A DNA stretch of 64,000 nucleotides, from positions 1,271,001 through 1,335,000 of the forward strand of contig NZ_CP012643.1 of NCBI RefSeq assembly GCF_001310085.1, written 5' to 3'. Each line of letters begins with the position of its first letter. Position 1 is the stretch's first letter. Both the position numbers and the translations under genes were made by a program. The notes under the pieces are model-generated. The model did not search any database. It saw only the letters and a list, made by a program, of their open reading frames with translations, and was not told the DNA's origin. Positions 1 to 64,000 of the stretch are shown here, one piece after another. Origin of the DNA: Rufibacter tibetensis (GTDB taxonomy: Bacteria; Bacteroidota; Bacteroidia; Cytophagales; Hymenobacteraceae).

Positions 1-17
1 GTCTAAGCCACCACCGT

Positions 18-51
18 CTCAAGCCTGTTTTCTCCAAAACAGCCCCAAAAC
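18..51. repeat. Dispersed intergenic palindrome, copy 1
   Basis: The core is CTGTTTT (25-31), a 4-nt loop and AAAACAG (36-42), flanked by a CAAGC-type left end and a CCAAAAC right end. It matches the approximately 34-bp repeat found at many other intergenic sites in this window. It lies upstream of pheT. Confidence 0.7.
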
Positions 52-147
52 ACCTCTGCAAACAAGTTCTGCTACTGCATGGAGGCTTCAGACACACCCC
101 ATTCCATAAAAAATCATCCCTTTACGTCCATCTTCCCCAGTTTTTGG

Positions 148-155
148 TAATTTTG
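148..155 (+). promoter_or_regulatory. Candidate -7 element for pheT
   Basis: TAATTTTG fits the Bacteroidota -7 consensus TAnnTTTG and lies about 70 bp before the chosen pheT start. No clear TTTG -33 box is seen at the usual spacing, so this rests on the -7 element alone. Confidence 0.35.
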
Positions 156-225
156 AAAATTGCAGCCGCAGAACGGCTGGTAGGGGGCGGCGTTGCTGCA
201 CCTGTCACACCCTGAGATTAACACC

Positions 226-2640
226 ATGCGCATATCACTGGATTGGTTAAAGACTTTAATTGCTATAGATAAACCCGCCCAGGAAGTGGGCAAACTCCTC
301 ACAGATGCCGGTTTAGAGGTAGAAGGCATTGAAACTGTTGACGTAGTGACTGGCGGCCTGAAGGGGATGGTCATTGGAGAAGTGCTGACCTGTGCTAAAC
401 ACCCCGATGCCGACAAACTAAGCGTGACCACCGTGGATACCGGCGAAGGCGAGCCCAAGCACATTGTGTGCGGCGCGGCCAACGTAGCAGCGGGCCAGAA
501 AGTAGTCATTGCCACCGTAGGCGCCACTTTGTACCCAGACGGCGGCGAGCCTTTCCAGATCAAAAAATCAAAAATCAGGGGAGCCGTGTCTGAAGGCATG
601 ATCTGTGCCGAGGACGAAATAGGCTTGGGCACCGACCACTCCGGCATCATGGTGCTAGACACCAATCTACCCAACGGAACACCTGCCGCCCAGTACTTCG
701 GGTTGGCTTCTGACGAGGTGTTCGAGATTGGTTTGACGCCCAACCGCGCCGATGCCGCCTCTCACTTAGGCGTAGCACGTGACTTACAGGCTCTGCTCAA
801 AACCCCGTATCAACTGCCAGACTTAAGCAACTTCAAAGTAACCAACACCAACCTACCCATCTCTGTGGAGGTGGAAAACCTGGAGGCTTGCCCCCGTTAT
901 GCTGGCGTTACCCTTTCCGGGGTGAAAGTGCAGGAGTCGCCAAAGTGGTTGCAGCAGCGCTTACGGGCCATCGGGTTGTCGCCTATCAATAACGTGGTAG
1001 ACGTGACCAATTATGTGCTGCACGAATTAGGTCAGCCCCTGCACGCTTTTGATGCTGAAAAAATCAAAGGAAGTAAGATCATTGTAAAGAATGCCTCTGA
1101 AGGCGCGAAGTTCACCACCTTAGACAGCGTGGAGCGCACCTTACGCACCGAAGACCTTACCATCAGCAACGCTGAGGAACCGATGGTTTTGGCGGGTGTG
1201 TTCGGTGGTTTGCAGGCCGGCGTGACCGAGGCAACCCAAAACATCTTCCTGGAAAGCGCTTACTTCTCCCCAGCCGGCATCCGGAAAACGTCTCAGACGC
1301 ACGGCATCAAAACTGATTCATCGTTCCGTTTTGAGCGCGGCACTGACCCTAATATGGTGATCACGGCTTTGAAAAGAGCTGCTTTATTGATCCAGGAAAT
1401 AGCCGGCGGTACCATTTCTTCTGAGATTGTGGATGTGTATCCAACCCCAATTGAGCCCACCCAAATCCGGGTAAGCTACGCCCGTGTACACCAGTTGATC
1501 GGTCAGCACATCGGCGAAGCCAGAATCAAGGAGATCTTAACGGATCTGGGCATCAATATTCTAGAGGAAACCGCTGAGGGCTTGCTCCTGTCTATTCCGC
1601 CGCACAAGGTAGACGTAACCCGCGAGGCCGATGTGGTGGAAGAGGTATTGCGTATTTACGGCTACAACAACATTCACCTGAGCGAGAACCTGGCTGCGAG
1701 TTTCTTGGCCAAGTTCCCCAACCCTGATCCTGAGGTCATCACCAAACGCATCGCGGATGCCTTGGCAGCTAATGGGTTCTTAGAAACCATCACCAATTCG
1801 CTTACTAACTCCAACTACTACAAAGACGCGGAAGGTAACACGTCAGCTGAACTGGTACCTATTTTGAACTACAACTCTGAGGACCTGGATGCCATGCGCC
1901 TGACGCTGGTGTACTCTGGTTTGGAGGTACTGCGCCACAACATCAACCGCCGTCAGCGTGATCTGAAAGTATTTGAGATTGGAAAGGTGTACCGCAAAGA
2001 AGGCGAGAAATACAAAGAGAGCAACTACCTGGCTTTGTTCATGACGGGCAACCGCGCCGCCGAAAGCTGGCAACAGGCTACCGCCAAGGCTTCTTTCCAT
2101 GATTTGGCCGGACAGGTACAGAAGGTCCTGACCCTTTGCCGTCAGCCTAACTTAACCACCAAGCCTACAGAGCACCCGTACCTGTCAGGCGGCGTCACTT
2201 ACCAGAAAGGCGATGTTACGTTGGGTCACATCGGGTTGCTGAAAGATAGCGTGTGCAAGCAGGTAGACGTGAAGGAGCAAGTGTGGTTCGCTGAGCTAAA
2301 TTGGGATTATTTGCTGCGCAACTACAAAGAGAAGCTGGTGTTTGAGGAACTCTCCAAATTCCCGGAAGTGCGCCGCGACTTGTCTTTGGTGGTGGAAAAA
2401 TCCGTATCTTTTGACCAAATCAAACAGGTAGCCCAGCGCGTGGAGCGGAAACTCCTGCAGGATGTGAACGTGTTTGACGTGTACGAGGGAGATAAGATTG
2501 AAAGTGGCAAGAAAGCCATTGCCATCAGCTTTACCCTGCAAGACAAGAACCAAACACTTACTGACAAAGTGATTGATTCTACCATGAGCCGCTTGATGCA
2601 ACAGTTTGAGCACCAACTAGGAGCCGTAATCCGGAAGTAA
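226..2640 (+). CDS. pheT: Phenylalanine--tRNA ligase beta subunit
   Basis: This is the large beta subunit of the alpha2-beta2 enzyme that charges tRNA-Phe in the cytoplasm. The 804 residues match the usual bacterial length. The protein opens with MRISLDWLKTLI. An EMAP-type tRNA-binding domain follows at about residues 39-150, with LKGMVIGEVL and HPDADKLSV. The B3/B4 editing region is at about 200-370, B5 near 400-475, and the C-terminal anticodon-binding FDX-ACB domain covers the last roughly 95 residues (FPEVRRDLSLVV). An in-frame TTG at 193 would add 11 residues, but the ATG at 226 fits the family start. The alpha subunit gene is not in the window. The coiled-coil gene 2642-2938 begins 2 bp after the stop, so the two are probably co-transcribed. 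Confidence 0.97.
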   Translation: MRISLDWLKTLIAIDKPAQEVGKLLTDAGLEVEGIETVDVVTGGLKGMVIGEVLTCAKHPDADKLSVTTVDTGEGEPKHIVCGAANVAAGQKVVIATVGATLYPDGGEPFQIKKSKIRGAVSEGMICAEDEIGLGTDHSGIMVLDTNLPNGTPAAQYFGLASDEVFEIGLTPNRADAASHLGVARDLQALLKTPYQLPDLSNFKVTNTNLPISVEVENLEACPRYAGVTLSGVKVQESPKWLQQRLRAIGLSPINNVVDVTNYVLHELGQPLHAFDAEKIKGSKIIVKNASEGAKFTTLDSVERTLRTEDLTISNAEEPMVLAGVFGGLQAGVTEATQNIFLESAYFSPAGIRKTSQTHGIKTDSSFRFERGTDPNMVITALKRAALLIQEIAGGTISSEIVDVYPTPIEPTQIRVSYARVHQLIGQHIGEARIKEILTDLGINILEETAEGLLLSIPPHKVDVTREADVVEEVLRIYGYNNIHLSENLAASFLAKFPNPDPEVITKRIADALAANGFLETITNSLTNSNYYKDAEGNTSAELVPILNYNSEDLDAMRLTLVYSGLEVLRHNINRRQRDLKVFEIGKVYRKEGEKYKESNYLALFMTGNRAAESWQQATAKASFHDLAGQVQKVLTLCRQPNLTTKPTEHPYLSGGVTYQKGDVTLGHIGLLKDSVCKQVDVKEQVWFAELNWDYLLRNYKEKLVFEELSKFPEVRRDLSLVVEKSVSFDQIKQVAQRVERKLLQDVNVFDVYEGDKIESGKKAIAISFTLQDKNQTLTDKVIDSTMSRLMQQFEHQLGAVIRK

Positions 2641-2641
2641 G

Positions 2642-2938
2642 ATGTCTGACCAATCTACCCTTCAGCAGATCCAGTCCATTGAGGGCAAAGTGCGCCAGCT
2701 GGTACAACAGTACCAGGCCGGGCAAGAGCGGCTTCAGGCAGCCCACCAGGAAATAGCGCGCCTCCAGCAAGTGATTCAGGAAAAAGATGCTGAGATAAAA
2801 AATTTTCAGAATCAAGATAATATTAGTAAAATTGTACAAACCATAGCAGTAGACACTGCCAGTTCAACGGAGTTGAAGCTGAAAATAAACGAGTACTTGC
2901 GTGAAATTGACAAGTGTATCGCTTATTTAAGAGAATAG
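2642..2938 (+). CDS. Small coiled-coil protein between pheT and zapA
   Basis: This 98-residue soluble protein has no signal peptide. Residues about 5-60 are rich in Q, E, K and L with heptad-like spacing, as in a long coiled coil. A compact C-terminal part (residues about 60-98) contains LKLKINEYLREIDKCIAYL. It starts 2 bp after pheT, and zapA begins 177 bp further on. The small size, coiled coil and position beside zapA suggest a cell-division accessory protein of ZapB type, but that is inference from context only. I do not recognise a named domain. Confidence 0.75.
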   Translation: MSDQSTLQQIQSIEGKVRQLVQQYQAGQERLQAAHQEIARLQQVIQEKDAEIKNFQNQDNISKIVQTIAVDTASSTELKLKINEYLREIDKCIAYLRE

Positions 2939-3115
2939 AAGTACGGGTTGTCTGGTTGCGGTTGTTGTATGTTCTTTTTAAACGCGTGTTTACACGCTCT
3001 TATACCCATAATAGAACCTTAGGCTTGACATGCGGAATTTTTACTTTTTTATGACATCGCAGGGCAACCTTTCAACAAACAAACGCGCCACGGCAGCACT
3101 TAACAGCATCTGGAC

Positions 3116-3406
3116 ATGAGTGAGTTATCTATAAGAATCAAGATAGCCGACCGCGAATATCCAATGCGGGTAAACGAGGACGAGGAAGAAAGGCTGCGGC
3201 AAGCCGGAAAATACCTGAACGAGCGCCTGAGAATGTTCAGGGAAGAGTTCGGGATTCATGACAAGCAGGATCTGCTGGCCATGATTGCGCTGGAAACCGC
3301 TGCTGACAAGATAAAAACGGAAGACGCCGCCGTAGAAACCCAACTATCGTTGGAAGAAAAACTTTCTTCTTTAAACCAATTGCTCTCTTCTCTGCAGCTC
3401 GGATAA
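3116..3406 (+). CDS. zapA: Cell division protein ZapA
   Basis: ZapA binds and cross-links FtsZ filaments at the division ring in the cytoplasm. The 96 residues are the expected length. The N-terminal beta-rich head begins MSELSIRIKIADREYPMRV, followed by the DEEERLRQAGKYLNERL helix and a C-terminal coiled coil (AAVETQLSLEEKLSSLNQLL). It sits between the coiled-coil protein and rny, an order I recognise from other Bacteroidota. The upstream 177-bp gap lacks an obvious terminator, so read-through from pheT is possible. Confidence 0.9.
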   Translation: MSELSIRIKIADREYPMRVNEDEEERLRQAGKYLNERLRMFREEFGIHDKQDLLAMIALETAADKIKTEDAAVETQLSLEEKLSSLNQLLSSLQLG

Positions 3407-3475
3407 TCAACCGTCCGCTCCGCCCCTGATTGGCTCAGTGTCATTGCTATAACGTAACCCTTTAAAGTTATAGTC

Positions 3476-5068
3476 ATGACTATTTATATCATTTTAGCTG
3501 CGGTAGTAGGCGCCGGAATAGGCTTCTACGTGGGCCGTGTGCTTCTCCTGAAGCTCTTCAAAGAGCAGGAAGAACAGGCAACAGAACGTGCCAAACTCAT
3601 CATCCGTGAGGCGGAGGTTAAGGCTGAAACCCAGAAAAAGGACAAGATGCTGGAAGCCAAGGAGCATTTCCTGAAGCTGAAGGTAGAGCATGAGGAAGAA
3701 TCCAACCGCAAGAAAAACATCATTCTCCAGAACGAGAACAAGGTAAAGCAGCGTGAGCAGCAGGTAACCAAGCAACTGGAAGATTTAAAGCGGAAAGAGC
3801 AGGAGAATGATGTTCTCAAAGACAAACTGAACCAGCAACTGGAAGGCTTTAACAAGCGCAAAGAAGACTTGGAGGCCCAGTTCCGCGATAAGCAAGCCAA
3901 AGTAGAGCAAGATCACCACGAAATCCTGAGCCGTTTGGAGCGTATCGCTAACCTGAGCGCCGAGGAAGCCCGCGAGCAATTGGTAGAGAACCTCAAGTCT
4001 GAAGCCTCTACCCGCGCCTCTTCTTACATCAAAGACATTGTGGCCGAGGCCAAACTCACCGCTACCAAAGAAGCCAAGAAGGTAGTGATTGAGACCATCC
4101 AGCGCACTGCCGCTGAGCACGCCATTGAGAACTGCGTGTCTATCTTCAACATTGAGTCTGACGATATCAAAGGCAAGATCATCGGTCGTGAAGGACGTAA
4201 CATCCGTGCTCTGGAAGCTGCCACTGGCGTAGAGATCATCGTAGACGACACTCCTGAAGCCATCATTATTTCTGGTTTTGACCCGGTTCGCCGCGAGATT
4301 GCCCGTCTTTCTTTGCACCGCCTGGTAGCCGATGGTCGTATTCACCCGGCCCGTATTGAGGAAGTGGTGTCTAAGACGAAGAAAAGCATTGAAGACGAGA
4401 TTGTAGAAATTGGTGAGCGTACCGCCATTGATTTAGGAATCCATGGTTTGCACCCTGAGTTGATCAAGATGGTAGGCCGCATGCGCTTTAGATCATCTTA
4501 CGGTCAGAACCTGCTGCAACACTCCCGTGAGGTAGCCAACCTTTGCGCCACTATGGCCGCTGAACTTGGCTTGAACGTGAAGCACGCCAAACGTGCCGGT
4601 CTGCTCCACGACATCGGGAAAGTTACCACTGAGGAACCAGAATTGCCGCACGCCATTATTGGTATGCAGTTGGCCCAGCAGTACAAAGAGCACCCAGACG
4701 TATGCAACGCCATCGGTGCTCACCACGACGAGATTGAGATGACGGCCATGATTTCTCCCATCATCCAGTCATGTGATGCTATCTCCGGCTCCCGCCCTGG
4801 TGCCCGTCGCGAGATCATGGAGTCGTACATCAAGCGTTTGAAAGAACTGGAAGAAACTGCCCACTCATTTGAAGGCGTAAATCAGTGTTATGCCATCCAG
4901 GCAGGCCGTGAGCTTCGTGTCATGGTAGACGCTGACAACGTAACCGATGAGCGCGCTTCACAGCTTTCCTTCGATATCTCTCAGAAGATTGAAAAAGAGA
5001 TGCAATACCCTGGCCAGATCAAAATCACAGTTATCCGGGAAATGCGTTCTGTGTCTTACGCGAAGTAG
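3476..5068 (+). CDS. rny: Ribonuclease Y
   Basis: RNase Y is a membrane-anchored endoribonuclease that starts mRNA decay. The 530 residues show its standard layout. A single N-terminal membrane helix ([18 protein letters not shown]) is followed by a long charged coiled coil to about residue 200. A KH domain carries [10 protein letters not shown] at about 233-242. An HD phosphohydrolase domain has LLHDIGK with the metal-binding His-Asp at 378-379 and a later GAHHDEIE motif. The gene ends about 65 bp before a strong bidirectional hairpin terminator. It lies 69 bp after zapA and is probably in the same transcript. Confidence 0.96.
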
Positions 5069-5132
5069 GACATTAAATTTTAGACGCTAGAAGTTAGACT
5101 CCTGTATTGGAGCTGATTTATAGAAATAACGT

Positions 5133-5168
5133 AAAAAGGCCCTCTACTAAAAAGTAGAGGGCCTTTTT
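5133..5168. terminator. Strong bidirectional terminator after rny
   Basis: A perfect 16-bp stem (5133-5148 with 5153-5168) has an AAAA loop and a GGCCCTCTACT core flanked by A5 and T5. The symmetry lets it end both rny on the plus strand and the leftward stress-gene run on the minus strand. Confidence 0.92.
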
Positions 5169-5249
5169 CATGGAGGGGCAATCCCTTGTATTCGTTAATA
5201 ACAGGGCAACCACAAGGCATTGCTGCTCATTTACTTATACTTTTCCTTC

Positions 5250-5627
5250 CTACGATTTGGCCAGATTTCTGGAAAACACTCCTGAAATGTTCTTCATCAT
5301 AATCGCTCTGGAAATAGTGGGTCCGCCCCAAACCAAGATCTCAGTGCAGAGACCGGCAGCGTTAAACCGAAGCGCCAGCACCGCACTGTAGACCACGCTT
5401 TCTGCAGAACCCCAGGTGCCTTCCAGTTGAGCATAACCAACTTCTCCCTGTACGCCAATCAGCTGGTAAGATAAGTTGGCGTATATGCCCAGGAACGCAT
5501 CATAATGCTGCTGAATCCTGGCCGACCCGAAGATGGGCGAGGCAAAAGGTGATTCCAGCATCCTGACTTCCGGCGAAAATAACTGCTGCAAGGCCGCACG
5601 GTCGTTCTCATTTAAAGCCGTTTGCAT
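5250..5627 (-). CDS. SnoaL/NTF2-like small protein
   Basis: This 125-residue protein has the layout of the SnoaL/NTF2-like fold, a cone-shaped alpha+beta barrel used by polyketide cyclases, isomerases and many uncharacterised proteins. The N-terminal helix MQTALNENDRAALQQLFSPE is followed by a short region with PIFGSARIQQHYDAFLGIYA and antiparallel strands (VYSAVLALRFNAAG). The substrate is unknown. Its start lies 33 bp after the VOC gene, and it is the last gene before the rny terminator, so it is probably the distal gene of the dps-ahpC-ahpD run. A link to peroxide stress is inferred from position only. Confidence 0.7.
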   Translation of the reverse strand: MQTALNENDRAALQQLFSPEVRMLESPFASPIFGSARIQQHYDAFLGIYANLSYQLIGVQGEVGYAQLEGTWGSAESVVYSAVLALRFNAAGLCTEILVWGGPTISRAIMMKNISGVFSRNLAKS

Positions 5628-5659
5628 GGCGTCTAACCAAGCCGTGAGGTAAACGTGCG

Positions 5660-6049
5660 TCAGGAAATGCTTGTGCTTGCTCTCTGGTAACCCCGGCTTT
5701 GACCCGCGTAATACAAGCAGATGAGGTTACCCGAAGGATCACGTAAATACGCTTCCCGCCAGCCCCATGGCTTGTCTTTGAGATCTTGCTCAAACACATA
5801 GCCATGCGCTTTCTGGGATGACACGGCATGGTCTACCTGAGCGCACTCAAAGTAAACGGTAGTAGTAGAAGGTTGAAAAGTACCCTCCCGGTGCAAATGT
5901 ACCGAGAAAGTGGAAAGCCCGTCAGGACATACGAAACGGGCGTAATGTGGGCTATGCACAATCAGGTGGAGGCCTAGCCCTTTATAAAAAGCAACCGCTT
6001 CCGACACATGGTGCACAGAAACGGTTACCTGGTTTAATGCCAAACTCAT
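5660..6049 (-). CDS. VOC (glyoxalase/bleomycin-resistance) family protein
   Basis: The 129 residues form two beta-alpha-beta-beta-beta units of the vicinal oxygen chelate fold. The first opens with LNQVTVSVHHVSEAVAFYKG. The second contains FECAQVDHAVSSQKAHG and closes with LRDPSGNLICLYYAG, a typical VOC ending in which the metal-binding Glu position is replaced by Cys or Leu in this reading. The reaction is unknown. It starts 20 bp after ahpD and precedes the SnoaL-like gene, so it is probably co-transcribed with the peroxide genes. The C-terminus after YYAG (QSRGYQRASTSIS) is not conserved in a way I recognise. Confidence 0.82.
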   Translation of the reverse strand: MSLALNQVTVSVHHVSEAVAFYKGLGLHLIVHSPHYARFVCPDGLSTFSVHLHREGTFQPSTTTVYFECAQVDHAVSSQKAHGYVFEQDLKDKPWGWREAYLRDPSGNLICLYYAGQSRGYQRASTSIS

Positions 6050-6068
6050 TGCTGAGAATTAAGAATAA

Positions 6069-6653
6069 CTAACGAATGACCTTGCTCACGCCCACCACTA
6101 CGGCGGCAATGCGCACGGCATCAAAAATACGCTGCTCAGAAGCACCCAGCTTGCGTACGCTTTCCTCATGCGAGGTCACGCAACGCTCACAGCCATTGAT
6201 GGCAGAGATAGCCAGACTCACCAGCTCAAAGAATTCTTTGCCGGTCACGGGGTTCATCATGATGTTCATCTTCACTTTAGCGGGCGCTGACTCATAGAAA
6301 TCAGTGTGCATGAAGTGCTTGAACCGGTACAGAATATTGTTAGTGCTTAGCAAAGAGGTCACGGCAACCGCCTCAGCTAACTCAGCATCAGTAGCTCCGT
6401 GAGAAGCTGCCAAAGCTCTGAACGACTCGATCAAAGTGTTGTTTTCCTCGTTCACCGCCGCAGATAAGGCAATCAGGTACGCTTCTATGGACGTCACGTT
6501 CTCTGACTGCAGAGCGGTTTTCAAATTGATGCGCAGGTCCTTCAGGTATTTGGAGTCGCCTTGCACCAGCTGGTCCAGGCGTGCGAAATCTTGGCCTGAA
6601 AGACCTAAGTCCTTCAGGAAATCTTGTTGGGTTTCTTGGATGACAGAAAGCAT
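6069..6653 (-). CDS. ahpD: Alkylhydroperoxidase AhpD-family protein
   Basis: AhpD proteins are thiol-disulfide partners that reduce AhpC, and some have weak peroxidase activity. The 194-residue product has the full catalytic signature: Glu143, then 11 residues, then Cys155-x-x-Cys158 and His162 (CERCVTSHEE). The Glu-to-Cys spacing equals that of the mycobacterial enzyme. The reading frame is open upstream to 6812, but the ATG at 6653 (MLSVIQETQQDFL) begins the conserved part. It lies 159 bp after ahpC, supporting an AhpC/AhpD pair instead of the AhpC/AhpF pair common in other Bacteroidota. Confidence 0.92.
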   Translation of the reverse strand: MLSVIQETQQDFLKDLGLSGQDFARLDQLVQGDSKYLKDLRINLKTALQSENVTSIEAYLIALSAAVNEENNTLIESFRALAASHGATDAELAEAVAVTSLLSTNNILYRFKHFMHTDFYESAPAKVKMNIMMNPVTGKEFFELVSLAISAINGCERCVTSHEESVRKLGASEQRIFDAVRIAAVVVGVSKVIR

Positions 6654-6812
6654 GGAAATATATAGATAGGAAGGTGCTGGAGCAGCGGCTGTACAGAAAG
6701 CGCGCCCGGTCAGGCACCTTTTGAAAAGAAGAATAGAAACAGAAGCTTTGGGGACCGGTAAGTAACAGATTTTACCTTCCGGCCCTCCGCAGCCTTCCTG
6801 TATAAAAAACAA

Positions 6813-7370
6813 TTAAACGGCTAAGGTAGCTTCGCCTTTTTTCCAGTTACAAGGGCACAACTCATCGGTTTGCAGGGCGTCAAGCACGCGCAGCACTTCG
6901 GCTACGTTACGACCCACGCTTAATCCGTTCACGCTCACCCATTGGATGATGCCTTGCGGATCTACGATGAACGTTACCCGGTATGCCACGCGCTCTTCAG
7001 CATCCAGAATGCCCAGTTCTTCGGCTAAGGACTTGGAAGTATCGGCTAACATTGGTAAGCGTAAGCCACGCAGGTCATCGTGATCGCGGCGCCAGGCAGC
7101 GTGCACAAACTCAGAATCAGTGGAGGCGCCAATCAGTTGGCAGTCGCGGTCGCGGAACTCATCATAGTTCTTGTTGAACTCCGCGATCTCCGTTGGACAA
7201 ACGAAAGTAAAGTCTTTGGGCCACCAGAACATAACCAGCCACTGGTCGTTGTCGCGGTGTTCCTGGTGGGTGATGGTTCTAAACTCTTGGTCTCTCTCTA
7301 AAGAAACAACAGCTTTTTTGGAAAAGGCAGGGAATTCTGCCCCAACAGATAGTACTCGGTTTTGTGACAT
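6813..7370 (-). CDS. ahpC: Peroxiredoxin, mycobacterial-type AhpC
   Basis: This 185-residue 2-Cys peroxiredoxin reduces hydrogen peroxide and organic hydroperoxides in the cytoplasm. The peroxidatic Cys58 is in the FTFVCPTE motif. The C-terminus holds Cys172-Pro-Cys174 in DELCPCNWKKGE, resembling the double resolving-cysteine tail of Mycobacterium tuberculosis AhpC, which is reduced by AhpD. The ahpD gene lies immediately downstream, which fits. dps ends 59 bp upstream with no terminator between them, so one transcript under the OxyR site at about 8.0 kb is likely. Confidence 0.95.
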   Translation of the reverse strand: MSQNRVLSVGAEFPAFSKKAVVSLERDQEFRTITHQEHRDNDQWLVMFWWPKDFTFVCPTEIAEFNKNYDEFRDRDCQLIGASTDSEFVHAAWRRDHDDLRGLRLPMLADTSKSLAEELGILDAEERVAYRVTFIVDPQGIIQWVSVNGLSVGRNVAEVLRVLDALQTDELCPCNWKKGEATLAV

Positions 7371-7429
7371 GGTATATGTAAAGGTTAAAAGAAAATAAAG
7401 GGTTGTAGTAGTGTCTTAAGAGCGGCGGA

Positions 7430-7906
7430 TTAGGAACCTTGAAAGGCGTTCAGCATCCAAAGGTTTTTTTCCAGGGTATTCAGGTTATCGCTGATCAGCC
7501 CTTGGGTACCTTCATCGTCCAGTTCAGCGGCCAAGGCCAACACCTCACGCTCCAGGTGGATGATTTGCCCGATGTTCTCCACGGTGGCTGCCACGGTGTC
7601 TACGTCTGAAGTAAGGCCTTTTCTTTCCTGCACTCTGGACGTGGCCAGGAAATCAGAAAAGCTGTGCATGGGCACGTGGCGTAAGGTTAGGATACGCTCG
7701 GCAATCTCATCAATGGTTTCAAAGGCCTCGGTGTACAGTTCCTCAAACTTGGCATGTAGCGCGAAGAAGTTTCCGCCTTTAATGTTCCAGTGAAAGGCCC
7801 GCAGATTTTGGTAATACACGTGATAGTTGGCCAGTAACTCATTCAGTTTAACAGCCAGGTCTTTGGTATCTCTGCGTTCCAGTCCTAATTCGTTGTGTGA
7901 TTCCAT
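7430..7906 (-). CDS. dps: Dps ferritin-like DNA-protection protein
   Basis: Dps forms a 12-subunit shell that oxidises and stores iron using peroxide and protects DNA. The 158 residues carry the ferroxidase ligands at the canonical spacing: His39 (AFHWNIKG), His51, Asp66 and Glu70 (FETIDEIAE). It is the first gene of the leftward run and is divergent from oxyR with a 201-bp shared region. A candidate promoter and the OxyR operator lie upstream, so peroxide induction through OxyR is expected. Confidence 0.95.
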   Translation of the reverse strand: MESHNELGLERRDTKDLAVKLNELLANYHVYYQNLRAFHWNIKGGNFFALHAKFEELYTEAFETIDEIAERILTLRHVPMHSFSDFLATSRVQERKGLTSDVDTVAATVENIGQIIHLEREVLALAAELDDEGTQGLISDNLNTLEKNLWMLNAFQGS

Positions 7907-7954
7907 AGTAATGTAAGTGGTTAGAAAAATGTATTGTTCTGACTAACCATACGG

Positions 7955-7986
7955 CAAAGGTGTACTAAACGATTTTATAGTTCAAA
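7955..7986 (-). promoter_or_regulatory. Candidate dps promoter
   Basis: On the minus strand TTTG (7986-7983), a 20-bp spacer and CACCTTTG (7962-7955) resemble the Bacteroidota -33/-7 pair, with one mismatch in TAnnTTTG. The -33 box touches the end of the OxyR operator, as expected for an activator binding next to RNA polymerase. Confidence 0.5.
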
Positions 7987-8021
7987 TTGATAATACCTAT
8001 ATCTATATAGATACTACCTAT
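7986..8021. promoter_or_regulatory. OxyR operator between dps and oxyR
   Basis: The right half, 8007-8021, matches all 11 defined positions of the E. coli OxyR half-site ATAGnTnnnAnCTAT. The left half, 7986-8000 (ATTGATAATACCTAT), matches 10 of 11. The halves are separated by 6 bp instead of the canonical 7. The site touches the candidate dps -33 box on one side and the oxyR -7 element on the other, so it can control both genes. Confidence 0.75.
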
Positions 8022-8029
8022 TATCTTTG
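8022..8029 (+). promoter_or_regulatory. Candidate -7 element of oxyR
   Basis: TATCTTTG matches TAnnTTTG and begins at the base after the OxyR operator. No TTTG lies at normal -33 spacing, so activator contact or autorepression may replace it. The predicted leader is about 70 nt. Confidence 0.5.
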
Positions 8030-8049
8030 CAACATCACGCACCTACTGC

Positions 8050-8082
8050 TTAAGCCCTCTTCTGCTGAAAACAGGCTATAAA
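8050..8082. repeat. Degenerate copy of the dispersed palindrome
   Basis: Outer arms TTAAGCC and GGCTATAA and the right core GAAAACAG are kept, but the left CTGTTTT core has decayed. It lies in the oxyR leader region. Confidence 0.4.
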
Positions 8083-8107
8083 CAGCTACTCAATACCTTA
8101 GACAACC

Positions 8108-9043
8108 ATGACCCTTACCCAACTGGAATATCTGCTCTCTGTAGATACGTACCGGCACTTTGCCACCGCCGCTGAAAAATGTTTTGTGACGCAGCCAACC
8201 CTGAGTATGCAGATTCAGAAACTGGAGGAAGAACTAGGCGTGCAGGTATTTGACCGCAGCCGGGTGCCCGTGCGTCCTACAGAGTTAGGCAAGGAGATTA
8301 TAGTCCAAGCCAGAGTGGCCGTGGCCGAGTTCAAGAAGATTGAAGAGTTGGTGAAGGTGCAGCGCGATGGCATTACCGGGGAGCTGAGAATGGGCGTGAT
8401 TCCCACCCTGGCTCCTTACCTGGTGCCGCTGTTCATCACTGACTTTATTCAGAAATATCCGCAGGTGCACGTTTCTATTCAGGAGATGGTGACCACCACC
8501 ATTGTGGAGAAACTGAAGCTGGAACTTTTGGATGTTGGGCTGCTCGTCACCCCTTTGCACGATAAGACCATCCTTGAGATTCCGCTTTTCTACGAAGCGT
8601 TTGTAGGCTACCTGCACCCGTCACACCCCCTTTCTGAGCTAAAGGAAATCACCGCTGAGTCCATTGACCCAGCCGACCTTTGGCTTCTGAATGATGGGCA
8701 TTGTTTCCGGAGCCAGGTGCTGCAACTCTGCAACCGCGCCAAAGGCACCCGCAATGTACACTTAGATTATGAGAGCGGCTCCCTGGAAACGTTGAAGCGG
8801 ATTGTGGAAACCCAGAGCGGTATGACCCTACTGCCAGAACTATCAGTACAGGAGCTGTCATCGGAGAAAAAAGCCATGATCAGGCCCTTTGTAGAACCCC
8901 AGCCTCTGCGGGAAGTAAGCTTGGTGGTGCACCGCAGCTTTCTGAAGAAACGCATGATAGAGGCCTTACGGGACGAGATTATTGCGCATGTTCCTTCAGG
9001 ACTAAAGGAGAGGAACCCGGTAAGGGTGGTCAAGATCAAATAA
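8108..9043 (+). CDS. oxyR: Peroxide-sensing LysR regulator OxyR
   Basis: This 311-residue LysR-type regulator has a winged HTH at residues 1-60 (FATAAEKCFVTQPTLSMQI) and a LysR substrate-like sensor domain from about 90. The motif LNDGHCFRSQVLQLC places cysteines at positions 199 and 208, exactly the numbers of the redox pair in E. coli OxyR, so it should form the peroxide-triggered disulfide. It is divergent from dps with the operator in the shared gap, as expected for an autoregulated OxyR. The identification is strong. The target genes are inferred from the operator and neighbours. Confidence 0.96.
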   Translation: MTLTQLEYLLSVDTYRHFATAAEKCFVTQPTLSMQIQKLEEELGVQVFDRSRVPVRPTELGKEIIVQARVAVAEFKKIEELVKVQRDGITGELRMGVIPTLAPYLVPLFITDFIQKYPQVHVSIQEMVTTTIVEKLKLELLDVGLLVTPLHDKTILEIPLFYEAFVGYLHPSHPLSELKEITAESIDPADLWLLNDGHCFRSQVLQLCNRAKGTRNVHLDYESGSLETLKRIVETQSGMTLLPELSVQELSSEKKAMIRPFVEPQPLREVSLVVHRSFLKKRMIEALRDEIIAHVPSGLKERNPVRVVKIK

Positions 9044-9047
9044 TCTG

Positions 9048-9082
9048 TTTTAAGACTGTTTTCTTTAAACTACGCTTAAAAC
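9048..9082. repeat. Dispersed intergenic palindrome, after oxyR
   Basis: Arms TTTTAAG and CTTAAAAC enclose GACTGTTTTC and a partial AAAC right core. It sits directly 5' of the oxyR/sucD terminator hairpin. Confidence 0.6.
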
Positions 9083-9114
9083 AAAAAGGCGGCTCTTTGC
9101 AGAGCCGCCTTTTT
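9083..9114. terminator. Bidirectional terminator between oxyR and sucD
   Basis: A perfect 14-bp stem (9083-9096 with 9101-9114), loop TTGC, has a GGCGGCTCT core flanked by A5 and a T run. It serves the convergent genes oxyR and sucD. Confidence 0.92.
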
Positions 9115-9134
9115 TTATATCAGAACAGGTGAGC

Positions 9135-10025
9135 TTACGCGTTGGTAGCTTCGCCTTGTAATACTCTTACCATGGTCTCACCAATTTCGGCTGGAGAGTC
9201 TACTACGTGGATGCCGTTCTCGCGCATGATGCGCATTTTAGCAGCAGCGGTATCATCAGCACCACCAATGATGGCACCTGCGTGGCCCATTCTACGACCA
9301 GCCGGAGCCGTCTGACCAGCGATGAAACCAACTACTGGCTTCTTGTTACCCGTAGCCCGGATGTACTCCGCAGCTACGGCTTCGTAGTTACCACCAATCT
9401 CACCAATCATCACGATGGCATCCGTCTCTGGATCTTCCATCAACAGTTCCACTGCGTTTTTAGTAGGCGTTCCAATGATTGGGTCACCACCAATACCGAT
9501 AGCGGTAGAGATACCTAAACCAGCTTTCACAATCTGGTCAGCGGCCTCATAGGTCAACGTACCAGACTTAGAAACGATCCCGATTCTACCTGGCTTGAAC
9601 ACGAAACCTGGCATGATACCAACCTTCGCCTCACCCGGAGTGATTACGCCTGGGCAGTTTGGTCCGATCAAAGTAACCGGCTTGTTTTTGATGTAGTTTT
9701 TAGCGGCAACCATGTCTTTCACCGGAATTCCTTCGGTAATGGCCACAATCACTTCAATACCGGCATCGGCGGCTTCCATAATGGCATCAGCGGCAAATGC
9801 TGGTGGCACGAAAATGATAGACACGTTAGCACCGGCTTTCTGTACGGCCTCGGCTACGGTGTTGAATACCGGACGGTCTAAGTGGGTAGAACCACCTTTG
9901 CCTGGGGTTACACCACCTACTACGTTGGTGCCATACTCAATCATTTGCTGTGCGTGGAATGAACCTTCTGAGCCGGTGAAGCCCTGCACAATCACTTTGG
10001 AATCTTTATTTACTAAAACACTCAT
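9135..10025 (-). CDS. sucD: Succinyl-CoA ligase alpha subunit
   Basis: SucD is the CoA-binding subunit of succinyl-CoA synthetase in the TCA cycle; it carries the phosphorylated histidine. The 296 residues include the CoA-binding N-terminus [23 protein letters not shown], and the active-site His248 in [13 protein letters not shown], close to His246 of E. coli. The beta subunit sucC is not adjacent, so here sucD is a single-gene unit with its own promoter and terminator. The terminator at 9083-9114 lies about 20 bp past the stop. Confidence 0.97.
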
Positions 10026-10072
10026 GTGTAGTGGATTATGTGAAAGATGTACGCTCTCGTTAAAACTGTACG

Positions 10073-10103
10073 CAAAAATAGGCTTTTTTGCTGCCCATCC
10101 AAA
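10073..10103 (-). promoter_or_regulatory. sucD promoter, textbook Bacteroidota type
   Basis: On the minus strand TTTG (10103-10100), a 19-bp spacer and TATTTTTG (10080-10073) match the -33/-7 consensus exactly. The start codon is at 10025, giving a leader of about 40 nt. Confidence 0.7.
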
Positions 10104-10141
10104 CTTAGAATTCCCATTAAGCCCTTCCGGTAAGAATATCC

Positions 10142-10176
10142 GTTTAGGTGTTGTTTTCTGAAAATAAGACTAAAAC
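10142..10176. repeat. Dispersed intergenic palindrome, sucD/A2M gap
   Basis: GTTTAGG, GTTTTCTG, AAAATAAG and ACTAAAAC follow the repeat pattern. It lies between the divergent sucD and the large plus-strand gene. Confidence 0.55.
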
Positions 10177-10249
10177 CAAGAGCAGGCGCTTTCCTGAGCA
10201 CACTCAGCAATACAGTAAATTCACTATATTAAGACCAAAAAGCGCCTCC

Positions 10250-13200
10250 ATGCCTCTGCCCTCCTGTCTTCGTCTGTGTTTTGCCTTACTCATAACCTGT
10301 TGCCTGCTGCCTATTCTTCAGGTTAAGGGTCAACAGAATCTAGCCCTTAGCCGCACCACCAGTTACTACACCTACATCTATAAAATCACGGATACAGAAG
10401 CGAAAACCTTGTACGAGAAAGGGATGGACGCTGCTAAGCAAAGCTTCTTTCATTTTAAGGTAGATTCATTCCAAACGGGGCTGAGCTACCCTAAGCAATT
10501 ACCGCAAGGCCATTACCTTTACGCGTATGCTTCTGGTCCAGACCTGGAATACATCCTGCAGAGCCAAACCAATCTACAACTACAGTTACTGAAAAACCAC
10601 GTGGATTTGGCGGCGGTACTGTATGACACGTTAGGGACTTCCATCACCACTGCCAAGGTGCAGCTAGGCAGAAAACAAATCCCCTTTGATGCTGGTACTG
10701 GAAGTTACCGGTTAGCGAATACCAAGAAAAGTGGACTGCTTTCAGTGACGCATGAGGGTTTTACCTTCTATGTGCCGGTAGAACAACATAACAAAAAGTG
10801 GAAAGCACCACTATGGCGGAAAGTATTACTGGGTCGGCCTGTGTATTACATCTGGAGCCCTTTCCGGGATATTGGCTACAGCATTATCCATGGGTACCGC
10901 CGCGGGTTTGTCCAGCACTTCTTCAACTTGTTCGATGGCTCCTGGTTGGATAATTTCAACAGTACTCCTAAGGGTTACCTAGTCCTGAACAAGCCCATGT
11001 ACCGGCCCAATGATACGGTGCAGTACAAAGCATTTCTGGTCAAGCCAAACGGCAAGCCTTACCGGAAACCCTTAAAAGCAGAGGTGTATGGCAACAGCAA
11101 AACCAAGAAGGTAGGTGACTTGAAGCCTTACCGGCCAGGCGCCTATGAAGGTTCCTTCGTACTGCATGACTCCCTCCAACTCAGGCTGGACACCTATGTA
11201 AACATAAAATTAGTACGGGAGAGAAAATGGAACGATGACCAAATCATCAGCTCTCAGTTCAAATACGAAGACTATGAACTGAAGGAAAACACTTACACCC
11301 TCCGATTAGAAAAACAGGAGCATTTTGCCGGCACTACCAATAGTGTCATCTTGCGAGGAGCCGATGCCAATGGTTTAACCTTAACCGATGCCCGGGTAGA
11401 ACTAACCGTACTGACACGCCAGATCAGGCAGACCAATGCTCCTGTGCAGTTTATTCCAGACACGTTGTGGGCGCACCAGCAGCCCCTGGAAAACTCCGGC
11501 GAAACCACCATCCAGCTTCCGGTCTCTATCTTCCCCAAAGCAAAAGTAGAGTATCAGGTAGAAGCGGTTTTCCTGAATTCCAGCAATGAGCGAAGCACCA
11601 AGAGCGCCAAAAGCATTTACTCCTTTGAAGACGGCCACCTGAAACTGAGCTTGTTAAATGACAGCCTTCAGGCCAGCTACCTGGAAGGCGAGAAATCACT
11701 TCCTAAAGAAGCTACCTTAACGTTAACAGATGCGAAAGGAGAAAAACTGCAGACGCAGAAAATCAACTTACCCGCATTGCTGCCATTGCAGCCTCATGCT
11801 CAGAAATACCAGATTACTGCTGGCAAGCTGCAAGCGAGTTTAGACCTGCAAGATGAACCGGCTAACCTCCAATTTTATTCTGAGCGCACCGGCGACTCTC
11901 TTTTCCTGAGCATCCAGAACCCCAGACACCTGCCCTTCTGGTACTTTGTGTACAAAAACAACCGCTTGATTGACCGCGGCCAGGATACCACCTCTTTGTG
12001 GCACTACAACCGCAAAGCCGCTAATCAGGAGCCGTATTACGTGTCTGTGCAATACTTATGGGGTGGCCAGGTGCGCAGTGAGGAATACAACGCCCCTTTC
12101 CGAAAACATGAGCTGGATATCATGGTACAAGCACCAGCTACGGTCTATCCGGGGCAGAAAACCACGATGACGCTCCAGGTAAAGGATGCAAAAGGCAAGC
12201 CAGCCGCCAACGTAGACCTCACGGCTTATGCGCTCACCTCCAAGTTTAAGACTGCTGCCCCGCCTCAGCTTCCCAGATTTAGCAGGTACCAAAGCAGAAA
12301 AGACCGGCGCACCTTTGCTTTGAAAGATGGACCGGAACAGGGCTCAAGCTTGCTGCAGTGGGAGCATTGGCGGAAAAGTATGGGCTTGGACAGCTTGGCG
12401 TACTATGATTTGTTGTACCCCCAAAAAGGCATCTACACCAACTACACTGCCAACCCAGATAGCCTCACCCAGTTTGCTCCCTTTGTGGTAGATTCCGGAA
12501 GAGTGATGCCTGTGCATGTGATTTTTTTGGACCAGGTACCAGTGTATTTCTCCGGTACCAATGTGGTCCCGCCCTACTCCTTCCCGGCCGACAGCGGATA
12601 CCATTATTTAAAACTCCGCACAGCTAAACACTTTATTGAACTGGACAGCGTGTACCTAAAGCACGGGCAAAAACTCCTTCTGAGCATCGACCAGAACAAG
12701 ATGACGCACTTGCTGGAAAAAGCTAAAGAAGGGCAACTGGCAGAAGCAGAGCAAGGTGCCCTCACGCAGTACCTGGTTCCGGTGGAGCAGAATTTCCACA
12801 CCGGCCTCACGTTTCTGAAGCAAGGAAACACCATTCAGTACTTGCCTAACAGTTCTTCCACTAGAACGCTCAACCGCGGAAATCAGTGGGATAAAATTCT
12901 CCTGACGGGTCCTTTCCGAGCGGGTGTGATGCAATTTAACTCACTGGGTAATTTCACTACCAGCTTTACGCCCGAAGCCAACTACACCCATCGTTTTGAA
13001 CCTGATTTACTGAAAATGCGCGAGAAACAGACGTTCGCCGGCAAAGTGTTTCTTTCTGCCAGAGGCAACTCTTACCATCTTGCCTCCAGTGCATTGGCAG
13101 AAACAGCCTACACAGAAGATAAATTGCGCAAACAATGGGCAGAAAGTCAATATGCGTACTGGTTAGACATAATTTTGGACAAGCCAGAATACCACACAGA

Positions 13201-16147
13201 GGCAGGTTACGGCCGCTTACATTGGCAACTAGACTCTACGTTTAAAGAAAACCCAACATTTATCTTCTTGTATGAGCCCAAGGCTGCGAACGAACAAGTA
13301 GCCATGTACCGTGGTACCACAACTCACTTGAAGCAACTGGCTCCCAAAAAATACAAACTGGTCCTGGTGTTTGCAGACCATCGGCAGATCAGCACGTTGG
13401 TCACTGTTCAACCTAACGGGGAGTTGCGCCTACTCTTCAACAAATTCCAGTTGATGGCTTCTACGCCGGAGACCAAAGCCTTAGAGACGTATTTGCAGAA
13501 TAGCGTGGAAGCAGCCACACGCCGTGCCATCACCACCGTGCCGCTGTCTACCTCCGTTCCTGCTGCTCCAGCCCCTACCGTTATATACGGCGGCTCCTCT
13601 AAGTATTACAATGAAGTACGGGGGCAAGTGTTTGATGCTGCTACCGGGGAAGCCATACCCGGAGCAACCGTTCAGGTGAAGGGAACCACTACCGGTACTG
13701 CTACTAATGCAGATGGAAGGTTCAGCATTGAAGCGCCTTCCAACGGAGTACTTGTGGTTGCCTTTATTGGGTATGTATCCCAGGAAATACTTATTAGAGG
13801 TAACAGCCGGATTGACATTAAGTTAATGGGAGATGTTAAGCAATTGAATGAAGTAGTAGTGATTGGCTACGGCTCCGTATCAAGAAAAGACCTGACGGGT
13901 GCTGTTGTCACAGTAAGTGGAAGCCTGCAAGGAAGAGTGGCAGGGGTCCAGGTATCAGGAGGGCAACCAGGCGGAAATAATAGCATCCGCATCAGGGGTG
14001 CTTCTTCTATCCAAGGCAATTCCCAGCCGCTCATTATTGTAGACGGCCTTCCGTTCAGCGGCAATTTAGGTGACCTTGGAGCGAGCGCCATCGCCTCTAG
14101 TACCACATTAAAAGGCGCAGAGGCCACCGCTATTTATGGGAACGCTGCGGCAAACGGCGTCATTATCATTACCACCAAAAAAGGCAAAGCCGAGGCCGAG
14201 CAGCCGCTCCTGGCCGGTACCGAGGCTGATGCTATTGCCTCCATCCGCAGCTACTTTTCTGATTATGCGTTCTGGCAGCCGCGCCTGGCCACTGACAAAC
14301 AAGGAAAAGCCACGTTCCCAGTTACTTTTCCCGGCGATGTGGCCAGTTGGAAAGCCCACGTGCTGGCCATGGACGGAAACAAACGCAGCGGCACCGCCAG
14401 CACCGAGACTCGTTCGTTCAAAGCCATGATGGCGACACTGAGCGGACCAAGGTTCCTGATTGAGGGTGACAGAACCCAGATCATCGGCAAGGCAGTAAAT
14501 TACTTGCCAGACACCGCCTCGGTACAGACTCGGTTTGAGTTCAACGGGCAGGCGCTTCGGCAACAGAACCTGAAACTGAGCCGCGTGTTCACAGATACCG
14601 TCATGATTCAGGCCCCGGCTGTGGCACCAGACTCGGTGGAACTGATGTACTCTCTGCGACAGGGCAGCGGCTTCTCAGACGGCGAGCGGCGGTACATTAG
14701 CGTCTACAAAAAAGGCGTGCTGGAACGCCAAGGCGTTTTCTTGTCGCTGCCCATTGATACTACGCTTACCCTCACGTTTGATCCCTCCAAAGGCCCGGTG
14801 CACTTCTACGCCCAGAGCAACTTGCTGCAGGTGATGCTGGACGAGATTAAATACCTGTATCGCTATCAATACTGGTGCAACGAACAAGCGGCCTCCAAAC
14901 TGAAAGGCTTGCTGTGGGAGAAACGCATTCAGGCAGCATTAGGCAAAGAATTTGAGCATGACAAGATGGTGCGCCGTTTAATAAGACACTTGGAGAAAAC
15001 GCAGAAGCAGGACGGCACCTGGAGCTGGTGGGAAAACGGCCCCGCTTACCTCTGGATCAGCCATCATGTTACGGAGGCCTTGGTCATGGCCCAGCAGGAA
15101 GGCTACACCACCAACTTCAAGAAACAGCCGCTCATTGACTACCTCACATACCGAGTGGAGAGAAAAGATGCGCAGGATAAGATAAGGGCCGTAGAGATTC
15201 TGCAGCAGCTGGAGGGCAAAGTTGATTTCCCGGCGTACATCACCCTACTGGAGAAACAACCGCATCTCACCCTGGAAGACCAGTTTCGGTTAACCCGCTT
15301 GCGGCAGAAACTTCAGATGAAAGCCCCACTGGATACGCTTACCAAATACCGTCACACCACCACTCTGGGTGGCCTATACTGGGGTAGAGAAAAAAGCAGT
15401 TTATTTGACAGCCACATCTCCAATACCCTGCTGGCCTACGGGATTCTGAAAGCCGCTGGCGGGCATGAACGTGATTTGCTCAGAATTCAAGCCTTTTTGC
15501 TCAACGAGCGGCGGACCGGCTACTGGCGCAACACCTATGAATCGGCCAGGGTTCTGGAGACGCTTTTGCCTGATCTGGTGCGGGAAAAAGGCCAGACACC
15601 CGAGAACCAGTTGACCCTAGCTGGTCCGCTCAATACCACGTTGCGTAAGTTTCCGGCAGACACCACCTTCACCCCTACCCAACCGCTTACGCTGAGCAAA
15701 AAAGGATCATTGCCGCTCTACCTTACTGCCTACCAAAACGAATGGATCACGAACCCCGAGCGGGTGGAGAAAGACTTTACCGTACGCACCCGGTTTGTGG
15801 GCACCAACTCCTCACAGGCAACGCTGGAAGCCGGCAAACCCGTGGAATTGGAAGTTGACGTGTACGTGAAGAATAATGCCTCTTACGTGATGATTGAGGT
15901 GCCCATTCCGGCTGGTTGCTCTTATGACACCAAATCTAGTTGGGGACCAAACGAAGCACATCGCGAGTACTTCCGCCACAAAGTATCTATCTTCTCTAAT
16001 TACCTCACCAAAGGCCACTACACCTTTACGGTCAAACTACTTCCCCGCTACAAAGGCACTTACACCCTGAATCCGGCCAAAGCCGAGTTGATGTATTTCC
16101 CCACGTTCTTTGGGCGGGAAGGTATGAAGGAAGTGAAAGTTAAATAG
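10250..16147 (+). CDS. Alpha-2-macroglobulin-like protein with inserted SusC-type module
   Basis: Bacterial alpha-2-macroglobulins are envelope proteins thought to trap proteases. From the ATG at 10250 this is 1965 residues with a signal peptide (LCFALLITCCLLPILQVKG). MG-type beta domains follow, with YRPNDTVQYKAFLV near 250. At about 1123-1207 a carboxypeptidase-regulatory-like domain appears (GQVFDAATGEAIPGATV). At about 1209-1313 there is a complete SusC-like plug: LQGRVAGVQVSGG, IRIRGASSI, IIVDGLPF, ATAIYGNAAANGVIIITTKK. Family sequence then resumes (FWQPRLATDKQGKATFPV). A thioester-type motif is at Cys1543-Asn-Glu-Gln1546, with Asn where Gly or Leu is usual. No TonB-dependent barrel follows the plug. 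The frame is continuous, so this is an internal domain insertion. The in-frame start at 10148 lacks a signal peptide and was not used. Confidence 0.85.
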   Translation: MPLPSCLRLCFALLITCCLLPILQVKGQQNLALSRTTSYYTYIYKITDTEAKTLYEKGMDAAKQSFFHFKVDSFQTGLSYPKQLPQGHYLYAYASGPDLEYILQSQTNLQLQLLKNHVDLAAVLYDTLGTSITTAKVQLGRKQIPFDAGTGSYRLANTKKSGLLSVTHEGFTFYVPVEQHNKKWKAPLWRKVLLGRPVYYIWSPFRDIGYSIIHGYRRGFVQHFFNLFDGSWLDNFNSTPKGYLVLNKPMYRPNDTVQYKAFLVKPNGKPYRKPLKAEVYGNSKTKKVGDLKPYRPGAYEGSFVLHDSLQLRLDTYVNIKLVRERKWNDDQIISSQFKYEDYELKENTYTLRLEKQEHFAGTTNSVILRGADANGLTLTDARVELTVLTRQIRQTNAPVQFIPDTLWAHQQPLENSGETTIQLPVSIFPKAKVEYQVEAVFLNSSNERSTKSAKSIYSFEDGHLKLSLLNDSLQASYLEGEKSLPKEATLTLTDAKGEKLQTQKINLPALLPLQPHAQKYQITAGKLQASLDLQDEPANLQFYSERTGDSLFLSIQNPRHLPFWYFVYKNNRLIDRGQDTTSLWHYNRKAANQEPYYVSVQYLWGGQVRSEEYNAPFRKHELDIMVQAPATVYPGQKTTMTLQVKDAKGKPAANVDLTAYALTSKFKTAAPPQLPRFSRYQSRKDRRTFALKDGPEQGSSLLQWEHWRKSMGLDSLAYYDLLYPQKGIYTNYTANPDSLTQFAPFVVDSGRVMPVHVIFLDQVPVYFSGTNVVPPYSFPADSGYHYLKLRTAKHFIELDSVYLKHGQKLLLSIDQNKMTHLLEKAKEGQLAEAEQGALTQYLVPVEQNFHTGLTFLKQGNTIQYLPNSSSTRTLNRGNQWDKILLTGPFRAGVMQFNSLGNFTTSFTPEANYTHRFEPDLLKMREKQTFAGKVFLSARGNSYHLASSALAETAYTEDKLRKQWAESQYAYWLDIILDKPEYHTEAGYGRLHWQLDSTFKENPTFIFLYEPKAANEQVAMYRGTTTHLKQLAPKKYKLVLVFADHRQISTLVTVQPNGELRLLFNKFQLMASTPETKALETYLQNSVEAATRRAITTVPLSTSVPAAPAPTVIYGGSSKYYNEVRGQVFDAATGEAIPGATVQVKGTTTGTATNADGRFSIEAPSNGVLVVAFIGYVSQEILIRGNSRIDIKLMGDVKQLNEVVVIGYGSVSRKDLTGAVVTVSGSLQGRVAGVQVSGGQPGGNNSIRIRGASSIQGNSQPLIIVDGLPFSGNLGDLGASAIASSTTLKGAEATAIYGNAAANGVIIITTKKGKAEAEQPLLAGTEADAIASIRSYFSDYAFWQPRLATDKQGKATFPVTFPGDVASWKAHVLAMDGNKRSGTASTETRSFKAMMATLSGPRFLIEGDRTQIIGKAVNYLPDTASVQTRFEFNGQALRQQNLKLSRVFTDTVMIQAPAVAPDSVELMYSLRQGSGFSDGERRYISVYKKGVLERQGVFLSLPIDTTLTLTFDPSKGPVHFYAQSNLLQVMLDEIKYLYRYQYWCNEQAASKLKGLLWEKRIQAALGKEFEHDKMVRRLIRHLEKTQKQDGTWSWWENGPAYLWISHHVTEALVMAQQEGYTTNFKKQPLIDYLTYRVERKDAQDKIRAVEILQQLEGKVDFPAYITLLEKQPHLTLEDQFRLTRLRQKLQMKAPLDTLTKYRHTTTLGGLYWGREKSSLFDSHISNTLLAYGILKAAGGHERDLLRIQAFLLNERRTGYWRNTYESARVLETLLPDLVREKGQTPENQLTLAGPLNTTLRKFPADTTFTPTQPLTLSKKGSLPLYLTAYQNEWITNPERVEKDFTVRTRFVGTNSSQATLEAGKPVELEVDVYVKNNASYVMIEVPIPAGCSYDTKSSWGPNEAHREYFRHKVSIFSNYLTKGHYTFTVKLLPRYKGTYTLNPAKAELMYFPTFFGREGMKEVKVK

Positions 16148-16388
16148 CAGTTTAGCTTTAGTTTACTATTATGTTTCGGGCATGTTTTATAGAAAGCTGG
16201 CCCGAAAGGCAAGTAGATTTTATTAACATTTTTTTGAGTTGACTTGGCGTTACATGTAGTAACAATTCACATTAATTTAGCTCTATTATTAGTAAAGGAT
16301 TTTTTAATTGAGTTAACATTTGCTAATTCAGTTCTATAGCTGCTTTTCAAAGTCTGATAAAACTCTTTGATAATACTTGCTTATAAAA
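16148..16388. other. AT-rich intergenic region after the A2M gene
   Basis: About 240 bp without a credible ORF. It is AT-rich and separates the convergent A2M and pectinase genes. I saw no repeat or promoter that I could support. Confidence 0.5.
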
Positions 16389-16426
16389 AAGGGCTCAAGT
16401 TTCATTTATTAGAAACTTGAGCCCTT
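16389..16426 (-). terminator. Terminator of the pectinase gene
   Basis: A perfect 15-bp stem (16389-16403 with 16412-16426) contains GGGCTCAAGTTTC with an 8-nt loop. On the minus strand it is followed by six T residues, so it mainly ends the leftward pectinase gene. It may also slow the convergent A2M transcript. Confidence 0.85.
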
Positions 16427-16502
16427 AAAAACCTGAAAAGGTTAGGTAAAATAATTTAATCCGGCACCACTAGTTGAGGCATAGCAGAATTAGGCTTATG
16501 TA

Positions 16503-19500
16503 TTATTGCTTCACCACCTTGATGGTAGTGCGTTTCCCACCTTGCCAGATTTCTACAAGGTAGGTTCCAGCAGCAAGTTTGTCGCCGAACTGAACAGATT
16601 TATCAACTTCACTTTTGAACTGCTCAACTTTACGGTTAGTTAGATCACGCACCATCACCTCTGCTGTTTCCCCCTCAGTTCCTTCAAGCACTAGGGTGAA
16701 GTAAGAATTGCTCGGAATTGGATACACCCGAACTTGCGGTTTGCCTGTTTCTATACCCATCGTGGACACTTGGGTACTGGTTACATTACCTGATGTAACA
16801 CTGCCACCAGTGATAGAAATGTTCCCGCCGCTCAAGTTTGTTTTGGCAGAAGAGGTACCCGTCCATTTGCTGGAAAGCAGTAGCCCTCCTTCGTTGGTCC
16901 AAACAGTGAAACTTATTGCATCATTGGCGCCAGTTACCCCCTTATCAGTCATCTCCACCTGCAATGTAAGATTACCTGCTACTGACAATGGGTTCAGCGG
17001 ATTTGTGATATCTACCATGGCAGCTTTGCCTGTGAACACAGCCAGCTTGTTCATCTGGTCAGCTGTGTTAGTTGAAAGTGAGTTCATCACATTCCCTTTC
17101 AGTTGATACACATGGGCAATACCATCAGCCTCCGTTCTGCTGAAGATCACGTTAACACGTCCCTGCAGGTTTTTACCTGATTTATTGTATTTCACATTAG
17201 CGGCAAAATGAATCTTTGCTCCTGCATCAGCTGCATACTGCCCCTTTGAATTTGAGGTGGAAATAGCACCCGCTCCTACTACAAAGTCATTCAAAGGCTT
17301 GGCCACTAACACCGTCACATTATCGGCAGCACTGTTCCTGAAATAAGGACCGTTGTCTACTTCAATACCGATGGTGTAGTCTGCCGCATCGCTGGCTCCG
17401 GTAGTGGTTGCCCAGTTATAGACAGCCGTTCCGGTGAGCTTATCAGCATTATTTACAAGTACTACAGACAACCAGTCAGAAATAGCGGTATTGGTCTCCC
17501 TGTTCACAAAGCGCACCTTAGCCTTACTGATGTCTCCCGGATGAACATCGCCTGCAGCGTCACCCGTAGCAGATATGTCCTGAATGGTAGCGCTTAAGGT
17601 TACAGTTGCACCAGAACAGGTAGCGCAGGATGTGTTTACAAACTGTGACCCTGTAAACGTGATCAGGGCGTCCTCTTGCGTTATGGTCAAGATATTAGGC
17701 ACAAACGTAAGAACATAGTTGCTGCTCAGCGCCAACGTTCCCTGATTAACCGTGTAGGTACCTAGCTCTTCTCCTGCCAAACGCTCCAATGAACCAGTGA
17801 ACGTATCTGTACCTATCAGTGTGCCTTCCACAACAAAGGATAACACTGGGTCTGGATCGCTCCACTGTTTGGTAAGCGGATCTGCCTTAACGGTTATTGC
17901 CGCGGGGTTGATCGTGAGGATGGCAGTTTTAGAAGCAGCTGTATAGTATTTGTTTCCGGCAAAAGCAGCTTCAACGGTATAAACGCCAGCCTCAACCGGT
18001 AGCCCCGCCAGCGTTGTTCCTGCTGCATCTTTGTAAACCAACGTTACTTCTGGTTGCAACCTATCCTCTGACCCATTTACACCATACGCATAGGCAGTAG
18101 CAGAATATGGTTGACCATTATACGTAAAGGTGCCATCTTCCATTTTCAGGGTTGGAATTGCTTTCGTGAAGGTGGTCACTCCAAAGAAAGACAAGTTGGT
18201 AAATCCAGTGGCTGTGGCTACGTAAGGGCTGGCAGTTGTTCCGCTGCCAGTGAGTGTGGCAGCCGTGGTTTCCCAATCTCCGTCTGCATACTTCATTACA
18301 TAAAGCTGCTGCGCAGGATCAAAGGCACTTGCCTGATCAGCCGCATTCCATCCAAACTGGGCAGCTAACATACTTCCTCCCTCTACATCTTCCTTTATAC
18401 TCCATTGCTTGTTCACCACTTTACCTGGCTCCGTAACGGGGTTGTCAAAGGTGTTTTTAACGGTTATAGCAAAGTTATCAAAGGTACCGGTGTTCGTTAA
18501 AGTAACTGGATTGTAGCTGTTGGTTGCCGTACCTATTGGGAAAGTAACTGCCGTAGCTCCTACTGCCCGTTTCAGGACGGCATTTTCAGACATGATGAAG
18601 TAATTGGTCCCAAGTCTTAGATTGGTTGTTTTAGTTGCATCAATTGTACCTCCGTCTGCCACGGTCATCACCACTCTGCCATTGCTGGTTGAAGATGGTG
18701 CGCTGTTCACAGTATTGAATCCAGTACCCAATTTCAAAGTTCCGCTGCTACCAATGTTGAGAGAGATCAGGGAAGATGCGTTGGTAGAAAGAGGCACCAG
18801 ATTAGAATTGGTAGTAGTGGCACTCAGATCCAGCGTACCATCAATATTATAAGTGTAATTACCACCTGGGTTTGCTGTACTGGTTCCAGTAGGGCTAAAA
18901 GAACCCGAAGGATGTACTAATCTTACCGTTTTCCCTTTATTGATAGTGAAGGTAACATTCTCATTAGTGGTATTGCTGACGTGGTTGTAATAGGCAGTGA
19001 AGGCAGCGTTGTTGAAAGAAAGGTCCACATCCTGGTCAAAGGTTACCTGCAACGGGTTCGTATTTCCAGGCACTGGACGCAGGCGGGTAATTCTGGAAGT
19101 CCCTGAACCCGTCCATAACACAGAAGCACAGGCAGGATTGAATTCCATGATGATCAAATCATCAGGATTGCTATTACCCCCAAAAACGCCATCGTTCTGG
19201 AGAAGCACACTTGCTGCCGAACCTGCGCCAATACGCAAGGTCTGCGCATTTGGAGTGGTGTTGTATCCCCCATTACCTTTCAGTACTGCCCCACTTTCTA
19301 TGGTCAGGTTATTGGCATTTTTCAGTCCGTCTACTATTACAGAATGCCCCTCTCTGATGGTTACGTTCACACTGTTCGGTTGAACACCTTTTGCTTGTAA
19401 TACCCAAGTCTTAGTGGAGGCACTATATTTCTCCCAGATAGAGGAAGCATTTGCTCCATTGCCGGTAGTTGCATTTGTCCAGAAGCCTGAACCCGCTGAC

Positions 19501-22500
19501 CTGAACTCCCCATCAATGGGAATACTTGGATCAACAATAGCTATATAACTTTGATGGGCTGTTAAACCTGCTTTGGAAGCTTTTACATAGTAGTAATAAA
19601 CGGTTCCTTTCACGGGCACACCATCTGTTACACTGAAAGCTACTACTTCATCAGTAGATCCTTTTACCGTGCTTACCTTTGTAAAATTCACGTTATCTGT
19701 GCTACGGAACACCTCATACAGCACATCACTCATAGGCCAGCTAAGATTCCAGCTAAGGGTTGTACTGGAAGCTCCTCTCTGAGCCCTGAAGTTAGCCACC
19801 GCTAATTCAGCAGGCACCATATTGTTCAAGGCTGGAAAGGCAGCATTAGGATTCCAGGCACCAAACAGGTTTGTGTTGTCATAATAAAGCGCTGCCTGTG
19901 CATCGGTTAACTGTTTAGACCAGGAAACGCGCTGGCTTACATCCACTAACTCACCGTTATACTTTTTGCTTTTGTATTCTGCATAAGTAATAAGCGAAGT
20001 ATTGGTAGTGGCATTCCAAACCGACCAACCAGCAGGGATAACGGAAGTGCCCATTACCGTATTCAAGAAGACAGTCTTAGACTCTTTCCCTAAATCATTC
20101 TGCCAAGGCCTTCCCAAGGAATAATTAGTTACACCCCGGTTATTGGGGATACGGCAATCCCTGAATACCTCACCATAGGGTTGACCGGCCGGTGTATTGG
20201 CGGCGGTAACATATCCGCCTGAGTTGCCATCAATCCTATCTCTGCCATAGATGATACAGTTATCAAACACTGCAATAGAGCTACCAAATACGAAATCTGT
20301 GTTGCCATCTATGTAACAGTCTTTGAAGTACTGCCGTTTGCCGTCGCCGTTATGCCATACGGTATCCTGACCACTGATGAACCGGCAACCTTTAAATGCG
20401 TTCCGGTCACCCACTACATACAAGGCAAGCGCCTGCGGCCCATCTCCTACGTAACCCGAAGCGTTCTCTACCGTGATGCTCATCATGAAAAAGTCATTGG
20501 CGTTCACAGTAAGAGTGGCAGAAGTATTGGTGCCAAGCGTCACGCCATTCTCTACCTTGCCAGCATAGGAATCCCAACTGATAATGGTATTGGCCGCGCT
20601 TTCCCCGATAAATTGTAGGAAAGGTTTGTTGGAAGGAATGTTTACTTTTTCTACATATTTCCCATTCTTGATATAAATCACATAAGGAGTAGTTCTACCG
20701 GTTGGGGCCGCATTGATAGCTGCCTGTATGCTGGTAAAATTACCCGTACCATCCAGAGCAACTACTGCATCGGCATTGGCCGGTGTATAGACAATAGCCG
20801 CAGCCGTTGTAGTGCCATCAATAGCCAGAGTTGCATTAGCGGCTCCGGTGCTGGAGGCAAGCAGATTACCGCTGTAGGAACCGGCCACAGGCGCATTCAA
20901 CCGCACAAACCGGGTAGCATCAAGGCTGTTATTGGCTGGCGCAAGACTTAAAGAAGTCTGCCATGTTGTTTCATCGGCAGATATTTCAAAACCAGCGGGA
21001 GCCGTTATCTCTACCGATGCTCCCAGATCTGTTCCTTTTACGGTGAAGGTCTTTGCAGCAGAAGGTTTCCCTACCTCTTGGGTAAACGACCCCAAGGTGC
21101 CTGCCAGTGAAACCACAGGAGTCTGGTGCGCCTGAACTGCACCAGAAATGGTGGCCGCTGGTGAATAGTTAAAGGCTTTGTCTACGGTGAAGATGTGATA
21201 GTAATAGGTAGTGCCGGAAGCGAGGGCTGCAATGCTTCCATTATCTGAGAACTGGGTATTCTTCCCTGTGAATACAACTGAGCTATTTGCCCCCATTGTA
21301 TTGCCGGTTACATATACCCCGTTGGCATTGGGCACCGGTGCTGTTGCAGAAGCGCTGCGCACAACCAAGTAACCACCTCCGTCAACCCCACTGGCAGGAG
21401 CCTGCCAGCTTATGGCAATACTATTGGCCGCGCCTTTACTCGCTGGCGAGGTAGCAACATCCGGAGCGGTCATATCAAAGGTACTTCCTTGATAGATTAC
21501 ATAGTCATCAATGTCAAAATAAGGAGACTGCGGATTTTCTACTTTGATACCAGGATAGGTATTGGTAACCGTAACTCCACTCTGCGTAGTCATCACGCCC
21601 TGGAATAATTTCCATTCAGATAATGCAGTACTATGTGAGGTCTCATCCCTCTCGGCAGTGGTGGTACCAGTTCCACCACTCATACCACCTGTAATACTAT
21701 TATAGCCACTCAGGAACAAACTGCCTGCTCCGCTGCTTGCTGGCTTCTTATACCAGAACTGCACCACATATTTGGTACCCGCCTGCAGTGTAGGAGCGAT
21801 TAAAACAGGCGCTAAAAGGTATTTCACGCTGGCACTAGCCCCATTCCAATGCAGTACCTTGGAACCCGTGCGGGCGTTGGTGTTCAGGATTTGAATGGAA
21901 GAAGATGCCTCCCACTTAGTAGTTGAGGTATGGGAGGACACAGTGGAAGAGGAGCCCACTGTCTGGTTTTCAAAACCACCATCTACATCGGGGAAAGCGC
22001 CCAAAAACTGGCTTTCTGGCTCTGGCTCGGGCATAGAAGTTGTACCATTTAATGAAAAACTAACCGACTCGGCTCCCCCTCCTGAAAGCACCAGGGTACC
22101 TGAATATGTTCCGGTAGCCTGCGCATTTAAACGCACTTTGATAGAGGTGGAGGAAACTGTTCCGGCATTTGCTGTCAGGGTTATACTATTCAGCCAGTTG
22201 GTGCCATCAACGGATAATTGGTAATTGGCAGGTGCTGCAATGGAAATGTTACCAGTGAGGTTTGAACCGGAAACCAACAAAGTCTGAGCAGCCGAAGGAG
22301 AACCAATTGCCTGGTTGAAAGTACTGAAAGAACCACTTGCTAATATAGCCGGGTCTTTAGAGGAAGAGAGGGTAGATAAACTATTTAAATAGTTTTCAAG
22401 GTTGGTATAGCCGTTGCTCCCATAGGCATTTCCGTCAGAAGCAAGATTCGGATTCAAGCCATTCTGCTGCTCCCAGGCATCTGGCATGCCATCATTATCT

Positions 22501-23774
22501 GTATCTTGTGGTGCAAGAGTTGATTCAAGTGCCGGCCATCCGCCAACGTCAGCCTGCGAGTCTATGATCCCATTGGTGCTACCCTTTGACCCAGGAGCTG
22601 TATAAGTACCATTCTTCACATGTTCAATAATGCGAACATCTACTGCATCACGTTTAAGTGATGCCCCTGCCTGCTGAAGCACTAATTCATAAGCCTCCGT
22701 GGCTGCATGCGTCACCACATTCCCCCCAATTGGATGTGGCTCAGAAAGCTTCATGGCTGCTTTATCGGCTTCTGAGACGGTACCGTAACTACCGTGAAAT
22801 TGGTTGAACACGCCATACGTCCAGTTGTCACTTGTTGCCCGGGCACTTCCCTCCACAAAATTTCCGTTTATGTAGAACTTGCCCCAAATATTGTATACTT
22901 CTGTGCCCTCTGTATTATTTTTATCAATGGAGAGGATCCGCTCTCTTTTAGAAGAAACAGTAGCTGGACCAGGTTTATAGTAATTATTCACCATGTTCAC
23001 GTTCATGGCTTCTCCCCCGTAGGCACTGTTGTTCCCCCAGTTGTAAAGAACATTATTGCGCAAGTCTACCAAGTCTGTAAGAGCATAGGCCTTTCCCGCC
23101 TCTTCTCCTAACCTGGGATTACGGCTGTCATGGTTAGCCAACAGGTTATGGTGGAATGAAGCGTTCTTGCCGCCCCAAATGCCACCATAGCCATGCGCCT
23201 CTTTCACGTGTACAGAGTTGCGAAGGCTCTCAGAGATGATGCTCCACTGTAAGGTGAAGTTCTCATTCCCGTAAAAGGACACACACTCATCGGTTGACCA
23301 ACTCATGGAGCAATGGTCTACAATGATGCCTTTTCTAAAGCGGCCTCCCAATGCATCTGCCTCCTGTAACGCTTCATCCCCCATCCGGAACCGTAAATAC
23401 CTGATAATGACATTATCCGAATTTACATTAACCGGAAAGTTTTTGATGGTAATCCCATCGCCAGGGGCAGTTTGGCCGGCTATGGTGATGTTACCATTAG
23501 TTATATTCAGATTGGACTGTAAGCTAATCGTTCCTGATACTCTAAAGACAATTGTTCGGGCACCAGATTTACTCACAGCCTCCCGTAGGCTACCTGCGCC
23601 AGAATCATTCAGGTTTGTTACCGCATAAACTGCTCCGCCCCGTCCACCGGTGGTAAACCGACCAAAACCTTCAGCGCCAGGAAACGCCAATTGCTGGGCC
23701 TGTGTGGTAAAGGCAATAGCCATACACAGCAACAAGAGCAACTTGAGTTGTTTACTTAATTGAATTGAAACCAT
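16503..23774 (-). CDS. Giant secreted pectinase: PL1 pectate lyase + CE8 pectinesterase, T9SS-sorted
   Basis: One 2423-residue frame combines two pectin-degrading enzymes. A signal peptide (LLLLLCMAIAFTTQAQ) is followed by a PL1 pectate-lyase helix at about 28-420 (FPGAEGFGRFTTGGRGG, IVDHCSMSWSTDE, NHDSRNPRLG). A calcium-binding type linker contains DTDNDGMPDAWE near 430. Then come an Ig-like domain, a jelly-roll-like region (about 590-750), FN3 and a second Ig-like domain. A CE8 pectinesterase occupies about 995-1315 with GQDTVW, DFVFG and LGRPW. After another FN3 and a filamentous beta region come two MBG-type repeats (about 1875-2031). The end (about 2338-2423, VRVYPIPSNSYFTLVLEG to TYLVEIWQGGK) is a type A T9SS sorting domain. 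The esterase would de-methylate pectin and the lyase would then cleave it. No SusC/D pair is adjacent. Confidence 0.93.
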   Translation of the reverse strand: MVSIQLSKQLKLLLLLCMAIAFTTQAQQLAFPGAEGFGRFTTGGRGGAVYAVTNLNDSGAGSLREAVSKSGARTIVFRVSGTISLQSNLNITNGNITIAGQTAPGDGITIKNFPVNVNSDNVIIRYLRFRMGDEALQEADALGGRFRKGIIVDHCSMSWSTDECVSFYGNENFTLQWSIISESLRNSVHVKEAHGYGGIWGGKNASFHHNLLANHDSRNPRLGEEAGKAYALTDLVDLRNNVLYNWGNNSAYGGEAMNVNMVNNYYKPGPATVSSKRERILSIDKNNTEGTEVYNIWGKFYINGNFVEGSARATSDNWTYGVFNQFHGSYGTVSEADKAAMKLSEPHPIGGNVVTHAATEAYELVLQQAGASLKRDAVDVRIIEHVKNGTYTAPGSKGSTNGIIDSQADVGGWPALESTLAPQDTDNDGMPDAWEQQNGLNPNLASDGNAYGSNGYTNLENYLNSLSTLSSSKDPAILASGSFSTFNQAIGSPSAAQTLLVSGSNLTGNISIAAPANYQLSVDGTNWLNSITLTANAGTVSSTSIKVRLNAQATGTYSGTLVLSGGGAESVSFSLNGTTSMPEPEPESQFLGAFPDVDGGFENQTVGSSSTVSSHTSTTKWEASSSIQILNTNARTGSKVLHWNGASASVKYLLAPVLIAPTLQAGTKYVVQFWYKKPASSGAGSLFLSGYNSITGGMSGGTGTTTAERDETSHSTALSEWKLFQGVMTTQSGVTVTNTYPGIKVENPQSPYFDIDDYVIYQGSTFDMTAPDVATSPASKGAANSIAISWQAPASGVDGGGYLVVRSASATAPVPNANGVYVTGNTMGANSSVVFTGKNTQFSDNGSIAALASGTTYYYHIFTVDKAFNYSPAATISGAVQAHQTPVVSLAGTLGSFTQEVGKPSAAKTFTVKGTDLGASVEITAPAGFEISADETTWQTSLSLAPANNSLDATRFVRLNAPVAGSYSGNLLASSTGAANATLAIDGTTTAAAIVYTPANADAVVALDGTGNFTSIQAAINAAPTGRTTPYVIYIKNGKYVEKVNIPSNKPFLQFIGESAANTIISWDSYAGKVENGVTLGTNTSATLTVNANDFFMMSITVENASGYVGDGPQALALYVVGDRNAFKGCRFISGQDTVWHNGDGKRQYFKDCYIDGNTDFVFGSSIAVFDNCIIYGRDRIDGNSGGYVTAANTPAGQPYGEVFRDCRIPNNRGVTNYSLGRPWQNDLGKESKTVFLNTVMGTSVIPAGWSVWNATTNTSLITYAEYKSKKYNGELVDVSQRVSWSKQLTDAQAALYYDNTNLFGAWNPNAAFPALNNMVPAELAVANFRAQRGASSTTLSWNLSWPMSDVLYEVFRSTDNVNFTKVSTVKGSTDEVVAFSVTDGVPVKGTVYYYYVKASKAGLTAHQSYIAIVDPSIPIDGEFRSAGSGFWTNATTGNGANASSIWEKYSASTKTWVLQAKGVQPNSVNVTIREGHSVIVDGLKNANNLTIESGAVLKGNGGYNTTPNAQTLRIGAGSAASVLLQNDGVFGGNSNPDDLIIMEFNPACASVLWTGSGTSRITRLRPVPGNTNPLQVTFDQDVDLSFNNAAFTAYYNHVSNTTNENVTFTINKGKTVRLVHPSGSFSPTGTSTANPGGNYTYNIDGTLDLSATTTNSNLVPLSTNASSLISLNIGSSGTLKLGTGFNTVNSAPSSTSNGRVVMTVADGGTIDATKTTNLRLGTNYFIMSENAVLKRAVGATAVTFPIGTATNSYNPVTLTNTGTFDNFAITVKNTFDNPVTEPGKVVNKQWSIKEDVEGGSMLAAQFGWNAADQASAFDPAQQLYVMKYADGDWETTAATLTGSGTTASPYVATATGFTNLSFFGVTTFTKAIPTLKMEDGTFTYNGQPYSATAYAYGVNGSEDRLQPEVTLVYKDAAGTTLAGLPVEAGVYTVEAAFAGNKYYTAASKTAILTINPAAITVKADPLTKQWSDPDPVLSFVVEGTLIGTDTFTGSLERLAGEELGTYTVNQGTLALSSNYVLTFVPNILTITQEDALITFTGSQFVNTSCATCSGATVTLSATIQDISATGDAAGDVHPGDISKAKVRFVNRETNTAISDWLSVVLVNNADKLTGTAVYNWATTTGASDAADYTIGIEVDNGPYFRNSAADNVTVLVAKPLNDFVVGAGAISTSNSKGQYAADAGAKIHFAANVKYNKSGKNLQGRVNVIFSRTEADGIAHVYQLKGNVMNSLSTNTADQMNKLAVFTGKAAMVDITNPLNPLSVAGNLTLQVEMTDKGVTGANDAISFTVWTNEGGLLLSSKWTGTSSAKTNLSGGNISITGGSVTSGNVTSTQVSTMGIETGKPQVRVYPIPSNSYFTLVLEGTEGETAEVMVRDLTNRKVEQFKSEVDKSVQFGDKLAAGTYLVEIWQGGKRTTIKVVKQ

Positions 23775-24236
23775 AATCTTTTAAGTGTTTTAATGACATA
23801 TATTCAAAACAGGGCATAGAAGGCCCTTGGCAAAAGAGGTATTTTGCTTTTAGGTGTGAGTAACAGAGGTCTTTACCTTCAGTAAGGACCTATACTGTTG
23901 GCTCTATATTTGAAAAATCAATGGCTTTCTCAGTTCAGCCCATCTCATATAAAAATCAACAGGAAAGTTCTGACCAGATTCCATGCAGATAGGAAGCACT
24001 TATTCTAAAGAAACAGAGGGGATTTGAAGTAATGGAGTAGACAAGGCCATTGGGCCTGGTCCCGCACTGTTGAATGCATAAAGTAGAATTTGTCTCATAT
24101 ACCAGATTATTAAGTTTTTACCTATACTCACTTCCCTATAGAAGCTTTAAAAAATTGTAGAACTTCTTTCAAGCCACTCTCACCTGTACTCCAAATTATC
24201 TTATACCTGACCCAAGCACATCTAGCTACATTTATA

Positions 24237-24256
24237 ATGCACTAACGATTGCGCAA
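24237..24256. promoter_or_regulatory. LacI-family operator candidate 1
   Basis: ATGCACTAACGATTGCGCAA is an imperfect palindrome centred on CG, the usual centre of LacI/GalR-family operators. It shares the block AACGATTGCGCAA with the second site 109 bp away. Confidence 0.45.
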
Positions 24257-24345
24257 TTTCTCACTTAACGAAAACTAGCTTATTAAGCTTTTTAACATGG
24301 TTTTTATCATTTTATGCAAGAAAACCATGCAATCATTTTAAGATA

Positions 24346-24365
24346 TTGTGCAAACGATTGCGCAA
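24346..24365. promoter_or_regulatory. LacI-family operator candidate 2
   Basis: TTGTGCAAACGATTGCGCAA is a 20-bp palindrome with two mismatched pairs, centred on CG. The pairing with site 1 at 109 bp suggests looping or cooperative binding. The likely target is the pectinase gene, whose start is about 575 bp away. Confidence 0.55.
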
Positions 24366-24695
24366 CATTTTACTAATATTAGCAATTAGATACCCTACAA
24401 ACAAGTTTAAATTGCAAAAATTTTAAAAAAAACTCCTATTGATAGAAGTTCCTCAACAGAGAAGAAAGTTAGTAAACCAACTATTCTGATTTCTTAACCT
24501 CAAAGAGCAACTTTGCACGGCTTTCCTCCTCTTATTTTGTTCTGCGCCCTATTTGTATCAATGTATTCCTACACAATATTCTTAATAGTTAAACAACTGC
24601 TGAGAACTTCCTAAAACACAACCGCCTTACCTCCGTTTACTTATCCATAAACATCTGCCTCAGGCACTGGTTTATACCACCTAATCCTGTGAAAC

Positions 24696-25586
24696 ATGAA
24701 GATCGGATATCCTTGCGTGAATGAATCTCTGGACTGTAGCTCAGCCACTACCTTCCGGTTGGCGTCTTACAATGAGGAGCGGCTGGTGCAGACGGTGGAG
24801 AAGAACCTGACTTGCCTGCGCCGGATTTTGGAGTACAACCTGGAGCACGGGTTTCTGTTCTTTAGAATGAGTTCTGAGTTGGTGCCGTTTGCCTCACATG
24901 AAATCAACACTTACAATTGGCAGCAGCACTTCCAGATGACGTTCCGGCGTTTGGGCGATTTCATCAAAAAGCACAACATGCGAATCTCCATGCACCCAGA
25001 CCAGTTTGTGGTGCTCAACTCGCCAGATGAACGTATTGTGCGCAACAGCATTGCGGAACTGGTGTACCAGGGCACAGTGATGGATTTAATGGGGCTGGAC
25101 TCTACGGCCAAGCTGCAGATCCATGCCGGTGGTGTGTACGGCGACAAACCCGCGGCCCTCAAACGCTTTATCCAGACCTACCACACCATGCCCGACAACG
25201 TGAAAGCGCGTCTGGTGGTGGAGAACGATGACCGCCTGTACAGCCTGCGTGATTGCCTGGAACTGAACTCTGAGACCGGGATTCCCATTTTGTTTGACAA
25301 TTTCCACCATGAATGCCTGAACAACGGCGAACCCATGGAAGAGGCGCTGCAACTGGCGGCTGGCACCTGGCATCCAGAAAAAGACGGCGTACTCATGATG
25401 GATTACAGCTCCCAATCGCCGGGAGATAGAAAGGGCAAGCACGTGACCAGCATTGAAACCGATTTGTTTCGGGAGTTTCTCAGCCACTTGAACGGTTTAG
25501 ACGTAGATATCATGTTGGAAATCAAAGACAAAGAAGCCAGTTGCCTGCGCGCGCGCCAGGTATTGGAAGAATTGGCTTTGGTCTGA
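24696..25586 (+). CDS. uvsE: UV DNA damage endonuclease UvsE
   Basis: UvsE (UVDE) nicks DNA 5' of cyclobutane dimers and 6-4 photoproducts, starting an excision pathway independent of UvrABC. The 296 residues form the expected metal-dependent TIM-barrel. It opens MKIGYPCVN, with RMSSELVPFASH, MRISMHPDQFVVLNSP, LQIHAGGVYGDK, LVVENDDR, LFDNFHHE and a final MLEIKDKE; the His, Glu and Asp residues in these motifs are the metal ligands known in the family. It stands alone between two long gaps. The light-exposed, pigmented lifestyle of related genera would fit, but that is inference. Confidence 0.95.
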   Translation: MKIGYPCVNESLDCSSATTFRLASYNEERLVQTVEKNLTCLRRILEYNLEHGFLFFRMSSELVPFASHEINTYNWQQHFQMTFRRLGDFIKKHNMRISMHPDQFVVLNSPDERIVRNSIAELVYQGTVMDLMGLDSTAKLQIHAGGVYGDKPAALKRFIQTYHTMPDNVKARLVVENDDRLYSLRDCLELNSETGIPILFDNFHHECLNNGEPMEEALQLAAGTWHPEKDGVLMMDYSSQSPGDRKGKHVTSIETDLFREFLSHLNGLDVDIMLEIKDKEASCLRARQVLEELALV

Positions 25587-25590
25587 TGCT

Positions 25591-25625
25591 GTTTTTACCC
25601 GGTTTCCTGAAATCAGCCTCAAAAC
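25591..25625. repeat. Dispersed intergenic palindrome, after uvsE
   Basis: TTTTTACCC, GGTTTCCTGAAATCAG and CCTCAAAAC follow the repeat pattern with decayed pairing. It starts 5 bp after the uvsE stop. Confidence 0.5.
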
Positions 25626-25699
25626 GAATTCCATTTTTATAGAAGATACATCCGCCAGCTAACCTTAACCAGAACGCTGACTTAGATTATACATCCCCC

Positions 25700-26713
25700 A
25701 TGAAAATTCTAGTACGGCTCTTACCTTATTGCACCTGCCTTATTATGTCCCTTATCTCCGCCAGTTGCCAGTCAGACGCAGAGTCCACCACCACCCCTAC
25801 CGCAGTCATCAGAAAGAAACTGGTGTTGGAAGGAATTCCCTCGGCCTCAGGAATTGAGCGCGTGGGTGATCAGTACTACGTCATCGGCGATGATTCGCCT
25901 TACCTGTTCACTCTGGACAAGAATTTCAAAGTGGTGAATAAGGTCCAGTTGTTTGAAGCCAGTTCTGTGGTGGAGGGGCGTATTCCTAAACCAGTCAAAC
26001 CAGATCTGGAGGCCATTACCCTGGTGACCCTGGAAGGTGGGCAGCCTTGCCTGCTCATTGTGGGCTCAGGAGCCACTCAGCCCCGAAACACTGGTTTCCT
26101 GGTTCCGGTCACCCGAAGCGGCTTGGGTAAGCCTATCACCATAGACCTAACTCCGCTTTATGACCAATTACGCGCAAACAAAGCGGTTACCGGGCAGGCA
26201 GCGCTTAACATTGAAGGCCTGGCGGCCGATGAAGAATACCTGTACCTCCTGCAGCGGTACGCGCCGGGCGGGCAAAACGTGCTGATCACGTATAACATGG
26301 AGTCCATTACGCCATACCTACTGGGACAGGAAAAAGCGCCTAAACCCTCAGAAGTTAAGAACTGGGCCTTGCCCGATATCTCTCAAATAAAAACAGGGTT
26401 CTCTGGCATGACAACTGCCTTGGGTGGCCGGATGCTCTTCACGGCATCGGCCGAGGAAACCCCAAATGCTGTGCTGGACGGAGAAATCTACGGCAGCTTG
26501 GTGGGCTTGCTACAGGCACATCCGCATGATACTGAAGGACCAGCCAAACCCCAGGTGGCCGTGCCCATCACAGAACAAGACGGAACACTTTACAAAAGCA
26601 AGATTGAGTCCATCTGCATCTCGGGCCAAGACCGAAGCGATCTCACCGCCGTCTGCGTAGCCGATAATGACAATGGCTTTTCTGAACTGGTTGTTGTGAA
26701 ATTCTCCTGGTAA
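25700..26713 (+). CDS. Predicted lipoprotein with beta-propeller-like sequence
   Basis: A 337-residue envelope lipoprotein. The signal peptide ends in the lipobox LISASC with Cys at about residue 23. The body has repeated short beta stretches such as YYVIGDDSPYLFTLDKNFKVV and LNIEGLAADEEYLYLLQRY, reminiscent of SdiA-regulated and esterase-like phytase propellers, in which an acidic motif precedes EAI or EGL. The function is unknown. It stands alone between uvsE and a convergent gene, sharing a 20-bp-stem terminator with the latter. Confidence 0.8.
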   Translation: MKILVRLLPYCTCLIMSLISASCQSDAESTTTPTAVIRKKLVLEGIPSASGIERVGDQYYVIGDDSPYLFTLDKNFKVVNKVQLFEASSVVEGRIPKPVKPDLEAITLVTLEGGQPCLLIVGSGATQPRNTGFLVPVTRSGLGKPITIDLTPLYDQLRANKAVTGQAALNIEGLAADEEYLYLLQRYAPGGQNVLITYNMESITPYLLGQEKAPKPSEVKNWALPDISQIKTGFSGMTTALGGRMLFTASAEETPNAVLDGEIYGSLVGLLQAHPHDTEGPAKPQVAVPITEQDGTLYKSKIESICISGQDRSDLTAVCVADNDNGFSELVVVKFSW

Positions 26714-26726
26714 AGGGAAAACGCCG

Positions 26727-26777
26727 CATAAACGGAAAGGCCTGCAGATGTAACATTTGCAGGCCTTTCCGTTTATG
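26727..26777. terminator. Long bidirectional hairpin
   Basis: A perfect 20-bp stem (26727-26746 with 26758-26777) has an 11-nt loop and a core AAAGGCCTGCA. It separates convergent genes and can end both. Confidence 0.85.
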
Positions 26778-26788
26778 TCAAAATATGA

Positions 26789-27211
26789 TTATCTACGCCG
26801 AACTCGCATTTTTTTCCAGTACACTGTATTAGACGTTTTTACTTCTACCAGGTAAGTACCGGTTCCTAACTTACCAATGTTGATAGGAGCCGCCAAGGTG
26901 TGGTCTCCGGCCGGGATAGGCTTGGTGAACAGCACTTTTCCGGCGTAGTTGGTGAGCTCCAGAACGCCAGCTTCAGGCAAGTCCTGCTGGAAGGAAAGCA
27001 GAAACACGTCGCCTTTTTTGTCTTGTGGAAAAAGGTCAATGCCCGATAAGGTTTCGCGGCGAACGGGAGCGTCCTTTCCGGGAGCTGCCATAGCCAGAGC
27101 GGTTCCTTTGGGCAGGGTTTTAGGTTTATTCTGTGCTTGCGCAGGGACAGCAGCAAATGCTAACATCCCCGCCAATAACAAGGCACCAACTGCGTTCAAT
27201 TTCATTTCCAT
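26789..27211 (-). CDS. Small secreted protein resembling a lone sorting-domain fold
   Basis: A 140-residue exported protein with signal peptide (AVGALLLAGMLAFAAVPAQA). After a Pro/Lys-rich linker, the last roughly 80 residues read like a beta-sandwich of the T9SS C-terminal type: LSGIDLFPQDKKGDVFLLSF, LELTNYAGKVLFTKPI, GTYLVEVKTSNTVYWKKM and a basic end RVRRR. T9SS domains normally follow a large cargo, and here there is none. It might be a stand-alone surface protein or a relic of a larger one. No function is assigned. Confidence 0.7.
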   Translation of the reverse strand: MEMKLNAVGALLLAGMLAFAAVPAQAQNKPKTLPKGTALAMAAPGKDAPVRRETLSGIDLFPQDKKGDVFLLSFQQDLPEAGVLELTNYAGKVLFTKPIPAGDHTLAAPINIGKLGTGTYLVEVKTSNTVYWKKMRVRRR

Positions 27212-27303
27212 ACGGGATATATAAAGGAGTTAAGAGAAGTCCGCTGCTGCGGTAAAAGTTCCAATACATATACCGTTCCAATTTTTAGGCACCCCAGAAG
27301 ATT

Positions 27304-28029
27304 CTATTCAAGCAGCTTCTTTTTGGCCTCGGGCAACGCCATTTGGGCCCATCGTTGGTGCATTAAACCGCTATAGTGCAACCCATCTGGAGCCAGGTAC
27401 GCAGGTGTTTCCCGCACCAACAAAGAAATGTCGTACACGTCTATTACCGTAATACCGGCTGTTGTTGCTTCGGCTTTGATCACCTCATTGAATCTCTTTA
27501 TCTGGGCACTGGTAGATGCTCGGTCCCTGCTAGAACCAAACGGCGTAGCTCCCCAATCTGGTATGGTCAGCACCAACACATTCTTCGGGTCTTTCAGCGC
27601 CAGGGCAGTGCTTAACGTCAGCAACTCCCTGAACTGCGTCCTGAACTCCTCCAGACTACGCCCCTGGTACTGGTTGTTTACCCCAATCATAAGTGACACC
27701 AACCCATAGCCTCCGTCAAACTTCTCGGTTTTTACGCGCTGGAGAAGATCAGCGGTGGTCCAGCCGGTTTGGGCAATGATTCGGGGCTCACCTACCTTCA
27801 CTCCTTCACCAGATAAAGAATTGGCTAAATACACCGGCCACCGCTCTGTGGCTGCAACCCCTTGCCCAATAGTGTAGGAATCGCCTAAGGCCAGGTAAGA
27901 ACCCGAGGCACTTGGCGTGGTAGGTATATTAGGAGTGGGGGTAACTTCTTCCTCAGTCTCTGAAGAACTACAGGCTGCCAGGAAAAAGAGGCTGTAAACG
28001 AAAACAAGTATTTTAGGGAATAGACGCAT
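27304..28029 (-). CDS. SGNH/GDSL-family hydrolase lipoprotein
   Basis: A 241-residue lipoprotein esterase of the SGNH fold. The lipobox FLAAC gives Cys20, followed by a Thr/Pro-rich linker. The catalytic serine is Ser51 in ALGDSYTIGQG. The oxyanion Gly and Asn lie in MIGVNNQYQG, and the Asp-His pair is in APDGLHYSG near the end. Substrates could be acylated sugars or lipids in the envelope and cannot be told from sequence. It is a single gene reading leftward, with the acyltransferase 180 bp upstream behind its own terminator. Confidence 0.9.
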   Translation of the reverse strand: MRLFPKILVFVYSLFFLAACSSSETEEEVTPTPNIPTTPSASGSYLALGDSYTIGQGVAATERWPVYLANSLSGEGVKVGEPRIIAQTGWTTADLLQRVKTEKFDGGYGLVSLMIGVNNQYQGRSLEEFRTQFRELLTLSTALALKDPKNVLVLTIPDWGATPFGSSRDRASTSAQIKRFNEVIKAEATTAGITVIDVYDISLLVRETPAYLAPDGLHYSGLMHQRWAQMALPEAKKKLLE

Positions 28030-28138
28030 TTTTCTAATTCAAGCTAAAAGCAGAACTTCCTGCCCTTTTCCTATTTACGCAACAGGGCCTCTGGGCGGAT
28101 TGTTCATGCAGCTTTCGGCTTACCGATAAAAAGGGAAA

Positions 28139-28179
28139 AGCCCCCTCTTAAACTCTACAATCATTGAATGTTTAGAGTT
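28139..28179 (-). terminator. Terminator of the acyltransferase gene
   Basis: GCCCCCTCTTAAACTCTA pairs with the stretch ending at about 28180 with two mismatches. On the minus strand the stem is followed by TTTTCCCTTTTT. It sits just past the stop of the gene at 28212. Confidence 0.7.
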
Positions 28180-28211
28180 TGAGAGGAGGCACTAACAAAG
28201 GGGGCGCTTGA

Positions 28212-29597
28212 TTATGCTTGCTTCGTTTCTGCCGTGTTCTCTGGAAAAGAGGCTAAAAACTCTTCACGGGCTTGCTCTAATGCTGCCATTAGGCGGTTTC
28301 GTTGCTCTAACAGGCTGTGAAGCACAGTAGTGCGTTTGGAGAAAAGGGAAAAGAAGATCCAGTTACGGCGGGCTTCCTGAATGCGGTGCCAGTAATGCAA
28401 CACAAAGAATCCGGTAATAGGCAAGGCCACCAGGTATCCTACCAGCGCCCAACCCGATATCCCAAACCAGGCATGCACCGCCCACCCAATTAGCGCATAA
28501 AAGATGGGGAACGTGAACATGCCAATGGTCATCATGATGGGCGCGTAAAACTCAATGTCTTTGGTGAGGCTGCGTGCAATCTTGGCCGGCAACAGGTACG
28601 GCAGGTAATTGTGGATCACGCCAAAGAGGTAGAAGGGGAAACCCAGCACCAGATAAAGAATGGTTTTCACCGTACCCCAAGCCACTTCGCGGCGGTTAGG
28701 AATTCGTTTAAAAGCATCGGGTACCAGGCCTACACTTTCCAAGTGCTGCAGGTAATCCTGTAGCTCGGTACGCAGGTAGTGCATGCGCTCTGGTTGGCGG
28801 GCCTCAAAGTACTTGATGCTTTGCAGAATGCCTTTGGTGATCAGGAACCGCTCCTCTGATTCAGACTCTGAAAGGTCCAGTTCTTTCACCAGCTTACTTT
28901 GATACACGGCTTCCACCTGGCGGGCCAAGGCGTCCTCTTCATCGGTCTCAGTGTGGATGACCAGATCTTCCAACCGCTCTTTTATATGATCGGTGAGGAT
29001 GTGAGCTGCCTTGAAAGGATCTTCGGCGTATGCCGCTTCAAATTTTTTCACATGGATGGGTTCGCCCACGTTCACAAACACATCGCTCCGGAACCGTGAC
29101 GGGTCTGAATAATTTACGCCTACCGGCACAATGCGTAGCCCCAAGTTGAAGTTGTGCTGAGCCTCGGCACCCAGGCTGATGCGGGCAGTCCCGGTTTTAA
29201 GCGGACGGATGCGGCGCTGCATGAAACTGTTCCCTTCGGGGAAGACCATGAGCGTGCCGCCTTTGCCCAAAAACTCGTAGCACTTCGCAAACGTGGCGTC
29301 ATTCTGGGCAGTGCCTCCCTCGCCCACGTCTTCGCGACGGTACACCGGGATCATGAACAACCGATGGAAAAGCCAGCCCTGGATACCGGGTTTGAAGAAA
29401 CTGCTTTTCGCTAAGAAGTAGACGTTCTGCTTCATGAGTGAGGCTGTCACCACGGGATCCATGAGCGTGTTAGGATGGTTTGACACCACAATCAGTGGAC
29501 CTTCAGAAAACAGCAGATGCTTGTTATTCACCGTGAACCGGCGGAAGAACACGCGCAACGCAATCTGAAAAAGAGTCTTAAGCAGAAAATACAACAT
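28212..29597 (-). CDS. Glycerophospholipid acyltransferase (PlsC-like), large form
   Basis: A membrane 1-acylglycerol-3-phosphate O-acyltransferase-type enzyme of 461 residues, about twice the size of classical PlsC. The catalytic motif is SNHPNTLMDPV, with five residues between His and Asp, a form I recall from related Bacteroidota proteins. The second conserved block is VFPEGNSF. The N-terminal acyltransferase domain covers about 1-240. The C-terminal half has a linker and four hydrophobic segments (FPFYLFGVIHNYLPYLLP; TIGMFTFPIFYALIGWAV; GWALVGYLVALPITGFFVL). A role in phospholipid remodelling is likely. The exact acyl acceptor is unknown. Confidence 0.88.
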   Translation of the reverse strand: MLYFLLKTLFQIALRVFFRRFTVNNKHLLFSEGPLIVVSNHPNTLMDPVVTASLMKQNVYFLAKSSFFKPGIQGWLFHRLFMIPVYRREDVGEGGTAQNDATFAKCYEFLGKGGTLMVFPEGNSFMQRRIRPLKTGTARISLGAEAQHNFNLGLRIVPVGVNYSDPSRFRSDVFVNVGEPIHVKKFEAAYAEDPFKAAHILTDHIKERLEDLVIHTETDEEDALARQVEAVYQSKLVKELDLSESESEERFLITKGILQSIKYFEARQPERMHYLRTELQDYLQHLESVGLVPDAFKRIPNRREVAWGTVKTILYLVLGFPFYLFGVIHNYLPYLLPAKIARSLTKDIEFYAPIMMTIGMFTFPIFYALIGWAVHAWFGISGWALVGYLVALPITGFFVLHYWHRIQEARRNWIFFSLFSKRTTVLHSLLEQRNRLMAALEQAREEFLASFPENTAETKQA

Positions 29598-29627
29598 AGA
29601 GGAGCACCATTAGGCAAGGAAGCTACG

Positions 29628-29666
29628 CATTTTCAAGGCGATTTCAGAAAAACTATCCTAAAATAG
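29628..29666. repeat. Degenerate copy of the dispersed palindrome
   Basis: TTTTCAAGGC, TTTCAGAAAAA and ATCCTAAAAT keep the layout of the repeat with weak base pairing. It lies upstream of the acyltransferase. Confidence 0.35.
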
Positions 29667-29736
29667 CAAACAGCCTGATTTGTATACGATTCCAACAACA
29701 CTCATACGTATGTTTCAAGGAAACAATGGCAGTTTT

Positions 29737-30468
29737 TCAAGCGGGCAACAAATCACAAAACCAGAAGCCCGTGTCATAAGAAGCAGGAGTTGCGGCAAAG
29801 CAATCCTCTTCTGAACCCTGAGAAGCGGGTGTGTAACTTCTGAACACCACCTCCCCTGTTTGCACCGGCACCGGATGCTTGAAATTGGGTCCGTCGTAGA
29901 CAAAGGAATGGTACTCCCCGTTCTCGCCGCAAGGGTCTACGTGGGCCGGCAAGTCGTTGATGAAGGATTCATTCAGCTCACGACCCGCAAAGGAGGCATC
30001 CAGGTGCTTTCCGTTGACGCAGACTACTTTGGCTTTGAAACCGGCTCTCCAGAACTCCTCCAGCAAAGCGGTAGGCTCTTCCCCCCACAAGGGAAAATGG
30101 GCTTGTATTTCTACAGAGGCTAACTGCTCTTCACGGTACTTCCGCAAATCTTCCAGGTAGATGTCTCCGAAGATGCCGTGTGTTACTCCAGAAGTTTTGA
30201 ACTCGGTCCAGGCTTGGGTCATCAAGTCATTGTACACGGGAAGGCTGGCACCTTCTGGCAAGTAGATAGGCTTCCACGGCAATCCTACCGCTTGGGCCTG
30301 GGCCTGCATCAGTTCTTCGCGCACGCCGTGCATGGTGACCCGCTGGTGGGTTTGGCTTAATGTGGTAAACAGGGCATGGAGCGGGAAATGTTGCTGTTGC
30401 TGCACGCGGTGCAAAGCCAGGGCTGAGTCTTTGCCGCCGCTCCAATTAAAAATGGCGAGAGGTTTCAT
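29737..30468 (-). CDS. Dph6-like ATP-pyrophosphatase (diphthine--ammonia ligase family)
   Basis: A 243-residue PP-loop ATPase with the signature FNWSGGKDSALALHRV at the N-terminus. Further family motifs are ITEG-like HGVREELMQAQAQAVGLPW, GIFGDIYLEDLRKYREEQ, and a C-terminal VDPCGENGEYHSFVYDGP. In archaea and eukaryotes Dph6 amidates diphthine on EF2. Bacteria lack diphthamide, so the real substrate is unknown. The Met at 30468 begins the conserved MKPLAIFNWSGG; a Met six codons upstream is less likely. Confidence 0.88.
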   Translation of the reverse strand: MKPLAIFNWSGGKDSALALHRVQQQQHFPLHALFTTLSQTHQRVTMHGVREELMQAQAQAVGLPWKPIYLPEGASLPVYNDLMTQAWTEFKTSGVTHGIFGDIYLEDLRKYREEQLASVEIQAHFPLWGEEPTALLEEFWRAGFKAKVVCVNGKHLDASFAGRELNESFINDLPAHVDPCGENGEYHSFVYDGPNFKHPVPVQTGEVVFRSYTPASQGSEEDCFAATPASYDTGFWFCDLLPA

Positions 30469-30669
30469 ACCCGAAAGGTACAGCATCTGGAGAGGAGCCT
30501 TAGCGGCTTTGCCTATCTTTTTGCAAAAACGTAGGTTTTAGAAAAAGAGAATAAGAGAAGTAGTGGCCAATACTAGATAATCCCTTTTTTTCCTTTTCTT
30601 TAAATAGGATTAGGAAACGCCTTAATAGAAGAATTATTTTAAAGAGGTACCAACCTTCATAGAAATAAT

Positions 30670-30677
30670 TAAATTTG
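30670..30677 (+). promoter_or_regulatory. Candidate -7 element of the ROK gene
   Basis: TAAATTTG matches TAnnTTTG and lies 58 bp upstream of the chosen ATG. No TTTG -33 box is at good spacing. Confidence 0.4.
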
Positions 30678-30734
30678 TATAGAAAGCAGAGAAGACGTAA
30701 AACAACTTCTTGCTACACCAAACACTTACCTAAG

Positions 30735-31958
30735 ATGACAAAGGCTTTCTTTGAGGAAATAAACAGTGATTTTCCAACTGGGGTCGCAATTAAAAATGTG
30801 AACCTCAAAAAGAAAGTAATTTCTTATTTCGCCAAAACGGGTAATGCCACCATTGCCGAACTAGGGAAAGAACTACACCTCAGCGTTCCTAAAATTACCA
30901 GCCTTTTAAACATTCTCATTCAGGATGGCCTGGTGCAAGACCACGGAAAGGTAGACTCTACCGGCGGAAGAAAGCCCAACGTCTACGGCCTGGCCCCAGA
31001 TTCTGCCTTTTTTCTGGGAATTGACGTTAAAACGCACCACATCAACATTGGCCTTACTGACTTCCAGAAAAACCTGATCAGCAGCTTTGAGCGGTACCCG
31101 TACAAGCTCTCCAACGACAAGGAGTCCCTGGATGAGCTTTGCCATGTGATCAATACCTTCATCGCCGACCTGCCTATTCCAAAAGAGAAGATTCTGGGTA
31201 TTGGCATTAACCTGGCCGGCCGGATCAACTACGCCAAAGGCTACAACTATAACCTCTTCGACTTCCACGAAGACCCGTTGAGCAAGGTGATAGAAAAGGA
31301 AATAGGCATCAAGGTGTTTTTGGAGAATGATTCCCGCGCCATGGCCTACGGCGAGTATTGCTCTGGCGTGGTAGACAACGAGAAAGATGTCCTGTTCCTG
31401 AACCTTGACTACGGCATTGGCATGGGCATGATCATCAACAACCAGCTATTCTACGGCAAGTCCGGCTATTCTGGTGAGTTCGGGCACATCCCTATGTTCC
31501 AGAACGAGAAGATGTGCAAGTGCGGCAAAAAAGGCTGCCTGGAGACTGAAGCTGCGGGTTGGGCCTTGGTGGAAATGTTCAAAGAGCAAATGCTGGCCGG
31601 CGCCTCTACCTCGGTAAACGTGTCACCCGAAGAGGTGAACCTGGACCACATCATCCAGGCCGCCCACAATGATGATGTACTAGCCATTGAACTCATTGCC
31701 AACATAGGCGAGAAAATAGGCCGCGGCGTTGCCCTGCTCATCAACATCTTCAACCCAGAACTGGTGGTGCTGGGCGGCAGCCTTTCCTCTACCGAAGATT
31801 ATATCCTGCTCCCTATCAAGAGCGCCATCAAGAAATACTCATTGAGCCTGGTGAACAATGATACCCAACTGAAGATCTCCAAACTTGGCGACCAGGCCGG
31901 TATTATTGGAGCCTGCCTGTTGGTACGCCATCGTTACCTGGCACTGGAACATAACTAA
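30735..31958 (+). CDS. ROK-family transcriptional regulator (NagC/Mlc type)
   Basis: A 407-residue sugar-responsive regulator. An N-terminal winged HTH (ATIAELGKELHLSVPKITSLL, residues about 35-60) is followed by a ROK sugar-kinase-like domain: GIDVKTHHINIGL phosphate loop, LENDSRAMAYGEY, GYSGEFGHIPM, the zinc motif CKCGKKGC at 261-268 and ELVVLGGSLS. The frame opens earlier at 30675, but the ATG at 30735 (MTKAFFEEINSDFP) precedes the conserved region. No sugar genes are adjacent, so the regulon is unknown. It could regulate at a distance, but its link to the pectinase operators is speculative since those look LacI-like. Confidence 0.92.
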   Translation: MTKAFFEEINSDFPTGVAIKNVNLKKKVISYFAKTGNATIAELGKELHLSVPKITSLLNILIQDGLVQDHGKVDSTGGRKPNVYGLAPDSAFFLGIDVKTHHINIGLTDFQKNLISSFERYPYKLSNDKESLDELCHVINTFIADLPIPKEKILGIGINLAGRINYAKGYNYNLFDFHEDPLSKVIEKEIGIKVFLENDSRAMAYGEYCSGVVDNEKDVLFLNLDYGIGMGMIINNQLFYGKSGYSGEFGHIPMFQNEKMCKCGKKGCLETEAAGWALVEMFKEQMLAGASTSVNVSPEEVNLDHIIQAAHNDDVLAIELIANIGEKIGRGVALLINIFNPELVVLGGSLSSTEDYILLPIKSAIKKYSLSLVNNDTQLKISKLGDQAGIIGACLLVRHRYLALEHN

Positions 31959-31963
31959 TAGGC

Positions 31964-32047
31964 CGCTGGCGCGAGCGTCCAGCTCGTGTCCACACGCAAT
32001 GTTGATTAGGAATACGTGCAGACACGAGCTGGAAGCTCGCGCCAGCG
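31964..32047. repeat. REP-like inverted repeat, compact copy
   Basis: Two 33-bp arms (31964-31996 and 32015-32047) match at 30 of 33 positions and share CGCTGGCGCGAGC, CAGCTCGTGTC outer and inner blocks. The 18-bp centre is unpaired. A related element with perfect 41-bp arms lies at 60328-60604, so this is a dispersed family. Confidence 0.85.
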
Positions 32048-32078
32048 ATTGCAAAGCCTATTCTTCCATTAGAATTAC

Positions 32079-32130
32079 AAATCCCCGTTTCAAGCCTGTT
32101 TTTTTGAAATCAGACCTGAAACGGGGATTT
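32079..32130. terminator. Hairpin with embedded dispersed palindrome
   Basis: AAATCCCCGTTTCA (32079-32092) pairs with TGAAACGGGGATTT (32117-32130), followed by AATTTTT. The loop contains a copy of the dispersed palindrome (GCCTGTTTTTTTGAAATCAG, 32087-32122). It serves the ROK gene and the convergent DUF4112 gene. Confidence 0.8.
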
Positions 32131-32158
32131 AATTTTTATAGAGCTCTTCTCTAAACGG

Positions 32159-32650
32159 TTACCACGCTGAGGAAGCCCATAACCAAAGGTATTCGGCTAC
32201 TTTCCAGAGGCCGTAGAGTAGCAGCCCGAAAAGAATCAGGAACGCGATGAGCACTCCAATGATAAAGCCGGTGCCTTTGCCCTGGTATTTGCCTTCCTGG
32301 TAGTGTTTGCGTAATAATTCCACGTTCCGCTGGTTGGCCTTGTACCCGAAGTCAAATAGCCAGCCTACAATAGGAATACTGCCAATGACGGCATCCAGGA
32401 AGATGTTAAACAACATTCTTACTACCAATGCCCGACTAGCTCCGTGCTTGGCCATGGTCATGACCAATACGCCAGACATAGCAAAGGAAGAGAGATCACC
32501 TACCACGGGCAGTAAGCCCATAATTGGGTCCAGCCCGAAGCGGAACTTGGTGCCCGGTAGCTGGAACTGGTTATCTAACAAGCGGGAGATAGACTCTACC
32601 CACTTCAGGCGTTCATCTATAGGGGAAACAGGTGGAGTTGTTTGGTTCAT
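32159..32650 (-). CDS. DUF4112 membrane protein
   Basis: A 163-residue integral membrane protein of the DUF4112 family. The hallmark FRFGLDPIMGLLPVVGD is near the start of the domain, followed by hydrophobic segments (FAMSGVLVMTMAKHG; IFLDAVIGSIPIVGWLFDFG) and a C-terminal helix (GFIIGVLIAFLILFGLLLYG). The biochemical role is unknown. The start at 32650 (MNQTTPPVSPIDERL) is preferred. An upstream Met at 32692 would add 14 residues. It lies downstream of pruA behind a terminator, so it is probably transcribed separately. Confidence 0.88.
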   Translation of the reverse strand: MNQTTPPVSPIDERLKWVESISRLLDNQFQLPGTKFRFGLDPIMGLLPVVGDLSSFAMSGVLVMTMAKHGASRALVVRMLFNIFLDAVIGSIPIVGWLFDFGYKANQRNVELLRKHYQEGKYQGKGTGFIIGVLIAFLILFGLLLYGLWKVAEYLWLWASSAW

Positions 32651-32731
32651 GGCTGCTGGTATTTCTCCTTCATACGCAGAAACCGCCTTCAAGATTAATT
32701 TACGTCCGGCGGTGGCAGAGCCCGTTACACA

Positions 32732-32768
32732 AAACGGCCCTAAAGCAGATGCTGCTTTAGGGCCGTTT
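32732..32768. terminator. Terminator of pruA
   Basis: A perfect 17-bp stem (32732-32748 with 32752-32768), loop ATG, has an AAACGGCCCTAAAGCAG arm. On the minus strand it is followed by a short T run. It lies 22 bp past pruA. Confidence 0.85.
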
Positions 32769-32789
32769 CAGGAATATCAAACTAAAAGC

Positions 32790-34418
32790 TTATTGCTGCA
32801 GGAACGGGTAACGGTAATCTACCGGAGGCACAAACGTTTCTTTGATGGTACGGGCGCTGGACCAACGCAACAGGTTCAGCATAGAACCGGCTTTGTCATT
32901 GGTTCCCGATGAACGTGAACCACCAAACGGCTGCTGCCCAACCACGGCTCCGGTAGGCTTGTCGTTGATGTAGAAGTTACCGGCGGCGTGGCTCAATTTC
33001 TTGGTGGCCAACTCCACTGCGTAACGGTCGTTGGCGAAGATGGCGCCGGTTAAGCCGTATGGCGAAGTTTCATCTACAATCTGCAAGGTCTCCTCAAACT
33101 TGTCAGCGTCATACACGTGCAGCGTCAACACCGGCCCGAAGAGTTCTTCGCACATGGTTACGTACTGCGGGTCTTGCGCCACAATGATGGTTGGCTCAAT
33201 GAAATAGCCCTTGCTCTTGTCATGGGTGCCTCCGGCGATGATCTCCACGGAGTCGTCTTTCTTGGCAGCCTCAATGTAGCGGGCCAGTTTGTCAAAGGAT
33301 TTCTCGTCAATCACGGCGTTGATGAAGTTGCTGAAATCGCCGGGATCGCCCATTTTGAAGGATTTCAGGTCTTCCACTACCTGAGCTTTCACCTCATCCC
33401 AGATGTTGTTCGGGATGTAAGCGCGGGAAGCAGCAGAGCACTTCTGGCCCTGGTACTCAAAGGCGCCACGGGTGATGGCGGTGGCCACTTCTTTCGCGTT
33501 CGCGGATCTGTGCGCCACAATAAAGTCTTTCCCGCCGGTCTCGCCTACAATACGTGGGTAGTTGCGGTACGTGTTGATGTTATCAGCAATGGATTTCCAG
33601 ATGTGGTTGAAAACGCCGGTGCTGCCGGTAAAGTGAATACCCGCGAACTGACGGTGACGGAAGATCACCTCACCCGCTTCCGGGCCGTCTACATATACTA
33701 AGTTGATCACGCCAGCTGGTAAACCAGCGGCTTTAAACAACTCCATCACTACCTGAGCCGAATAAATCTGGGTGTTGGCTGGCTTCCATACTACCACGTT
33801 CCCCATCATGGCCGGAGCGGCGGGCAGGTTGGCGGCAATAGACGTGAAGTTGAACGGTGTCAAGGCGAACACGAAACCTTCGAGCGGACGGTGCTCCAGA
33901 CGGTTCCACATGCCCGGCAAAGACTCTGGCTGCATCTTGTAGATATCGGTCATGTACTTGGCGTTGAAACGGAAGAAGTCGATCATCTCACAGGCAGCGT
34001 CAATCTCGGCCTGGTACACGTTCTTAGACTGACCAATCATGGTAGCTGCGTTCATGCGGGCTCTGAAAGGTCCGGCCAAAAGGTCAGCGGCTTTCAGGAA
34101 GATGGCGGCGCGGCTTTCCCACGGCATTTGTGACCACTGCTCACGGGCGGCCAGGGCAGCGTCAATGGCCTGCTGTACGTGACTGGCGTTACCGTAGTGG
34201 TAGTGAGCCACTACGTGCTGGTGGTCATGCGGCGGCGTGAACGGCACTTTGTTATCGGTGCGCACTTCTTCGGCCCCAATGTACATGGGTATGTCTAATT
34301 GCTGCTCGCGCAGCGCATTATATACTTGTTGCAGTTCTTCTCTTTCTTTGCTGCCGGGCACGTAGCTTTTAACGGGCTCGTTTACCGGAATGGGGACATT
34401 GAAAAATCCGTTGGCCAT
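32790..34418 (-). CDS. pruA: 1-pyrroline-5-carboxylate dehydrogenase
   Basis: This aldehyde dehydrogenase oxidises glutamate semialdehyde, formed from proline, to glutamate with NAD in the cytoplasm. The 542 residues match the stand-alone P5C dehydrogenase form. Visible motifs include the NAD-binding FTGSTGVF, the catalytic Glu in VGETGGKDFIV, the catalytic Cys in GQKCSAASRAY, and EELFGPVL. The frame opens at 34457, but the ATG at 34418 starts MANGFFNVPIPVNEPV as in the family. The proline dehydrogenase partner is not in the window. Confidence 0.95.
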   Translation of the reverse strand: MANGFFNVPIPVNEPVKSYVPGSKEREELQQVYNALREQQLDIPMYIGAEEVRTDNKVPFTPPHDHQHVVAHYHYGNASHVQQAIDAALAAREQWSQMPWESRAAIFLKAADLLAGPFRARMNAATMIGQSKNVYQAEIDAACEMIDFFRFNAKYMTDIYKMQPESLPGMWNRLEHRPLEGFVFALTPFNFTSIAANLPAAPAMMGNVVVWKPANTQIYSAQVVMELFKAAGLPAGVINLVYVDGPEAGEVIFRHRQFAGIHFTGSTGVFNHIWKSIADNINTYRNYPRIVGETGGKDFIVAHRSANAKEVATAITRGAFEYQGQKCSAASRAYIPNNIWDEVKAQVVEDLKSFKMGDPGDFSNFINAVIDEKSFDKLARYIEAAKKDDSVEIIAGGTHDKSKGYFIEPTIIVAQDPQYVTMCEELFGPVLTLHVYDADKFEETLQIVDETSPYGLTGAIFANDRYAVELATKKLSHAAGNFYINDKPTGAVVGQQPFGGSRSSGTNDKAGSMLNLLRWSSARTIKETFVPPVDYRYPFLQQ

Positions 34419-34454
34419 ATTGGTATGGGTTAAAATTTCAGGTAATGGGATAAA

Positions 34455-34462
34455 CAAAGGTA
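34455..34462 (-). promoter_or_regulatory. Candidate -7 element of pruA
   Basis: On the minus strand TACCTTTG matches TAnnTTTG and lies 37 bp upstream of the chosen start, giving a leader of about 30 nt. No good TTTG -33 box was found. Confidence 0.45.
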
Positions 34463-34562
34463 GGGCTTTCGAGTAAAAAAGGCTAACGCCCGGTAGCCTG
34501 CGTTATCAAGGCGCTTTATTACCCCAACGGCTGCCCTCCTGAAAGGTTAAATCTGTTCTGCC

Positions 34563-35321
34563 ATGGCTCCTAAAGACAATTTCTCCACCCAGGCCAGCCT
34601 CTACAAGAAGTTCAGGCCCACGTACCCCGATGCCTTGTACCAGCATCTGCGCTCATTGGTTTCTACTCCTGCACTGGCGTGGGATTGCGGAACGGGCAAC
34701 GGACAGGTGGCGGTAGAACTAGCCAAACTTTTCACCCACGTACATGCCACTGACATCAGCGAAAAACAGCTCGCCCAAGCTCCACCCTCTGACCGCATCA
34801 CCTACCATCTTCTTCCGGCGGAGCGCACCACTTTTACCGATAACTCTTTTGATTTGATCACAGTAGGTCAGGCCGTGCATTGGTTTGACTTTGATACTTT
34901 CTTCGCCGAAGTAGCCCGGGTAGCCAAGCCAGATGCAGTAATAGCTATCTGGGGCTATGGTCTGCTTTCCATCTCTCCGGAGGTAGACCCGCTCATTCTT
35001 GATTTCTACACCCAAACGGTAGGACCTTACTGGGATTTTGAGCGCAGTTACATTGACGGGGCGTACACCACCATTCCGTTCCCGTTTGAAGAAGCCCCTG
35101 CTTTTACCGGTGCCATTACTACCCATTGGTCTTTATCTGAGTTGGAAGGCTACCTGAACTCATGGTCCAGCGTGCAGGCGTACATCCGGCAGAAAGAAGA
35201 AAACCCTGTGGTGCTTCTGATGCAAAAGATGAAAGAAGTATGGCCGGAGGAAAAGCAAAAAGAGGTGTGTTTCCCTATCTTCAGCCGAATAGGACGGGTT
35301 AAAAAGGGAAGCCTCCTTTAG
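34563..35321 (+). CDS. Class I SAM-dependent methyltransferase
   Basis: A 252-residue soluble methyltransferase of the Methyltransf_11 type. Motif I is LAWDCGTGNGQVAVELA (about residues 38-54), with the acidic end of beta2 at HATDIS. The post-I block ERTTFTDNSFDLITVGQAVHWF holds motif IV. A C-terminal half (SELEGYLNSWSSVQAYIRQ) resembles trans-aconitate-type and other small-molecule methyltransferases. The substrate is unknown. It is divergent from pruA and ends in a 48-bp palindromic terminator that contains a copy of the dispersed repeat. Confidence 0.9.
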   Translation: MAPKDNFSTQASLYKKFRPTYPDALYQHLRSLVSTPALAWDCGTGNGQVAVELAKLFTHVHATDISEKQLAQAPPSDRITYHLLPAERTTFTDNSFDLITVGQAVHWFDFDTFFAEVARVAKPDAVIAIWGYGLLSISPEVDPLILDFYTQTVGPYWDFERSYIDGAYTTIPFPFEEAPAFTGAITTHWSLSELEGYLNSWSSVQAYIRQKEENPVVLLMQKMKEVWPEEKQKEVCFPIFSRIGRVKKGSLL

Positions 35322-35356
35322 GCCCGTTTTCTGGAAAACAGGTCTAAAGGAGGCTT
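35309..35356. terminator. Bidirectional terminator containing the dispersed palindrome
   Basis: Outer arms AAGCCTCCTTTAG (35309 on) and its complement ending at 35356 enclose GTTTTCTGGAAAAC. The centre, 35318-35349, is one of the best copies of the dispersed repeat. The site overlaps the methyltransferase stop and serves convergent genes. Confidence 0.85.
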
Positions 35357-35375
35357 CTATATCTTGACTTATACT

Positions 35376-36203
35376 TTACACGTCGAACAGGAAGAACGGC
35401 ATGGCAAAGCCAGCTTTCTGCAGAATGGGTTTGGCTACGTTGAACACTTTTACGCCCTTGGAGGTCTGGCCTTCTAAGGTCCCTATGTGGGCATGGCCAT
35501 GAAAACAGGCTAGCACATTTTGCCGCTCCAGAGGCTCCGCTAAACGGGAACAACCCAGGAAAGGATGAATTGCCTCAGGTTCTCCTTCTACCGTGGCTTT
35601 GATGGGCGAGTAATGCAGGAGGGCTATTTTCTTCACTTCCGGATGCTCATTGTCTAAGCGGGAAAGACCGGCTTCCAGTTTCAAAGCTTCTTCTACCGCT
35701 TCCTGTACAAATGCCTTGTTGCTTACCTCGCCAAACATGGACAGCATGTATTTGTCAAAACCACCACCAAAGCCCTTCACGCCAGCAAAGCCCACGTTTT
35801 TGATCACCACGGCATCACCGTCTAAGAAGTGTACATTGTCGCTCATGAGGCAGGCCCTGATCTCTTCGTGTTCGTCTTTGTCATGATCATGGTTGCCAAG
35901 TACACATACTACCGGAATGGTACAGGCACGCATTTCATCGGCTAACACCTGGGCTTCAGACGCATATCCGTGATCGGTGAGATCGCCGCAGAGCAGCAGA
36001 ATATCGGCTTGGTTTGAGGCGGCTTTGAAGAAATCAACCCATTTTCCTTTATCCGTTTCCCGTACGTGAATATCGCCCACGGCTGCAATTCTCACCGGCT
36101 TGTTTCCCTCTACTACCGCCGGCAAGTCAGTGGTTTGAGGGGCATGAGGCTGTAATGGCTGAACGGGCTGTGGCGTAACGTAAGGCTGCGGTTGTTGTTC
36201 CAT
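35376..36203 (-). CDS. Calcineurin-like metallophosphoesterase
   Basis: A 275-residue phosphoesterase with all metal motifs: AAVGDIHVRE, LLLCGDLTDHG, CVLGNHDHDKDE, a later LLHYSPI and GHAHIGTLEG. The N-terminal roughly 35 residues are Pro/Gln-rich (EQQPQPYVTPQPVQPLQP) and probably unstructured. There is no signal peptide, so it is cytoplasmic. The substrate may be a cyclic nucleotide, UDP-sugar or phosphoprotein and cannot be decided. It is a single gene convergent with the methyltransferase. Confidence 0.88.
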   Translation of the reverse strand: MEQQPQPYVTPQPVQPLQPHAPQTTDLPAVVEGNKPVRIAAVGDIHVRETDKGKWVDFFKAASNQADILLLCGDLTDHGYASEAQVLADEMRACTIPVVCVLGNHDHDKDEHEEIRACLMSDNVHFLDGDAVVIKNVGFAGVKGFGGGFDKYMLSMFGEVSNKAFVQEAVEEALKLEAGLSRLDNEHPEVKKIALLHYSPIKATVEGEPEAIHPFLGCSRLAEPLERQNVLACFHGHAHIGTLEGQTSKGVKVFNVAKPILQKAGFAMPFFLFDV

Positions 36204-36349
36204 TCTTATTTAGAGTTTAGACGCTGGACTATGGATGTTAGAATCCTGCTTTGACCTAGAATACGTGCGAAGAATAGGTGTTGGTTTAAAACCACTTTTC
36301 CCTTTTCATATTGAAAGTCAAGCTTCTATTATCTACTATCCAGGACTTG

Positions 36350-37090
36350 TTAAATAGTCACGCTGGTGATGGCCTTAAAACCCCACTCGGTTACCGCCGG
36401 CGCGTACTGGGTCTGGTCAAACAGCAGGCCACGGCATACTTTTTCCGTAGGTGGCGGCATATCAAACTGTTCTTTGGCCCTCAGAAGCAGCTCATCAAAA
36501 ATATCTCTCGGAATGATGTCGCGTTCAGACGGGTACACAAACTGAAAAGACATAAACTGAGCCAGCAGTAAGTGCCAGTGGTGCTCTAATGTTTCAAAAA
36601 TACGTCGCCAGTTCATGTTCTTACCGTAACGCAGGATTAGGTGGTTCAGGTCAGAACCATCATACCGCTCCCGGTTCTGCACGTAAATTTTACACTTGAA
36701 CAGGTCCTCGGCAGAGATATATTTCACGGGTACCCCGAACTCACCCCCCTCTGTAGCGTGGCGGTACCAGTTATCATTGACAGGGGTAAAACTGCCGGGG
36801 TTGTTGAAGATGAAGTCCACGTACTTGCCGTCTTTGAAGGCTTTGGCCAACCAGCGGGCATCTACCAGCTCGGTCTGGAATCCTTCGTCTGTAAACAGCT
36901 TAAGTAATCTGGGGCAGTCGCCTGCGGTGCAGAACACGTCCATGTCTTTCATGGGGCGCTGCATGCCAGTATACTGGCGCAGTGCGAAACCGCCGCCCAT
37001 CATAAAGGGCAACCCGCTCTCATGCAGCATCTTCAACGCCTGCGGGTAAAATTCCTGGGCCACCTCAGGGGCCATATCATCTAATTCCAT
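36350..37090 (-). CDS. Nucleotidyltransferase-fold protein
   Basis: A 246-residue soluble protein resembling the MNT/KNTase nucleotidyltransferase superfamily. The glycine motif is FMMGGGFALRQYTG and the acidic pair is KDMDVFC, with a third acidic position in KYVDFIFNN. The C-terminal half is helical (HHWHLLLAQFMSFQFVYP). Such proteins act on nucleotides, aminoglycosides or proteins; the substrate here is unknown. No antitoxin-like HEPN partner is adjacent. The ATG at 37090 (MELDDMAPEVAQE) is preferred to an in-frame Met 19 codons earlier. Confidence 0.75.
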   Translation of the reverse strand: MELDDMAPEVAQEFYPQALKMLHESGLPFMMGGGFALRQYTGMQRPMKDMDVFCTAGDCPRLLKLFTDEGFQTELVDARWLAKAFKDGKYVDFIFNNPGSFTPVNDNWYRHATEGGEFGVPVKYISAEDLFKCKIYVQNRERYDGSDLNHLILRYGKNMNWRRIFETLEHHWHLLLAQFMSFQFVYPSERDIIPRDIFDELLLRAKEQFDMPPPTEKVCRGLLFDQTQYAPAVTEWGFKAITSVTI

Positions 37091-37258
37091 AAAATTATTC
37101 AGTGCTGATAGGTAGAAAGTTGGGAGCCTGCCATGGCTCTGCGCCACTTGCTTCTCTCTAGAAAGCCCAAGGGAGAAGAGGCAGGTATAGCATTTACTGA
37201 AACAGTAGAAAAATGTTATCTTAAAGGGGTGAGATATGCTTCAAAAACAGCAAGGGGC

Positions 37259-37294
37259 TAGTTTTTAGGCAATTTTTCAAGATTTGACTCCGAA
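37259..37294. repeat. Degenerate copy of the dispersed palindrome
   Basis: TTTTTAGGC, TTTTTCAAGA and CTCCGAAAC keep the outline of the repeat but not its pairing. Confidence 0.35.
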
Positions 37295-37367
37295 ACAGAA
37301 CTCCCTTTTTGCCTTGCGGTCTGGGCGAGGGTGCGTAAGTTTGGCCTCCACAAACCAAGAGGAAGTA

Positions 37368-37772
37368 ATGGCTGGGAAAAAAGTAAAATATGTATTGATC
37401 GCGGTTTTTGCCGGGCTGATGATCTGGTTTATCAAAGATGCCTTTACTCAACCGGGCGTGCAGGACCTGAAAGGCGATTTCACTGAGGTGGCTATGTACC
37501 GGAACGAGAATAACACCGGCCCCATTCAGCGCATTTACGCCGTCACTGTCTCAGACAGCCTTTGGGACCAAATGCAGCAGTACGGTGACTACATGCCCCA
37601 CACTAAATACGGCACCACTAAAGTGTACTTCTTCCTGCAAGGCCACCCAGCGCCCCAGGCCGTTACGCCCGGTGAACAGAACTTTGACGCGCAGTTTAAG
37701 CCGCATTGCCTGGCCAAATACGAGAAAGACGCTATGGGGCAGGTGAGTCTGGTGAAGCGGCCGTTCAGGTAG
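37368..37772 (+). CDS. Small membrane-anchored hypothetical protein
   Basis: A 134-residue protein with one N-terminal membrane helix (YVLIAVFAGLMIWFIKDAF) and an exported domain. The latter contains VAMYRNENNTGPIQRIYAV, LWDQMQQYGDYMPHTKYG and TTKVYFFLQGH. I do not recognise a domain. The ATG at 37368 is chosen since the upstream in-frame region lacks features of a coding start. It lies 63 bp before the barrel gene and may be co-transcribed with it. Confidence 0.7.
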   Translation: MAGKKVKYVLIAVFAGLMIWFIKDAFTQPGVQDLKGDFTEVAMYRNENNTGPIQRIYAVTVSDSLWDQMQQYGDYMPHTKYGTTKVYFFLQGHPAPQAVTPGEQNFDAQFKPHCLAKYEKDAMGQVSLVKRPFR

Positions 37773-37835
37773 TTTACTTATTAAAAGAGAAACCAATATA
37801 TAACAACTATAATATTTTATCACAGTCTGTATTTT

Positions 37836-38501
37836 ATGAAAAACTTCATTTTCTCCGTTGTGCTATGCGTGGGTGTTTCTTCGCTCTGTTCTGCCCAAGA
37901 CACCGCCGGAACAACCCAAGTTGGTATCTTAGTTGGGCCTAACCGCACCTTCCTGAGCCGGGCTGACAACTACTTTGAACCGTTAGAGATTGAAAGTGAT
38001 ATTAGAGGAACGGCCGGACTCTCCGTGAAACATCAATTCACCTCGTTTTTCATAAAAGCCGACCTGCTGTACGAGAACAAGGGAGATAAAGTCGATTACA
38101 CTTCCACAAATTCAAGAGGTTATGCCAGTGGAGAGTACACGCTTAAGTTCAATTATCACTATCTGTCCGTTCCCATATTACTTGGAATAAACATCAAGCA
38201 AACCGGCTTCTTTGTCAAGGCTGGCCCTTACGTAGGCTGGCTTCTGAAACAAATGACCAAGACAAATCAACCTGGCGAATTTCCTTCTTTAGAGGAGGAT
38301 CAAACATCCAGGTGCAGGAGGTTTGATGTGGGTGTTTCTGGGGGCATTGGCTACTCCAGACCTATTTCCTCCGTTTTAAACCTTAGCGCAGAGGTGAGGC
38401 ATAACCTTGGCATCTTAAACACTACCAAAAGCTCCAACAACATCAGAACCAACTCTACAAACCTTCTCTTAGGCCTGCACTACAATTTAGCGGGCAAGTA
38501 G
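37836..38501 (+). CDS. PorT-like outer-membrane beta-barrel protein
   Basis: A 221-residue outer-membrane protein of the common Bacteroidota beta-barrel type (Pfam OMP_b-brl_2-like). The signal peptide is FIFSVVLCVGVSSLCSA. Alternating amphipathic strands follow: TQVGILVGPNRTFLS, HQFTSFFIKADLLYENK, LKFNYHYLSVPILLGI, FFVKAGPYVGWLL and a final STNLLLGLHYNLAGK. It probably forms an 8-strand barrel. The cargo or role is unknown; these differ from the true T9SS PorT only in detail, so no symbol is given. Confidence 0.82.
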   Translation: MKNFIFSVVLCVGVSSLCSAQDTAGTTQVGILVGPNRTFLSRADNYFEPLEIESDIRGTAGLSVKHQFTSFFIKADLLYENKGDKVDYTSTNSRGYASGEYTLKFNYHYLSVPILLGINIKQTGFFVKAGPYVGWLLKQMTKTNQPGEFPSLEEDQTSRCRRFDVGVSGGIGYSRPISSVLNLSAEVRHNLGILNTTKSSNNIRTNSTNLLLGLHYNLAGK

Positions 38502-38510
38502 TCCAATTCT

Positions 38511-38548
38511 ATGTTTCTGGCCTTTTCCTCAAAACAGGCCAGAAACAT
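38511..38548. repeat. Dispersed intergenic palindrome, strong copy
   Basis: ATGTTTCTGGCC (38511-38522) pairs exactly with GGCCAGAAACAT (38537-38548). The centre TTTTCCTCAAAACA fits the repeat core. It sits 10 bp past the barrel gene and may act as its terminator. Confidence 0.75.
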
Positions 38549-38597
38549 CTTCCTCTTTGCACAAAATCAAGAACCTGTCTTGACCTTGTTCTTTCCG

Positions 38598-38629
38598 TTG
38601 CGGATTCGAATCAGAATCGATTAACTTTG
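38598..38629 (+). promoter_or_regulatory. dnaX promoter giving a near-leaderless mRNA
   Basis: TTG (38598-38600), a 21-bp spacer and TAACTTTG (38622-38629) fit the -33/-7 layout. The -7 element ends only 7 bp before the dnaX ATG, so transcription would start at or next to the start codon. Confidence 0.55.
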
Positions 38630-38636
38630 TAGAGCG

Positions 38637-40571
38637 ATGGAGAATTTTGTTGTATCGGCCCGTAAATATCGTCCTACCACCTTTGACAGCGTGGTGGGGC
38701 AGCACCATATTACCACTACTTTAAAGAACGCAATCAGCAGCAACCACCTGGCGCAGGCCTTCCTGTTCTGCGGCCCAAGAGGGGTGGGTAAAACCACTTG
38801 CGCGCGTATTCTGGCCAAGACCATCAACTGCCAGAACATCACGCCAGAGGTAGAGGCCTGCAACGTGTGCGATTCTTGCAAAAGCTTCAACAACAACAGT
38901 TCGTTCAACGTGCACGAGCTGGATGCCGCGTCCAACAACTCGGTAGAAGACATTCGGAACCTAGTGGAGCAGGTGCGGTATGCGCCACAAACGGGCAAGT
39001 ACAAAATCTACATCATAGATGAGGTGCACATGCTCTCCAACTCGGCCTTCAACGCGTTTCTGAAGACCCTGGAGGAGCCGCCGGCCTACGCCATTTTTAT
39101 TCTGGCTACCACCGAGCGCCATAAGATCATCCCTACCATTCTCTCACGCTGCCAGATCTTTGACTTCAACCGCATCCGGATTGAGGACATGGTACAGCAC
39201 CTGGGCCGCATTGCCCAGAAAGAAGAGATCAAAGCCGATGACGACGCCCTGCACCTGATCTCGCAGAAAGCCGATGGCGCCCTGCGAGATGCCTTGTCTA
39301 TCTTTGATCAGATGGTGACCTTCTCGGGCCATCACCTTACCTACAAGGCCACCGTGCAGAACCTGCACATCCTGGACTATGATTATTACTTCCGCCTGAC
39401 GGAATACCTGCTCACTCAAAACCTAAGTGGCGCCTTGCTGCTTTATGACGAGATTCTGAAAAATGGCTTTGATTCGCACAATTTCGTGTTGGGCATTGGC
39501 GAGCATTTCAGAAGCTTGCTGGTATGCAAAGACCAGGTAACTGTTCAGTTACTACAGGTGTCTGACAACATCAAGGCGCGTTATGCCCAGCAGGCGCAGG
39601 AGGCCTCGTTGAGCTTCTTGTTATCAGGCTTGAACCTGGTAGGTAGCTGCGACCAAAACTTTAAAGCGGCCAAAAACCAACGGCTGCACGTGGAGTTGTT
39701 GCTCATGAAACTGGCGCACTTGCCTCATGCGCTGCAACTAGCCTCAGACGTCTCTTTAACCGGAGACGTCAAAAAAAAAATTAACGGAAGTTCCGGCGTA
39801 GCCGCGGCAAACGGTTCAGCTTCGGCTACTCCGGCGCAAGCTCCCGCACCGGCACCGGCAGTGACCGCCCCGGCTCAACCCGTTTCGGTGAGTTCAAGCC
39901 AAAACGGCTCTGAAACGCACCACAACACCGCCCCTGCTGATATGGACGCGGGTGAAGACCCGATATTTGACACGTACCCTGAGGAAGCTCCTTCCCCGGT
40001 GCCTTCCATTGCTCCGCCCCTACCCGCTCCGGCCGTGACTGCTCCAGCCGCTCCGTTGCGCACTATTTCCTCTCCCCTAGCCAGCCGCAAAATGTCCAAG
40101 CTGCCCAGCCTGAAAAACATTGAGGAAAAAGTGGCGGCCTCGGCTGCGCCGATGGTGGAAGTGCTGGAAGAGGAAACCGAGGCTTACGTGCCCGGCTCTT
40201 TGCCCACCATCAACGAACACAAGCTGCAACAGCTCTGGAAACTGTACGTGGACAAAGTAAAGCACACCGATCGCACCCTGGAGTACACCATCCTGAACCG
40301 CGAGTGGTACTTTGACGCCGAGAAGGCCGAGGTGCACCTGCAGGTGGAAAACGAGGTACAGGTAGCCGAGTTCAACAGTTTCAAACCTGAGTTTCTTTTG
40401 TACCTGCGCCAGGCCTTGGGGCATAACCGCCTACAGGTGCACATTGATGTGGTGCAGCAGGAAAACGGCCGCAAACTGTACACCTCGCAGGACAAGTACA
40501 ATTACCTGGCAGACATGTACCCTGCCCTAAAAGACCTGAAAAACCGTTTAGGTCTGGACACCGACTTTTAA
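38637..40571 (+). CDS. dnaX: DNA polymerase III subunits gamma and tau
   Basis: DnaX is the ATPase of the clamp loader, and the long tau form also holds polymerase cores together. The full frame is 644 residues. It has Walker A GPRGVGKT at 46-53, zinc cysteines 65, 75, 78 and 81 (CNVCDSC), Walker B IIDEVHML near 128 and the sensor region ATTERHKIIPTILSRC. Domain III ends near residue 370. A Pro/Ala-rich linker (about 385-480) and a C-terminal tau-type domain follow. At codons 379-381 the gene has ten consecutive A residues. One extra A gives a stop after Lys-Lys-Lys-Asn; one fewer gives a stop after about 10 residues. This could yield a 382-residue gamma form covering domains I-III. Confidence 0.96.
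   Translation: MENFVVSARKYRPTTFDSVVGQHHITTTLKNAISSNHLAQAFLFCGPRGVGKTTCARILAKTINCQNITPEVEACNVCDSCKSFNNNSSFNVHELDAASNNSVEDIRNLVEQVRYAPQTGKYKIYIIDEVHMLSNSAFNAFLKTLEEPPAYAIFILATTERHKIIPTILSRCQIFDFNRIRIEDMVQHLGRIAQKEEIKADDDALHLISQKADGALRDALSIFDQMVTFSGHHLTYKATVQNLHILDYDYYFRLTEYLLTQNLSGALLLYDEILKNGFDSHNFVLGIGEHFRSLLVCKDQVTVQLLQVSDNIKARYAQQAQEASLSFLLSGLNLVGSCDQNFKAAKNQRLHVELLLMKLAHLPHALQLASDVSLTGDVKKKINGSSGVAAANGSASATPAQAPAPAPAVTAPAQPVSVSSSQNGSETHHNTAPADMDAGEDPIFDTYPEEAPSPVPSIAPPLPAPAVTAPAAPLRTISSPLASRKMSKLPSLKNIEEKVAASAAPMVEVLEEETEAYVPGSLPTINEHKLQQLWKLYVDKVKHTDRTLEYTILNREWYFDAEKAEVHLQVENEVQVAEFNSFKPEFLLYLRQALGHNRLQVHIDVVQQENGRKLYTSQDKYNYLADMYPALKDLKNRLGLDTDF
39771..39780 (+). promoter_or_regulatory. 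A10 slippage site in dnaX
   Basis: Ten A residues read Lys-Lys-Lys plus the first base of Ile in the zero frame. Insertion of one A, or a -1 ribosomal shift, reaches TAA at once (AAT TAA). Loss of one A reaches TAG at about 39799. It lies exactly at the junction of domain III and the linker, where known dnaX genes make gamma. Confidence 0.65.
39793..39834 (+). other. Hairpin 12 nt downstream of the dnaX A10 run
   Basis: CCGGCGTAGCCG (39793-39804) pairs with CGGCTACTCCGG (39823-39834), 11 of 12 positions, with an 18-nt loop. Downstream stem-loops stimulate frameshifting in other dnaX genes. Chance is possible in this GC-rich linker. Confidence 0.5.
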
Positions 40572-40580
40572 GAAGTTTTT

Positions 40581-40626
40581 GCGTAGAAAACTGTGGTTTA
40601 AATTCAAAACTCACAGGTTTCTACGC
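40581..40626. terminator. Hairpin after dnaX
   Basis: GCGTAGAAAACTGTG (40581-40595) pairs with CACAGGTTTCTACGC (40612-40626) at 14 of 15 positions. It lies 10 bp past the dnaX stop and 15 bp before the next start, without a strong T run. Confidence 0.6.
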
Positions 40627-40640
40627 GTTATACCCCCACC

Positions 40641-41189
40641 ATGAACCACCTCTTCGACCGTAAAACCGACTCCTTTTTTGGAGCCCTCAGTTACCTGGGG
40701 TATGTACTGTTTTTTGCCGGGATTGTGGTGGCGTCCTTGCATTGGTGGTGGCCCGGCAAGTACGTAGACCCCACGCAGACCATCGCGACGGGTGCTTTGC
40801 TGGTGCTATTGGGCTTTCTTTTCAAGTACACCTACCATGGCTTCCAGTTGGATTTCCAGAACCGCCGGGTGCGGGAGTACCTCAGCATGTTTGGCCTGAA
40901 GACCGGGAAATGGGCACCCTTGCCAGCCTTCAAACAGATTCTGCTTACTTCTACCCTCAGGTCTTCTGAGGACCATGACCACGACCATGGTCACCCCCAC
41001 TCACATGATGATGAGCCGGCCCCGCCCGACATGTGGTACACCATAGGCTTGTACTCCCAGTCAGAAGAAGCAGACTACGAACTCCGCACCGATAACGCCG
41101 AAGACGCCCATAAAACCATCCAGCTCCTGGCAGACCGCCTAGGCATCCCCTCAGAAAACCGCACCAACTCCCCCGCTTCCTTCCGGTAA
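40641..41189 (+). CDS. Membrane protein with His/Asp-rich segment
   Basis: A 182-residue protein with two hydrophobic segments near the N-terminus (FFGALSYLGYVLFFAGIVVA; TIATGALLVLLGFLFKYTY) and a soluble C-terminal half. Residues about 113-128 contain a His/Asp-rich stretch, DHDHDHGHPHSHDDE, which may bind divalent metal or be a flexible linker. The remainder (MWYTIGLYSQSEEADYELR, KTIQLLADRLGI) looks like a PH-like or cytoplasmic sensor part, but I do not recognise a family. It starts 70 bp after dnaX, separated by a hairpin. Confidence 0.75.
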   Translation: MNHLFDRKTDSFFGALSYLGYVLFFAGIVVASLHWWWPGKYVDPTQTIATGALLVLLGFLFKYTYHGFQLDFQNRRVREYLSMFGLKTGKWAPLPAFKQILLTSTLRSSEDHDHDHGHPHSHDDEPAPPDMWYTIGLYSQSEEADYELRTDNAEDAHKTIQLLADRLGIPSENRTNSPASFR

Positions 41190-41199
41190 ATAAGATGGC

Positions 41200-41234
41200 T
41201 TTTTAGGCACGTTTTCAAGAAATAAGGCTGAAAA
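41200..41234. repeat. Dispersed intergenic palindrome
   Basis: TTTTTAGGCACGTTTTC followed by AAGAAATAAGGCTGAAAA fits the repeat layout with partial pairing. It begins 11 bp after the gene at 40641. Confidence 0.5.
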
Positions 41235-41250
41235 TATTTTGGCATAGACA

Positions 41251-41276
41251 CTCGTAGGACCTTCGGACACTACGAG
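41251..41276. repeat. CTCGTAG hairpin
   Basis: CTCGTAG (41251-41257) pairs with CTACGAG (41270-41276) around a 12-nt loop GACCTTCGGACA. It may be a small dispersed element. Confidence 0.45.
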
Positions 41277-41353
41277 GTCTTTTGAGCAGGCGGTTTTGCG
41301 TAGAGAGGCAGAACAGCAATGTGTGGATCTGCAGTTGTAAACATCCCCCTTCG

Positions 41354-41369
41354 CCCCCTTCAAAGGGGG
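41354..41369. repeat. CCCCCTT/AAGGGGG hairpin
   Basis: CCCCCTT and AAGGGGG pair around CA. A CCCCCTTCG half repeat precedes it. Short C-rich/G-rich hairpins of this type are common in Bacteroidota intergenic DNA. Confidence 0.4.
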
Positions 41370-41569
41370 AGTACCAACTAGAGTAGTTCAGCCATCGCTT
41401 TTGAGGCTATCGCCTCACTGCAGTTGCAAACTGCAGGTCATGGTAGGTCCAAGTCACAGACTTAAACCATGTTTTATGGATGGGTTTCTAAACAATGTTT
41501 TTGAGAGGGCAACTTTGAACTATACTTTCCGAGAGTAAAGCCCACGCATATCCTTTTCCAGCCTTTCGT

Positions 41570-41697
41570 CTGAGCGCCTAGAGGTCTGCGGTGACGGGCA
41601 GAGCACGGCAGCCGAGGCTTTAGCCGAAGGCAGCGGAACTCACAGCGCGAGGGCGGAAGGCGGGGCCCCGCGGCCGTGAGCGCTTACCGCCAAAGAT
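41570..41697. other. GC-rich structured element
   Basis: This block of about 130 bp is far richer in G+C than its flanks. It has a 12-bp palindrome GCGGGGCCCCGC (41660-41671), GGCTTTAGCC, and CTCAC (41639-41643) pairing with GTGAG (41676-41680). No ORF explains it. It may be a structured RNA or a repeat copy. Confidence 0.4.
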
Positions 41698-41782
41698 GAA
41701 ACAACAAAGCCCATGAGCCTACGCATCAACCATCCACTACGCCAACAACAGCAAACTGCATGCACTACAACACCCAAACGCA

Positions 41783-41815
41783 TTTCAAGCCTTGTTTCCA
41801 AAAACAACCAAAAAG
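41783..41815. repeat. Dispersed intergenic palindrome
   Basis: TTTCAAGCCTTGTTTCC and AAAAACAACCAAAAAG follow the repeat layout. It lies upstream of the M16 peptidase gene. Confidence 0.5.
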
Positions 41816-41873
41816 CAGAAGATCTCCCCTCCTACCCTATCCCTCCACTGAAAAGCGTTTCACCTAATGAGGC

Positions 41874-41891
41874 AAAAACCTATAGGTTTTT
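41874..41891. promoter_or_regulatory. Perfect 18-bp palindrome at the M16 promoter
   Basis: AAAAACCTATAGGTTTTT is a perfect palindrome ending 1 bp before the -7 element, so a protein bound there would cover the promoter. Confidence 0.5.
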
Positions 41892-41892
41892 C

Positions 41893-41900
41893 TATATTTG
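41893..41900 (+). promoter_or_regulatory. Candidate -7 element of the M16 peptidase gene
   Basis: TATATTTG matches TAnnTTTG and lies 30 bp before the GTG start. No TTTG lies at -33; the palindrome occupies that space. Confidence 0.5.
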
Positions 41901-41930
41901 ATAAGTCCCTGAATTAACTCTCATAACATT

Positions 41931-44894
41931 GTGAAGAAACGATTTCTATCCTTCTATATGATGGGGGCATTGCTGTTTACTCAATGCAAAACCAGCACGC
42001 CAACCCAAACTTCTTCTGCATCAACGGCACCCGCCACTACCGCAGAAGCCAAAGAAGAATTTACCTACACCACCGTTCCCAATGATCCGCTGAAGGCGCG
42101 CATCTACAAACTGGACAACGGCCTTACGGTTTACCTGACCAAGTACGAGAATGCGCCCCGTATTCAGACTTACATTGCGGTGCGGGCAGGCAGCAAGAAC
42201 GACCCCGCCGATGCCACCGGCTTGGCCCACTACCTGGAGCACATGGCCTTCAAAGGCTCTACCCGCTTAGGCACCATTGACTGGGAAAAAGAAAAAGAGG
42301 AGCTGGCCAAGATAGAGGCGCTGTATGAACTGTACCGCACCCAGAAAGATCCGGCGCTCCGCAAGAAAACTTACCACCAGATTGACTCTATCTCAGGAGT
42401 AGCTGCCAAGTACGCGGTACCTAATGAGTATGACAAACTGGTAGCGGCCATGGGCATGAAAAACTCCAACGCCAGCACCTGGGTGGAACAGACCATCTAT
42501 TACGGCGATATCCCTAGCAATCAGTTGGACAAATGGACCATGCTGGAGGCCGAGCGGTTAGGTGTGATGATTCCGAGGTTGTTCCATACGGAGCTAGAGG
42601 CGGTATACGAAGAGAAAAACCGCTCGCTGGACTCAGACAACAACAAAGCGTTTGAGGCAGCGTTTGCCGCCTTATTCCCCACGCACCAGTACGGTGCTCA
42701 AACCACCATCGGGACCGTTGAGCACTTAAAGAACCCGTCTATCACGGAGATCAAGAAGTATTTTGATACCTACTACGTGCCCAACAACATGGCCATTGCC
42801 ATGAGCGGTGACCTTGATTTTGACCAGACAATTAAAACCATCAATGAGCATTTCGGGAGATGGCAGAAGAAAGCCGAGCCACAGTACCAGGCACCGCAGG
42901 AGAAGCCGATTACGGCCCCCATTGTGAAAGAGATTCTGGGGCCAGAGGCCGAGATGGTGTTGATGGCGTACCGCTTCCCGGGCATCAAATCAAAAGACGC
43001 ATTGGTGCTTCGTATGATTAACCAGATTCTGACCAACGGCCAGGCGGGTTTGATTGACCTGAACATCAACCAGAAACAGGCAGCCTTGGGCGCGGCTTCC
43101 TTTGCCGAGATCTACAATGATTATTCTGCCCATTTCCTGACTGGGAACCCACGCCAGGGACAAACCCTGGATCAGGTGAAAAACCTGTTACTGCAGCAGA
43201 TCGAGCTGGTAAAGAAAGGCCAGTTTGAAGATTGGTTGATTCCGGCAATTGTGAACAAAAACAAGATCAGCAAGATGCAGGCGTATGAGAGCAATGCCGC
43301 CCGAGCCACTGCGTTCGTGGATGCATTCATTGCGCGTCAGGATTGGGCTGAGCACCTGCAGCAAGAAGAAGCTTTTGACAAAATCACGAAACAAGACGTG
43401 ATGGATGTGGCCAACCGGTACTATGGAAACAACTACGCCATTATCTACAAGCGTACCGGTCAGGACCCAACCGCTCAGAAAGTAGAGAAACCTACCATAA
43501 CGCCAGTGCCCGCCAACCGCGAGGCGCAGTCTGAGTTCTACAAGCAAGTGGCCAGCCGCACGGTAACTGACCTGCAACCGCAGTTTGTGGATTACCAGAA
43601 AGACATCCAGCAGGGAGCCCTGAAAGGCAACGTTCCGGTGTACTACACCAAAAACCAGGAAAACGGCCTGTTCAACCTGTTCTACATTCTGGACATGGGC
43701 ACCAATACAGACCTGAAGCTAGGCCTGGCCGTGGATTATCTTCAATACCTAGGCACCGACAAATACACCGCCGAAGAGCTGCAGAAAGAGTTCTTCAAGA
43801 TCGGCTGTTCGTTTGGGGTTTCCTCTGGTCAGGACCAGGTGTATGTTTCCCTAACGGGACTAGACGAGAACCTGGAGCAAGGACTGCAATTGTTTGAGAG
43901 CCTTCTCAAGAACCCGAAAGCAGACCCAAAAGCGCTGCAGGACATGGTAGCCGGTATCCTGAAAGACCGCAAAGACGCCAAGCTGAACAAGAACATCATC
44001 CATAGCGTGGCCATGGTGAACTATGCCAAGTACGGTCCTAAAAACCCGTTCACCCACATTCTTAGCGAGCAGGAACTGAAGAAAGTAAAACCAGAGGAGC
44101 TGGTTTCCCGCATCAAGAGCATTCCTACCTACCAGCATCGCGTACTGTATTACGGTCCGCGTGAGTTGCAGGCGATCACAGCTACCCTGAACACTGGCCA
44201 CAACGTACCTGCCACTTTAAAACCGGTTCCTGCGGAGAATGACTTCAAGGAATTGGACATTAAAGACCGCAAAGTGTTCTGGACCAACTATGACATGGTG
44301 CAGGCCGAGTTGCTGTTTTTGACCAAGTCTCTGAATTATGACCCCAAACTGGTGCCCACCATCAGGCTGTACAATGAGTACTTTGACGGCGGCATGGGCG
44401 CTATTGTGTTCCAAGAACTCCGTGAGTCACGTGCTTTGGCGTACTCGGCCAGCTCACGGTTTGCCAACGCCAGCCGGAAAGACAGAGCCAACTACATCAT
44501 GTCCTACATTGGAACGCAATCTGACAAACTGCCCGAGGCGATGGCCGGCATGCAGGAACTGCTGAATGAACTACCAGTGGCGGAAACGAACTTCAACAAC
44601 GCCAAAGCCTCGGTACGCAACAGCATCGCTACGGAGCGCATTAACAAAGTAGGCATCCTGATGAACTATGAACAGGCCCGCAAACTTGGTATTGACCACG
44701 ACATCCGCCGTGACATTTACGAAAGTCTGGATGCTTTAACCTTAGACCAGATCAAAGCCTTTCAACAGCAATTTGTGAAGGGTCAGAACCAAACCATTCT
44801 AGTCATCGGGTCTAAAAACCGACTCAATTTCAAAGAATTAGCCAAATACGGCACCGTGAAGCAGTTGACCTTGAAAGAACTGTTTGGGTACTAA
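41931..44894 (+). CDS. M16-family zinc metallopeptidase, lipoprotein
   Basis: A 987-residue double-length pitrilysin-type peptidase, probably attached to the envelope. The signal sequence ends in FTQC (Cys19), a lipobox-like site. The first half contains the inverted zinc motif HYLEH (His100, Glu103, His104) and the downstream Glu in AVYEEKNRSLDSDNN. The second half (from about 540) is the non-catalytic M16C partner domain, with YDMVQAELLFLTKS and FQELRESRALAYSASS. These enzymes degrade short peptides. The start is GTG at 41931. A 29-nt hairpin follows the gene. Confidence 0.93.
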   Translation: MKKRFLSFYMMGALLFTQCKTSTPTQTSSASTAPATTAEAKEEFTYTTVPNDPLKARIYKLDNGLTVYLTKYENAPRIQTYIAVRAGSKNDPADATGLAHYLEHMAFKGSTRLGTIDWEKEKEELAKIEALYELYRTQKDPALRKKTYHQIDSISGVAAKYAVPNEYDKLVAAMGMKNSNASTWVEQTIYYGDIPSNQLDKWTMLEAERLGVMIPRLFHTELEAVYEEKNRSLDSDNNKAFEAAFAALFPTHQYGAQTTIGTVEHLKNPSITEIKKYFDTYYVPNNMAIAMSGDLDFDQTIKTINEHFGRWQKKAEPQYQAPQEKPITAPIVKEILGPEAEMVLMAYRFPGIKSKDALVLRMINQILTNGQAGLIDLNINQKQAALGAASFAEIYNDYSAHFLTGNPRQGQTLDQVKNLLLQQIELVKKGQFEDWLIPAIVNKNKISKMQAYESNAARATAFVDAFIARQDWAEHLQQEEAFDKITKQDVMDVANRYYGNNYAIIYKRTGQDPTAQKVEKPTITPVPANREAQSEFYKQVASRTVTDLQPQFVDYQKDIQQGALKGNVPVYYTKNQENGLFNLFYILDMGTNTDLKLGLAVDYLQYLGTDKYTAEELQKEFFKIGCSFGVSSGQDQVYVSLTGLDENLEQGLQLFESLLKNPKADPKALQDMVAGILKDRKDAKLNKNIIHSVAMVNYAKYGPKNPFTHILSEQELKKVKPEELVSRIKSIPTYQHRVLYYGPRELQAITATLNTGHNVPATLKPVPAENDFKELDIKDRKVFWTNYDMVQAELLFLTKSLNYDPKLVPTIRLYNEYFDGGMGAIVFQELRESRALAYSASSRFANASRKDRANYIMSYIGTQSDKLPEAMAGMQELLNELPVAETNFNNAKASVRNSIATERINKVGILMNYEQARKLGIDHDIRRDIYESLDALTLDQIKAFQQQFVKGQNQTILVIGSKNRLNFKELAKYGTVKQLTLKELFGY

Positions 44895-44917
44895 CCAGAG
44901 ATTATCAGTTTAATGTT

Positions 44918-44946
44918 GAAAGGAGCAGCCGTTGGTTGCTCCTTTC
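44918..44946 (+). terminator. Terminator of the M16 gene (twin of 47668-47696)
   Basis: AAAGGAGCAGCC pairs with GGTTGCTCCTTT around GTT, followed by CCTGTTTTT. The 29 bases are identical to the terminator of the PRISE gene 2.75 kb away. Confidence 0.8.
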
Positions 44947-44948
44947 CT

Positions 44949-44983
44949 GTTTTTAGGCACTTTTGTTAAAAACAAGACAAAAG
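44949..44983. repeat. Dispersed intergenic palindrome
   Basis: GTTTTTAGGCACTTTTG and AAAAACAAGACAAAAG fit the repeat layout. It overlaps the T tract of the M16 terminator. Confidence 0.5.
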
Positions 44984-45146
44984 CTACTGAGGAGTATGCT
45001 CTCCCCACCGGTATTTACACCTTATTGCCTTATTTAGAGAAACATCAAATCTCTGAGTTCGTTACACCTACTTCGTCTTGAAATTCAAAAGCTGCAGGGG
45101 TTTCATTACGAGGGATGGTATAGTGCACCATACCAATTAAATGGCT
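44984..45146. other. Intergenic region before the MFS gene
   Basis: Part of a 395-bp gap between the M16 and MFS genes. I see no ORF or structure here beyond the adjacent repeat and promoter. Confidence 0.4.
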
Positions 45147-45175
45147 TTTGTCAACACTATGTTTCCCTACCTTTG
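45147..45175 (+). promoter_or_regulatory. Candidate promoter of the MFS gene
   Basis: TTTG (45147-45150), a 17-bp spacer and TACCTTTG (45168-45175) fit the -33/-7 consensus. The leader would be about 108 nt. Confidence 0.55.
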
Positions 45176-45289
45176 AGCCGCGAAAGGTAACATTGCCCCT
45201 TTTACTGCCTGAGAGATCTTAATTAACTCTATTTAAGCAGGCTAGCAATAGACATCCTTTCTCATTTTATAATTAAATAAAACGCTTAC

Positions 45290-46486
45290 ATGAAAAGTAC
45301 CAACGGTGCCCCGCTCATCAAACTCAGTTTAATCTCTCTGTTGTTGGGTGGGTTCAGCATTGGGATGACCGAATTCCTGATGATGGGAATTCTACCCGAT
45401 TTGTCTACCTCACTTAATATATCCATACCCGAAGCCGGTCACCTTATCTCTATCTACGCTCTGGGGGTAGTGATTGGCGCCCCTTTAATGGTGGGCCTCA
45501 CCTCAAAGCAGCCTCCCAGAAAAGTCTTGATTGGCTTAATGCTGATGGTGTGCGTCTTTAATGGTTTGTTCGCGGTGGCGGGCAATTACCCTTTACTACT
45601 GGCTACCAGGCTTCTGGCAGGTCTGCCGCACGGAGCGTTCTTTGGCATTGGGGCCGTAGTGGCAAGTAAATTAGCCGAGCCTGGGCGCGAGGCACGGGCC
45701 GTTTCGGTGATGTTTGCCGGGTTAACCGTAGCCAACATTATTGGAGTCCCGCTAGGCACCTACATCGGGCATAATTACAGCTGGCGTTATTCCTTTGTGC
45801 TCATTGCGGTAGTTGCTTTGGTGGCGGCATTGGCGGTTAAGGTATGGATGCCGTCTGTGAAATCAGACTCTGAGACCAGTTTCCTGAAAAGCCTTAACAT
45901 CTTCAAACACAAAGAACTGTGGTTCATCATCGGGATTTCCACCATTGGTACCGGCGGTTTTTTTGCCTGGATCAGTTATATAGCTCCGTTAATGACCGAA
46001 GTAGGAGGCTTCAGCAGCAATTCCATGACCATCATTATGATAGTGGCTGGTTTAGGCATGGTAGTGGGCAATTTCATTGGAGGGCGCCTCGCCGACCGTT
46101 ACTCACCCCTTACCACCATTACTTGCTTGCTTCTAAGCATGGTAGCGGCCCTGATCCTCACCGTAGTTCTAATCCAGTTTAAACCTACCGCCATTTTAAT
46201 GACGTTTATGACCGGGGCCATCGGTTTCGGGATGATTGCGCCTATGCAGATGCTGATTGTGCAACAGGCAAAAGGTGCTGAGATGCTGGCTTCTTCCCTT
46301 CTGCAGGCTACCTCTAACATGGGCAACGCCTTAGGTGCTTTCCTGGGAGGCTTGCCTATTGCCGCTGGGTTTGGCTACACGTCTCCGGAGTATGTTGGCG
46401 CAGCTCTGGCTTTTACCGGGGTCGTTTTCTGCCTGCTCTTGGTTGTCTCGTATAAACAAAAAGCAAGAAACCTGGCAGTAGCATAG
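45290..46486 (+). CDS. MFS transporter, DHA1 efflux type
   Basis: A 398-residue inner-membrane antiporter with 12 predicted helices. It resembles the AraJ/SotB-like DHA1 group that exports sugars or drugs: TM1 is SLLLGGFSIGMTEFLMMGIL, and the loop after TM2-TM4 has RLLAGLPHGAFFGIGAVVAS. The second half begins near KHKELWFIIGISTIGTGGFF. The substrate is unknown. The oxidoreductase gene at 46568 follows at 81 bp with no terminator, so the pair may be one unit. Confidence 0.9.
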   Translation: MKSTNGAPLIKLSLISLLLGGFSIGMTEFLMMGILPDLSTSLNISIPEAGHLISIYALGVVIGAPLMVGLTSKQPPRKVLIGLMLMVCVFNGLFAVAGNYPLLLATRLLAGLPHGAFFGIGAVVASKLAEPGREARAVSVMFAGLTVANIIGVPLGTYIGHNYSWRYSFVLIAVVALVAALAVKVWMPSVKSDSETSFLKSLNIFKHKELWFIIGISTIGTGGFFAWISYIAPLMTEVGGFSSNSMTIIMIVAGLGMVVGNFIGGRLADRYSPLTTITCLLLSMVAALILTVVLIQFKPTAILMTFMTGAIGFGMIAPMQMLIVQQAKGAEMLASSLLQATSNMGNALGAFLGGLPIAAGFGYTSPEYVGAALAFTGVVFCLLLVVSYKQKARNLAVA

Positions 46487-46567
46487 CTTTCCTTTCGTTG
46501 CCTATAAAAAGACAATTGCAAGGTGTAATAACCTTCCATCAATTACATTTAACGCAGAAACTTACCA

Positions 46568-47635
46568 ATGAATACTATAGCCTTAGTGGTTGGTTCCAGC
46601 GGAATCATCGGGAGTAACCTGGCGCAAGAATTGATTTCCCAAGGATGGACCACCTACGGATTGGCCCGCAACCCGAACAGGAATGTAGAGAACTTGCAGC
46701 CTGTTGCCGCCGATTTACTTAGCCCCGAAAGTTTGCAGACCGCCTTGGAGAACATTGCTCCTACGCACGTCTTCTTTACCAGCTGGATGCGCCAGGAAAC
46801 CGAGGCCGAGAACATACGGGTGAACAGCCTGATGGTCCGCAATCTGCTGGATGCCTTGTCTCCGAAGAAATCAGTACAGCACGTTGCCCTTGTTACGGGC
46901 CTGAAACATTACTTAGGACCCTTTGAAGCCTATGCCAAAGACGGGTTCCTGCCTGAGACGCCTTTGCGGGAAGAACACCCACGGCTTAATATCGAGAACT
47001 TCTATTACGCGCAGGAAGATGAAGTATATGCCGCTGCTGAGCGGGACGGATTCACCTGGAGCATCCACCGTCCGCATACCGTCATTGGCAAAGCAGTAGG
47101 CAATCTGATGAACTTGGGAACTACCCTGGCGGTGTATGCCACCATCTGCAAAGAAACCGGCCGCCAATTCCAGTGGCCAGGTTCTGAAGCCCAGTGGAAC
47201 GGCCTTTCTGACGTGACGGATGCAAGAGTGTTAGCCAAGCACCTGGTGTGGGCCACCACCACGGAAGCCGCCCGCAATGAAGCATTCAACGTAGTAAACG
47301 GAGAGTACTTCCGGTGGAACAAACTCTGGAAGCAGTTGGCAGAATGGTTCGGGGTTGAGCCGGTTGGCTTTGACGGCACCATTCACCCCTTAGAAGCCGA
47401 GATCGCGAACGACGGTCCTCTCTGGCGCGAGATAGCGGAGAAATTCAACCTGGCAGAACCTGATCTAAACCGTCTGGCCTCTGCCTGGCACACCGATCTT
47501 GACTTAGGCCGGCCCATTGAAGTCATGACCGATATGACTAAAAGCCGCAAACTTGGTTTCCATGTTTATCAAAAAACTGATGAGTCTTTCTTTGACTTAT
47601 TTGAGCAATTGCGCCAAGACCGGTTGATACCGTAA
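46568..47635 (+). CDS. PRISE-type SDR (5-beta-reductase-like oxidoreductase)
   Basis: A 355-residue atypical short-chain dehydrogenase similar to plant progesterone 5-beta-reductase/iridoid synthase (PRISE) enzymes, which reduce enone C=C bonds with NADPH. The cofactor motif is VVGSSGIIGSNLAQEL with ARNPNR behind beta2. The catalytic region reads NFYYAQEDEVYA, with the Tyr typical of PRISE, and HVALVTGLKHYLGPFEA matches the family. Later blocks are WSIHRPHTVIG and FNVVNGEYFRW. The natural substrate is unknown. It follows the MFS gene and ends in the twin terminator. Confidence 0.88.
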   Translation: MNTIALVVGSSGIIGSNLAQELISQGWTTYGLARNPNRNVENLQPVAADLLSPESLQTALENIAPTHVFFTSWMRQETEAENIRVNSLMVRNLLDALSPKKSVQHVALVTGLKHYLGPFEAYAKDGFLPETPLREEHPRLNIENFYYAQEDEVYAAAERDGFTWSIHRPHTVIGKAVGNLMNLGTTLAVYATICKETGRQFQWPGSEAQWNGLSDVTDARVLAKHLVWATTTEAARNEAFNVVNGEYFRWNKLWKQLAEWFGVEPVGFDGTIHPLEAEIANDGPLWREIAEKFNLAEPDLNRLASAWHTDLDLGRPIEVMTDMTKSRKLGFHVYQKTDESFFDLFEQLRQDRLIP

Positions 47636-47667
47636 AACCTTTACTTAGTGCCTGAATCTGGAAATAA

Positions 47668-47696
47668 GAAAGGAGCAGCCGTTGGTTGCTCCTTTC
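47668..47696 (+). terminator. Terminator of the PRISE gene (twin of 44918-44946)
   Basis: Same hairpin and same 29 bases as the M16 terminator, followed by TTATTTTT. Confidence 0.8.
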
Positions 47697-47699
47697 TTA

Positions 47700-47733
47700 T
47701 TTTTGGTCTATTTTTCAGGATTATACCCTAAAC
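47700..47733. repeat. Degenerate copy of the dispersed palindrome
   Basis: TTTTTGGTCTATTTTTCAGG and CCCTAAAC keep the layout only. It follows the twin terminator just as copy 44949-44983 does. Confidence 0.35.
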
Positions 47734-47759
47734 TATCTGCCTGCGCCTACTTCGTTTAC

Positions 47760-49034
47760 ATGAGAAAAACCTTACTCCTGCTTCTATTCACTTTCTTATT
47801 TTATTTCCCCTTGCATTCTTTCGCTCAAAAGAATTTTGTGAGCGGTTACTTTGTCACGGTCAAGAATGACACCATCAGCTGTCTGATTAATGACCAAAAT
47901 TGGAAAAAGAACCCCAAACAGGTTCAATACAGAATAACAGAAAACGGAGACACAGACACCTTCAAACCTGCCCAGATCAAAAGCTTTGGCTTATCTACCG
48001 GCGATGTATTTGAAGGCAAGATCGTTTCCATTGACAACTCAACCAATAACGTAGAACGCTTATCCGTGAATGGTGCTCCCACAACTACCACGGACACTGT
48101 TTTCCTGAAGGTTCTAGTGAAGGGAGCCGCCAACCTGTTTTACCTCTACAATGGAGAGCGAGAACATTTCTATTATCAAACTAACGCAGAAAACCTTGTT
48201 GAACTAGGCTTAACGTACTCCTTACAATTTGACCCGGTAACCGGCAAGCGTTTGCTCATCACAGACAGCAAGTACCGTGGGCAGCTAAAAACCTATTTCG
48301 CAGATTGCTCTGCCCTTACAGAAAAACTGCTAGATATTAAGTACAGTGTATCAGATATGCGGGCGGCTTTTAAACAATATAACACCTGCAGAAACAACAA
48401 TGGCTATGTAAGTACAGAAGAGAAGGCCAGGTTTGATTTTGGGGTGCTGGCTGGTGCTTCTTTCACCAACCTTTCTTTCACCTCTGCTGAACGGGTAGAC
48501 TTGGCCAGGACAAAGTTCAAAAGCCCTGTAAGCTTTAATGCTGGAATATCGGTTAATATGATTTTGCCCAGAAACAGGCAAAGATGGTCTTTTTACAATG
48601 AGTTACTCTGGAAGTCTTATACCGCCCAAGGCAACTACTACCAAACCATAGATTTTGCCTATGAGCACAGAGCGTACAACACAGAGTTTTCCATCTCCAG
48701 CTTCGGACTTGGTAGTATGATTCGGTACAACATGAGTTTTCCCACGCTTAAGCCTTTTGTAAGTATTGGAGTTGCCAACAACCTTATCTTACATGTGAAG
48801 GAATTCCAAAGCGTACACGTGACCTATGACTTCTCAGAAAAGGAAGAGTATTATGAGCGGGTTCCGGTGGGTATTATAGACAAACATGAACTAGGTGCCC
48901 TTGTTGGTGCCGGAGTTTCTTACAAGAAAACCAGCCTGGAGGCAAGAGGAGAAGTTGGCAGCGGCTTTACCAGAAGCGGATTGACTGCTTCGCATAAAAC
49001 CGCAATTCGGGTGCTATTTGGATATCATTTTTAA
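47760..49034 (+). CDS. Outer-membrane beta-barrel protein with N-terminal domain
   Basis: A 424-residue exported protein with signal peptide (LLLLLFTFLFYFPLHSFA). The first roughly 220 residues form a soluble domain starting NFVSGYFVTVKNDTISCLIND, a pattern seen in many Bacteroidota barrel proteins; it continues with VFLKVLVKGAANLFYLYNG. The C-terminal roughly 190 residues are PorT-like strands (FDFGVLAGASFTNLSF, WSFYNELLWKSYTAQ, LKPFVSIGVANNLILHV, AIRVLFGYHF). The role is unknown. The ATG at 47760 starts the signal peptide; the open frame from 47682 overlaps the upstream terminator and was not used. Confidence 0.82.
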   Translation: MRKTLLLLLFTFLFYFPLHSFAQKNFVSGYFVTVKNDTISCLINDQNWKKNPKQVQYRITENGDTDTFKPAQIKSFGLSTGDVFEGKIVSIDNSTNNVERLSVNGAPTTTTDTVFLKVLVKGAANLFYLYNGEREHFYYQTNAENLVELGLTYSLQFDPVTGKRLLITDSKYRGQLKTYFADCSALTEKLLDIKYSVSDMRAAFKQYNTCRNNNGYVSTEEKARFDFGVLAGASFTNLSFTSAERVDLARTKFKSPVSFNAGISVNMILPRNRQRWSFYNELLWKSYTAQGNYYQTIDFAYEHRAYNTEFSISSFGLGSMIRYNMSFPTLKPFVSIGVANNLILHVKEFQSVHVTYDFSEKEEYYERVPVGIIDKHELGALVGAGVSYKKTSLEARGEVGSGFTRSGLTASHKTAIRVLFGYHF

Positions 49035-49131
49035 TAATTGACAGCCCGTGGCTCAGGCTTGTAGAAAGCCCTCCCTAAACTTTATACTTTTCAGGGAGTA
49101 AGAGAAAGAGTGCTTATTCTCTCTCTACTCC

Positions 49132-49623
49132 ATGCACCAAGACACAGAAAAAGCGAACCCAAAGCAATCCATGTATGCCGCCGCCTTGATTGGCGTAGGT
49201 GTGATGGCGGCCGTTGATGAGATTATCTTTCACCAGGTATTGGCCTGGCACCATTTCTATGACCGCTCTACTCCAAAGATAGGTTTACTTACTGACGGCA
49301 TTCTTCATTCAGCCGAGTTAATTGCCATTGTAGCGGGTTTCTTTATGCTGCTGGACTTAAGGCGAAGTCATTCTATAGTTAAACCAAGAGCATGGGCTGG
49401 CTTTTTCTTAGGCTTAGGTGGGTTCCAGTTGTTTGATGGTTTAATTGACCACAAAGTGCTGCGGCTCCACCAAATCAGGTACGTGGACAATACCCTTCCT
49501 TATGACATCGCCTGGAACCTTGCCGCTTTGATTCTGCTCTTTTTGGGCTTACTTCTGCTAAACCGGGCCAAAAACCTGGAAAGAAAAGAAGGTACAGGGC
49601 ATCTAGGAACATCAGGCAGGTAG
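49132..49623 (+). CDS. DUF2243 membrane protein
   Basis: A 163-residue integral membrane protein of the DUF2243 family with four helices. The conserved acidic/His pattern is AAVDEIIFHQVLAWHHFYD, TDGILHSAELIAIVAGFF and FQLFDGLIDHKVLRLHQIR. The regularly placed His and Asp residues could bind metal. The CtaG-like gene starts 3 bp after the stop, an arrangement I recall as common, which points to a shared role in cytochrome oxidase assembly or copper handling. That role is inference. Confidence 0.9.
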   Translation: MHQDTEKANPKQSMYAAALIGVGVMAAVDEIIFHQVLAWHHFYDRSTPKIGLLTDGILHSAELIAIVAGFFMLLDLRRSHSIVKPRAWAGFFLGLGGFQLFDGLIDHKVLRLHQIRYVDNTLPYDIAWNLAALILLFLGLLLLNRAKNLERKEGTGHLGTSGR

Positions 49624-49626
49624 ACC

Positions 49627-50433
49627 ATGCAACACCACTCCCATCACGAACTTCACGGCGGCTCCTTTGGGCAATGGATCCCATTGCTGGTGCTGATAGT
49701 AGTTACTGGAGTTTACCTGTGTGGCACGGCCTCCGTTAAATCGGGGAAGGCACGTTGGAACAACTGGAGTACCATCAGCTTTCTGACGGGCATGGGCTTG
49801 TTGGGCATAGCTGTGCTACCTACCCTTATGCAATGGGCTCATCAGGACTTGCGAGGACACATGGTACAGCACCTGCTCATAGGCATGTTTGCCCCGTTGT
49901 TTCTGGTGTTAGGCGCCCCCATTACTTTAGCTTTAAAAGCTTTACCGGTAAAAGCCGCAAGGTGGATTACTTCAATCCTAAGAAGCGAGTTCTTCTATTC
50001 AATAAGCCACCCCATTACTGCTTTTGTGTTGAATATTGGAGGCATGTACCTACTCTATCTAACACCATTGTATATAGAAAGCCTCGGAAAACCGTATCTG
50101 CATTACCTGATGCATGTGCATTTCCTTCTGGCAGGCTATCTTTTTACCTGGTCCATGATAGGCCCTGATCCTGTTCCAAAACACCCAAGTTTTCTACTAC
50201 GGGTTTCCGTGCTTTTTATCAGCATTGCTGCACACGCTTTCTTAAGTAAGTTCATGTACGCCTACATTTATCCGCTAAACTCTCCCCACAGTGCAGAGCA
50301 AATCAGAGAAGCAACTAAGTTGATGTATTATTGGGGCGATCTTTCTGAACTGCTGCTGATCATTGCCCTCTTTACTATCTGGTACCGCCAGCGTAAATGC
50401 TCCAGGTATAATTTAACTCCTACAGTTTCTTAG
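49627..50433 (+). CDS. ctaG: Cytochrome c oxidase assembly protein, Caa3/CtaG family
   Basis: A 268-residue membrane protein with about seven helices, matching the caa3_CtaG family implicated in maturation of the copper centre of cytochrome oxidase. Recognisable features include HMVQHLLIGMFAPLFLVLGAP with its conserved His, HPITAFVLNIGGMYLLYLTP, LHYLMHVHFLLAGYLFTW and a C-terminal YYWGDLSELLLIIALF. The N-terminus is His-rich (HHSHHELHG). It is translationally close to the DUF2243 gene. No oxidase genes are in the window. Confidence 0.88.
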   Translation: MQHHSHHELHGGSFGQWIPLLVLIVVTGVYLCGTASVKSGKARWNNWSTISFLTGMGLLGIAVLPTLMQWAHQDLRGHMVQHLLIGMFAPLFLVLGAPITLALKALPVKAARWITSILRSEFFYSISHPITAFVLNIGGMYLLYLTPLYIESLGKPYLHYLMHVHFLLAGYLFTWSMIGPDPVPKHPSFLLRVSVLFISIAAHAFLSKFMYAYIYPLNSPHSAEQIREATKLMYYWGDLSELLLIIALFTIWYRQRKCSRYNLTPTVS

Positions 50434-50539
50434 GTCTATGTAAATGCAGCTTAGTACGCTTCCATTTAGGCCTAAGCACCCCATTGAACGTCACCCATAA
50501 ACTAGCCTTAATCCTGCTGCAGAAGCGGAGGGTAAAATA

Positions 50540-50575
50540 AAAAGGCTGCCCAGGATTTCTCCCAGGCAGCCTTTT
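50540..50575. terminator. Bidirectional terminator between ctaG and icd
   Basis: AAAAGGCTGCC and GGCAGCCTTTT pair, with a further GGA/TCC pair inside. It lies between convergent genes and 20 bp past the icd stop. Confidence 0.85.
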
Positions 50576-50595
50576 CAGGATAAGTTTAAACCTCC

Positions 50596-52896
<2,301 letters not shown>

Positions 52897-52916
52897 CTAA
52901 CAGCAGGTTATCCTAG

Positions 52917-52924
52917 CAAATATA
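52917..52924 (-). promoter_or_regulatory. Candidate -7 element of icd
   Basis: On the minus strand TATATTTG matches TAnnTTTG. The leader to 52821 would be about 90 nt. The -33 region is T-rich without a clear TTTG. The rest of the 300-bp gap up to 53121 shows nothing else I can support. Confidence 0.45.
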
Positions 52925-53121
52925 AGCGTCTTTTTAATATAGGCTAAAAATAGGCGAACCATTTGAGAAGTTAGTGCGCTGCCATTTACCCTACGTACTT
53001 TCACGCATCTTGATTAAGGCTGAGTAAGGATTAGCACCAGTTTTAAGAATATGCTGCAAATATCCATTCTTGCCGGCTACATGAGAACACGCACTAAGAG
53101 CCCTCCACGCGTATACAGCCT

Positions 53122-53838
53122 ATGAAGACGCTAAGAAATGCATTAGGCTTACTATTCCTCTTTCTGGCAAGCTGCCAGCCTGACTCCCCCACTACTGTTT
53201 CAGAAGAAAAGGAGAGCAATGTTGCCACGAAGGAAGAACAACGCCAACAAACCGATGTACTAACCAAAGATACCCTGAACGCCTTACAGGAAGAGGTAGT
53301 CCGGAAATCACCCCAAACCACTCAGGGCAACCAAGCAGATTTTGAGGTGTTTTTCAGAAAATTTACCCAAAGCATACAAGACCAGGATGCCGAGGCGTTC
53401 AACAGCTTGATAGACCCAGCCCATGGATTGCACATCATTCAAACGCCCGGCGCGGTGCCTCATTTTACGTACCTCATTAACATTACCACTTTTCGGCGAG
53501 CCGATGCGAGTCAGCAGCCATTTTTCTCTATAAGTGAAGAAATCAAAACCTGTGACCTGGAAGAAGTAAAAACGCTCCCTACCCTCACCTGTGAAGGCGG
53601 AGATAACAACTTCAACCGGCAGGGCTGCTTTGTGGCAGAGGCCAGTACGTTCCGGAAAAGCGAGGCCTACAAATACGCCAGCTTACCCGCCGATGCCGAA
53701 CTAAAAGCCGCCCAAACACAGCAACTGGTTATCAAAACGGTCTTGCACACCAGCAGCGGCTTCAGGTTTCACTTCGGGCAGATCAATGGGCAGTGGCGGG
53801 TGTTGTTTGTAGACCTTTCCGTTCCGTGCAGTGCCTGA
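53122..53838 (+). CDS. Hypothetical lipoprotein
   Basis: A 238-residue lipoprotein with lipobox LASC (Cys18) and a polar Glu/Thr/Gln-rich linker to about residue 65. The domain beyond has FEVFFRKFTQSIQDQDAEAFNSLID, a start reminiscent of NTF2/SnoaL-like or DUF4878 domains, and ends in FRFHFGQINGQWRVLFVDL. Cysteines at CDLEEVKTLPTLTC and NRQGCF may form a disulfide. The function is unknown. Endonuclease V follows 131 bp later, separated by a copy of the dispersed palindrome. Confidence 0.8.
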   Translation: MKTLRNALGLLFLFLASCQPDSPTTVSEEKESNVATKEEQRQQTDVLTKDTLNALQEEVVRKSPQTTQGNQADFEVFFRKFTQSIQDQDAEAFNSLIDPAHGLHIIQTPGAVPHFTYLINITTFRRADASQQPFFSISEEIKTCDLEEVKTLPTLTCEGGDNNFNRQGCFVAEASTFRKSEAYKYASLPADAELKAAQTQQLVIKTVLHTSSGFRFHFGQINGQWRVLFVDLSVPCSA

Positions 53839-53893
53839 GAAAAGCCTGCAGTATCTCTGACTTAAAGACCACCGTACGTACAACACAAACCTT

Positions 53894-53933
53894 CCGCTTT
53901 AGACCTGTTTTCCATAAAACAACCTTAAAGCGG
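53894..53933. repeat. Dispersed intergenic palindrome, strong copy
   Basis: CCGCTTTA (53894-53901) pairs with TAAAGCGG (53926-53933), with GACCTGTTTTCC and AAAACAACCT inside. It lies between the lipoprotein and the endonuclease V gene. Confidence 0.75.
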
Positions 53934-53969
53934 CAAAGACTCAGAATTCACGACTCAAAACTACCTAAC

Positions 53970-54650
53970 ATGGCTTGGCACCAACAGCTTCCCCCACCCG
54001 ATCCGCAACTGGTAAAGCAACTTACAGAGCAGCAGGAAATCTTGCGGCAACAGGTGGTGCTCCAGAAACCAGACTTTGACCTGAAACTGCTGGCCGGCTG
54101 TGACTCTTCGTTCATTGGGGAGAATATCCTGTCGGTGTTTGTGGTGCTTTCATTCCCTGAGCTGAAGCTGGTGGAAAGCGTGTGGCATTATGGGCCTGTG
54201 GAGTTGCCGTACATCCCGGGTTTTCTGGCTTTCCGCGAATCGCCTAATCTGGTTAACGCGTATCAGAAGCTACAACACGAACCTGACCTGATCATGGTAG
54301 ACGGGCACGGCATCGCGCACCCGCGCCGGCTGGGTATTGCGAGTCAGTTGGGCGTGCTGCTGAACAAACCCACCATGGGTGTGGCCAAGAAAGTCCTCAC
54401 GGGGAAGCACGAGGAACCGGCTTCAGAAAAAGGCAGCCTGACACCCCTCACCCACCGCGGGGAGCACATCGGGAACGTAATCCGGACCAAAGACAAAGTG
54501 AAACCAGTGTTCGTGTCGCCGGGGCATTTGATGGATATGGAAACCGCCACTTCGCTGGTGTTGCAGACAGCCCTCAAGCACAAATTACCAGAGCCCACCC
54601 GTTTAGCTGACCATTACGCTGAAGTTTACAAGAAAGAGGCGCAACAGTAA
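53970..54650 (+). CDS. nfi: Endonuclease V
   Basis: This nuclease cuts near deoxyinosine and other deaminated bases in DNA repair. The 226 residues carry the catalytic triad at canonical spacing: Asp45 (AGCDSSFIG), Glu90 (YIPGFLAFRESP) and Asp111 (LIMVDGHGIAHPR). GVAKKVLTG and the C-terminal FVSPGHLMDMETA complete the family. The open frame begins at 53793, but the ATG at 53970 starts the conserved protein and lies after the intergenic repeat. The SDR gene follows at 53 bp. Confidence 0.95.
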   Translation: MAWHQQLPPPDPQLVKQLTEQQEILRQQVVLQKPDFDLKLLAGCDSSFIGENILSVFVVLSFPELKLVESVWHYGPVELPYIPGFLAFRESPNLVNAYQKLQHEPDLIMVDGHGIAHPRRLGIASQLGVLLNKPTMGVAKKVLTGKHEEPASEKGSLTPLTHRGEHIGNVIRTKDKVKPVFVSPGHLMDMETATSLVLQTALKHKLPEPTRLADHYAEVYKKEAQQ

Positions 54651-54702
54651 CTTTCAAGGAGCTAGCCGGTTTAAATAAGACATCCACCTTACTGAACGTC
54701 AG

Positions 54703-55488
54703 ATGCAAACAAACCAAACTGTCCTTATTACCGGTGCCTCCAGCGGCATTGGCTTTGAATTGGCCCGCTGCTTCGCCCGGGACGGCTACAAACTCCTCTT
54801 AGTCTCCCGTACGGCGGCTGATTTAGATGAATCGGCTAGAAAGCTGCAGATTGAGTTTGGCTCAGAAGTGGACATTATTCCCTGTGACCTGAGCACCCAT
54901 GACGGCCCGGTGCAGTTGTATGAAGAAACCAAACGGCGCGGCTACACGGTAGACGTGCTGGTAAACGATGCGGGCTTTGGCGAATATGGCCTGTTTGTAG
55001 AAACTGATCTCCAAAAGGAACTGGGCATGATTCACCTGAACGTGCTGGCCCTGGTGCATCTCACCAAGCTATTTCTGAAAGAGATGGTTGCGCGGGATTC
55101 TGGTAAAATCATGCAGTTAGGCTCAGTGGTGTCTTTTATGCCCAACCCCTTGCAGGCCGTGTACGCTGCCACCAAAGCCTTTGTCCTCTCCTTTTCAGAA
55201 GCGCTGCAGAATGAAATTGAAGACAGCAACGTGACCATCACTATCCTCTGCCCACCAGCCACCGACACCAACTTTTTCAACGTGGCGGGCGCCGAGAACA
55301 CCAAAATTGCGCAGAGCGACATTGCAGACCCAGAGCAGGTGGCCGAGGCCGGCTACAAAGGCTTACTGAACGGCGACAAACGGGTGCTGCCTACCCTGGG
55401 TGCCAAACTGAATTTCCTGTCCAGCAATCTTTTCCCAGACTCTATGCTGGCTGCCATCATCAAAACTCAGATGAAAGAGGTAAAATAA
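54703..55488 (+). CDS. Short-chain dehydrogenase (DltE/YqjQ-like)
   Basis: A 261-residue classical SDR of the group annotated as DltE- or YqjQ-like. The cofactor motif is LITGASSGIGFELARCFA, with VSRT behind beta2 suggesting NADP(H). The structural motif is NDAGFGEYG, and the catalytic Ser and Tyr-x-x-x-Lys lie in MQLGSVVSF and VYAATKAFV. The C-terminus (LNFLSSNLFPDSMLAAIIKT) resembles fatty-acid-like reductase members. The substrate is unknown. Confidence 0.92.
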   Translation: MQTNQTVLITGASSGIGFELARCFARDGYKLLLVSRTAADLDESARKLQIEFGSEVDIIPCDLSTHDGPVQLYEETKRRGYTVDVLVNDAGFGEYGLFVETDLQKELGMIHLNVLALVHLTKLFLKEMVARDSGKIMQLGSVVSFMPNPLQAVYAATKAFVLSFSEALQNEIEDSNVTITILCPPATDTNFFNVAGAENTKIAQSDIADPEQVAEAGYKGLLNGDKRVLPTLGAKLNFLSSNLFPDSMLAAIIKTQMKEVK

Positions 55489-55515
55489 CCTTTGTTTCTC
55501 CTATTCTCTTTATTG

Positions 55516-55549
55516 AAAGCTCAGCTGACCTGGTTAGCTGAGCTTTTTA
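55516..55549 (+). terminator. Terminator after the SDR gene
   Basis: AAAGCTCAGCT (55516-55526) pairs with AGCTGAGCTTT (55536-55546), followed by TTATTTATT. It lies 27 bp past the stop. Confidence 0.85.
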
Positions 55550-55656
55550 TTTATTGCTCCTTTGAAAATCAATAGTATGGCATATATTGCATATACGATA
55601 CCACCACCTCAGCAACCATCGCGGAACCCGCCCCAACCGACAGGACCAGAGCAGCC

Positions 55657-55848
55657 ATGAATCTTATCTACTTACTTTTATTGCTGGGGGTGGTGATCAC
55701 AGACATCTTACTGTTCACCCACATTGCCCAGCTACTGCGAGCCCCCTCAGACACCTCGGTGGCCTTAGGAGTTTGTTTCTTTGTGGCGCTGGCCGTCGTT
55801 AATTATTTCCTCATCCGTTTTCTCTTATCTAAAATTAAAAACCAATGA
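55657..55848 (+). CDS. Small two-helix membrane protein
   Basis: A 63-residue protein consisting of two hydrophobic helices (LIYLLLLLGVVITDILLF; ALGVCFFVALAVVNYFLI) and a basic tail (LSKIKNQ). It overlaps the SPFH gene by 4 bp (ATGA), the classic sign of translational coupling, so the two products probably act together. I do not recognise a family. It is too short for most annotation pipelines to name. Confidence 0.7.
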   Translation: MNLIYLLLLLGVVITDILLFTHIAQLLRAPSDTSVALGVCFFVALAVVNYFLIRFLLSKIKNQ

Positions 55849-56639
55849 ACCGAAGAGTCATAACAGGTATTGTGAGTGCCCTCCTGTTTGTATTGTTAAC
55901 CGTGACGCTCACCCAGTCCTGCACCCGCGTAGATGCCGGCCATGAAGGTGTTCTGGTAAAACTGTACGGCACCGGCAAAGGCGTGCAGGATGTGTCTTTG
56001 GTCACCGGCCGTGTCTGGTTTAACCCATTTACCGAAGAGGTCTACGAGTTCCCCACGTTCATTCAAACCTATGACTATGACGCGTTCACGGTCAATGCCA
56101 AAGACGGATCGGTGTTCACGGTAGACCCTACCATCTCCTTCTATGTAAAATCCGGCGCTTCTCCTATGATTTTCAAAAAGTACCGCAAAACCATTCAGGA
56201 GATCACTCAAACCACGCTGCTCAACTATGTGAAAGATGCCTTCCGGATACGGTTAAACCAGTACAGCACCGAGGAGATCATCTCCAAGCGCCAGCAGTTT
56301 GAGACCGAAGTCCAGAACACCCTGGATGGTGCCCTGCAGAAAGACGGTTTCAAACTGGAGCAGATGACCAGCGGTCTTTCTTACCCCGAGGAAATTGTAC
56401 GCGCCGTGAACCTCAAGAACCGCGCGGTACAGCAAGCCATGCAGGTAGAGAATGAGTTGAAGGTAGCCGAAGCTCAAGCCCGCAAGAAAATTGTGGAAGC
56501 CCAGGCCGAGGCTGAGGCGAACAAATTGCGCCAGCTAACCCTAACACCCCTTCTGATCCAGCAGCAGTTCATAGAGAAGTGGAACGGCTCTACCCCGCTG
56601 TACGGCAACTCGCCGGTATTCTTCAAGAACATGGAGTAA
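55845..56639 (+). CDS. SPFH/prohibitin-like lipoprotein
   Basis: A 264-residue SPFH (band 7) protein, a family that scaffolds membrane microdomains or controls FtsH-like proteases. The N-terminus MNRRVITGIVSALLFVLLTV ends in LTQSC, a lipobox-like site with Cys26, in place of the usual lone transmembrane anchor. The domain has GHEGVLVKLYGTGKGVQ, FTVNAKDGSVFTVDPTISF and NYVKDAFRIRLNQYSTEEI. It closes with the alanine/glutamate coiled coil AEAQARKKIVEAQAEAEANK. It is coupled to the 63-residue membrane protein. Confidence 0.9.
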   Translation: MNRRVITGIVSALLFVLLTVTLTQSCTRVDAGHEGVLVKLYGTGKGVQDVSLVTGRVWFNPFTEEVYEFPTFIQTYDYDAFTVNAKDGSVFTVDPTISFYVKSGASPMIFKKYRKTIQEITQTTLLNYVKDAFRIRLNQYSTEEIISKRQQFETEVQNTLDGALQKDGFKLEQMTSGLSYPEEIVRAVNLKNRAVQQAMQVENELKVAEAQARKKIVEAQAEAEANKLRQLTLTPLLIQQQFIEKWNGSTPLYGNSPVFFKNME

Positions 56640-56664
56640 CCCTTCCCTACCGAGTCTCTGGAGC

Positions 56665-56699
56665 GTTTCAACCCATTTTCTGGAAATAACTTATAAAGC
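56665..56699. repeat. Dispersed intergenic palindrome
   Basis: GTTTCAACCCATTTTCTGG and AAATAACTTATAAAG follow the repeat layout. It begins 26 bp past the SPFH gene. Confidence 0.5.
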
Positions 56700-56740
56700 T
56701 CAGTTTTTCCTACCCTCCTCTTCAGGCAGGGTCTTAACCA

Positions 56741-56782
56741 AAAGCCCCGGTCTTACGTCCTTTAGCGTAAGGCCGGGGCTTT
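56741..56782 (+). terminator. Hairpin after the SPFH gene
   Basis: AAAGCCCCGGTCTTACG (56741-56757) pairs with the complement at 56766-56782 with one G-T pair. The T run is short, so termination may be weak. Confidence 0.65.
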
Positions 56783-56811
56783 CGCGTTGGGTCTCTCAGA
56801 TTTAAAACACT

Positions 56812-57360
56812 ATGGAAACAATGAAAACCTTTTCCGCCGACACCGAAGAAGAACTTTGGCAACAGGTGGCCTATGACATGGCTAACCAGAAAGAACTTCT
56901 ATCCTATTCTGCGCAGCTAACCCAAGCCGGACAACCTATTTACTTTGACATTGACATAGACCTGGGCGGCGGGTTTGAGAGTGGCTTCTCCTCCACCACG
57001 TTTATGGCTCCTGTGTTACAACCTACCTCTGTTCAGTTCGCGCTGCATGAACAAGGTTTCATTGATGAGGTAGGAAAATTCTTCGGGATGGAAGACATTG
57101 AACTGGGCTACCCCGATATTGATGCCGCGTTCATCATCAAAACCAATCAGCCAGAAACGCTAAAAACCCTTTTTGCAGATCCTACCATTCACGCCATCCT
57201 CCTCAAGCACAAAGATTGCGAGTTAAAGCTTCATGAAGAGACAGATGACACCGGTCCCGAAACAGTGCTTACCTTCAGCAAAGACGAGGCAATCCTGGAC
57301 ATAGCCGAATTACGAGAGGTGTATGGCATGCTATACTATATGCTGCAAAGGCTAAGCTAG
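56812..57360 (+). CDS. Hypothetical soluble protein
   Basis: A 182-residue acidic cytoplasmic protein with no signal or membrane segment. It starts METMKTFSADTEEELWQQVAYDMANQ and has strands such as PIYFDIDIDLGGGFESGF, FALHEQGFIDEVGKFFGMED and TLFADPTIHAILLKHKDC. I do not recognise the family. It stands alone between the SPFH hairpin and clpB, transcribed in the same direction as both. A Met three codons in is an equally good start. Confidence 0.7.
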   Translation: METMKTFSADTEEELWQQVAYDMANQKELLSYSAQLTQAGQPIYFDIDIDLGGGFESGFSSTTFMAPVLQPTSVQFALHEQGFIDEVGKFFGMEDIELGYPDIDAAFIIKTNQPETLKTLFADPTIHAILLKHKDCELKLHEETDDTGPETVLTFSKDEAILDIAELREVYGMLYYMLQRLS

Positions 57361-57542
57361 TTAACTTGTGCCACTACGTTCATATAGGCATCCTCCTTTA
57401 AGACGTTTTGTCTGATTATGTTAACTAGAAACATTTTTGTTTCTGCCACTTTTTCCGAAAATCCTTCTAAAACCGCTTCGGTACCTCATTTGCTACTAAC
57501 GTCGTATCAAACTTAGAAACTACTCAACGACGATATAGAGCT

Positions 57543-60161
57543 ATGAACTTTAACAATTATACCATCAAATCGCAGGAGGCCGTGCAGAAGGCAACCGAGA
57601 TTGCCGGCGGCAACCAGCAGCAGGCCATCGAGACGGGGCATTTGCTGAAGGGTATTCTGCAGACGGACGAGAACGTGACCGGTTTCTACCTGAAGAAGCT
57701 AGGGGTGAACGTAAACCAATTCAACACTCGCCTGGACGAGATTGTGAACGCCTATCCTAAAGTGAGCGGAGGCAGTCCGTATCTGGCGAATGAAGCCGCT
57801 GCTGCCTTACAGAAAGCCAATTCTTACCTGAAAGAGTTCGGGGATGAGTACATAGCCATTGAACACTTGTTGCTGGGCTTGCTGTCTGGTCGTGAGAAAG
57901 TAGCGACGCTGATGAAGGACAGCGGCATCACCGAAAAAGGCTTGAAAGCGGCCATCAAAGAATTGCGCGGTGACTCTAAAGTAACCGACCAGAACGCCGA
58001 GGCGAAATACAACTCCCTCAAGCGCTACGCCATTGACCTGAATGAGCAAGCCCGCTTGGGTAAAATCGACCCTGTGATTGGCCGTGACGAAGAGATTCGC
58101 CGTGTGCTGCAGATTCTGAGCCGTCGTACCAAAAACAACCCGATTCTGCTGGGTGAGCCGGGCGTGGGTAAAACCGCCATCGTGGAAGGCTTGGCCCAAC
58201 GCATTGTGTCTGGTGACGTGCCGGAGAACCTGAAGTCCAAAACCATCATGAGCTTGGACATGGGTCTGCTGGTAGCGGGTGCCAAATACAAAGGGGAGTT
58301 TGAGGAGCGGTTGAAAGCGGTGATCAAAGAAGTGGTGGATTCTGAAGGTGACATCGTGCTCTTCATAGACGAAATCCACACGTTGATTGGCGCCGGGGCC
58401 GGTGGCGACAGCGCCATGGATGCCGCTAACCTCTTGAAACCAGCCCTGGCCCGTGGAGAGCTGCACGCTATCGGTGCCACTACGCTCAAAGAATACCAGA
58501 AGTACTTTGAGAAAGACAAGGCCATGGAGCGTCGTTTCCAAGCGGTAACGGTAGATGAGCCGAGCATCCCAGATGCCATTTCCATCCTGCGCGGTATTAA
58601 AGAGAAATACGAGCTGCACCATGGCGTGCGCATCAAAGACGATGCGATCATTGCTTCCGTGGAGTTGTCCAGCCGCTACATCTCTGACCGTTTCTTGCCT
58701 GATAAAGCCATTGACTTGATTGACGAGGCTGCTTCTAAACTGCGTATTGAGATTGACTCTTTACCGGTGGAACTGGACGAGGTACAGCGTAAAATCATGC
58801 AATTGGAGATTGAGCGCGAAGCCATCCGCCGCGAGAACGACAAAGAAAAAGAGAACCTGCTTTCCAAGGAGATCGCTGACCTGAGCGAAACCCGTGACGC
58901 CTTACGCGCCAAGTGGCAGAGCGAAAAACAGGTGATTGAAGGCATCCAGAAACAGAAAGAAGCTATTGAGCAGTATCGTCTGGAAGCCGAGCAAGCCGAG
59001 CGTGCCGGTGATTACGGTAGAGTAGCGGAGCTGCGTTACGGTAAAATCCAGGAAGCTGAAGCCAAGCTGAAAGAACTACAACAACAAGTACAGGAGCAGC
59101 AAGACGGTGACCACATGTTGCAGGAGGAAGTAACCTCTGAAGACATCGCGGAAGTGGTAGCCAAGTGGACGGGTGTACCGGTAAACAAGATGCTGCAAAG
59201 CGACCGCGAGAAACTGTTACACTTGGAAGAAGAACTGGGCCGCCGTGTAGCTGGTCAGGAAGAAGCCATTGCCGCTATTTCTGATGCCGTGCGCCGCAGC
59301 CGGGCTGGTCTGCAAGACCCTAAACGCCCTATCGGTTCGTTTATCTTCCTGGGTACAACCGGGGTGGGTAAAACCGAGCTCGCCAAAGCCTTGGCCGACT
59401 TCCTGTTCAACGACGAGAACGCCATGGTACGCATTGACATGAGTGAGTACCAGGAGCGTCATGCCGTGAGCCGTCTGGTGGGAGCACCTCCAGGATATGT
59501 GGGTTACGATGAAGGTGGTCAGCTGACCGAAGCCGTTCGCCGGAAGCCGTACTCAGTGATTTTGCTGGACGAGATTGAGAAAGCACACCCAGATGTGTTC
59601 AACATCTTGTTGCAAGTGCTGGATGATGGCCGTTTGACTGATAACAAAGGTCGCGTGGCGAACTTCAAGAACACCATCATCATCATGACGTCTAACATTG
59701 GCGCGCACATCATCCAGGAAAACTTCCAGGATCTGGACGAGCTGAACCCAGAGCCCACCATTGACCGGACCCGTGACGAGGTGTTTGAGGTGTTGAAGAA
59801 AACGCTTCGACCTGAGTTCCTGAACCGGATTGATGAGCTGATCATGTTCCGTCCGTTGAGCTCAAGAGAGATTCGGAAGATTGTGGACATCCAGTTCCGT
59901 CACATCCAGGAACGCCTGGAAGACACCGGCATCCGTCTGGAAGCCACCGACGAGGTGCTGGACTTCCTGGGTCACGAAGGCTACGATCCGCAGTTCGGTG
60001 CCCGTCCGTTGAAGCGTGTGCTGCAACGCCGCATCCTGAACGAGCTTTCCAAAGCCATCTTGTCTGGTGACATCCGGAAAGACGCGGTAGTAGAAGCAGT
60101 ACTGCATGACGGTGAGATCAAGTTCGTGAACATCGACATTGATCTGCCGGTAGGAAGATAA
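57543..60161 (+). CDS. clpB: ATP-dependent disaggregase ClpB
   Basis: ClpB is a hexameric AAA+ machine that, with DnaK, pulls proteins out of aggregates. The 872 residues match the family. A double Clp-N repeat (about 1-145) is followed by nucleotide-binding domain 1 with Walker A GEPGVGKT at 204-211. The long M-domain coiled coil (about 405-525) separates ClpB from ClpA and ClpC. Domain 2 has GTTGVGKT at 604-611 and [14 protein letters not shown]. It is a single gene; no clear heat-shock operator was seen in the 180-bp upstream gap. A strong terminator follows. Confidence 0.97.
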
Positions 60162-60183
60162 GCGCTTTTTAAAATTGAAGTGT

Positions 60184-60217
60184 AGGCGCCGGAGTTCTTC
60201 TCCGGCGCCTTTTTTTA
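60184..60217 (+). terminator. Terminator of clpB
   Basis: AGGCGCCGGAG (60184-60194) pairs with CTCCGGCGCCT (60200-60210), followed by seven T residues. Confidence 0.92.
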
Positions 60218-60244
60218 TGCCTTTCTAATTGAACTAGCTGCTTT

Positions 60245-60278
60245 GTTTCAGGGCCTTTTTCAGAAAAAAGAAGCCAAG
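60245..60278. repeat. Dispersed intergenic palindrome
   Basis: GTTTCAGGGCCTTTTTCAG and AAAAAAGAAGCCAAG follow the repeat layout. It lies 28 bp past the clpB terminator. Confidence 0.5.
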
Positions 60279-60403
60279 AATCAATAGTCAATACCATCAA
60301 TCTCTGCAGATTTAACCATGCCGCCTTCCATCGCTGGCGCGAGCGTCCCGCTCGTGTCCGCACGCATTCCGAATCTCTTTTGATTAAGCTCATGAGAGTA
60401 CCT

Positions 60404-60434
60404 CTATGGCGCGGAAGTAACTTCCGCGCCATAG
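60404..60434. repeat. 31-nt palindrome inside the nested element
   Basis: CTATGGCGCGGAAGT and ACTTCCGCGCCATAG are perfect complements around a single A at 60419. Confidence 0.8.
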
Positions 60435-60450
60435 CAACAGTCCCTCCCCA

Positions 60451-60545
60451 ATTTGTCATCTTGGAAAGACCTTGTGGGCGAACTAGAAAGACAGGAGAGC
60501 ATGTGATATTTCTGTTCGCTCCCAAGATCCTTTCAGGATGACAAA
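60451..60545. repeat. Inner inverted repeat of the nested element
   Basis: ATTTGTCATCTTGGAAAG on the left matches the complement of CTTTCAGGATGACAAAT on the right with a few mismatches; CTTGTGGGCGAAC and GTTCGCTCCCAAG also pair. It looks like a separate, older repeat captured within the outer arms. Confidence 0.65.
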
Positions 60546-60669
60546 TAAGTAGGAGTATACAGCAATGCGTGCGGACACGAGCGGGACGCTCGCGCCAGCG
60601 ATGGAGGTCACCAGATTTTCGCCTTTCAGCATCCTCTCCAAAGTAGCTTCTGCAGATAGGTTTCTTTCA

Positions 60670-60703
60670 TTTTTGACCTGCTTTTCAGAAAACACACCAA
60701 AAG
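60670..60703. repeat. Dispersed intergenic palindrome
   Basis: TTTTTGACCTGCTTTTC and AGAAAACACACCAAAAG follow the repeat layout. It lies between the nested element and the HupE-like gene. Confidence 0.6.
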
Positions 60704-60818
60704 AGATCATACCCCATATAGGCTCAACTCTAAGCCTTCCTCCAGCCGGGCCTCCTTGTGAAAGTGACAGGTTTTTACAAAATTGTCAGCTATTTCATTT
60801 TCAGTAATACCCGTTTCT

Positions 60819-61421
60819 GTGTCTTCAGTCTTTTTTACGTATCTTCAAGTAGGCTTTCATCACATCTTCAATCTAGAGGCATATGACCACATGGTGTTTG
60901 TTTTGGCCATGTGTGCGGTGTACTCTGGCAGCGAGTGGCGGCGGATTTTAGCGTTGGTGACCAGTTTTACCATTGGGCACTCTATCACGCTGGCGCTGTC
61001 TACGTTAGATGTGATAAAGTTTAATACCAGCCTCATAGAATTACTCATTCCGGTTACCATTCTGCTCACATGCGTGTACAATTTCACCCAATTGAACACC
61101 ACCAAGCGGAAGGGCAACTATCTATGGTCTTGGAACAACCTGTTTGCCGTTGCTTTCGGGCTGATCCATGGCATGGGGTTTTCTAACTACCTGAAATCGC
61201 TGCTGGGAAAAGGCCAGAACATTGTGCTGGAGTTATTGGCGTTTAATCTGGGCATTGAATTAGGGCAGTTACTGATCGTCTTTTTGGTGCTGGTAATCAA
61301 CTTTCTTTTGGTCAGAGGTTTATCTGTGAAGAAGAGGGATTGGGTTTTGGGGGTAAGCAGCGCGGCCGGAGCCATTGCCCTTATGTTGATTCTGGCGCAG
61401 GATTTATCGGCTATTTTTTGA
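60819..61421 (+). CDS. HupE/UreJ-family membrane protein
   Basis: A 200-residue inner-membrane protein with six helices, related to HupE/UreJ metal transporters and the Bacteroidota HupE-like group. The motifs are GFHHIFNLEAYDHMVFVLAM, with the His and Asp typical of metal-binding helix 1, SFTIGHSITLAL and AFGLIHGMGFSNYL. Nickel or copper transport is suggested by family, not shown. No ATG lies upstream of the conserved region. The GTG at 60819 gives the family N-terminus (M)SSVFFTYLQVGF; a TTG at 60783 is an alternative. Confidence 0.85.
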   Translation: MSSVFFTYLQVGFHHIFNLEAYDHMVFVLAMCAVYSGSEWRRILALVTSFTIGHSITLALSTLDVIKFNTSLIELLIPVTILLTCVYNFTQLNTTKRKGNYLWSWNNLFAVAFGLIHGMGFSNYLKSLLGKGQNIVLELLAFNLGIELGQLLIVFLVLVINFLLVRGLSVKKRDWVLGVSSAAGAIALMLILAQDLSAIF

Positions 61422-61469
61422 AAAACAGGCGAAGAACGCTGTTCCGCCGCCATCTAGTAACAGGAATCC

Positions 61470-62096
61470 ATGTTGGCTGAGTCGTATCGTGTGTTAGGGG
61501 TCCCTTTTGGTGCTGAAATGCCCCAGATCAGGCATGCCTACCGACAGTTGGTGCTGCAGTACCACCCAGACCGAAACCAGGACCCAGGAGCGCATGTCAT
61601 GTTTTTACAGGTGCAGTCGGCGTACGAGTATCTGCAGCGGTTTCAGGAACTGGCTACCATGCCTTCCTTCTCTTCTACCGCGCCTCCCCCACCCGCAGCT
61701 AACCCCCCCACCGATTGGGAAAGGTATGAGTTTGTTTATGACCCTCCCGCCGATCCCAAGGAGTATGTAGCCTGGGCGGCCGTAGCACGGGAAAGGGCAA
61801 GAAGGCAGAAAGAAAAAGACCATGCCGCCTACGTACAGCGCACCCTGGCCATGAAGAAGAAGTGGTGGTACTCCCTGGCCCGTTATAGCAGCTATGTAGT
61901 GCTGGTATTGGGCATGCTAGCTGGTGTTGCCTTCATTCTTACTCCGGGGCTTTTCCTGCTTCGGGGCGAGGTCAAACCTGTATTCTTAGGCATTATCATG
62001 ATTCCTATGGGGGTCAAGATGATTAGAGTGATGCGTGATTTCCGGCAGGACATCCGGAAGCATTTCGGGGAAGACCTATCAGAACCATCAACCTAA
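61470..62096 (+). CDS. J-domain protein with membrane anchor
   Basis: A 208-residue DnaJ-like co-chaperone that would stimulate an Hsp70. The J domain is at residues 1-62 with the invariant motif YHPDRNQDPG (HPD at about 32-34). A Pro-rich linker (TAPPPPAANPPTDW) leads to a basic stretch (RERARRQKEKDHA). Two hydrophobic segments (YSSYVVLVLGMLAGVAFIL; FLGIIMIPMGVKMI) anchor it in the membrane. There is no zinc-finger or C-terminal substrate domain, so it is not DnaJ itself. Its Hsp70 partner is unknown. Confidence 0.88.
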   Translation: MLAESYRVLGVPFGAEMPQIRHAYRQLVLQYHPDRNQDPGAHVMFLQVQSAYEYLQRFQELATMPSFSSTAPPPPAANPPTDWERYEFVYDPPADPKEYVAWAAVARERARRQKEKDHAAYVQRTLAMKKKWWYSLARYSSYVVLVLGMLAGVAFILTPGLFLLRGEVKPVFLGIIMIPMGVKMIRVMRDFRQDIRKHFGEDLSEPST

Positions 62097-62174
62097 GTCC
62101 TGCCTCATTTTTTTGTTTGCTCAGAATTAACCAATTTGCTTTTTATACCTACCAAACACCTTCAACCTTACCTA

Positions 62175-64000
62175 ATGAAACAGTTCTTACTCGCCTCTGG
62201 CCTGCTCCTGAGTTTGGCAGCACCAGTATTGGCGCAGGAAAACATTGACAAGTCCAAGTTCAGGCAACTGGCCCAGGAACTTCCCACCCCCAACGAGTAC
62301 CGCTCCGCCTCTGGAGCCCCTGGTCACGCCTACTGGCAGCAGCGCGCCGATTACAACATCAAAGCCGAATTGAACGATGACAACCAATCGCTCACCGGTT
62401 CAGAGACAATTACCTATACCAACCTTTCTCCTGATGTTTTAACTTACCTGTGGGTACAGTTAGACCAGAACATCTTTGAGAAGAACTCCATGACCAATCT
62501 TACCCAAACCAACAGGGTGCCAGACAAGCCAACGTTTGGCGTGGCCGAGGCATTGGCGGAGCAGACTTTTGAGGGTGGTTATAAAATAAAATCGGTGAAA
62601 GATGCGAATGGCAAAGCCCTGCCGTATGTCATCAACTTTACCATGATGCGCATTGACTTGCCGCAACCTTTGAAGCCAAAGCAAAGCGTGAAGTTCAGCA
62701 TTGACTGGTCTAACAACATCAACGACCAGAAAAAGCAAGGTGGCCGTGGAGGTTACGAGTTCTTCCCTGAAGACGGCAATTATGAATACCAGATGGCCCA
62801 GTGGTTCCCGCGCATGGCTGTCTATGACGATGTAAATGGCTGGCAACACAAGCAGTTCTTGGGCACGGGTGAGTTCGCCTTGCCATTTGGAGACTACAAG
62901 GTAAGCTTGACCGTTCCGTCTGACCATGTGGTGGCCTCTACCGGCGAATTACAGAACATGGACGTGCTAACCAGCACCCAACGCAACCGTTTGGCCCAAG
63001 CTAAAAAAGCCAACAAGCCGGTGTTGATTGTGACACCAGAGGAAGCGTTAAGAGCCGAGAAAAACAAAGCCAAAGGCAAAAAGACCTGGACCTTTGTGGC
63101 CAAAGATGTGCGTGACTTCGCGTGGGCCTCTTCCCGCAAGTTCATCTGGGATGCCATGAACGTGAACTACGCCGACAAAAACACGCTGGCCATGAGCTTT
63201 TACCCTAAAGAAGGCAACCCATTGTGGGGCCAGTATTCTACCGAGGTAGTGGCACATACCATCAGAACATACTCTAAGTACACCATTGACTATCCGTACC
63301 CGGTAGCTATTTCTGTGCACGGTGCCGTGGGCGGAATGGAGTACCCGATGATTTCGTTCAACGGCGGTCGTCCGGAGAAGGACGGTTCTTATACTGAGCG
63401 CACCAAATACGGCATGATCTCCGTGATTATCCACGAAGTGGGTCACAACTTCTTCCCGATGATCATCAACTCAGATGAGCGCCAATGGACCTGGATGGAC
63501 GAAGGTTTGAACTCATTTGTGCAGTTCCTGTCTGAGCAGGAGTGGCAACGCGATTACCCGTCCAGACGGGGTGAGCCCAGAAACATGGTAGAATACATGA
63601 AGATGGACAAGAGCCTGCAGCAGCCTATCATGACCAACTCTGAGTCTATCACACAATTAGGCAACAACGCATACGGTAAACCAGCTACGGCATTGAACAT
63701 TCTGCGCGAGACGGTACTAGGCCGTGAACTGTTTGATTATGCATTCAAAGAATACGCTCGTCGCTGGGCCTTCAAACACCCAATGCCAGCAGATTTCTTC
63801 CGCACCATGGAAGATGCCTCAGGTACAGATCTGGACTGGTTCTGGAGAGGCTGGTTTTACACCACAGATCACGTTGACCAGGAATTAACCGGCGTCAAAT
63901 GGTACTCGGTAGATACCCGCAATCCTCAGGTAGAAAACACCAAACGTCGGGCCGAAATCAATGCTGCCCCGAAGAGCTTGTCGCAACAACGCAATCTAAA
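62175..64000 (+). CDS. M1-family metallopeptidase, partial at right edge
   Basis: The frame is open from the ATG at 62175 to the end of the window without a stop (608 codons visible), so the gene is cut. A signal peptide (FLLASGLLLSLAAPVLA) exports the enzyme. The N-terminal beta domain (LTGSETITYTNLSPDVLTYL) is followed by the gluzincin core. The aminopeptidase substrate motif is GGMEYP. Zinc-binding HEVGH is at 420-424, with the third ligand Glu443 in MDEGLNSF, exactly 18 residues after the motif. It probably trims peptides in the periplasm. The C-terminus is unseen. Confidence 0.93.
   Translation, partial: MKQFLLASGLLLSLAAPVLAQENIDKSKFRQLAQELPTPNEYRSASGAPGHAYWQQRADYNIKAELNDDNQSLTGSETITYTNLSPDVLTYLWVQLDQNIFEKNSMTNLTQTNRVPDKPTFGVAEALAEQTFEGGYKIKSVKDANGKALPYVINFTMMRIDLPQPLKPKQSVKFSIDWSNNINDQKKQGGRGGYEFFPEDGNYEYQMAQWFPRMAVYDDVNGWQHKQFLGTGEFALPFGDYKVSLTVPSDHVVASTGELQNMDVLTSTQRNRLAQAKKANKPVLIVTPEEALRAEKNKAKGKKTWTFVAKDVRDFAWASSRKFIWDAMNVNYADKNTLAMSFYPKEGNPLWGQYSTEVVAHTIRTYSKYTIDYPYPVAISVHGAVGGMEYPMISFNGGRPEKDGSYTERTKYGMISVIIHEVGHNFFPMIINSDERQWTWMDEGLNSFVQFLSEQEWQRDYPSRRGEPRNMVEYMKMDKSLQQPIMTNSESITQLGNNAYGKPATALNILRETVLGRELFDYAFKEYARRWAFKHPMPADFFRTMEDASGTDLDWFWRGWFYTTDHVDQELTGVKWYSVDTRNPQVENTKRRAEINAAPKSLSQQRNL

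Follow-up and report, generated by a model that had tools for sequence, protein, structure and literature searches.

Species dialects and shared chromosomal sites of a Rufibacter-confined dyad element suggest a putative dimeric DNA-binding protein

The intergenic DNA of Rufibacter tibetensis is populated by a dyad DNA motif of ~40 letters, GTTT-N9-TTT(C)-NN-(G)AAA-N9-AAAC, whose copies are, on balance, probably sites of a putative dimeric DNA-binding protein that has shifted in specificity; some of these copies would have been reused as RNA hairpins. Each half-site spans 19 bp and contains a pair of T-tracts around a GC-rich stretch, set 11 bp, or one helical turn, apart. The facing half-sites are separated by 1-2 bp; among 195 intergenic copies, the spacer is 2 bp long in 116 and 1 bp long in 56. 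The GTTT/T-tract frame is constant, and the middle of the element is spelled differently between species, giving rise to "dialects". In species with a sharp dialect, the half-sites found at ≥14 bits are paired in 105 of 106 cases (G048), 87 of 87 (G012), and 69 of 69 (G045), and lone half-sites occur at or below shuffle level.

A palindrome of ~34 bp recurring in intergenic DNA had been reported in a first-pass annotation of the window, the 64,000-nucleotide stretch of R. tibetensis DNA analysed here. The repeat is real and commoner than was noted: a matrix that included the window finds 36 dyad copies at ≥14 bits, compared to a mean of 1.74 and a maximum of 5 in 50 shuffles. When the half-site matrix was trained on 20 stretches of the same genome and the window was held out, it recovered all 18 places named in that annotation and yielded 33 matches in the window (mean 1.1 and maximum 4 in 30 shuffles). 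The named places score 17.6-40.0 bits and are intergenic, as had been claimed, judged by their midpoints and by gene calls from a custom ORF and codon-usage script rather than a standard predictor. Four copies that had been considered decayed (8050, 29628, 37259, and 47700) are ordinary members, at 20.6-31.5 bits, and the proposed inner palindrome CCTGTTTTC..GAAAACAGG has no perfect match within the window. Among the further 18 copies absent from that annotation, seven are intergenic and 11 lie inside called genes. The chromosome is extrapolated to hold ~3,000 copies; 12 of the 20 own-genome stretches were picked for holding an exact copy, and the remaining eight have about the same density (99 copies per 160 kb). 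In this genome, 68 of 278 copies fall in called genes, and a second count gave 46 intragenic copies versus 2.4 in shuffles. In the sharp-dialect species, copies are intergenic in 47 of 47 (G012), 60 of 63 (G048), and 39 of 43 (G045) cases.

The elements occupy most sizeable gaps, including 237 of 303 gaps of 200-600 bp and, among divergent gaps, 48 of the 56 in the 200-399 bp range. In tandem gaps, they peak 20-30 nt past stop codons (67 versus 20 by random placement), and sites lie away from starts. The location just past stop codons described earlier is a real preference and not a rule, since divergent gaps are also occupied. No even spacing along the chromosome was detected beyond that of the gaps themselves (z averages -0.1 across 14 blocks and ranges from -1.9 to 2.3 in single ones).

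Within the window, where no copy is assigned to a strand, divergent gaps hold the elements at 8046..8085 (31.5 bits; one of those called decayed), 10140..10178 (32.5 bits; G012 has a copy at the same offset), and 37259..37298 (22.0 bits). The copy at 9045..9084 (35.9 bits) begins 2 nt past a stop codon in a convergent gap, and its same-offset counterpart in G045 is spelled in the G045 dialect. An element 2 nt past the stop of a uvdE-like gene (25589..25627) is found there in 11 of 11 genomes compared, and one located ~30 nt upstream of a start codon (29627..29666) is present in nine of nine. Two copies lie within hairpins with 24-nt arms, namely 32085..32124 in a convergent gap (40.0 bits) and 35313..35352, which overlaps a stop codon (34.5 bits). 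Two others adjoin terminator-like hairpins: 44947..44986 (30.2 bits) immediately follows one, and 47697..47735 (20.6 bits) is at the end of a near-identical one. The remaining named copies are at 14..53 (36.6 bits), 38511..38548 (27.8 bits), 41198..41237 (28.3 bits), 41780..41818 (30.1 bits), 53894..53933 (38.1 bits), 60243..60283 (28.4 bits), 60667..60706 (29.2 bits), and 56663..56700, the weakest of them (17.6 bits). Intergenic copies absent from the earlier annotation include 5102..5140 (23.7 bits), 16171..16210 (28.4 bits), 52917..52953 (20.5 bits), and 57437..57475 (23.0 bits); 32752..32791 (22.3 bits) is likewise newly recognized, and 12991..13030 (31.5 bits) lies inside a called gene.

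The strict form of the motif occurs in 157-1,379 copies per genome in all 16 Rufibacter genomes, G012 having 474, whereas the other genomes sampled have 0-3 copies each. A pooled test of Pontibacter, Hymenobacter, and Adhaeribacter led to rejection of a differently spelled, family-wide system, although this design would dilute species-level dialects. The 235-kb conjugative plasmid C2 has 14 matches (shuffle 9.6), whereas the chromosome rate would predict 145. A search of window positions 24696-26713 against a plasmid collection gave no match, an Rfam scan of the window at gathering score gave none, so that a known RNA family was rejected, and no description of the element was found in the open-access literature searched.

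Orthologous sites are written in the dialect of their own species in 192 of 207 comparisons across 14 different-dialect species pairs, compared to 55 of 110 in four same-dialect pairs; these 18 pairs were chosen from 105 possible ones, and the comparisons are nonindependent in that copies recur across pairs. The compared blocks, 104, 100, 60, or 20 kb long, all surround a single central locus; G027 was excluded for a uvdE match of only 37% identity. The dialects of G012 and G017 are alike, and G045, G048, and G006 each have a different one. Genome-wide, dyads in the G048 dialect number 407 in G048 and 0-1 in each of the other 15 genomes, and those in the G045 dialect number 576 in G045 versus 0-23 in the others. 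In G012, orthologous sites are less dialect-like than its other sites relative to four of five species (e.g., 1.55 versus 3.41 bits). The dialects give the impression of a joint change in a putative DNA-binding protein and a very large number of its sites.

The frame itself is under constraint, the T-tracts evolving 2-20 times slower than adjoining DNA. Substitution amounts to 0.087 in the T-tract core, compared to 0.321 for the middle, 0.275 for the rest of the intergenic DNA, and 0.225 for TTT/AAA elsewhere (with five of 171 elements dropped as mostly gapped), and in the G012-G017 pair the T-tracts stand at 0.011 versus 0.249. Constraint on the whole middle was not seen in the clade of R. 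tibetensis (0.278 versus 0.227 and 0.377 versus 0.332 for background); in the sharp pair G012-G017 the middle evolves at 0.240 versus 0.249, and only its positions 2-4, 7, 8, 10, and 11 are slow.

Part of this pattern could be accounted for by an RNA element, that is, a transcript hairpin at mRNA 3′ ends acting in termination or exonuclease protection, with the other copies as by-products. The peak past stop codons supports this, as does base pairing: outer-stem complementarity is lowest in divergent gaps, higher in tandem ones, and highest in convergent ones. Among copies of at least 14 bits, the arms covary in convergent gaps (z 8.3 and 6.1) and tandem gaps (z 5.5 and 8.6), with no covariation in divergent gaps (z 0.4 and -1.9, n 76). 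RNA structure therefore matters for many copies, a point against the protein-site reading; because the covariation is confined to these two gap classes, the hairpin role looks secondary. The earlier suggestion of covarying outer arms holds up for gaps with a gene 3′ end and fails for divergent gaps, that of a 3′-end or RNA-stability element is partly supported, and what had been termed selection on structure is better described as selection on a sequence with dyad symmetry, joined by base pairing at transcript ends. Some copies do lie within long hairpins, although these are not the perfect ones reported, as hairpins built on a single copy (at 35308, 32079, and 38511) are only 88-94% complementary; the sole perfect hairpin, 32732-32768, is built from two abutting copies, the left arm of the 32752..32791 element pairing perfectly with an arm of a weaker adjoining dyad at 32732-32748. 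Like intrinsic terminators, the elements are palindromes past stop codons, some of which extend into hairpins. However, in an intrinsic terminator, which is restricted to 3′ ends, a T-run follows the GC-rich stem, whereas the dyad has T-runs in its 5′ arm and A-runs in its 3′ arm, the reverse order, fills divergent gaps where pooled copies have no excess pairing, and coexists in the window with ordinary terminator-like hairpins (9083-9114 and 44918-44946) of the kind that dominate in Pontibacter and Hymenobacter. Ordinary terminators were rejected on these grounds, and with plasmid C2 almost devoid of copies, an RNA element is a distinctly unlikely explanation of the whole. A REP- or MITE-like palindrome, mobilized by TnpA(REP) (RAYT) or another transposase and amplified into species-specific subfamilies, would share with the dyad its high copy number, its mostly intergenic location with a bias to gene 3′ sides, its palindromic form of 20-40 bp, and its species-specific consensus, as in REP/BIME/REPIN systems. 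The excerpted text of PMC3733652 gives a terminal GTAG (or CGTC) tetranucleotide as a REP/REPIN feature; the half-site matrices show GTTT and no conserved tag of either kind. The dyad element is not mobile. In 344 copy comparisons between close relatives, 296 copies are shared, 27 altered by substitution, 20 unclear, and only one a clean insertion/deletion (this tally takes copies from either side, includes some species repeatedly, and accepts as shared any partner of 6 bits or more). Of 1775 ordered comparisons, 1055 have a copy at the same distance past the orthologous stop, to within 10 nt, against a null of 12%. The TnpA(REP) gene suggested earlier as the agent of movement was sought: the sole Y1_Tnp gene of the R. 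tibetensis genome sits between copies of a different repeat, and G012 has no Y1_Tnp despite its many strict copies. Beyond the right-hand repeat beside this gene, a dyad-like copy can be seen by eye (L024, about 2,098), as beside many genes. Near-identical cores in G045 do not share flanks (0.256 versus 0.260), and this, together with the shared sites, led to rejection of MITE-like insertion. With dialects changing in place at orthologous sites and the conjugative plasmid nearly free of copies, mobility is largely refuted and extremely unlikely.

The same flanks bear on neutral concerted evolution, in which quasi-palindrome correction or biased conversion would homogenise copies with no binding factor involved. 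Such processes could render arms complementary and spread a dialect, and between close relatives the entire middle evolves no more slowly than background; the cores of G048, moreover, have a slight flank excess (0.317 versus 0.287). However, the G045 flanks show none, the arms of divergent-gap copies are not homogenised, and the T-tracts are constrained, making this a very unlikely account. An uptake signal, for which a putative transformation receptor would prefer dyad DNA so that copies pile up in permissive places with no local function and dialects follow the receptor, would be consistent with the ~3,000 extrapolated copies, the species dialects, the shared positions, the location away from starts, and the depletion of plasmid C2. 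According to the excerpted text of PMC3630211, the DUS of Neisseriaceae have dialects, are enriched in the core genome, and often form inverted pairs between genes. These DUS resemble the dyad in their very many copies in one lineage, their dialects around a constant core, and their enrichment on the resident chromosome. In Rufibacter, however, the inverted pair is the rule and lone half-sites are unremarkable, and copies of the sharp-dialect species are rare in genes, whereas intragenic DUS are common according to the same text. An uptake signal is thus considered unlikely.

The protein-binding site, one of the options raised in the first-pass annotation, is the best supported of them, based on two-fold symmetry, near-fixed 1-2 bp spacing, paired half-sites, slowly evolving T-tracts as candidate contact positions, and dialects at orthologous sites. 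A two-fold symmetric protein would bind the copies on double-stranded DNA, probably contacting a narrow minor groove at the T-tracts one helical turn apart and reading the GC-rich stretch between them in the major groove, at genome-wide sites confined to Rufibacter. As most gaps of at least 200 bp hold a site, we infer a chromosome-wide architectural or transcription-unit-boundary factor, not a regulator of few genes. Its major-groove specificity would have shifted between species, with the sites following in place to yield the dialects, and where a gap contains the 3′ end of a gene, the palindrome would be transcribed and some copies extended into paired RNA hairpins. Global dimeric DNA-binding or nucleoid-associated proteins include Noc, MatP, ParB, and IHF. 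Their sites share with the dyad its symmetry, fixed spacing, A/T-tract patches, and chromosomal distribution; unlike them, the dyad comprises ~3,000 long copies (extrapolated) in most sizeable gaps, and its specificity changed in place between species. The three families surveyed offer no genus-only candidate: each of the 14 Rufibacter genomes sampled has a single HTH_ParB, like the sister genera, and neither the resolvase nor the HU family is expanded only in the genus among 60 genomes (14 of Rufibacter). As the factor, a ParB/Noc or HU paralogue or a serine recombinase private to the genus was therefore rejected. Besides this negative result and the arm covariation, the protein-site reading has against it the lack of constraint on the entire middle, the weaker dialect of G012 at orthologous sites, and the copies in called genes of R. 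tibetensis.

A more specific form of the protein-site reading, possible but doubtful, is a genus-private marking of the chromosome by a dimeric boundary/insulator or chromosome-identity protein whose specificity jumped repeatedly, accompanied by in-place rewriting of a very large number of sites. If so, this would be protein-site co-evolution at whole-chromosome scale in bacteria, and the dialect would mark resident versus incoming DNA. With ~3,000 sites, a motif would be expected not to change, since any change in its protein would break all of them; nevertheless, this one has changed in place on more than one occasion in a single genus, so that how global DNA-binding specificity moves becomes testable, with orthologous sites available from blocks of 15 genomes. 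The dyad also offers a sequence tag that may separate the resident chromosome from recently acquired DNA, and it points to a candidate, as yet undescribed chromosome-wide protein in Bacteroidota.

To call the dyad GTTT-N9-TTT(C)-NN-(G)AAA-N9-AAAC, a half-site matrix was learned iteratively on the window (C1:1271001-1335000 of a 5.41-Mb genome in three contigs) and twenty 20-kb stretches of its own genome, 464 kb in all, with a cutoff of 14 bits chosen so that first-order shuffles yield at most 5% as many calls. At this cutoff there were 278 copies (195 intergenic, 68 within called genes, and 15 at stretch edges); 13 bits gave 286 calls versus 19 in shuffles, and 15 bits gave 264 versus 10. A matrix trained without the window placed 33 calls in it, versus a shuffle mean of 1.1, and recovered all 18 places at which the first-pass annotation had located a dispersed palindrome. 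With the same matrix, gaps of at least 45 bp held 167 calls (3.0 in per-gap shuffles), 144 of 260 such gaps being occupied, and called genes held 46 (2.4 in shuffles). Eight stretches not picked for carrying a copy contained 99 calls in 160 kb, and extrapolation gives about 3,000 calls for the chromosome.

Each copy comprises two half-sites of 19-20 nt (approximate consensus yGTTTtnrGscctGtTTTy) with T-tracts 11 bp apart; the spacer is 2 bp in 116 and 1 bp in 56 of the 195 intergenic copies. Half-sites of at least 14 bits are paired in 105 of 106 cases in G048, 87 of 87 in G012, and 69 of 69 in G045 (all Rufibacter genomes); in G000, where spelling is degenerate, 53 of 56 are paired. One strong dyad lies within a large gene (12991-13030), and similar dyads score at position 6516 of locus L031 and 6619 of L032, possibly in the same coding segment. 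A minus-strand reading frame at 16503-23723 would encode about 2,400 aa; tblastn found no match to it in any of ten related loci.

The element is characteristic of the genus. The strict pattern GTTTN9TTTYN{1,2}RAAAN9AAAC occurred in 157-1,379 copies per genome in all 16 genus genomes (reversed control, 0-2) and in 0-3 copies in each of 134 other family genomes sampled. An order-wide sample of 390 genomes, partly overlapping the family sample, gave 157-892 copies in seven genus genomes and 0-3 in each of the 383 others, with a reversed control of up to 6. Most of the leading intergenic inverted repeats in Pontibacter and Hymenobacter loci were terminator-like hairpins. At 20 bits, the matrix made no calls in 30 Pontibacter or 34 Hymenobacter loci; at 14 bits, Pontibacter was at shuffle level (13 versus 14.4) and Hymenobacter slightly above it (15 versus 4.2). 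A short Adhaeribacter MAG locus had three calls versus 0.6 in shuffles. The UvdE-like protein of the window is 96% identical to that of Rufibacter latericius, 95% to Sabulibacter ruber, and 88-94% to other Rufibacter, which places the window in a Rufibacter genome (family Hymenobacteraceae). A search of the open-access literature found no paper describing the element.

Placement relative to genes was counted in 15 orthologous chromosome blocks. The element was present in 110 of 152 tandem gaps of 200-399 bp, in 21 of 23 convergent gaps of this size, and in 48 of 56 divergent ones; the corresponding counts were 42 of 49, 11 of 11, and 5 of 12 for gaps of 400-600 bp. Among gaps of 45-99 bp, 16 of 131 in tandem orientation and 14 of 26 in convergent orientation were occupied. 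In tandem gaps, 67 copies had their midpoint 20-30 nt past a stop codon, compared with 20 when copies were placed at random once, and copies were depleted within the 60 nt upstream of a start (29 versus 76). The earlier description of copies as mostly just past stop codons therefore captures a real bias, although the occupied divergent gaps show that the element also occurs away from 3′ ends.

Covarying arms had likewise been taken as a sign of selection on structure; covariation was seen in convergent and tandem gaps but not in divergent gaps or in copies within genes. In permutations inside species, with all contexts pooled, covariation was found at the stem base and positions 7-9 and was absent at positions 10-15. 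For the outer positions, positions 7-9, and positions 10-15, respectively, z was 8.3, 6.1, and 3.1 in convergent copies (n = 112) and 5.5, 8.6, and -0.3 in tandem copies (n = 382); no covariation was detected in divergent copies (n = 76; 0.4, -1.9, and -1.1) or copies in genes (n = 84; 0.7, -1.9, and -2.4). The element is read as a DNA dyad in every context, with base pairing as an addition where transcription runs past a stop codon into the dyad. At 44918-44946 and 47662-47702, two terminator-like hairpins of nearly the same sequence (GAAAGGAGCAGCC/GGTTGCTCCTTTC) each lead directly into a dyad. At 32732-32791, and in the same gap of loci L025, L026, and L034, two dyads abut. Their adjoining arms, the right arm of the first dyad and the left arm of the second, form a hairpin; its paired bases covary between species, and its A-run and T-run are ordered as in a terminator.

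In close species pairs, the difference rate was 0.087 in the T-tract core, 0.321 in the middle, 0.275 in other intergenic sequence, and 0.225 in other TTT/AAA. Core and other intergenic rates were 0.011 versus 0.249 for G012-G017, 0.058 versus 0.227 for G037-G051, and 0.143 versus 0.332 for G000-G022, and the middle as a whole was not slower than background in these pairs (0.240, 0.278, and 0.377). Across 23 G012-G017 elements, the rate was low at positions 2-4, 7, 8, 10, and 11 (0.07-0.17) and high at positions 9, 12, and 14 (0.35-0.46). The constant part is thus clearly under constraint, and the middle is either free to move within the limits of its dialect (its species-specific spelling) or weakly constrained.

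Half-site logos differ by species: GTTTaGgGgCtgTTTTt in G045, GTTTTTgGccTgtTTTC in G012 and its sister G017, GTTTTrgGsCtgTTTTy in G006, GTTTTcGGgcTCaTTTc in G048, and a degenerate form in the G000 clade. The information content of the middle is 8.8-9.8 bits in G012, G017, G045, and G048, compared with 3.4-4.3 bits for the G000 clade. Whole-genome counts of the G048 dyad are 407 in G048 itself and 0-1 per genome in the remaining 15; those of the G045 dyad are 576 in G045 itself and 0-23 per genome in the remaining 15. When dialect matrices were trained on non-orthologous copies only and both orthologous copies were scored together, own-species matrices outscored those of the partner in 192 of 207 comparisons from 14 different-dialect pairs and in 55 of 110 from four same-dialect pairs. 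Orthologous copies were roughly as dialect-true as remaining copies in G048 and G045; they were less so in G012 against four of five species (with G000 as partner, 1.55 bits at orthologous sites and 3.41 elsewhere), and likewise for G006 and G057, each versus G045. Because orthologous copies follow the dialect of their own species, spelling has changed largely in place.

A REP-like element moved by TnpA(REP) was one option raised in the first-pass annotation. Seven pairs of close species were compared across the gaps separating neighbouring orthologous genes: of 344 copies, 296 lie opposite a copy in the partner, 27 align to copy-free sequence, and 20 are unclear, leaving one clean insertion/deletion; the mobile-element reading is rejected, as relatives share copies at the same positions. 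Past-stop copies were also compared by their offset from the stop: in 1055 of 1775 ordered comparisons, a partner copy lay no more than 10 nt from that offset (null, 12%). Near-identical cores within G045 lacked common flanks (0.256 versus 0.260), those of G048 had a slight flank excess (0.317 versus 0.287), and none was seen in G012 and G006, with just 3 and 8 such pairs. The genome does encode a Y1_Tnp (C1:187026-187253, locus L024), its only one, but this gene is flanked on both sides by another inverted repeat, and the G012 genome has no Y1_Tnp. That second, unrelated family (CGCTGGCGCGAGC...CTCGTGTCCGCACG, also in inverse orientation), whose core has 24 exact matches across the genome, also lies in the window at 31964-32047 and about 60350-60582, and relatives differ in whether they carry it in the gap 31959-32158; of the two families, it is the likelier REPIN/RAYT-like one here. 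REP families are described as ending in GTAG or CGTC, with GTAG REPs often near RAYT genes (PMC3733652; PMC8266576), and the dyad has neither feature.

The best-supported reading, from sequence comparison, is that the element is the site of a putative dimeric DNA-binding protein, a global factor. The dimer would contact the constant T-tracts through the minor groove and read the variable middle in the major groove, and its specificity would have drifted together with its sites. As candidates for this factor, ParB-type, resolvase, and HU families showed no genus-only pattern among 60 genomes, 14 of the genus. The distribution of sites suggests a function in chromosome architecture or as a transcription-unit boundary. 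The closest behavioural parallel is the DUS dialects of Neisseriaceae, which are described as present in thousands of copies, spelled differently by species about a constant core, enriched in the core genome, and arranged in inverted pairs between genes (PMC3630211); unlike DUS, the dyad pairs nearly every half-site and is rare in genes of sharp-dialect species.

Sites are scarce on the second contigs of two genomes. Contig C2 of R. tibetensis, taken to be a conjugative plasmid from its ParA-like and TraG-like genes, has 14 calls in its whole 235 kb (shuffle, 9.6; 145 expected at chromosome rate), five reaching 14 bits, three of them strong. The second contig of G048 (100 of 155 kb) has 13 calls (shuffle, 2.6; 63 at chromosome rate). 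Separately, G000, G037, and G051 each have a 7.3-7.5 kb contig (L170, L185, and L188), likened by size alone, with three to five calls; one L170 ORF is dihydroorotase-like by eye. A shortage of sites on acquired DNA fits their slow accumulation on the resident chromosome, and either a chromosome factor or an uptake signal could account for it. Of the nine dyads at 14 bits on the second G048 contig (C2; L171-L175), none carries the G048 centre CTCATTT in either half, although one half matches its outer part; this contig may be DNA from another Rufibacter, and dialect could help trace transferred DNA.
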